Of a DNA stretch of 37,421 nt, positions 1 through 37,421 are shown piece after piece; positions within the stretch are counted from its first letter, which is position 1; each line of letters opens with the position of its first letter. The DNA lies in NCBI GenBank assembly GCA_946803715.1, contig CAMPET010000008.1, positions 256,399 through 293,819 of the forward strand. Reading direction: 5' to 3'. Origin of the DNA: Beroe ovata. Taxonomy: Eukaryota > Ctenophora > Nuda > Beroida > Beroidae. The notes under the pieces are model-generated. The model made no database searches. It was not told the DNA's origin and saw nothing but the letters and a program-made list of their open reading frames with translations. Made by a program: the position numbers and the translations under genes.

Positions 1-38
<38 letters not shown>
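1..38. repeat. (CA)n microsatellite at the left edge
   Basis: Uninterrupted CA dinucleotides from base 1 to 38, inside the intron that follows exon 22. The run is cut off by the window edge. Confidence 0.97.
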
Positions 39-42
<4 letters not shown>

Positions 43-49
43 CTCCTAC

Positions 50-159
50 CTGTCAGCCTCCTCGTCACTGAGGGCAGGTCCAGTTTCTTCTCTGATAGCA
101 CCCAGAGTACACACTTGTTCTACAGCAGTGTTCTGATCTGCCATCAGATAAGATAGTTG
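50..159 (-). CDS. Spectrin-rod exon 22 (last in window)
   Basis: Acceptor GACATCGTTTCAG, donor ACAG|GTAGGA; 110 bp, phase 0 in, 2 out. Encodes QLSYLMADQNTAVEQVCTLG and ends PALSDEEADR. The repeat is incomplete, so the gene runs on past the left edge. Too short to stand out as an ORF; called from its splice sites and phase. Confidence 0.78.
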
Positions 160-329
160 CTGAAACGATGTCGTTGTAACAGACGTATTTTTGAATAAAT
201 CAGCACACTGAACACTTTCTAAATAATTAACTAGTAAGGTACTGTATTCTAAAGAAGGTCTTGACCGGCAAAAGACTCAAAAATTGAAATGAAACCGCGG
301 CAAGAACTACCAACCCTCAAAAAACTCAC

Positions 330-522
330 CAGCAACTCCTGTATCTGCTGTGATATCTTGTCAGAGTCATCGCTAATCGGTTCCAGAGATGCCAGGGCCT
401 TCTCTGCTTCAGGCAGCCACTCCAGGATGGCATTGACAGAATCCTGGAAATCGTGACAGATCTGGATAGCTTCCTCGATAGCACGCTGTCGTGCCATGGA
501 TGCCTTCACCACTGAATCCCAC
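330..522 (-). CDS. Spectrin-rod exon 21
   Basis: Acceptor CATCGATAACAG, donor CTG|GTGAGT; 193 bp, phase 2 in, 0 out. Encodes KWDSVVKASMARQRAIEEAI and SVNAILEWLPEAEKALASLE: helix C followed by the next helix A with its Trp. Confidence 0.9.
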
Positions 523-628
523 CTGTTATCGATGAGGTCAGTATCAAGCATTGATTTTGTGTAATTCAATCCTGTCATGGAACCATGAAAATCTGGATAG
601 ATAGATAATCTCGTGTTATGAAACTGAC

Positions 629-765
629 TTGTTGCCGAGGTCTTGCAACTTTTCATCCAATGAGTCTCCGACTTGAGGGTCGTATGTTTCAGTTAGAAGT
701 TCCTGGCATGTCATCACAATGTTGTCATAGTCTTCTTGGTGCTCCTCAAAACCAGCGTGGACACC
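629..765 (-). CDS. Spectrin-rod exon 20
   Basis: Acceptor ACCAATTCCAG, donor ACAA|GTCAGT; 137 bp, phase 0 in, 2 out. Encodes GVHAGFEEHQEDYDNIVMTC and ends DSLDEKLQDLGN. The donor is weak, but the split Lys codon leads straight into the KWDSV of exon 21, which confirms it. Confidence 0.87.
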
Positions 766-877
766 CTGGAATTGGTTACAGTGTAAAGATGGAACAGAGG
801 CGAAATTCTAAAAAAGGGATAATTCCATAAAACTGATTTCAAGTTTGAAGTCCTGATTATACACATGACCAAGGTAC

Positions 878-1053
878 CTTGTGTTCTTCTAGCTGTTCCA
901 CTAGTTTATCATAGGTATCCGAGACTGGGCTACAGCTCTTCAGATAGTTCTCCTGATCTTGGAGCCAAGCCAACAATTCGTTGAGGTTCTTATCGAGTTC
1001 AGCTGTTGTGTCTCTGGCTTTCTGTAGCTTCTCGTCTTTGTCAGCAACAGCTC
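878..1053 (-). CDS. Spectrin-rod exon 19
   Basis: Acceptor TATTTCATCTCAG, donor AAG|GTACCT; 176 bp, phase 1 in, 0 out. With exon 18 it reads KWDKLQ-GAVADKDEKLQKAR, then NLNELLAWLQDQENYLKSC (helix A Trp), then YDKLVEQLEEHK. A classical repeat boundary falls across the 2.5-kb intron. Confidence 0.92.
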
Positions 1054-1181
1054 CTGAGATGAAATATAGGTCGTAAGACTAGTCGTCATTAAATTCTGGA
1101 CAATATAAGACTTTTAAAGTTTGGACATTAGCTTTTAGAAGCTCATGACGCTCTGATATCATAAGAGTAAATTAGGCACAT

Positions 1182-2906
1182 TTAAAACAAACAGATACTT
1201 CTAGTCCTTGATCTCAGATTGAAGGTTTGTTTCCTCTTCTTCTCCAAGTCAGCCTCCAGACTGGAAATTCTCTCAGTTTTCTCTCTCAGCTCTGCCTCAT
1301 TCCTCCACAGCTCCTCCTCTATGTCCCCAATCCTGAAGCCACTCTTTCTCAACTCTTCCTCCAACTCGTAGGAAACCCATGTGTACTCATCAGCCAGGTC
1401 ACACATTCTGTCATCCACTGCCTTGTTTTGGAGTACAACGTCCTTCAGCTTCTTCAGGAGGTCACTCTCAGCATTCCGTGAATCCTTGAGAGAGCTTTCC
1501 AAATCTGCCACAAGCATTGCGTTGGAAGTCCTCTGCTGGGCTTGTAAGTTGCTGGTCTGCTGAAGTTGCTCGATTCCACAGTTTGTTTTCTGAATCAGGT
1601 TCTGCAAATCTCGTCTCTGATCTTTAAGAATTTGTTCCAAATCCTCTTTTTCTTTCTGCTGTTCGGCCAGCTGTTTCACTTCTAGTTCCATATCCTTCGA
1701 TATCTTCTGGTTCAACTTCATAAGTCGAATATGATCTTGCTGTAGCTCCTCTTGAGTATTCCTCAACCACTCTATTTCACACTCCTTGCTACTTATCGAC
1801 TTCTTCAACTCGACTATTTCATTGCGGAGATTGTCAATCTTCTCTTTCTCGTCAACTTTTTCATTGATGTTGTCCACCTTGAGGACCTGAATATCATCAT
1901 AAATCTGCTCAGTGAGCTGTTCCAACTCCAGTTTCTTCGTCACACACTCATTCTTTATTGCTACCAGTTCAGCCTGCTTCCTATCATTCTCAGCTTCCTC
2001 CAACTTCTGCTTCTGTTCCAGTTCTTCATGGACCTGCTTTAATTGTACACATTTCTCCACATTCTGTGTGATTGAAACATTCAACTCCTCTATGGTCTTA
2101 TGAAGTTGATCAATCTTCACGATCCATTCGGAATGCTCGTCAAGGTGTGCCAGTTTCATGTCATCAATCTTGTCATTCAGCTCCTTTTTCGTCATTTTCA
2201 GCCCCATTTCCTTGTCCTGACATTGATCCCTCTTCATTGTCAACTCACGGATCTTCTGCTCATTCTCGAATATCTTTTCTTTGTAATCAGTTTGCAGTTG
2301 TTCAAAGTCCTTCTGCAAACAACCAACCTCACTCTCTTGAATCTCTATGGAGTCCACAATGACCTTGATATTCTTCTCAATCGCATCTATTTCATTTGTT
2401 CTGATCTCTGTTTCTGCCTCATTCTTCGCTTTAGCTTGTGCCATCTCTCCCTTGATATCGGTCACTTTGATGTCCAGTAGTGTTTTCCTCTTCTTCAACG
2501 ACTGCAGTCTAGATCTCTTTTCCTCGATATTGCACCTATCTGTTTTCTTGATTACATCCCACGTCATCTTAGACTGCGCAAGATCTGTTACCCGTTCTCG
2601 TTCCTCTATCTCAAGGTTGGATACCTTAGCTCCCAGTGCTTCCACCTGTCTTGCAATGTTCTCCAGGATCAGGTCATCCTGGTAATCCTGCTTTATTTTC
2701 AGAGTCTTGATATTGGCAAGCATGTCCAACAACTTGTTCTCGAGCTCCGAAACACGGGCCTTGCTCTCAAATGGCGTCTGATGATGGGCAATCCTCTCGC
2801 AGAGACCATTTCTATCATCATGAATAGATCCCTCAGACAGTCTCCTGTCACGGTCCTTGTCAGGATGCCTCATTCTTGGAAGAGAGTAACTGGAATAGTC
2901 TCCCAT
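1182..2906 (-). CDS. Long coiled-coil ORF within intron 18: alternative first exon or nested single-exon gene
   Basis: 574 codons from ATG 2906 to TAA, with in-frame TGA and TAA just upstream of the ATG. Residues 1-45 are a basic, Ser/Asp-rich head (MGDYSSYSLPRMRHPDKDRD). From 46 to the end there is no proline, and Leu/Glu/Lys/Gln heptads run throughout (RVSELENKLLDMLANIKTLK, RISSLEADLEKKRKQTF), as in a continuous parallel coiled coil of about 500 residues. It lacks the intermediate-filament end motifs (LNDRLA; TYRKLLEGE). It sits on the same strand as the host gene. A weak donor AGAA|GTATCT (exon end 1199) has phase 1 and would splice into exon 19 (1053), giving a coiled-coil head on the last spectrin repeats. 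Otherwise it ends RSRTRSICLF. No poly(A) signal follows within the intron. Residue-level function unknown; probably a dimeric cytoskeletal or scaffold protein. Confidence 0.75.
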   Translation of the reverse strand: MGDYSSYSLPRMRHPDKDRDRRLSEGSIHDDRNGLCERIAHHQTPFESKARVSELENKLLDMLANIKTLKIKQDYQDDLILENIARQVEALGAKVSNLEIEERERVTDLAQSKMTWDVIKKTDRCNIEEKRSRLQSLKKRKTLLDIKVTDIKGEMAQAKAKNEAETEIRTNEIDAIEKNIKVIVDSIEIQESEVGCLQKDFEQLQTDYKEKIFENEQKIRELTMKRDQCQDKEMGLKMTKKELNDKIDDMKLAHLDEHSEWIVKIDQLHKTIEELNVSITQNVEKCVQLKQVHEELEQKQKLEEAENDRKQAELVAIKNECVTKKLELEQLTEQIYDDIQVLKVDNINEKVDEKEKIDNLRNEIVELKKSISSKECEIEWLRNTQEELQQDHIRLMKLNQKISKDMELEVKQLAEQQKEKEDLEQILKDQRRDLQNLIQKTNCGIEQLQQTSNLQAQQRTSNAMLVADLESSLKDSRNAESDLLKKLKDVVLQNKAVDDRMCDLADEYTWVSYELEEELRKSGFRIGDIEEELWRNEAELREKTERISSLEADLEKKRKQTFNLRSRTRSICLF

Positions 2907-3549
2907 GTGCCGTGAGATATGTTATCAACGTAATTTTAAAGCAGCATAATGGGATATGCAGTTAGATTCTGATGCAGGGTCGAGCAATGGAGTTTCAGAG
3001 ATACATGAGTCTGGAACTTAGTGTAGAGCGTTGGGTATATATGGCAGAAGGTAAAACGGATAACAAAAATGAGGAAGCGTTATTGATTGTCATTACAACT
3101 AATGGACATCACGGTAAGGAATAATAAGAGTGAAATTATGGTCATGGCGTCAGGCATGTAATTATCTCTGTGAATGTAGCAGGCAAAGACCGAGAAGTAA
3201 CTTGCACTAAATAATATTCATATTGTGTATGATATCTCATATTGTCCAAGATGATCTGAGCTTAATAAGATCTTGCTAAAATTGGAGTGGTATGATGAAT
3301 AGTATAAATAGCATGATCCCCTCAGGGAAAACAGTAATAACTATTCATAAGTATAAATTTGTTCATTGCTGCAAGTTGTTAATTGGAGCAACATCATGTT
3401 ATGTATGCAAAAAATATTTCACCATGATGGCCCATATTACAGCAACAAAGGAGCAGAGGTTTTCTGAAGGAATCAATCTGTATTCAAATTTACGATATAT
3501 GTCTTCCATTAATAGCTCTAGTACCAATGAAAAAGAGGAAGTATAGTAC
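2907..3549 (-). other. Intronic region between exon 18 and the coiled-coil ORF
   Basis: About 640 bp with no supported exon. A plus-strand frame at 3292-3546 has no domain-like text. The lower part holds the TATA-like site at 3035-3042. Confidence 0.5.
3035..3042 (-). promoter_or_regulatory. Possible internal promoter (TATA box) before the coiled-coil ORF
   Basis: The minus strand reads CCATATATACCC about 130 bp upstream of the ATG at 2906, followed some 20-30 bp later by CTACACTAAGTTCC, where a start site could lie. Position and spacing suit a promoter; nothing else confirms it. Confidence 0.3.
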
Positions 3550-3700
3550 CTTGAAGTTTGTCCCATTTGCTGTTCATGTCGTCCAACTTATCAGCAATAG
3601 TCTGTCCATGTTCAGGGTCCGTCAGCAACTTGTAGTCCTCTCCAAGGTTGTTGGCAAGGTCAACGTCAGCTGACTTCATCAACATTGCATGCTGAATCTC
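3550..3700 (-). CDS. Spectrin-rod exon 18
   Basis: Acceptor CTGTGGTCACAG, donor CAAG|GTACTA; 151 bp, phase 0 in, 1 out. Encodes EIQHAMLMKSADVDLANNLG and ends LDDMNSKWDKLQ, a typical helix C. The following intron is the second long one and holds the coiled-coil ORF. Confidence 0.9.
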
Positions 3701-3791
3701 CTGTGACCACAGTTGAGTGATCTCAATATCGGGGATGGGGGAGATTTTTAACTTATCCGATGTGGAGAAGAAAAAAAACTGATCACATTAC

Positions 3792-4138
3792 CTTGTGCTT
3801 CTCTACAAGAGCATCAACAGCATCCACATTGCTGAGAGGTACAGCATCAAACTCCTCAAGTTCCTTCTCTGTGGCATCAATGAAGGAGTTTACATCTGCC
3901 AGTGCCTTCTCGAAGTTGACAATGTGGTCCAGAGCTGCTGCCAGGACTTCCTTCCTCTCAGCGGACAACTCGTTACAGTGGTCCCACCTCACCAGTATCT
4001 CCTGCAACACATCATTCTCGCCCTCCGCTAGGTTGTCATTAGACCGGAGTGAGTCAATGAGGGGTGCGTGGGAGAGGAGTTGTTGTTGGTCTGTCTTGTG
4101 CTCCTCCACTTGTATAGTAACTGTCTCAATGTCAGCGC
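3792..4138 (-). CDS. Spectrin-rod exon 17
   Basis: Acceptor TTTCACCCCTTGACAG, donor AAG|GTAATG; 347 bp, phase 1 in, 0 out. Encodes VEEHKTDQQQLLSHAPLIDS (helix B), LQEILVRWDHCNELSAERKE (helix C RWD) and NFEKALADVNSFIDATEKEL (next helix A, with Phe in place of Trp). Confidence 0.92.
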
Positions 4139-4329
4139 CTGTCAAGGGGTGAAATGACTTAGTAGTCATCGACAAAAGCTGGTATAGCGGCGTGATTTAT
4201 CATGTTGCAGAAACGATAAACTCCAGAAAAAGATAGGGAGTCCTTCGCAAAACAGAGTAAATACCGTTTTTCAAATTGAGTTTGTTTCGGAAAGGACACC
4301 CAGAGATCCGTGTGAACTGGAACTCTCAC

Positions 4330-4498
4330 CTGGTTTCTCAGCATTGAGGAGCTCATTCTCAGCCTCAATAAGCCAAGGAAGGATATAGTCCATAGTGTCG
4401 TGAACGTTCTGTGCTTCCAGCATGGCAGATGCAAGATCCGCCTGCCTCTGGTTAGTGTCATTCAGCAGACCTTCATACTTCTTCTGTAACTCTGCGAT
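4330..4498 (-). CDS. Spectrin-rod exon 16
   Basis: Acceptor CCACCTTTTTTCAG, donor CCAG|GTGAGA; 169 bp, phase 0 in, 1 out. Encodes IAELQKKYEGLLNDTNQRQA (helix C) and MDYILPWLIEAENELLNAEK; the PWLxEAExxL text is very like spectraplakin rods. Confidence 0.9.
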
Positions 4499-4586
4499 CT
4501 GAAAAAAGGTGGGGGTTATTATAAACGTTATCCGAAAGGAACAGTAGGTCATTGATTTGAATTATTCAACAGAAGGGCACTCTTAC

Positions 4587-5030
4587 CTTCTCGTTCAAGG
4601 GAACATCTTCGTTATTCAACAAGTCGTTCTTGAGAAGTTGACCAATCTTCATGATGTCCTTGAAGAGTTCCTTTCCCTTTTCCTGAACATCATCGGTAAA
4701 GTCCTTGTGCTTATCCAGCTGGTCTTTCAGTACCTCTGAGTTGGATGAGGGAGGATCTTGACTCTTGAGTTCATTGATTTGGTTCTCTAGCCATGTTGAG
4801 AGTTTATCAGCATTCTCATCGAATTCTTGGAGAGCCTCTTTGGCCTTCTTGAGGTCTTCCAATCTCTCATTCTTCTTCTTTTCCTTCTCTTTACACTTGT
4901 TCTTCAGATCAGCAATCTTTGCTTCCAACTTCTTCACATCAGCAGGGTCACAATCTTTAGAGATACGTTTGTGAACCTCCTCCAACTTCTCCAGTTTATC
5001 TTCCAGTGTTGAGATCCTCGGTGTCATGTC
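4587..5030 (-). CDS. Spectrin-rod exon 15
   Basis: Acceptor CAATGATTCCAG, donor AAG|GTAAGA; 444 bp, phase 0-0. Encodes a highly charged helix (NKCKEKEKKKNERLEDLKKA) then ENADKLSTWLENQINELKSQ with the helix A Trp, and LKDQLDKHKDFTDDVQEK (helix B). Confidence 0.9.
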
Positions 5031-5151
5031 CTGGAATCATTGAAATTTGTCAAGTTACCTATTAGTCACTCGGTAGGAACGAATACAGGGAGAATAGAAA
5101 ATTCAACCAAATTAAGAAAAGGAAGTTGATTAGTAATCGAATCAGATTTAC

Positions 5152-5358
5152 CTCTAGATACTTTTCATTTTCCTCAATACTGGGGATATCAGATAGGGGA
5201 CAGACATTTTTCTGGGGTGATATCGCTTTGATGGCGGTATTGATGTCAGCTATATCAGCAGATAGGGCATCCAACATATCGCACTTATCACGCAATTCAT
5301 CCTTCTGATCTTCAAGTATCTGTTTGGCTGCTTTCAGCTTCTCCTTCAACTCCAAAAG
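5152..5358 (-). CDS. Spectrin-rod exon 14
   Basis: Acceptor CCCATCCGCAG, donor GAG|GTAAAT; 207 bp, phase 0-0. Encodes LLELKEKLKAAKQILEDQKD and ADIADINTAIKAISPQKNVC; coiled helices, no conserved Trp. Confidence 0.86.
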
Positions 5359-5456
5359 CTGCGGATGGGCGGTGTCAAATATCATGAAACATCGTACACA
5401 AGCTCAGATCCTCAACCACACATTAAAAGTAAATATCACCAGGAGTCACGACTCAC

Positions 5457-5721
5457 GGTAGGATCGTTAGCTGCCTCTGGGTACTGTTCCTCAATGTTCC
5501 TGATTTTCTCCTCCAGGTCGTGAATTCTCTCCAGCTCCTCGTCAATATCTGCCATGTACTTCTGCAGATCAGCATCTTGGAGTCGGGGTTGTGGCAGGTT
5601 CAGGGAGTAGTTCACCGGCTTCTTCACAGCTTCAGCTATCTCAGCAGTCAGTGAACCGATCTCCTCCTTGTTCTTCAGTCCATCTTCCAGCTCCTCAATT
5701 CCAGCTTTGAGGTTATTGTAT
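5457..5721 (-). CDS. Spectrin-rod exon 13
   Basis: Acceptor CACTCCTCAG, donor ACC|GTGAGT; 265 bp, phase 2 in, 0 out. Encodes RYNNLKAGIEELEDGLKNKE, a proline-rich interruption (KKPVNYSLNLPQPRLQDADL), then MADIDEELERIHDLEEKIRN. The break between helices could be a hinge or a binding loop in the rod. Confidence 0.88.
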
Positions 5722-5856
5722 CTGAGGAGTGAGGGGTGCTAGGTTTGGATTGCATATAGTCAAGATGCACATTATAGGATTCTAGGAAAACTCTAGCGAA
5801 AGACGGAAAGCGAAGGAGGAAAGACAGCGCCACTCTAAAAATGAGTCGTAACAAAC

Positions 5857-6128
5857 CTATCCTGCACATCCTTGATGTGTTCCCCAAGCTCCATGGCACT
5901 CTCGGACAGTTTATCAGGATCATATGATGTGACAAACTCGAGAGCACTCTCGCCGAATGTCGCCATATCGTCAACATTTTCCTTGTGCTCGTCAACGTCG
6001 TCATTCATCTTCTTCAGCTGATTTATCTTATCCTTAATCTGATCCGGGGATTTGGGCTTCTTGGCTGCCTCGCTCGTCACCGATCTCTCCATGTCGTCAA
6101 TCCAGGGGAGCAGATCAGCCTCTAGGTC
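5857..6128 (-). CDS. Spectrin-rod exon 12
   Basis: Acceptor TTGTTTGTTTCAG, donor GATAG|GTTTGT; 272 bp, phase 0 in, 2 out. Encodes DLEADLLPWIDDMERSVTSE (LLPWID, a helix A Trp) and INQLKKMNDDVDEHKENVDD (helix B). Confidence 0.9.
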
Positions 6129-6225
6129 CTGAAACAAACAATAAGACGTCAAAGACAATTTCGTGTTGGTTCACGTGGTGCATGAGTGCATGATTCATCC
6201 CACATGATGTCGCGTATGAACGCAC

Positions 6226-6438
6226 CTGTAGGTGAGTGATGAAAGGAAGAACCCCATCCAGTGCTCCACCCCTGCACCTGACGTTGTCAGAAAGTGCGTT
6301 CAGCTTATCCGCTATCTTATTGTGCTCTTCCTCGATTTTGTCTCTAGTTTCATTTGGAATGCTCTTGGCCATGTCATCGACATCACGTCGCTGGTCCTCC
6401 AATTTCCTCTTGAGGGCGTCACACTTACTCCCAAAAGT
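6226..6438 (-). CDS. Spectrin-rod exon 11
   Basis: Acceptor CCAATCAG, donor CAG|GTGCGT; 213 bp, phase 0-0. Encodes CDALKRKLEDQRRDVDDMAK and ends VLPFITHLQ, a helical segment leading into the WID helix of exon 12. Confidence 0.85.
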
Positions 6439-6540
6439 CTGATTGGTGAAAAACTGTTAGGTACCTACTACCCGGATATGAATTATTCAACCTCTCTCCT
6501 ATGATTAAACCACCTATATCGTAACGAGAAGGTGACTAAC

Positions 6541-6712
6541 CATTGCTTGTAGGGACTGTCCCGTTGCTGTAGCAACGTTAACTGAGATAGGTTCAAGAGC
6601 ACTAATTTCCTCTTCTAGCAGGAGAATTTCATCCAGGAGATCGGTTCTGTCCTTCTCTCCCTTCTTGAGAACACTATCAACCTTATCAGCGTCATCCTTA
6701 CCACTCTTTAAT
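6541..6712 (-). CDS. Spectrin-rod exon 10
   Basis: Acceptor TTCTATCTAATCCAG, donor ATG|GTTAGT; 172 bp, phase 2 in, 0 out. Encodes SLKSGKDDADKVDSVLKKGE and LDEILLLEEEISALEPIS; helical with a non-classical hydrophobic pattern. Confidence 0.82.
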
Positions 6713-6797
6713 CTGGATTAGATAGAAATTAGTAAATCAGACTCATATAATAGCAATGTACTCCAAATAACAAACACTGACAGAGGCGTAAACTCAC

Positions 6798-7239
6798 GAA
6801 ATTGCAAAGTCGTCAAGTTTCTGCTTAGCTTCCTGCATTCTTCTCTTGAGGAAGGGAGTGTCCTCCACATCTGACACCATGTCATCAACCTCTGAGTGTA
6901 TATTGTCCAGAGTCTTCTCAAGGGCAGCATGAGCTTTCTCGAAATCATCAATCAGATCCCTCTTAGCTTCAGGGGACAAGTTCATCGATGATGCCTGCCT
7001 GTCGAAATCCTTCTGATTGCGAGCCAACTCATCAATGAACTTGTCGAGGCTGTCCTCGACATCTTTCAGTTTCTTCATGCGTTCCTCGATGTCTTTCTTC
7101 CTTTGCAGACCAGCAGTATCCAGCGACTTGACGCTATCTTCAACCACTTCTGGGTACTTGAGGACCTCCTTCTGCAGTTTAGGAGCAGCTTGGAGTAGGG
7201 GTAGTTCACAGGCTGCGTTACACTCCTCTGTCAGAGATG
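6798..7239 (-). CDS. Spectrin-rod exon 9
   Basis: Acceptor ATGTCTGTTTCAG, donor TTTC|GTGAGT; 442 bp, phase 1 in, 2 out. Encodes a mostly helical Lys/Glu-rich stretch (LQRKKDIEERMKKLKDVEDS, FLKRRMQEAKQKLDDFAIS) with one unusual Cys pair in ECNAACELP. An atypical repeat without the helix A Trp. Confidence 0.87.
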
Positions 7240-7370
7240 CTGAAACAGACATGGCTAGAATCACGACTGCTGGCAGATAACAGAACTTACCTAGTCAGAT
7301 AAATTAAAGGAATCACCGTGCATCACACACCGATCCAACAATCAAGAATTACAGGCTACCCAGTACCCAC

Positions 7371-7554
7371 CTATCTCAGGTTTGATGGCATCCACAGAAT
7401 CGAGGTGAACAACAACCTCCTTGAGTTGTGAGTTCAAGACTGGGATGCTGGTTGCTAGAGGAGCCATCTCTGTAACCTGCTCCTTGGCCCTGTCTGTCAT
7501 TGCTGACAGGGTGGCCACACTACGGCGCAGATCCCCTAGGGCCTTGTATACCTC
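7371..7554 (-). CDS. Spectrin-rod exon 8
   Basis: Acceptor TTTTATCAG, donor ATAG|GTGGGT; 184 bp, phase 0 in, 1 out. Encodes EVYKALGDLRRSVATLSAMT and ends DAIKPEIG. The helix A Trp is missing, so this is a degenerate repeat. Confidence 0.85.
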
Positions 7555-7698
7555 CTGATAAAATGGGATGTCAAGTATTGATGTACTACAGATAAAAAGG
7601 TAGGAATAGTCAAGAAGCCTGTATCAATGATTATTGAATGACAAACAGATTGACAGATTGTCACGAACATTTCCCAGTAAAGTATGGATGAAACTCAC

Positions 7699-7872
7699 AT
7701 TAATTTGATCCTGGTGATTATCGCAATCCTCTCTGACGTCGTTGTATCGTAGTTGTAGCGACGCTAGCTTCTCTTTCATCTTATCAGCATCGTTCAGTGA
7801 CAGACCCTCTAGTGCCTTCTCCGTGGTGGACGCTATTACACTCTCATAGCCGTGTATATCTCGCTTCAGCTC
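7699..7872 (-). CDS. Spectrin-rod exon 7
   Basis: Acceptor CCTGTACAG, donor AAT|GTGAGT; 174 bp, phase 0-0. Encodes ELKRDIHGYESVIASTTEKA and LASLQLRYNDVREDCDNH: helices B and C of the repeat started in exon 6. Confidence 0.87.
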
Positions 7873-8030
7873 CTGTACAGGGCAGTGTTACTCTCTCATA
7901 CTGGATAACAGGCCAACAGGGTCTCAAATTCGGGGGGAAGGGCTGATGGCCGTGGGTCGGAGGGGTTCGTAGACGTATTAATTAGCCAGAGAAACTCATT
8001 GGTCATACGAATTGATTATGATGCACTCAC

Positions 8031-8549
8031 CGAGTATTTAGACAGCATCTCCTGTAGCTCATCAGGTTTCACTGACAACGGATCTTTCACTTTCAACGCT
8101 GCTTCCTTCTCATCCAGCCACTTCTTGATATCTTCCAGAGCTTTCTCAATACTCTGACTTCTCTTCAAGTTGGACTCCAGATCGTAGAGTCTCTTGGTGA
8201 TAGTCTCGTCCATCCTCCTCCACCCCTCGTTTATCTTCTCCAGCTTCTCCTTCAGTGGAGGCACACTCTCCGAACCTGTCTTGGACTTGTCAATGAGTCC
8301 CCTCGCTAACTCGTTAGCAGTGGTAATATGACTCTCACACCCATCCACTATGGCTCGCAGAGACTTGATCTGTTCTAACTGTTCTGCTATGATGGTCGGT
8401 TCAGAGGAAATGGGCGGCGCTGCAGCTAACTCCTTCTCCTTCTCGTTTTGCCACCTCAGTATCTTCTCTAGGGCGGCTTCCAGCTTCCTCAGCTTGGTGT
8501 AGGTGCGTTCTAGACGCTTTTCTTGGGAGCGGCACTTAGCACAGAATTT
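8031..8549 (-). CDS. Spectrin-rod exon 6
   Basis: Acceptor GAATTTCTCAG, donor TCG|GTGAGT; 519 bp (173 codons), phase 0-0, the longest rod exon. It spans more than one repeat: LEAALEKILRWQNEKEKEL (helix A), LEKINEGWRRMDETITKRL (helix C Trp), then IEKALEDIKKWLDEKEAAL (next helix A). The spacing between these Trp marks is that of a standard repeat. Confidence 0.92.
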
Positions 8550-8656
8550 CTGAGAAATTCATATTCATTAGATACGGTGGTGGGAATGATTGCACGAGAT
8601 AACTAGATGATCTTGAGGTAAAGTGACAAAGGGATGAATTTACCAACTTCACTTAC

Positions 8657-8809
8657 CTTCCAGTCCGTTTTGAAGCTGGTAACCTTGTCTCCCAAGTCAG
8701 CAGGTATAACATAGAGATGAGCATTGTCAGCAAGTGACAGTAATATCTCACTCTCTTTCATCATTTCCTCTATAAGCTCCTCCTTACTCTCCAACTCTGT
8801 GCTGATTGC
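8657..8809 (-). CDS. Spectrin-rod exon 5
   Basis: Acceptor CTGCGCAG, donor AAG|GTAAGT; 153 bp, phase 0-0. Encodes AISTELESKEELIEEMMKES and ends VTSFKTDWK, the helix C Trp region. Confidence 0.88.
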
Positions 8810-8913
8810 CTGCGCAGCGAGCCATGGTAAAACGGGGATAGGAGAAGAGGAATGGCAATCAGACTCAAACTGATACCTAATCTTCTCTTCAACAGAGCAC
8901 GCCTCCCTCTTAC

Positions 8914-9084
8914 CTTGCAGTGTTTGAGTTGCTTAGCAACGTCCAGCACATCAGTTCCCACAGGGTCCAGCAACTCTAGTCGATTCCTGGACGCCTTCAG
9001 GTACTGCTGTAGACAGTTGTACCAGTAGACAACCTTCTCAACACGGTCCATAGTGTCTTGGAGATCTTGCGAGGCGTCCTTCGC
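8914..9084 (-). CDS. Spectrin-rod exon 4
   Basis: Acceptor ATCCCCGACAG, donor AAG|GTAAGA; 171 bp, phase 0-0. Encodes AKDASQDLQDTMDRVEKVVY then WYNCLQQYLKASRNRLELLD, with an aromatic/Trp helix A core. It is the first exon downstream of the candidate SGV head exon. Confidence 0.88.
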
Positions 9085-9371
9085 CTGTCGGGGATCAGGA
9101 TATAAAAAACTGAAGCATCTTATCATCTTATTCTAATAACAAAATTCTAAGTAACCAGATAATACTTATACAACAAGGTACAAACAAACGAACAAACAAC
9201 AACGTACAAACAGCGACACGATGACATCTTATGTACCTAGATCTTACAAAAGAACACGATTTCAGTGCATGATCTGAGACATTATACCTTTTCTTTGGCA
9301 TGACTCCTTGGTAATCTATGATGTGCATGCTTTGACAATCGACCACCTTTGGACTTGGTGCCTTCTTAAAC

Positions 9372-9812
9372 TTGCAAGTTATTTTTGTGCTTCCTATGTT
9401 TCGACCTCTTTCGATCTGGAGACTTTGATCTCGAATTCTTTGGACTTTTGTTTCTATGTTCATTCTCGGGATTGAACGAAGCTTCATTGACACCACTCGA
9501 ACCTTGAAAAATATCACTGCTTGAAGAACAATGATTATCCTTAGCCTTGACACCACTTCGTCCGTTGACACCACTCCGAGTATAAGTTACACCACTTATA
9601 CTGCCGACACCATTGAGACCGTTGACACCTCTTGACCTCTGAACGCCACTTGGCTTCCCAACACCACTTGGCTTCCTAACACCACTTGGCTCCTTAACAC
9701 TACCTGCAGTAGCGGTCACCTTCGATATGTGCTCTTTGTCAAGTTCTTTTCTAGCTCGGTGTTTTCCCCTTGATCTTACAATATCATGCGTGTCTTTATC
9801 CCCCTCACGCAT
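9372..9812 (-). CDS. Candidate alternative first exon: basic SGV-repeat / RS-like head
   Basis: The ORF opens MREGDKDTHDIVRSRGKHRA with A at -3 of the ATG and an in-frame TGA 18 nt upstream. Residues 35-105 carry about nine SGV-type repeats (EPSGVRKPSGVGKPSGV, RSGVNGRSGV); the end is RS-like and very basic (RNKSPKNSRSKSPDRKRSKH). The frame stops at 9366. Ending the exon at TTGCAA|GTTTAAG (9372) gives phase 0, which fits exon 4 and would attach this head to the spectrin rod without the giant exon. The donor is weak, although GTTTGT donors are used elsewhere in this gene. It could also be an unspliced short reading frame with no function, or a separate small gene. Confidence 0.4.
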
Positions 9813-11398
9813 AGTATCAAGGTGATATCATCTTGTTAGCAAAGTGTATCAGACCCCTTATGTTAGGAGGGCGGTTATGTCCCTCTATATGGACCATCCA
9901 CTGTTAAAGCTGATGAAATCGAAAGCGAGAAGTGAATTATGTACGGACTGTGGATTGTTCGACAGAGATTTCAATGACTGGAGACTTGGAGAGGGGTCGG
10001 ACTTATCTCAGATGGAATGATAAGAATCCCGGGGAGTGACACAAGTATTATTCAAAGAGATATCGCACACAGGGGCATGTACAGTGGAACGTACAACTGA
10101 ACAATGACTGCGATAATCTGGTCTCAAATAACACGGATATTCTACTTCAAGCCGGGTGGCATGTGTTAAATACACAGAAGCATGCTAACGGATGTTCATT
10201 TCATGAGTTGCCATGGGAACTGAGAACCACTTATCACCATGATTCAACGCTTCGGTGGGCGAATTAAGGTAAAGCTTGCTACAATTATGCGCGGTGCTTG
10301 GATGATATAATTCCTCAATTAAGGTGGTATGAAGGAATTATGCATGTTGTACTGAATAAACAATAGTAAAGCGTCATCAACAGAAAGTGTCACGCCATCT
10401 TTCAGATCAATTATAAAAGAGATGAGACTAGCTTGTACGCAATGAGATTAATAGGATAAGATTGATTAATTGAAGCATCAATTCAGAATGAATAAAACAG
10501 CAGACTCAGACTGAAAATTACATGAGAGGTAGGTAAGCACTAAGCAGTGGCTTCTAACCATGACATAGACAGTTTCAAAAGTCGGTTCAGACTGTAATAT
10601 ACTTCGCATAGAGTGTACCTACTATAATCAATCTCAACAGCTCATGAAAGGGCAGGTAAGGACAAACCTCAATGTTGCTGTCCAGAATGTATTGCGTTCA
10701 ACTCTCGAAATGGCAAATGCAGTTTCCAAACACCAGGAGAGGTAAAGGGCTTGCTATATAGAAATTTAGAAATTCTACGAATGAAAGGTCGGGAGTCACG
10801 ATGATTGGAGATTATACCAAAAGGAGTGAGGGAGACCGGGAGATTGAGTGAGATGGTATAATGTACAACTGCTGCAGCTGGCAGGGAGAAAACGACAATA
10901 GCCTGCTCGTATGGTATAGTTTTCGTAATATAATAGAGCCCGTCAAAGTGGTCCCTTTTTCGACAAGGATCGTCGCAGCGCCTACATTTATAATGGACAT
11001 CTGAACTGCCTTACACGTTCTAGAGGAGAATCTTTGAATGAATTGTTCGATTGTAAGTCACGAATCTCAGGATAGAAACCAGAGCATCTATAGAATGGTG
11101 AAGTAACTCTATGACAACCGCTTATGAACAAGGCCGTGACAAAATCTGTCAGCATAGCTCCTAATTCAACGATTCACACCACTTCACACAAGTGGTTATT
11201 CATGATTCGCAATACTTTACGTCCAATGCCAAATCTGTGATCGTCAAAATTTGTCAGTTGACTCCTGTATAGCTGTATGGCCCATGACCTGTCCAATCCC
11301 TATCCACAACGACGAACAGCTGACCAACAGAAAACGATCACTTAGGTATTACAAGAGCTGAATGAATGTCTGGAAAACAGCAAATTAATCCGACTTAC
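9813..11398 (-). other. Upstream half of long intron 3; no coding sequence seen
   Basis: About 1.6 kb of intron between exon 3 and the SGV ORF. Small ORFs here have no domain-like text or matching splice sites. No RNA gene was recognised. The lower end holds the TATA-like site described separately. Confidence 0.5.
9884..9895 (-). promoter_or_regulatory. Possible internal promoter (TATA-like) before the SGV-repeat ORF
   Basis: The minus strand reads GGTCCATATAGAGGGA, about 75 bp upstream of the ATG at 9812. CATATAGA could act as a TATA element; it also resembles a one-off CArG box. No other core elements are clear. Confidence 0.25.
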
Positions 11399-11557
11399 GG
11401 CTTTGAGAATAACAGTATACTCCTCCTGGACCAATTTCAGCTTGTTTTTCAGCTCCTCTGTTTCTTCCAGTTTACCAGTTGTGGAAACAAAATCAGTCAC
11501 TTGATCCTCTATCACGCCCAGTTCTTCCCCTTTCTCGGCAATGAAATCAACCATCTC
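11399..11557 (-). CDS. Spectrin-rod exon 3
   Basis: Acceptor TTATCGCAG, donor GCC|GTAAGT; 159 bp, phase 0-0. Encodes EMVDFIAEKGEELGVIEDQV and on to TVILKA: helices B-C of the repeat begun in exon 2. The next intron (9085-11398) is one of the two long ones. Confidence 0.85.
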
Positions 11558-11724
11558 CTGCGATAATCAATATTTTAATCATTTCATTGTATTGAATTGC
11601 TATTGTGATTCTTGAAAATTTCAAGAGTCACGATATCTGATCAGCAATTGATAAAGAAAATGAGCATAAAATTTTGATGTCCATAATTCGTGGTAGAAAA
11701 CTAGAACATTGAATTTTGACAAAC

Positions 11725-11875
11725 CTGAGTTTGTGCCTTCAATCTGGAAACTTCTTTGAGTTGTATAAGAACTTTTGGAGGACTGTCAAGTTCCACCTTA
11801 GTTTCTCTACACCAAGCAAGAAACTCGTCAAGACCGTCCTTGAGTCTCTCGTACTCTTTGTACTTTTCTTCGTTT
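11725..11875 (-). CDS. Spectrin-rod exon 2
   Basis: Acceptor CCTTTGTCTCCCATAG, donor CAG|GTTTGT; 151 bp, phase 2 in, phase 0 out. Encodes GNEEKYKEYERLKDGLDEFL then AWCRETKVEL, a helix A with the conserved Trp of spectrin repeats. It is the first rod segment after the giant exon. Confidence 0.85.
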
Positions 11876-12219
11876 CTATGGGAGACAAAGGTTTCATCAA
11901 TAATAATTATAGAATTCATCAGAAAATTGAATTCCGGTTATACTCTTATAGTACCGTACATGATCAAATTTTATTCAAAACAATTTATTTCAAAGATAAA
12001 ATCTGAGATTCTGCCAAAAAAAACTGAAGAAGAAGACCCAATATTGCACCTTGTACCTACCTACGAACACTCAACATAACCTGTGGCTTATAAAAGACAT
12101 GACCCTTCAGCCTGCTGACTAACTAGCCTCACTCTCAACCTCACAGCCTTCAGAACTTAATTCATATATTACAAATTGAGTGATAATCATTATGATGATA
12201 CACGTGAAGGATCGTGAAA

Positions 12220-12226
12220 ACTCACC
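12220..12226 (-). other. Splice donor that overlaps the apparent stop of the giant ORF
   Basis: On the minus strand the sequence is TTTGG|GTGAGTTTTC, with the exon ending at 12226. The in-frame TGA (12224-12222) sits inside GTGAGT. The next exon begins at 11875 after CTCCCATAG and completes the split codon GG|A, so the protein continues. Retention of this intron would end the protein at LFG. Confidence 0.88.
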
Positions 12227-12450
12227 CAAACAATGAAGCAGTAGAGAATTGACGATCGATTTGGTTAAAGAGAGTTGAGGATGGAACTATCACTTTCTTC
12301 ACTGGCTGAGACTTGACTTCCGGGATGAAAACTGGGTCCTCAATTACGATGTCTTCTTCTCCAGATAGTGTCCGATCCAAGGTGTCGAATAAGGACGTTG
12401 AAGGAACTATACGTTTGGTGACCGGCTCAGATGATACTTCGGGGATGATA
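12226..12450 (-). other. Linker joining the beta repeats to the spectrin rod
   Basis: Two short imperfect repeats, VIIPEVSSEPVTKRIVPS-TSLFDTLDR and VFIPEVKSQPVKKVIVPS-STLFNQIDR, each led by an acidic stretch (DGEITVDEP; EEDIVIEDP). The exon then ends STASLFG and splices into NEEKYKEYERL. The P-S-x-x-L-F-x-x-x-D-R pattern could be a short linear binding motif; partner unknown. Confidence 0.6.
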
Positions 12451-15400
12451 ACTGGCTCATCCACAGTTATTTCACCGTCTGAAGATTCTGCCAGAGAATC
12501 AGAGTCGTAGTGGAATGGTTCAGCAGTGACAATATCTTCTGGCATGTCTGAGTCTGAGGAGTCAAACACCAAATCAAATAATCCCACCTTAGGAGGTCTT
12601 CCATGATGTTTTATGGGTACTGGTTGATCGTCATTCCCCTTTACAAGCTTTCCATCTTCATCGAAAACACAGTGCTTGTCATCAAGCTTCGGGAGTCCAT
12701 CACTTGAGATGCCAGCACGAAGAACTCGGTGATTCGGTCCTGTGAGTGGTCTACCTATTGGTAGCATAACCATACCTCTGTGAACTATTGGACCAGTTCC
12801 AAGAACCAACTTGGCTCCTTTCTCATCTCTCAAAGGATTGCCATTTGAACTAAGGATAAATCCGTCCTTGTCAGTTTGAGGACGCCCTTGTTTGTCTAAT
12901 TTTGCGATCAGAGGTTTCTTGAAAGTGGGGTGGAGATGAACATGACCATTTGGTCTGTAAATACGACCATTGAAACCAACATAGGGATTCTCACTGACAA
13001 AGATTCTGTTTCCATGCTTATCAACAAGTGGTTTCTTCTTGTGATCTCTCAAGTCACCAAATCTGCCAGCACGTACTCTTCCATCATCAGTGAATCCAAC
13101 TGTTATGGGGCTACCCTTGGTATCAGTCATTGTATTTCCATTTGGCAGATAGATATGACCAGTTGGTCCAACACGGGGACCATACAAACCACGTCCAAGA
13201 TGTATTGGAGCTCCATCTGGACCACTGAGAGGTGCACCCTCTCTACCCAACAAGCACCTTGACGTATCAACTCTTGGTTTCTTGTCACGATCAAGAGATA
13301 CCTTTATTGGATTGTTATCCCTGTCTCTCAATTCCTTGTTGTCACCTCCCATCAAGGTTCCATCTGGCTTGATTGTCAAAACACCCGGTCTTATGAACTT
13401 TCTTGTCTTTGGTTTCGATTGTGGTCGTTTACTGTATGGCTTCTTGACAACACCCACTGTATCACCAGGCACTGATTTCAGCGTAGGAACGCTCATCACT
13501 GGCTCATCCACAGTTATTTCACCGTCTGAAGATTCTGCCAGAGACTCAGAGTCGTAGTGGAATGGTTCAGCAGTGACAATATCTTCTGGTATATCTGAGT
13601 CTGAGGAGTCAAACACCAAATCAAATGATTCCACCTTAGGAGGTCTTCCATGATGTTTTATGGGTACAGGTTGATCGTCATTCCCCTTTACAAGCTTTCC
13701 ATCTTCATCAAAAACACAGTGCTTGTCATCCAGATTAGGGAGTCCATCACTTGAGATGCCAGCACGAAGCACTCTGTGATTCGGTCCTGTGAGTGGTCTA
13801 CCTATTGGTAGCATAACCATACCTCTGTGTACTATTGGACCAGTTCCTAGAACCAACTTGGCTCCTTTCTCATCTCTCAAAGGATCACCATTTGAACCAA
13901 GGATAAATCCATCCTTGTCAGTTTGAGGACGCCCTTGTTTGTCTATTTTTGCGATCAGAGGTTTCTTGGAAGTGGGGTGGAGATAAACATGACCATTTGG
14001 TCTGTAAACACGACCATTGAAACCAACATAGGGATTCTCACTGACAAAGATTCTGTTCCCATGCTTATCAACAAGTGGTTTCTTCTTGTGATCTCTCAAG
14101 TCACCAAATCTACCAGCATGTACTCTTCCATCATCAGTGAATCCAACTGTTATGGGGCTACCCTTGGTATCAGTCATTGTATTCCCATTTGGCAGATACA
14201 TATGACCAGTTGGTCCAACACGGGGACCATACAAACCACGTCCAAGATATATTGGAGCTCCATCTGGACCCCTGAGAGGTTCACCGTCTCTACCCAACAA
14301 GCACCTTGATGTATCAACTCTTGGTTTCTTGTCTTGGTCAAGAGATACCTTTATTGGATTGTTATCCCTGTCTCTCAATTCCTTGTTGTCACGTCCCATC
14401 AAGGTTCCATCTGGCTTGATTGTCAAAACACCTGGTCTTATGAACTTCCTTGTCTTTGGTTTCGATTGTGGTAGTTTTCGATATGGCTTCTTGACAGCAC
14501 CCACTGTATCAACAGGCACTGATTTCAGTATCGGAACACTAATCACTGGCTCTTCCACAGTTATTTCATCATCTGAATATTCTGTCGCAAAGCTTTCAAT
14601 GTTGTCATCAGAGACGAAATCATTGATCTTATGATCATTCAAGAGGTCGTCAAATGATATTTCATGAACAGTTTCTTCATCATTGTCAAAACCATCTGGA
14701 ATAACAAAGCATCCTAAACCAGCCATGAGAGGATTTGGATCACAGAGTGCAGTAAATTGATTTGAGATTATCACTGGGTTCATGTCTTTACCAGTTATGA
14801 AGTTATTAGATTGGTCAAGAACACATTTGCTATGATTGACCTTTGGATTACCACTTTCATCCCTACCAGCTTTAACGGGAAGTCCCGTGTGTTTATTTAT
14901 GACAGGTATGCCACATGGCATCATTAAAATCCCATCCTTATTAACGTATGGAAGATTCCCAATGATGACAGGGTTTCCATATATGTCCGTCACTCTGTTC
15001 CCTCCCTCATCAATTAAACAACCGCGATAATCCACTTTCGGCTGCTTAGTATTTTCATTGATGTGAGCCTTGAGTAAAGTGTCACCTTGTTGATTGAAAA
15101 GCGGAGAACCATCAGGTTCATATAGTACATCATCATAACCAATAAATGGGCATTCAGAGCAAAGCAGTGGGTTTTCGTTTCCATCCAATAACAGATCATG
15201 ATCAGGCGACAAAAGGTTGCCATCCTCATTTGCTAGAACACATCCATCAATACCAATACCTGCAATCACTGGCTTACTATCTGAACCAAGCACCTTTTTT
15301 CCCAATATGTCATAGACATGTCCATTTGGTCCTATTCGAGGACCATAAACACCTCTCCCTAGCTGAATCATAGTCCCATTAGGACCTATAAGTGGGCATC

Positions 15401-18400
15401 CTTTACTATCTATTAGACAACCCTCAGGATTGATGTATGGTTCGTTGCCATCATCCAAGTGTACTTTTAATGGCCGAAATTTCGGCGTAAGAATTGGCTC
15501 TTGAGATGCATCAATCAAAGTACCATTACAGGTGATATGTACTGCTCCTGGGACAATCTTTTCACGCAGATGGTCTGGACTTTCTAGATCCCTAGAATGA
15601 ACCCCTGGCTCAGTTATTTCTGATATTTTAGGTGCTAAGTTATCTTCTGACTGTTTATTCACATAGTCTTTAATAGGGTGCTTGATGTCACTCATAAAAT
15701 TGATTTGAGATATATGTGTTGCATCAGTATCATATGGCAATCCTTTCATTTGCCCTGGCTCACTGATTGTTTCTATACTTTCACTGTTGCCATGAGATTG
15801 CTTGAGCCTTACCAAGGGATAAATGACTTGGATCTTCTTTGCTGTCTTACTGGGAAATACTGTGAATTTTATGGGTGATTGAGGAATCTCTGAATCACCA
15901 ACAAAAATATTGGTCAAATGGACTCCAGGTATGCCAGGTCTTATGACAATATTTATCAGCTTCGCAAACTTGCCTTCTAAAAGCGTCACCGAATCACTGC
16001 TGGAACTGTTCACATGATGACTAACAACCCTTACATCTTCTATCTGAATGCCTGCTATCGGGATAATAAGCATTTGGTTTGAAAGAACGACAAGGTCCTC
16101 TTGTTTTGTATAGCTTTGCAGGGGCTTTCTGAGAACAGGCACTTCAACAGCAGTAATGAGTATACTCACTGGAAATCCTGGCAGACGAACTTTTCCAGCC
16201 ATGAGATTGATCTTGTATGATCCAGGACAGGAAGGTATGAATGATAAAGATATTATCGGTTTCAGTGGATCATATTTTCTCAATCGAACAATCTGAATCA
16301 TTCCTATCGGACCAACAACTGCTGTACAAATTGTCTCATATGAATGATTCTGTAAGTTGAACTGCATGGTCATCTCAAGACCATCAAACTGGAAGAGCTT
16401 ACGATCAGTACCGAGTTCAATGCAACTCTTTTTCAATGGGCAAGAGAAGATGAACCTAAAAGCTGGTCGCAACAGCAGAGGTTGATTTGGTTGTTTGAAG
16501 AAAGGAACAGGGCTTCTGTCAAAGACTTCGGAAGTACAGGTTGGTGTATCTTGATCAGACACATGTACAAGAACAGTCATTATGGCTACCAAATCATCTT
16601 CATCCCTGATCATGCATATTGTGTGACGTCCTGGTGATTTTGGCTCAAAATTAACAAGAACTTCATCTGTAATTTGGTTAACTGAAGTTGATGATGGTAT
16701 ATTTTCGAAGTCTGGACCTTTGCAAATGGACTCCAATTTGTCGAATTGAAACCGTGGGGGAATGTCAAATACTAAAACCACTGCTTTTCCATGTGTAGAT
16801 GGCGGTCCATGGAAAATAGGATGCTCTTTCAATGGAGCATCATCTAGCAGGCTGAAGAGGTTTGGTTCATATACACAGAAGTTGATTATAAGAGGCTCAC
16901 ACACAAGTTTTTCATCATGATACATAGATAGAACATAGGTCCCAGTCTGTCTTGCTTCACAAACAACAAAGCTCCTACCATTTTCTTGAATAGTTTCAGT
17001 TGTGATATCAGAATCCTTTGGCCTTTTACAGAGAAAGACAAGCTGATTAAAAATGGGAGTGGAAACTTCGAGGATGATTCTATTGCTTATACAAGTTGGA
17101 GTTCCAACGATTTTCGGCATCAAATGTTCATCAACTGATGGGTCTGCTTTTCTGGATATAGGAGACTTCAGTTCCAGACTAGAACTTGGCTTTTTCATAG
17201 TGAATGAAAGGTTCGGCTCAATAGACTTGACATTGATTATAAGTGGTCCACCAGGTAAAATGACAGAGTCTAAAAGAAAGAAAACCCTGTAAACTCCAAG
17301 TGACTTTGGCTTGATTACAACCTCCATATTCTTTTCATGATGTTGTGTGTCAACAGGATATGGCTTCTGGTCAGCATCTGAACAATGAACTTCAATCTTT
17401 TCCCAATGCTCGGAAAATAAAGGAATTAGTATCTTACTATGCTTTTGCCGAGGTCTTCCTCTAATACTTGGGAATGAAATTATGGGGCACACATATTCTT
17501 CAAGTGAAAAGGAAATTATCTCTTCATTTTTATATTCCACATGAAGGATGGTAGGTGGAAGAATATCAATAAAACCCCAAGTAACCTTTTCAATCAGATA
17601 CGGCCCAGGACAGTGAGGACTCAGAGTAACAACAAACTTGTTCTCCTCGGGCAAAATGCCAACAGTTAAATCTTGATAGTTTGGATCTTTGCAAATAACA
17701 TCGACATTCCTTTCAAGACCACTTGGAACCTCGAACGGTATTTGAATTGTATTGTTGACAAGAACTGATCCATCTCTCACGAGGACAGGCAAATACATTT
17801 CAGAACCTATTATATAGAGTTGGGCACAACTGGATACAAATTTTACTTCAATAACTAAAGCAAGATTTGCAGCCAAAATAGGATCGTGCTCACTGACAGC
17901 AAAAACCTTAAGTTCAAATATTCCATAAGTTTGTGTTGGTATCTTGATGATTGCTTTGCTATGGATAACCGTTGCTTTCAGTGGTATCTCTTTTCCCATG
18001 AAAGTACATTGAGCTCGCAATTTGACATCTTCAGGAGCGTTGAAGCAAAGCTTAGTAACACCATTTCTCAACTCTGGCTTACAATAGAGGCTTATTTTTG
18101 GCAAAGTAGATGAAATATCAGGGCTTTGAGGGCTTGGTTGCAATGTAAGTCCAATGATCTCAGCAGGTTCATCATCAAATGAAACAGTTTCCACAACATC
18201 CGGAATTCGTGGACCAGCCATAGAAAAGTCAAGAGTCGGATAGTAAGATTCCGAAGAGTTTTCCTCAAGTAATCCTAGCTTTTCTAGATAATTTGTTCTC
18301 TCAACTGGATGAGTTGAATTTTCGGGAATTTCTTCATCAACTTCTATATCATGTAGAGAAGAATCCGATGACAAAATCGACACACCCTCACAGAAAATCA

Positions 18401-21400
18401 CATCTTCACTAACATCTTCATCACTCTTCAGATCGGGTTTATTTGATCTTGGAGCAAGTTCTTCTTGGTCACTCTCCAGGGAACTATCATCACTTGAAGA
18501 TGACTGAATCTTGCCATACACCTGTTTCTCTTGAGGCGCATATCCAGAAACATCGCTATATTTCACTGCTGCTTCTTTACTGCAGTCAACTCCCATTGGT
18601 GCATCAAATTGACCTAATCCAGCCATATGAGGGTCATAACACTCATTTGGCTGAGGACCAATAGCATGCACAGGTTCAACAACATGATCTGATATTGTTG
18701 GAACTGGTTCCTCAGTGGTAGCATCATCCACAGATTCTGAAGAGGAAGAAGTTGGATATCCTGGAGCTGAAGCAACAGGCTTGATATGGATAATACCTTC
18801 ATCTTCACTCGAAGATTGTCTTGAACCGGCTTCATATGATTCTTGTTCTTCTTGGCCACTTTCCAAGGAACTATTATCACTTGATGTTGACAAAATCTTA
18901 CCAGGCACATGTTTTTCTAAAGGTGCAAATCCAGGAACATCATCACATATCACGGCCGGTTCTCTGCTAATGTCAACTCCTTTTGGTAAATCTGATTGAC
19001 CTAATCCAGCCATGAGAGGGTCATGATACTTATTTGGCTTAGGACATCCAGCATGTACAGGTTCAACAACATCAACTGATATAGTTGGAGCTGGTTCCTC
19101 AGTGGAAGCATCATCCTCAGATTCTGACGAGAAAGAAGTTGGATATCCTGGAGCTGAAGCAAGAGGCTTGACAGGGGCAATAACTTCATCATTTTCAATT
19201 GAGGATGGTTTTAAACCAGGTTCCATGGTTTTTTGTGCTATATCATGATTTCTCCTTGGTCTCTCCTTCTTTTGTGATATTCCTTGTGGCTCATCATCAA
19301 TTTTCCTCCAACTCATCTTGGGTTTCTCTGGAAGCTCCTCAGACTCACTGGGAGCATCCTCACAACGAGGGACATCTTTCAAGGTTCCAACTTTGAGTGG
19401 GCCTTTCTTCCTTTCAAGATAAGCAGGCATTTTTGGAGGTTCTTCCTCAACTTCTATATCATGAAGTGATGTATCAGATGATGGAATCGGCACACCCTCA
19501 CAGAGATTCACACTGTCACTATCATCTTCATCACTTTTCACATCAGGTTTAGGAGATCGTGGGACATCTTCTTCTTGGTCACTTTCCAAAGAACTATCGT
19601 CACTTAAAGATGACTTACTCTTACCAGGCGGTTGATTCTCTACAGGTGAATGATCAGAAATATCTCCAGATGTCATGAGCAGTCTCTCATTATCATCAAT
19701 TCCTTTCGGTTTCTCAGACCTTTCATGCACAGGTTCAACAACATCAACTGATATAGTGGGAGCTGGTTCCGCAGTAGTAACATCATCCTCAGATTCTGAC
19801 GAGGAAGATGTTGGATATCCTGAAGCTGAAGCACCCGGCTTGACAGGGGTGATAACTTTATCATCTTCAGCTGAAGATGGTTTTGAAACAGGTTCCATGA
19901 CTCTTAGTGTTTCATCATGATTTCGCCCTGGTCTCTTCTTCTTTTGTGATATTCCTTGTGGCTCATCACTCATTTTCCTTCCACTCATCTTGGGTTTCTC
20001 TGGAAGCTCCATATACTCAATTAGAGTATCCACATCAAGAGCGACATCTTTCGAGGATCCAACTCTGAGTGGGCGTTTCTTCTTATCAAGATGAGCAGGC
20101 ATTTTAGGAGTTTTTTCTTCAACTTCTACATCATGCAGAGATGTATCAGATGATGAAATCGACACACCCTCACAGAGATTTACATAGTCACTAACATCTT
20201 CATCACTCTTCACGAGAAGTTGATGTGATCGTGGAGCATGTTCTTCTTGGTCACTTTCCAATGAACTATCTTCACTTGGAGATGACCTTATCTTACCAGG
20301 CATGAGCAGTCCCTCATGCACATCTATTCCTTTCGGTTTTTCAGATCCTACAAATCCGGCCATGTGAGGGTCATAATATCTATTTGACCCAGAACCACCA
20401 GCATGTACAGGTTCAACAACATGAACTGGTATAGTTGGANCATGCAGTGATGTATCAGATGATGAAATCGACACGCCCTCACAGAGATTTAAATTGTCAC
20501 TGAAATCTTCATCACTCTTCACATCAGGTTGCTGAGATCGTGAAGCATGTTCTACCTGATCACTTTCACAAGAACTATCTTCGCTTGAAGATGACCTCAT
20601 CTTACCAGGCATGACCAGGGTCTCATGTACATCTATTCCTTTAGGTTTCTCAGACCTTACAAATCCGGCCATGTGAGGGTCATAATATCTATTTGGCCCA
20701 GGACCTCCAGCATGTACAGGTTCAACAACATGAACTGCTATAGTTGGAGCTGGTTCCTCAGTGGTAACATCATCCTCAGATTCTGAGGAGGAGGAAGTTG
20801 GATATCCTGGAGCTGAAGCAACAGGCTTGACAGGGGCAATGACTTCATTACCGTCACTTGAAGATGGTTTAGAACCAGGTTCCACGGATCTTGGTTCAAT
20901 ATCATGCTTTCGCCTTGGTCTTTTCTTCTTTTGTGATATTCCCTGTGGCTCGTCACTCATTTTCCTTCCACTCATGTTGGGTTTCTCTGGAAGCTCCAGA
21001 GACTCACATGGAACATCTTCATTACCAGGAGCATCTTCCAGGAATCTGACTTTGAGAGGGTCTTTCTTTCTATCTAAATCAGGCATTCTGGGAATTTCTT
21101 GCTCAACCTCCACATCATGCAGAGATGTATCAGATGATGAAATCGACACACCCTCACAGAGATTTACATTGTCACTAACATCTTCATCACTCTTCACGAG
21201 AAGTTGATGTGATCGTGGAGCATGTTCTTCTTGGTCACTTTCCAATGAACTATCTTCACTTGGAGATGACCTTATCTTACCAGGCATGAGCAGTCCCTCA
21301 TGCACATCTATTCCTTTCGGTTTTTCAGATCCTACAAATCCGGCCATGTGAGGGTCATAATATCTATTTGACCCAGAACCACCAGCATGTACAGGTTCAA

Positions 21401-24400
21401 CAACATGAACTGGTATAGTTGGAGCTGGTTCCTCAATAGTAACATCATCCTCAGATTCTGAGGAGGAAGAAGTTGGATATCCTGAAGCTGAAGCACCAGG
21501 CTTGACAGGGGTGATAACTTCATCATCTTCACTTGAAGATGGTTTTGAACCAGGTTCCATGACTCTTGGTGTTATATCATGATTTCGCCTTGGTCTTTTC
21601 ATCTTTTGTGATACTCCCTGCGGCTCATCACTCATTCTCCTTCCACTCATCTTGGGCTTCTCAGGATAATCCACAGACTCAATTGGAGCATCCTCATTAC
21701 AAGGAACATCTTCCAGGGATCTGACTTTGAGAGGGTCTTTCTTCCTATCTAAATCAGGCATTCTTGGAGCTTCTTCTTCAATTTCTACATCATGCAGAGA
21801 TGTATCAGATGATGAAATCGACACACCCTCACGGAGATCTACATTGTCACTGACATCTAAATCACTCTTCACATCTGGTTTATGAGATAGTGAAGCATTC
21901 TCTTCCTGGTCACTTTCCAAAGAACTATCACCGTTCGAAGATGATGTTTTGGTATCAGGCGCATGTTTTTCTATAAGCGCATATCCAGGAATATTGTCCG
22001 ATTTCAAGACTGGTTCCTCATAAAACTCGACTCCTTTTGGTGCATCAGAATGTCCTAATCCAGCCACGTGAGGGTCACTATATCTATTTGGCCCAGGACC
22101 TCCAGCATGCACAGGTTCAACAACATGAACTGATATAGTTGGAGCTGGTTCCTCAGTGGTAACATCATCCTCAGATTCTGAGTAGGAGGAAGTTGGATAT
22201 CCTGGAGCTGAAGCAACAGGCTTGACAGGGGTAATAACTTCATCATCTTCACTTGAAGAAAGTTTTGAACCAGGTTTCACGGATCTTGGTGTTATATCAT
22301 GATTTCGCCTTGGTCTTCTCTTCTTTCGAGATATTCCCTGTGGCTGATCACTCATTTCCCTTCCACTCATGATGGGTTTCTCTAGAAGCTCCACAGACTC
22401 ACATGGAGCATCCTCATTACGAGGAACATCTTTCAAGGTTCCAACTTCGAGAGGGCCTTTCTTCTCATCTAAATCAGGCATTCTGGGAGTTTCTCTTTCA
22501 ACTTCTATATCATGCAGTGATGTATCAGATGATGAAATCGACACACCCTCACAGAGATTTAAATTGTCACTGACATCTTCATCACTCTTCACATCAGGTT
22601 GCTGAGATCGTGAAGCATGTTCTTCCTGGTCACTTTTCAAAGAACTATCATCACTTGAAGATGACCTTATCTTACCAGTCATGAACAGTCCCTCATGCAT
22701 ATCTATTCCTTTCGGTTTCTCAGATCTTACAAATCCGGCCATGTGAGGGTCATAATACCTATTTGGCCCAGGACATCCAGCATGCACAGGTTCAACAACA
22801 TGATCTGATATTGTTGGAGCTGATTCCTCAGTGATAGCATCATCCACAGATTCTGAGGAGGAAGAAGTTGGATATTGTGGAGCTGAAGCACCTGGCTTGA
22901 CAGGGGTAATAACTTCATCATCTTCACTTGAAGATGGTTTTGAACCAGGTTCCATGACTCTTGGTGCTATATCATGATTTCGCCTTGGTCTTTTCATCTT
23001 TTGTGATATTCCCTGCGGCTCATCACTCATTCTCCTTCCACTCAACTTGGGCTTCTCAGGATGCTCCACAAACTCAATTGGAGCATCCTCATTACAAGGA
23101 ACATCTTCCAGGGATCTGACTTTGAGAGGGTCTTTCTTCCTATCTAAATCAGGCATTCTGGGAGTTTCTTCTTCAACTTCTACATCATGCAGAGATGTAT
23201 CAGATGATGAAATCGACACACCCTCACAAAGATTCTCATTGTCACTGACATCTTCATCACTCTTCACATCAGGTTTATAAGATCGTGATATATGTTCTTC
23301 CTGGTCACTTTCCAAAGAACTACCATCGCTTGAAGATGACGTTTTCTTACCAGGCGTATGTTTTCCTATAGGTGCATATCCAGGAATATTGTCCGATTTC
23401 AAGACTGGTTCCTCATAAAACTCGACTCCTTTTGGTGCATCAGAATGTCCTAATCCAGCCACGTGAGGGTCATTATACCTATTTGGCCCAGGACCTCCAG
23501 CATGCACAGGTTCAATAACATGAACTGATATTGTTGGAGCTGGTTCGTCAGTGATAGCATCATCCACAGATTCTGAGGAGGAGGAAGTTGGATATCCTGG
23601 AGCTGAAGCAACAGGCTTGACAGGGGTAATAACCTCATTATCTTCACTTGAAGATAGTTTTGAACCAGGTTTCACGGATCTTGGTGTTATATCATGATTT
23701 CGCCTTGGTCTTCTCTTCTTTTGAGATATTCCCTGTGGCTCATCACTCATCTCCCTTCCACTCATGATGGGTTTCTCTGGAAGCTCCACAGACTCATATG
23801 GAGCATCCTCATTACGAGGAACATCTTTCAAGGTTCCAAATTCGAGAGGGCCTTTCTTCTTATTTAGATCAGGCATTCTGGGAGTTTCTCTTTCAACTTC
23901 TATATCATGCAGTGATGTATCAGATGATGAAATCGACACACCCTCACAGAGATTTAAATTGTCACTGACATCTTCATCACTCTTCACATCAGGTTGCTGA
24001 GATCGTGAAGCATGTTCTTCCTGGTCACTTTCCAAAGAACTATCATCACTTGAAGATGACCTTATCTTACCAGGCATGAGCAGTCTTTCATTATCATCAA
24101 TTCCTTTCGGTTTCTCAGATCTTACAAATCCGGCCATGTGAGGGTCATAATATCTATTTGGCCCAGGACCTCCAGCATGTACAGGTTCAACAACATGAAC
24201 TGCTATAGTTGGAGCTGGTTCCTCAATAGTAACATCATCCTCAGATTCTGAGGAGGAAGAAGTTGGATATCCTGGAGCTGAAGCACCAGGCTTGACAGGG
24301 GTAATAACTTTATCATCTTCACTTGAAGATGGTTTTGAACCAGGTTCCATGACTCTTGGTGTTATATCATGATTTCGCCTTGGTCTTTTCATCTTTTGTG

Positions 24401-27400
24401 ATATTCCCTGAGGCTCATCACTCATTCTCCTTCCACTCAACTTGGGCTTCTCAGGATGCTCCACAAACTCAATTGGAGCATCCTCATTACAAGGAACATC
24501 TTCCAGGGATCTGACTTTGAGAGGGTCTTTCTTCCTATCTAAATCAGGCATTCTGGGAGTTTCTTCTTCAACTTCTACATCATGCAGAGATGTATCAGAT
24601 GATGAAATCGACACACCCTCACAAAGATTCTCATTGTCACTGACATCTTCATCACTCTTCACATCAGGTTTATAAGATCGTGATATATGTTCTTCCTGGT
24701 CACTTTCCAAAGAACTACCATCGCTTGAAGATGACGTTTTCTTACCAGGCGTATGTTTTCCTATAGGTGCATATCCAGGAATATTGTCCGATTTCAAGAC
24801 TGGTTCCTCATAAAACTCGACTCCTTTTGGTGCATCAGAATGTCCTAATCCAGCCACGTGAGGGTCATTATACCTATTTGGCCAAGGACCAACTGCATGC
24901 ACAGGTTCAACAATATGAACTGATATTGTTGGAGCTGGTTCCTCAATGGTAGCATCATCCTCATGTTCTGAGGAGGAAGAAATTGGATATCCTAGAGCTG
25001 AAGCAACAAGCTTGACAGGGGTAGTAACTTCATCATCTTCACTTGAAGATGGTTTTGAACCAGGTTCCATGGCTCTTGGTGTTATATCATGATTTCGCCT
25101 TGGTCTCCTCTTCTTTTGAGATATTCCCTGTGGCTCATCACTCATTTCCCTTCCACTCATGATGGGTTTCTCTGGAAGCTCCACAGACTCACATGGAGCA
25201 TCCTCATTACGAAGAACATCTTCCAGGGATCTGACTTTGAGAGGGTCTTTCTTCCTATCCAAATCAGGCATTCTGGGAGCTTCTTCTTCAACTTCTACAT
25301 CATGCAGAGATGTATCAGATGATGAAATCGACACACCCTCACAAAGATTCTCATTGTCACTGACATCTTCATCACTCTTCACATCAGGTTTATAAGATCG
25401 TGATATATGTTCTTCCTGGTCACTTTCCAAAGAACTACCATCGCTTGAAGATGACGTTTTCTTACCAGGCGTATGTTTTCCTATAGGTGCATATCCAGGA
25501 ATATTGTCCGATTTCAAGACTGGTTCCTCATAAAACTCGACTCCTTTTGGTGCATCAGAATGTCCTAATCCAGCCACGTGAGGGTCATTATACCTATTTG
25601 GCCCAGGACCAACAGCATGCACAGGTTCAATAACATGAACTGATATTGTTGGAGCTGGTTCCTCAGTGGTAGCATCATCCTCATGTTCTGAGGAGGAAGA
25701 AATTGGATATCCTGATGCTGAAGCAACAGGCTTGACAGGGGTAATAACTTCATTATCTTCACTTGAAGATAGTTTTGAACCAGGTTTCACGGATCTTGGT
25801 GTTATATCATGATTTCGCCTTGGTCTTTTCTTCTTTTGAGATATTCCCTGTGGTTCATCACTCATTCTCCTTCCACTCATCTTGGGTTTCTTAGGATGCT
25901 CCACAAACTCAGATGGAGCATCCTCATAACGAGGAATATCTTTCAGGGATCCAACTTCGAGAGGGCCTTTCTTCCTATCAAGATGTGTAGGTATTCTGGG
26001 AGTTTCTCTTTCAACTTCTATATCATGCAGTGATGTATCAGATGATGAAATCGACACACCCTCACAGAGATTTAAATTGTCACTGACATCTTCATCACTT
26101 TTCACATCAGGTAGCTGAGATCGTGAAGCATGTTCTTCCTGGTCACTTTCCAAAGAACTATCATCACTTGAAGATGACCTTATCTTACCAGGCATGAGCA
26201 GTCTCTCATTATCATCAATTCCTTTCGGTTTCTCAGATCTTACAAATCCGGCCATGTGAGGGTCATAATATCTATTTGGCCCAGGACCTCCAGCATGTAC
26301 AGGTTCAACAACATGAACTGCTATAGTTGGAGCTGGTTCCTCAATAGTAACATCATCCTCAGATTCTGAGGAGGAAGTAGTTGGATATCCTGGAGCTGAA
26401 GCACCAGGCTTGACAGGGGTAATAACTTTATCATCTTCACTTGAAGATGGTTTTGAACCAGGTTCCATGACTCTTGGTGTCATATCATGATTTCGCCTTG
26501 GTCTTGTCATCTTTTGTGGTATTCCCTGAGGCTCATCACTCATTCCCCTTCCACTCATCTTGGGTCTATCTGGAAGATTCACAGACTCACAAGGAACATC
26601 TTTCAAGGTTCCAACTTTGAGTGGGACTTTCTCCCTATCTAGATTTGCAAGCATTTTTGAAGTTTCTTCCTCAACTTTTATTTCATGCAGTGATGTATCA
26701 GATGATGAAATCGACACACTATCACAAAGATTTACATTGTCACTTACATCTTCATCGCTCTTCAGATCAGCTTCATGTGATTGCGGGACAAATTCTTTTT
26801 GGTCACTCTCCAAAGAACTATTGTTACTTGAAGAACCATCACTTATTGAAGTTGGTTCTACTTGAACACGAATGAGCTCTTCCATTGATGTATATTCAGG
26901 ACCAGTAATAGATGGTGTTATTGGATCATCGCAATGATCATCTCTCTTGGGTGCGGTAGGCTGTCCCGATTCAGCCATATCATCAGAATTTGTTGGCAAT
27001 GGAATCTCACTGTGTATGGGTGTAACAGCTTGAACTGATATGATTGGTGCTCCCTGGTAAACATCATCACTCTCAGACATTGGGAAAGAATAAGCTGTAT
27101 ACCCTTGTGGTGAAGCAACTGGTTTGATTGACATAGCAATTTCTTCATCTCCGCTTGTGTTTGGAGGTCCTCTAGGAGATGATCTTTGACCTGGAACTTT
27201 GGTTCTGGGTGTAGTTGAATGAGGTTTCTTTCGTTTCCTTTTCTTTTGTGAAATTCCTTGTGGCTCGCCATGCATTTTCTTTCCACTCACCAAAGCATCT
27301 TCCTCAAGTTCTATTTCATGATCAGATGAATCTGATGATGAAATCGGAACACCTTCGCAAAGACTCATTTCATCACTCATCCCTTCCACGTCATTTCTTG

Positions 27401-30400
27401 AATGAGGCTCATCTGCCTTTTGTTGAGATATTAGGGCATATTCTTCGATGTCACTTTCTAAAGAACTGTTACTAACTGAAGTTGGCTTCATCTTACCAGG
27501 CTTGGGCTCTTCCACTGATGCATATTCAGAACCAGTCTTGAATACTATAGATGGTCTTTTATTATACTCATCAAGTCCTTTCGGTGGGTCAGACTGTCCC
27601 AATCCAGCCATATGAGGACCATAAGATTTCCTTGGCAATGGAATCTCACTGTGTACAGGTTCAACAACTTGAACTAAAATGGATGGTACTCCCTGTTCAA
27701 CATCAATGTTCTCTGCTTCTGAGGGAGAAGAAGATGTATACCCCTGTGGTGAAGCAACTGGCTTATATTGTTCTACTGTTTCATCATTTTCTTCACCTCC
27801 AATTATGTCAGGAGAATCTCTAGGTCGTGTGTCTGAACCCGGGAGTTTGGTCCCTTGTGTAATGATATGATATTTCTTAGACTTCCTTTTCTTTTTCGAG
27901 ATTCCTTCTGGCTCGCCATCCAATTTCTTTCCACTCATCAATGGTTTCTCAGGACACATCCCCATCACCTTTCCATCACCTGCCTTTAATGATTTTGATT
28001 TGGAAGTACTTTCTAGCCTAGCCACAATCGATTCATATGCAGACATTGGTCGAGATGATTCATCTGATTTCATATCGGCATGCAATGGTTGACGATGATC
28101 CACGGAAACTTCTTGGATGAGAGCATCATCTTCAAAGTCTTTGGAAGAATCAGATTCATCACAAATATCGCTCAATTCCATATCATATGGGTCAACATCT
28201 AAGCCAAAATCAACATTCGATGTTGGAGAGTACCTATCATCCCATAATTTCACGCCGTCAGGCATTTTTCCTAACCGCAATCCAGCCATCATTGGTCTAT
28301 ATTGCTCATCAAGCTCAGGTCGAGGTTGATCATGGAGGTCGACAAACCCATCTGCAAGAATCAACTCAGAATCCAGATTCGCAATGTTGAAAGTACGATC
28401 AGGTTCACCTTGATATTCATACTCTTCTAAGTCAGGTGATTCCACAATAGACACATCAACGTTATCGTGAATTTCTCCGGCCTTAAATTCGATTTCAAGG
28501 ACTTCCCTTTTTTCTACCTGGTCTCTGGGTCTCAACTTTGCCTCCTGTGCTTGGAAACCAAATTCAACTGATCCGTGTTCACCACTCCTATTGGTTGAAG
28601 TCTCGTCATCCATTTCGATCATAGTTACAGGACTTTCTGCTTCAGTTGGCGTGGTTTCATCCATGTTTAAAGCCAGTCGACCTCTCACAAAACATATTTC
28701 TAGAACAATCTTTATCGGGATTCTATGGGTACCCCAATACAATCTTTTGAATGTGTATCTGCCAGGTTTCTTTGGTTTGATTACAAGATCAACTCGTTCT
28801 TCAGTTGCTTGCATTTCAAATGGAAACTTTTTCAAGTCAGGATCAAAGCATTGTACAGTCATTGTATTATCTGGAACCTCATGAGTATCAAATGAGATGA
28901 TGATACTTTTGCCCTGAACCCTAGGAGGTCCTTCATATTTTGGCAGGATGGGCTTTGATATGATCAGTTTTGCTGGACTATCTTCAATAGGATATCCACT
29001 GTTACTGGTGTTTATGATGTGCAACCCAGTCTCAGTAACAGGGAAGCTAAACTGGTAACAATTGTCTGGTAGTGACAAAGGGAAAACATCTTTCGAAACT
29101 CCGGAAGGCTGAAGAATGTTTGCACAGAGCTCAACACCCTTTTCTGGCAGAGTATTTTCAATGATATATTCAATCCTTCCATCAGTCAATTTAAAGTTCC
29201 TACGGTTAGGATATGGAACAATCTTACATCGCTTATCACAAACTGGCCCCTTTACAATTAACACCATTGGACTAAGAGGCAGATGTGCTTCATTTAACCA
29301 AACATTCAAGACATATTCCCCTCCATTATCAAAAGGGATGGCTATCAATACCAGTTCGGCGTTTTTCCTTGTGATGGTGATTGGCACAGAGTAATTCATA
29401 TTGATATGCTGGCATTCCACGTGTAGAGACGCTAGATTGTTTTCATCAATAAGAACAGGTAAATGCAAAGTCTGGTTTGAGTGTATTGTGGTATTCCTGA
29501 TGTCAGGAAACAAGATGGGCTGCCTGATCAGGGATTCAGGCATCTTAATTCTTCGTGGTGAATCAAAAATGTGATTGCCACAATTCTTTACAGTGACCTG
29601 ATACAAACCAGGCTGTTCAGCAGGCAAATCAAACATGAATGTGGAATCTTCATCTCGAGTAGGGTACAACTTCATATGTTTTCCCGATGGCAGGATTGCT
29701 GACACATCCAAACTTGCTTGAAAATGAGGGGATGTGTTTTCAACTTCAAATTTGATGTTGCCATTATGAAAAGAAAATATCCCTTCGCCCTCTTTCTTTT
29801 TGAATATGCACTTTGTGTCAAAAATAGGTCCTTCAACAGCGAATCGCATTGGGCTCGAATAAACATGTTCCTGGTTCAGACAGATACTCAGCTCATATCT
29901 TCCTCCATAAGCCATTTTTAGGGTAACAATGATTACTGAGGAGTCACGAGTACTGATCTTAGTTGGAACTTGAAAACCAAGATCTAAATGCACACATGAT
30001 ATTTCCAAATCTGGAAGGAATTTTTCATCTATATAAACAGGAAGTGTTATTATCTGTGGTGCTCTTATCACAATATTTTCAATGTTAGGAAATTTGGCCA
30101 GAGGTTGCTCAAGCTGCACATTTGATTTCGATAAGTGCATCGATTGAGAATGTCTGATGTTTATGTCAGGTTGTTCATCAGCAGATTGGATGGTAGAGAT
30201 CTGAACTGTTCTAGGACTGTCAGGTATGTGCCTGCCAAAGTTAGTAACAGAAAATTCATGTGATCCCACTTCAACTGGAGAGAAGTTGAACATATAGAGG
30301 ATATCAGAAATTGACTTTGAAGAAAGTGTCTGCTGCGAACCTGAAGGTTGAATAACTTCAGCCAAAAGTTCAACAATCTTCCCTGGTTGCTTATTCTCAA

Positions 30401-33400
30401 TCTCAAATTCGATTACTCCATTGTTGTAGTTGAAAACATGATCATCCGGCTGCTTCTTGAACTCGCACTGAACATCATAGACTGGACCATGCACAAAAAA
30501 TTTCATGGGACTCTTAGGTGCATGGTTACCACCAATCATAAAGTTAAGCGCATAATTTCCACCATTTGTGAGTACTAGTGTGAGAACAGGCTTGCCTTCA
30601 GGTTCATCTAGTGTAACTGGGACTTCGTAATCAAGATCCATATGAAAACAAGTAACTTCCAAAGATGACATATCTGATGTATCAACATGGAGTGGCAGCT
30701 TCAACACCTGATTCACGAGAATCTTGGAATAACTGATGTCTGGGAATCTAACTGTAATTTGCCTCGGATCCGATAAAATGTTCGAGATTTTTATCATTCG
30801 TGGACTGCCAGCAATTGGACGGTTCCAGTTCTCCACAATGAAGTCGTGAGAACCTACTTCTACAGGAACAAACTGAAAATTTAGGAGCGATTCCAGTTTC
30901 TTCGTAGGAAACAAGGTCACGTAGACACCGGATGGCTGCATTACCTTTGCACATACGCTCATGCTTTTGTCAGGCTTCATGTTTTCCACATCAAAAGAGA
31001 CTGTTCTATGGTCAAAGGTAAAGGCTTGGCCATTTGGACCCTTCTTGAATACACATTGGTCATCATAAACCGTTCCTTCTACGAAGAATGAGGTTGGACT
31101 GCTAACGGCATCCTCACCACGCACTCTAAAGTGCATGTCATAACTTCCACTGTTGGTTATAGGAAGAATAACCAAAACCTTCTTAGGATCAGAACAATCG
31201 AGGGATAATGGGGTCTCCGAATTCAAGTCTTTATGAACACATGTCACGATAAGGTCGGATAATTCGTCTTCATCAACACGGATAGGGAGTTTCAACACCT
31301 GATTTGGCACTAATTGCATCTTGCTGATATCTGGAAATTTGACTTTGGGCCGTTTTCTTGCCGATTCTGCAGCTGATATCATGATTGTTCTAGGGGTGTC
31401 AAGAATTGGACGCCCATAATTCTGAATCACAAAATCGTGAGAACCAGTTTCAACTGGAGCGAAGTTGAATGAGTAAAGACTCTCACTCGATGTGTCATGT
31501 TGGAAGATTTTAATGGATGAACTTGAGGGCTGGATGACTTCAACGTGTAAATCAGTTGGTTTCTCAGGCTGGGTGTTTTCAACTTGAAAGTTGACACTAC
31601 CACTTGTTATAGTAAACACATGATCATCAGGTTGGTGCTTCTTCAAGACGCACTGCATATCATACACACATCCCTCGACATGGAACTTCATGGGGCTCTG
31701 AGAGGCATGTTTACCTCTGACAAGAAAACTCAACTCATAGTTTCCACCATTGGTAAGGATAATCGTTGCAACCATCTTGCCAGAGTCTGCAGGATCATGA
31801 TCAATGATCACTGGTACGGGATAATTGAGATCTATCTGTCTGCACAGAACTTCAAGATGCGAAGAATCTTCCTTGTGAATATGTATGGGGAGCTTCAGAA
31901 TCTGATTGGGAAATATCTGTGTTTTACTAATATCAGGGAATTTCACTGTGGGCTTGTTCATATTCTGGTCCACAGCAACACCAACTTTGACAGTTCTTGG
32001 GCTATTAACAATAGGTCTTCCCATGTTTTCGACGATGAACTCATGTGATCCAGTTTCAATCGGAGCGAAATTGAACTTGAACAATGAGTCATCAAGGGCT
32101 TCACTAGTGAGTTCTGTTACAATGCCTGATGGCTGGAGTACAGTCACTGCCAGCTCACCACTTCGTTGTGGCTGCAAATTTTCAACCTCAAATTCAATGC
32201 TCCCTTCATTGAATATGAAAATTTGCTCGTTATCGTGAATCTTGAAAACATATTGCATGTCATACATCGTACCCTCAGCTGATATAGCCATGGGGCTATT
32301 TGGAGCATGATCGCCATCTACAAGGAAGCTCACTTCATATGTTCCTCCATTGTTGAGAGTTAGTAAGGCCATCACTTTTCCTTCTTCGTCTTTTTCAACA
32401 GTGACAGGGATACTGTAATCGAGTTCCATGTGATGACACAAAACACACAGCTTGGGGAGATCACCATCGTGAATGAGGACATGCATTTTCAGAGTCTGGT
32501 GAGGACTCAGAGTCATGGCCCTTATATCGGGGAACTGCACGTTTGGCACTTGCCTCATGGTCGATGGAGGAAGACCACAGATGAACAATTCCCTTGGACA
32601 TTCTGGGATAAGCAACTTGTCAAGGAATACTTTCACCGTATAAATTCCATTGGTGGGAGGTTTGAAGTTGTATGTCAGGGTTCCCATGATATCATCCGAA
32701 TCGAGCGCTAGAATCTCTCCACTAGGTGTATCCACGAATGCTGTGACTGTCCCTGAACCGGCAGCACTAGCATCTACCTGGAAGGTGACACGACCACTCT
32801 CCCAAGAGAATTTATAGTTACTTGGTTGCCTGACAAATGAGCAGGCACCTGGTCCTGACGAATCCTTGACATTGAAAATGAATGGACTGTTTTCAACGTC
32901 CTTTCCAGATAACTTCACGATGAGCAAATGTTTCCCGGGGCCTTTCAAACTGATGGAAGCAGTGAACATGCTCCTGTTATCCAATGTCTGCACTAATTCC
33001 ACATCTAGGAAAGTATTGGATTCTACATGGACACACGCCACTCGCAAATCCCTTACATCATCAGTTGCAAACAGCATGGGAAGGCGATGTGTGTGGTTCG
33101 GCTTCAAGGAGAGCTCGTTGAAATCGGGTAACCGCACATCGGACGAGTAACTGGAGGGGGAATCCTCCTCATCAAAAGATGTGTCCATCAATAGGAGGCG
33201 CTGTTCTTCAGGAATATGGAAGATACGTCCTGAATGTCTATCTCCACCGAACTTCGATGGTGTCCGAACATTTATTGGAGTGAAGCCAAGCTCATCGGTT
33301 TCGCCCAGAGCTATGTCAGGGGCATCAGACATGTTGTCAAAACTGCTGTACTGAGGACTGGTGGTAGCTTTTCCTTCATCACTCAGAGACTCGGAGGGGG

Positions 33401-33962
33401 AGGGATGATCTGCCATCACTGGTGCCACGAGTTCCACTGATGCAAAACCAGATTCCTCATCACTGAGAACATCAACATCACAAGTGATCAGTAACTTGTT
33501 AGGTGATGTCAGTTCTACCTTCTCTGTGTTGAGGGCAGATATGACCTTGGTCTTTGTTAAAACCTCTTTGGCCAGCGTGGAAAAGGAAACTCTCTCCGTT
33601 CTCATAAACTTACCCCACGTGTAAGTTAGTGGCGATACAGGTTCAGTGGAGCGATTCAGAACCTGTGTTCGCAATCTTGTTGTCCTGACAACGGTCGTGT
33701 GATCATCTATCTCTTCACACGTGACAAGGTCACTTCTCTCAGCCTGACTCATGAAGTCAGCCAGGCGCCTGAATCCGTCAGGGGTAACAATCAATGATCC
33801 ATCACGTGCCCTATCAATGAGACCAGATTCTATCAATTCATCAATCTCTTGGCAGATGGTCCCCTGCAGGATGTGAGGTAGAGCTAAAACTACCTTACTG
33901 GAGCAGGAGCGCGGGTTTGCTAAAAGATAAGTGTAGATATCCTGTCTATCCGAGTTTGACAT
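12226..33962 (-). CDS. Giant exon 1: winged-helix-like / filamin-Ig / disordered repeats / beta repeats (7245 codons)
   Basis: An uninterrupted frame of about 21.7 kb. I place the start at ATG 33962; the GTG just before it is not needed, and an in-frame TAA lies 18 nt upstream. Approximate residues: 1-75 winged-helix-like; 75-270 acidic, Ser-rich; 270-1757 about 15 filamin-type Ig modules; 1757-2000 acidic linker; 2000-5240 tandem 225/240-residue disordered repeats; 5284-6054 seven divergent Ig modules; 6141-6414 and 6473-7170 Gly-rich short beta repeats; 7170-7245 linker with two copies of a PSxxLFxxxDR motif. There is no signal peptide or membrane segment, so it is probably cytoplasmic. It ends in phase 2 at a GTGAGT donor and reads into spectrin exons. 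One N at 20440 makes the true length uncertain. The position just before a spectrin rod matches the giant isoform-specific exons of spectraplakins, but the content differs. Upstream coding exons could lie outside the window. Confidence 0.9.
12451..14544 (-). repeat. Two 1047-bp tandem direct copies encoding Gly-rich beta repeats
   Basis: Copies at 12451-13497 and 13498-14544 align without any length change: matching points at 12451/13498/14545 and 12591/13638 are each exactly 1047 bp (349 codons) apart, and differences are scattered single bases. Each copy encodes a Ser/Asp/Glu linker (DGEITVDEPV), a basic KPYxKxPQSKPKTRKFIRPG segment, then about ten hairpin-like units such as VLTIKPDGTLMGxDNKELRD, LYGPRVGPTGHxYLPNGN and VYRPNGHVYLHPT. 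It looks like a recent unequal-crossover duplication within the exon. Function unknown. Confidence 0.92.
14720..15540 (-). other. Gly/Asp/Asn/Pro short beta-type repeats, older divergent copy
   Basis: Short repeats of about 20-30 residues of the form G-x-Phi-x-D-x-x-G-x-P-Phi-x-x-x-x-G: LIDSKGCPLIGPNGTMIQLG, VYGPRIGPNGHVYDILGKKV, VLANEDGNLLSPDHDLLL, LIDEGGNRVTDIYGNPVIIG. Alternating hydrophobics and Gly/Asn turns suggest beta-hairpins in series. This block is the diverged relative of the two 1047-bp copies that follow. It is not the plakin repeat, which is about 38 residues and helical at its end. It ends with NPLMAGLGCFVIPDG, the motif shared with the disordered array. I do not recognise the family. 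Confidence 0.55.
15800..18110 (-). other. Filamin-like Ig array 2: about 7 divergent modules
   Basis: After the disordered array the translation returns to beta-strand text with the same endings as array 1: PGPYLIEKVTWG, LGVYRVFFLLD, TGTYVLSMYHDE, PGRHTICMIRDE, PGSYKINLMAGKVRLPGFPVSI and PGVHLTNIFVGDSEIPQSPIKFTV. The last two carry the filamin-type closing strand (xPxFP / xPQSP). Spacing is about 330 bp per module. They are single, not in pairs, and much more divergent than array 1; some could be degenerate Ig folds of another family. They share FDIPP/PPRVQGK-like openings with the last single module of array 1, which suggests that the disordered array expanded between once-adjacent Ig modules. 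Confidence 0.6.
18790..18870 (-). other. Unit with internal deletion near the end of the array
   Basis: In coding order the text jumps from SSLESGQEEQ straight to GSRQSSSEDEGIIHIKPVAS. The acidic SISSSDTSLHD section and the MSGRK/basic block are absent, so two partial units are fused. The frame is intact. A neighbouring unit near 19710 similarly lacks the DPHMAG section and mixes short- and long-type text. Confidence 0.7.
20440..20440. other. Single N inside the repeat array: probable assembly gap or collapse
   Basis: The only ambiguous base in the window. In coding order the left flank stops inside SISSSDTSLH (about 530 bp into a short unit) and the right flank resumes at PTIPVHVVEP (about 220 bp into a unit). 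Marker spacing across it is 987 bp rather than the 1350 expected for two short units. At least about 365 bp of repeat, or more in whole units, is therefore missing, though the frame happens to be kept. Confidence 0.85.
27960..28690 (-). other. Acidic linker between Ig array 1 and the disordered repeat array
   Basis: Translation is rich in Asp, Glu, Ser and Pro, with no predicted fold I can name. It includes the first copy of a recurring motif (RPMMAGLRLGKMPDG, near 28290), so the motif is present before the tandem array proper begins. It ends where the first basic KKRKSKK block starts, near 27890-27930. Confidence 0.6.
28690..33150 (-). other. Filamin-type Ig array 1: about 7 module pairs plus one
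   Basis: A ~195-200-residue unit recurs about seven times. Each has an A module opening with a KFPDISKxQLxPNQVLKLP-like line, containing TNGGxYELSF and ending SPMKFxVEG, then a B module opening YDxQCVFKK, containing a QPSG turn and a FNFxPVExGSHDFxV line, and ending with a GRPIxxSPRTxxI strand. The QPSG turn, the GSHxFxV strand and the closing xSPR/xSPM strand are hallmarks of filamin repeats (Ig-FLN). QPSG-equivalent sites fall near 32130, 31530, 30930, 30340, 29690 and 29105, so the spacing is about 585-650 bp. A last single module (28690-28930) retains the KPGRYTF and IPIKI strands. The strict A/B alternation recalls the paired Ig domains of filamin rod 2, but the A modules lack a clear G-xYxVxF-xG-x-IPxSP consensus and are divergent. 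Confidence 0.8.
33740..33962 (-). other. N-terminal winged-helix-like segment of the giant exon
   Basis: The first ~75 residues read as helix (RQDIYTYLLANP), helix (SSKVVLALPHI), a longer helix (ICQEIDELIESGLI), a turn with beta strands (DRARDGSLIVT), then a last helix (PDGFRRLADFM). The EIDELIESGLI-x-R-x-x-DGSLIVTPDGFRRL pattern is what the recognition helix, wing and following helix of winged-helix domains look like. This is pattern reading only. Such a domain could mediate protein or nucleic-acid contact; in a cytoskeletal giant the former seems likelier. A strong internal splice acceptor (TTATCTTTTAG, exon side from 33919) could bypass the first helix. Confidence 0.4.
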
Positions 33963-34689
33963 CACATCCTTACCGGATTACATGATATCTATGGAGATGA
34001 GTACAGATTAACTATTATGACTAGGATAAGCTAACGGAATAGTGAATTTATGTATCAGAGCATTGAAGAGGAGAAATTTAGATTAGTGTCGATGTTTTTG
34101 ATTTTGAAATACCATCGATCAAACATTATTCAATTTGATAATAACAACGGATTAATAAAAGCACGCCAGACAACGCAGAGACATGCTTTTGTGAGAATTA
34201 TCCAGAGTTGATATGCAATTTTGATCACAGCATAGGAAATGTTAAACTATTCCGATATGCATCCTATTGAGATACCATGTGACGGCCACAACATCAACAG
34301 TATTATTCAAATTTGTTTCAAATTTCCGTGATGGTACAAAACGCCACATATATTTCTACAAGAATTATTGTGCAATATACATGGGTATAGTAGTCGAATT
34401 TGGACTTCACCAGAGAACTTTGCCTACAATTTCGAGATCCAGTGGAGAGTAATATCAACCGACAAAAACAATCTTTACTAATTGATTATGAGTAAAAATT
34501 TAGATTTGTGCCCCCAGACATGTCATCTGAACACTGTTTACTGAACCACACAACGGACATGATGGGGTTGACAATAGAAATGAATGTCATATATGAAAAA
34601 AGGAGTGTGGCAGAGTTCATTGACACTGAATGTTGAAAAAAGGTACAATGTAATTAAATTTCATTTTTCACGAAAAATTACTATAACCA

Positions 34690-34796
34690 ATAATTGGCGA
34701 TGGTTATCATTATTGGCGATGATGGTTACCATTATTGTTACCATTATTGTTACCATCATTATGGTTACCATTATTGGCGATGGTTATCGGGAACTC
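34690..34796. repeat. Minisatellite of TTACCATTATTG / TTGGCGATGG units
   Basis: Imperfect tandem copies of a 12-mer (ttaccattattg) flanked on both sides by ttattggcgatggttat. It gives a spurious plus-strand ORF with VTIIVTII text. Confidence 0.85.
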
Positions 34797-34949
34797 TCTG
34801 GGATGATAATTATGGCGAACTATGAAGAGTTCCAGGAAAATCACGAATTTCGGCAAAGAATGAATATTATTCAGAATTTTCTAGTGTCCATAATAAGAGT
34901 ACAAACTACTTAATATTAATACATTTATAGTAATTCACACTCCTCAACA

Positions 34950-34962
34950 AACTATATATATC
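34950..34962 (-). promoter_or_regulatory. Possible TATA element upstream of the giant exon
   Basis: The minus strand reads GATATATATAGTTTG, about 1 kb before the ATG at 33962. It is the best TATA-like site in the upstream region, but AT-rich DNA makes such matches common, and a 5' UTR of that length or an untranslated exon would be needed. Confidence 0.2.
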
Positions 34963-35814
34963 ACCATCTGCTGCAGTGACCACCTGCGCTGCACGAAATT
35001 CTATACTGTGTTGTTATAGAGAAATAATATTCGAATCAACCATAATATGGGCCACAATTAGCAGTGGGGTCATGTGGGTCGAATGGGGCATCACATAGTA
35101 CGGTATCAGCTACAACGCATGCAGAAACATTTCAACACGGGAAGTCAGCTTATGATTAATGTGTGGGTTGAAATAATTAAAACATCGGTACGGACGAGCA
35201 ATGAATCACGATAGAAGAAATGTTCTTCTCTGAGATAACAGCATCAACATTCAGCGCACCGACTTCTTCTACATAAGATGTACAACAATACGAAATGATA
35301 TCGTAATTAACGAAATTAAGTAAGGAGTCAATGACCCCTTCCCTCACCGTATTGAGTATTCAAAATAAAGTATACTTTATCGAATCAAGATCAGACGATA
35401 GATATGATCAGTATTTGAATATTATCAATGTGGAACAAACTCTGGTATGCCTGATATTACCAATATTATACGTCCCATAACACATAAGACCATGCATGAT
35501 GCAATTCATATTGTGAAACACAAGAAAATATACTTTCCCACGCACGCAGGCAACGAGCGAAAACTACAAAATATTTTCAATATTTATTTAAGAAATCTAA
35601 TAAACACTTCCGGAAAGGGGGTCGGATTGGGCACTATCATAAAGAACGCTCAGTCATTGGATTAAGAAAACCTAGTTTGGTAGGTAGCCTAAACGCGCCT
35701 ACAAAGTACAAATTTTGACGAACTCCGAGTATATATGAGAGTCGATGGTTTGTCAGTGCTGGGAGAGAACCCTGATACAGATCTGTAACGATGTCATCGG
35801 TCTATCTAGATGAA

Positions 35815-36310
35815 TTATGGTGTCAAAGATGTGTTAACCTATGTCAAGGCTGCTAGATTGTCAAAAAGTATGAAGTCAAAAATAATTTAAGAAGAAGTGT
35901 CCTGACGTACTGGTGTCAAAAAGTCGGTGATTATAGATTTGTGGAATTGTGCTTTGTAGGCGCTTATAGGCTACGTAGCTAGATCAAAATCAGGCTCTAC
36001 TGGTGCCAAAATAATTGGTACCTAATACTTATATAGATTGTTAATACTTATATAGATTGTTTGAAACTAAGAAGGGCCAAAATAAATATTGTCAAGAGGG
36101 TGTGTTATCAAAGCGGAGCGGTGTCAAAGCGGCGCCGTGTCAAAACGAACTGTTGTCAGTTACATGATATCATAGGTACTGAAGTTGATCCGGAATGATC
36201 GGTTGATATGGAAGAATGGTGTCACGCAGCTATACCTGGTTTTCGTAAATATCTATGTCAGGATAAAACTGTGTCAGCATTACAGATAATACATATTTAA
36301 TGGTGTCAAT
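35815..36310. repeat. Cluster of degenerate GGTGTCAAA words
   Basis: About eleven copies of (t)ggtgtcaaa or close variants (atgtcaagg, attgtcaaaa, ggtgccaaaa, ccgtgtcaaaac, ggtgtcacg, ggtgtcaatc) in 500 bp at irregular spacing, all in one orientation. Probably a decayed tandem repeat; no known element recognised. Confidence 0.5.
36023..36060. repeat. 19-bp tandem duplication
   Basis: taatacttatatagattgt occurs twice in direct succession. Confidence 0.9.
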
Positions 36311-36795
36311 CCCTCATCTCACCTACCCAATACCAAACGAGATAGCAGTTTGTACGTTCTATAGAGCTGGATTATGGGTGTTAAACAACCCAATTGAATA
36401 TCATTTTTACAGATATCACTTGACAATAGGAAAACATGCAACGCTTGAACAGCCATGTCATAAGAAACACCTTATAATTAGCAGAAATTGATCGAAATTG
36501 TGGTACAATTTTTGTAGCAATAGTCACCAAAACGGAAAAAGTTGCAAGGATCAAGGAAGCCACTTGAATTATATCGTTGAAAGGAAACACGCAAAACAAT
36601 TGAGCAAAGCACTTATAATATCAAAGAATAAAGCGAATACGATACAGGAAAAAGTAACCGGCCGGAGGATACAGACCAGGACCGTTATGTAAACAAATGT
36701 GGAGGGGGGATTTTTCTCTCACACATACACTCGGAGTGAAATCACGCAGTCATCAAATCTGTAACACAGATTGAATTATGTACGTATCTGCGGCA

Positions 36796-36850
36796 CTGCA
36801 ACAAACACGCACAAACACGCACACACGCACACACACAAACACACACGCAG
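36796..36850. repeat. (CA)-rich microsatellite
   Basis: Interrupted CA/CGCA run (acaaacacgcacacacgcac and similar). Confidence 0.9.
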
Positions 36851-37362
36851 TGCTTGTATGTGAAAAATAGTATCATCAAGGGATTGGTAGCTGATTATTG
36901 GCGCTCGTGGAAAAGCACCGAACACTGAAGATAGGTCACAATCTCGTGAAACATTTTATTTGGGACTTATTTAGGTAGGTACCTGTTGTTAAGAAAACAT
37001 GCGGATAAAAACAACCATGAGAACAAAACTGGTACCACACAGGTAATAATATACCTTCATCATCCCATGTGGACGCCACTCATGGTATCTGAAACTCCCG
37101 AGCAATCTCACAAATAAAAATGCTTCTGGGATTGGGGAACAGTGACACACCCCGCTTACAGAGAAAAACAATCAAGAACAATGGAAAATGGGAGTAGTGA
37201 GAGAAGTGAAAACATCAGTAATTCGCATTTACAAAATGGAATCTCGGACCGTTATCAATACTGTTGCGTTTGTCGACTAAAATATGAACTGGAGTAAGCG
37301 AAACAAAGAAACAAACATCCAATATACATCACATATTTGACTCCAATATCATAATATGATTG

Positions 37363-37420
37363 TGTGTAATTGTGTGTGTGTGTGTGTGTGTCTGTGAGTG
37401 TGTGTGTGTGTGTGTGTGTG
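37363..37420. repeat. (TG)n microsatellite at the right edge
   Basis: TG dinucleotides with a few interruptions up to the last base of the window, as at the left edge but in the opposite dinucleotide orientation. Confidence 0.95.
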
Positions 37421-37421
37421 A

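Follow-up and report, generated by a model that had tools for sequence, protein, structure and literature searches.

A giant filamin-like exon ahead of a spectrin rod, a possible alternative front module of a spectraplakin-like gene

Can filamin-type Ig domains and a spectrin rod be parts of one gene product? The Ig domains of filamins are force-responsive and provide binding sites for partners, and spectraplakins link actin, microtubules and, via plectin repeats, intermediate filaments. The question arises from a stretch of 37,421 nucleotides (G000:C8:256399-293819; hereafter the window), which lies in an assembly of 77.8 Mb and 534 contigs, the one used in all own-genome searches. The preliminary description of the window proposed a single gene, in which a frame of 7245 codons leads into a spectrin rod of 21 exons, possibly a lineage-specific spectraplakin whose plakin-repeat exon had been replaced. 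A search against Rfam gave no matches at gathering scores.

The minus strand carries an uninterrupted stop-to-stop frame of 7251 codons (33977..12222), the first ATG of which is found at 33962. An in-frame TAA (33980-33978) is located 18 bases upstream, and in the short open stretch between the two no pyrimidine-rich acceptor can be seen by eye; ATG 33962 would therefore be the natural start. From this ATG to a GTGAGT donor, the giant exon (12226..33962, minus strand) comprises 7245 codons and two bases. The sole non-ACGT base of the window, one N at 20440, falls inside the Ser/Glu/Pro/Asp array of this exon, and the 306 bases after the codon with this N copy an earlier array unit at 305 of 306 positions, so the unit number, and hence the exact figure of 7245 codons, is assembly-dependent. 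A second N with near-exact copies at its flanks (two like copies of GAS2) is present elsewhere in the genome, at G000:C85:187679-188209, and both look like unresolved assembly joins duplicating a unit. Inspection of both flanks of the window, as proposed earlier, revealed N gaps of 9273 N to the left (C8:247126-256398) and 41142 N to the right (293820-334961). These large gaps and the unit copied beside the single N would be compatible with an assembly artefact bringing unrelated exons together; however, since the window has no ambiguous base apart from 20440, no join is marked from the second half of the giant exon to the rod, and such an artefact is considered very improbable.

The giant exon begins with an N-terminal region of about 278 residues (33129..33962, minus strand). 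A search of the own genome with the first 290 residues gave the self-match only at E <= 0.1, and a single-sequence structure model of 170 residues (pLDDT 36.8) was too poor for structural search. Behind it lies a first array of 15 filamin-type Ig domains (28725..33128, minus strand), and a second, divergent array of 5-6 such domains is found further on (15873..17768, minus strand). Pfam Filamin (PF00630) matches seven stretches in the first 2000 residues of the exon with E 1.5e-46, which is the positive outcome of the Ig-FLN profile check suggested in the preliminary description, and of the 17 PDB sequence matches of the Ig region 16 are named filamin and one gelation factor. An HMM seeded by the 15 Pfam matches of a filamin encoded on contig C10 and iterated on three proteins detected 15 Ig-FLN domains at residues 284-1751 and five at residues 5404-6035 (E < 0.01), with one further at E 0.62; these E-values hold for a three-protein search. 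The modules are thus of filamin type as had been stated, but their number is 20, or 21 with the weak one, instead of about 22. Whereas the Ig-FLN array expected of a filamin is present by Pfam, PDB and HMM matches, no N-terminal CH actin-binding domain was detected in the exon or on contig C8, and the sequence upstream is an N gap.

Between the two Ig arrays, a tandem array rich in Ser, Glu, Pro and Asp, of about 3600 residues, was delimited by composition, motif spacing and TRF (17769..28724, minus strand; residues ~1757-5330 by composition). Its motifs recur at spacings of 226, 480, 225, 240, 225 and 465 residues. The array is, judged by its composition, probably disordered. Among 21 array unit pairs, the four above 70% identity show dN/dS of 0.59-0.75, and thus constraint on this array looks weak. 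The Gly-rich beta repeats described earlier were recovered as three Gly/Pro/Asp blocks on the minus strand, of which block 3 (12564..13388) is 94% and the divergent block 1 (14727..15551) 31% identical to block 2 (13611..14435). For blocks 2 and 3, dN/dS is about 0.31. The structure model of a beta-repeat block shows short strands at regular spacing (pLDDT 63); a Foldseek search with this model was negative at E <= 0.001, with TM-scores of at most 0.18 among the 50 of 187 matches listed. The giant frame ends after these repeats, outside any recognised Ig domain, where a filamin would carry its C-terminal dimerising Ig domain.

The origin of the giant exon is illuminated by a second locus of the same genome. 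A giant filamin is encoded on the plus strand of contig C10 (G000:C10:222535-239365), where an open frame of 4979 codons follows a match to CH at 222535 that has to be read through two stops (E 1.3e-4). This frame contains 18 Ig-FLN domains (E < 0.01), placed at both ends with one mid-frame; the Gly/Pro/Asp repeats that separate them span about 3000 residues. Near the end of the frame, a donor at 238892 joins in frame to an Ig-FLN exon at 238994; this is one of three in-frame pairs listed, picked since the Ig strand continues across it. We know of no described filamin that resembles this one in having a giant Gly/Pro/Asp array within one frame. A protein from another data set, P0008, is related to the C10 filamin, with 59% identity in an alignment of 1479 columns, and it carries the same Gly/Pro/Asp array.

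Block 2 of the window fits best at one particular place of the C10 array, where 259 collinear residues align at 45% identity with a score of 219 bits; the next places reach at most 169 bits. The controls remained far lower, with at most 73.2 bits for 20 ten-mer block shuffles, 33.5 bits for 20 residue shuffles and 37 bits for the reversed block. Since the match stands above shuffled controls, at least the beta-repeat part of the giant exon is filamin-derived, and from this sequence comparison we conclude that it shares ancestry with a giant filamin exon. The Ig arrays are less specific in this respect. For 15 of the 18 neighbouring Ig pairs of the window, the best C10 match lies in the C-terminal pairs of C10 (residues 4519-4915). 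However, the pair identities are low (19-35%), and P0003, a filamin of an unrelated locus with 53 domains, outscores C10 for 9 of the 18 pairs; the Ig arrays therefore show kinship with filamins, not descent from C10. P0003 (5469 aa, source ena) has CH among its listed Pfam domains, and its Ig-FLN domains, counted with the iterated HMM, are arranged in long near-identical units. Most simply, the whole giant exon would share the ancestry of its beta-repeat part. The two loci have in common Ig-FLN domains and the same Gly/Pro/Asp array; in contrast to the C10 filamin, the giant exon has no CH domain in the exon or on contig C8, possesses an added Ser/Glu/Pro/Asp array and is followed by spectrin exons.

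The spectrin exons, 21 in number, extend on the minus strand from 11875 to 50, at 11875-11725, 11557-11399, 9084-8914, 8809-8657, 8549-8031, 7872-7699, 7554-7371, 7239-6798, 6712-6541, 6438-6226, 6128-5857, 5721-5457, 5358-5152, 5030-4587, 4498-4330, 4138-3792, 3700-3550, 1053-878, 765-629, 522-330 and 159-50. All have AG/GT borders and agreeing phases, and with the giant exon they give 8848 codons in all without a stop, so that the earlier observation of a 7245-codon frame whose donor leads in phase into 21 phase-consistent exons is borne out. The suggested profile check was positive here as well, as a 1567-residue query, with the last exon left out, matched Pfam Spectrin in eight stretches (E 1.7e-65). 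The named relatives of the rod found by search are MACF1 of two vertebrates, and a EukProt model of 929 residues, P0004, is identical to the rod at 494 of 895 aligned positions (55%). When one of the MACF1 matches, P0006 (2009 residues), was compared with the own genome, five matches were obtained, three at GAS2 places and two at rod places, and both of the latter fall in the window. The rod is thus likely of spectraplakin type, as judged from these similarities. PF25034 (Spectrin_SYNE1) also matches the rod, and the best PDB match is dystrophin; nesprin or dystrophin identity is regarded as less likely, as both matches are non-specific and PF25034 is also listed for both MACF1 matches.

Two of the rod introns contain open frames on the minus strand. 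An intronless frame at 1182-2906, within the intron between exons 3700-3550 and 1053-878, encodes 574 residues from its ATG, is coiled-coil-like and gave no Pfam family above cut-off. It is probably a nested single-exon gene on the same strand as the rod; its use as an alternative last exon was rejected, as no phase-matching acceptor is seen by eye near its start. The second, putative frame (9366-9812) is located in the long intron 11398-9085 and is rich in Ser, Gly and Lys, with PSGV/RSGV repeats.

Whether the giant exon and the rod are joined depends on one intron of 350 bases, which is free of any assembly gap. At the end of the giant frame the donor GG/GTGAGT (the slash marks the exon border) has the in-frame TGA inside it (12222..12227, minus strand). 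With splice-site scores trained with the misplaced sites of the last two rod exons included, this donor reaches 6.89, a score attained by 2.4% of 2103 GT sites and lying among those of the gene's remaining donors, and the acceptor at 11875 reaches 2.73, with 18.5% of 2743 AG sites as high. Between 12220 and 11700 this acceptor is outscored by six or more AG sites, and the GT sites 12588 and 12061 (within 12700-11876) outscore the donor. The first rod exon opens with a phase-2 acceptor, matching the phase-2 donor of the giant exon; an exon further upstream that ends in this phase is therefore to be expected. On this basis the splice join 12226/11875 appears plausible. A single gene is favoured by the unbroken sequence, by the position of the stop within a fair donor, by the phase and by the first rod exon having the build of an internal exon, and by the precedent in the same genome, the C10 giant frame, whose donor joins in frame to an Ig-FLN exon. 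It is disfavoured by the weak acceptor, the higher-scoring AG and GT sites nearby and a pair of AATAAA hexamers in the intron. It is also disfavoured by protein data. No protein with both Ig-FLN and spectrin was found in searches limited by length and shared words (matches for 1 of 2288, 4 of 7991 and 1 of 5705 candidates), and the first 29 residues of P0004 have no alignment to the end of the giant exon, although the P0004 model may start in an intron.

The hexamers, two possible poly(A) signals found by a scan of the 350-base intron (11970..11989, minus strand), are placed 233 and 247 bases past the TGA. In the other predicted rod introns the scan listed no more than an ATTAAA at 11579, apart from three hexamers that fall within the nested frame 2906-1182. 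The two AATAAA hexamers are consistent with two transcription units, the first being a divergent filamin gene of one exon and without CH, which terminates at TGA 12222, is polyadenylated near 11960 and sits just before, or in an intron of, a spectraplakin-like gene with upstream exons in the 41-kb gap. The ATG of the giant exon itself and the weakness of acceptor 11875 would fit such an arrangement, as would the C. elegans FLN-2 example, for which the consulted part of the source gives CH-less isoforms and Ig-FLN arrays split by long lineage-specific stretches (PMC3143143). However, the stop sits in a fair donor of the right phase, and the acceptor of the first known rod exon is 350 bases away; moreover, the open frames read in the 3.4 kb to the right of the giant exon, before the gap, include no CH, plakin or spectrin exon. 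This explanation is regarded as unlikely. The co-occurrence of the donor and possible poly(A) signals also agrees with both outcomes arising from one gene, a filamin-only isoform by intronic polyadenylation and a filamin-spectrin isoform by splicing, which is judged improbable as a specific proposal. Taken with or without such an additional short isoform, one gene is fairly probable from these sequence features. The particular proposal that the window is the middle of one spectraplakin-like gene, from what may be a ctenophore, with the giant exon as an alternative first coding exon spliced to the rod, is held with somewhat less assurance, as the one preferred here by a modest degree.

If the window is part of a spectraplakin-like gene, then its CH, plakin, EF and GAS2 parts would fall in the assembly gaps. 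Profile searches gave no CH or plakin match on contig C8, where 41 kb of N lie to the right, and no GAS2 match, the expected place of which is the 9.3-kb gap. An SH3_10 (plakin) match on contig C3 was discarded, since its neighbourhood resembles, by eye, a WW/SH3 protein and not a plakin. Beyond the left gap, a tail rich in Ser, Arg and Gly was read by eye on the same strand as the rod (C8:245765-246594). It contains KSGIPR, which we take to be an SxIP-like motif recalling the microtubule-binding end of spectraplakins. Comparison of the tail with the MACF1 matches gave no meaningful BLAST similarity; it may be part of the same gene as the rod. Of the spectraplakin features, only the rod was recovered, the others being in gaps or absent, and thus the gene is not filed as a full member of the family. 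GAS2 matches in the genome are found on C344 and, twice around an N, on C85. On C85 (L046, L029), spectrin-like exons precede the GAS2 exon on the same strand, which probably represents a second spectrin-GAS2 gene; inspection by eye shows no EF hands from the final spectrin-like exon to GAS2. As C85 also gives the best GAS2 match with the P0006 query, it may be the main spectraplakin of the genome, a point against the reading preferred here.

Pfam detected no plectin repeats in the giant exon, and an exon-by-exon search of the own genome gave none at E <= 1 among the matches listed. According to the available portion of PMC9145010, plectin repeats are reported solely from the spectraplakins of deuterostomes and protostomes; if the host is non-bilaterian, there would thus have been nothing to replace. 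Of the notion of a lineage-specific spectraplakin, the rod of spectraplakin type is retained as likely, given its MACF1 relatives and the SxIP-like tail past the gap, but the replaced plakin-repeat exon is not upheld, as the genome search detected no plectin repeat and the beta-repeat part is akin to the C10 filamin; on the same evidence a plakin-repeat origin of the giant exon finds no support. A more fitting description of the locus is that a giant exon derived from a filamin occupies the position that plectin repeats hold in bilaterians.

Comparison with described systems gives partial likenesses. In the sections of PMC11989829 at hand, the plakin repeats of MACF1b sit between the plakin domain and the rod, and MACF1b-type spectraplakins thereby resemble the window in having a large module ahead of the spectrin rod in the same relative place (PMC11989829). 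However, the module of the window consists of filamin Ig domains, a Ser/Glu/Pro/Asp array and Gly/Pro/Asp repeats, and no plectin repeats were detected in the genome. Filamins are mechanical force sensors, and C. elegans FLN-2 and Drosophila jitterbug have many divergent Ig-FLN repeats split by long lineage-specific regions, as well as isoforms without the actin-binding domain; in contrast to the window, neither a spectrin rod nor a Gly/Pro/Asp array is mentioned for them in the accessible part of that paper (PMC3143143). Reduced spectraplakin-like forms are described in sponge and placozoan, and these, together with Nematostella spectraplakin-like proteins, are comparable as early-animal relatives with reduced module sets, but the consulted text mentions no giant filamin-type exon (PMC9145010). 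The domain order of the window is not described in the literature searched, so far as its text was available, and no paper there contains both ‘ctenophore’ and ‘spectraplakin’; most subscription papers lay outside the reach of this search.

If the preferred reading, an alternative first coding exon joined to the rod, is correct, then the following course can be proposed. The giant exon, akin to a giant filamin, would be used with its own ATG, and its transcript would be spliced at 12226/11875 onto the rod exons, giving an elastic linker that itself lacks a CH actin-binding domain. Partners would be bound by the filamin Ig arrays, perhaps through the kind of strand addition seen in filamins, the acidic Ser/Pro array might act as an entropic spring, and the Gly/Pro/Asp repeats may form a regular beta stalk, from which the rod would lead to a C-terminal microtubule-binding tail. 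The Ig domains ahead of the rod could in this way tie membrane or adhesion partners to microtubules. In an isoform without CH, actin binding would be provided by upstream exons or by a partner, and in its mode of action the protein would resemble a spectraplakin isoform that carries a foreign module at its front.

In evolutionary terms, we lean slightly towards the view that a spectraplakin of an early-branching animal captured a duplicated filamin exon, together with its spring and beta-stalk arrays, as an alternative front module; the single gene would then encode a protein exceeding 8800 residues, an independent counterpart of the bilaterian plectin-repeat isoforms. If this is true, a giant cytoskeletal linker of unusual kind would result, and the slot before the rod, filled in this way in a lineage without detectable plectin repeats, would look like an evolutionary docking place for giant interaction modules. 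The locus would then offer a testable example of an exon passing from one cytoskeletal family to another by capture, with a bearing on the origin of very large mechanical proteins in early animals.
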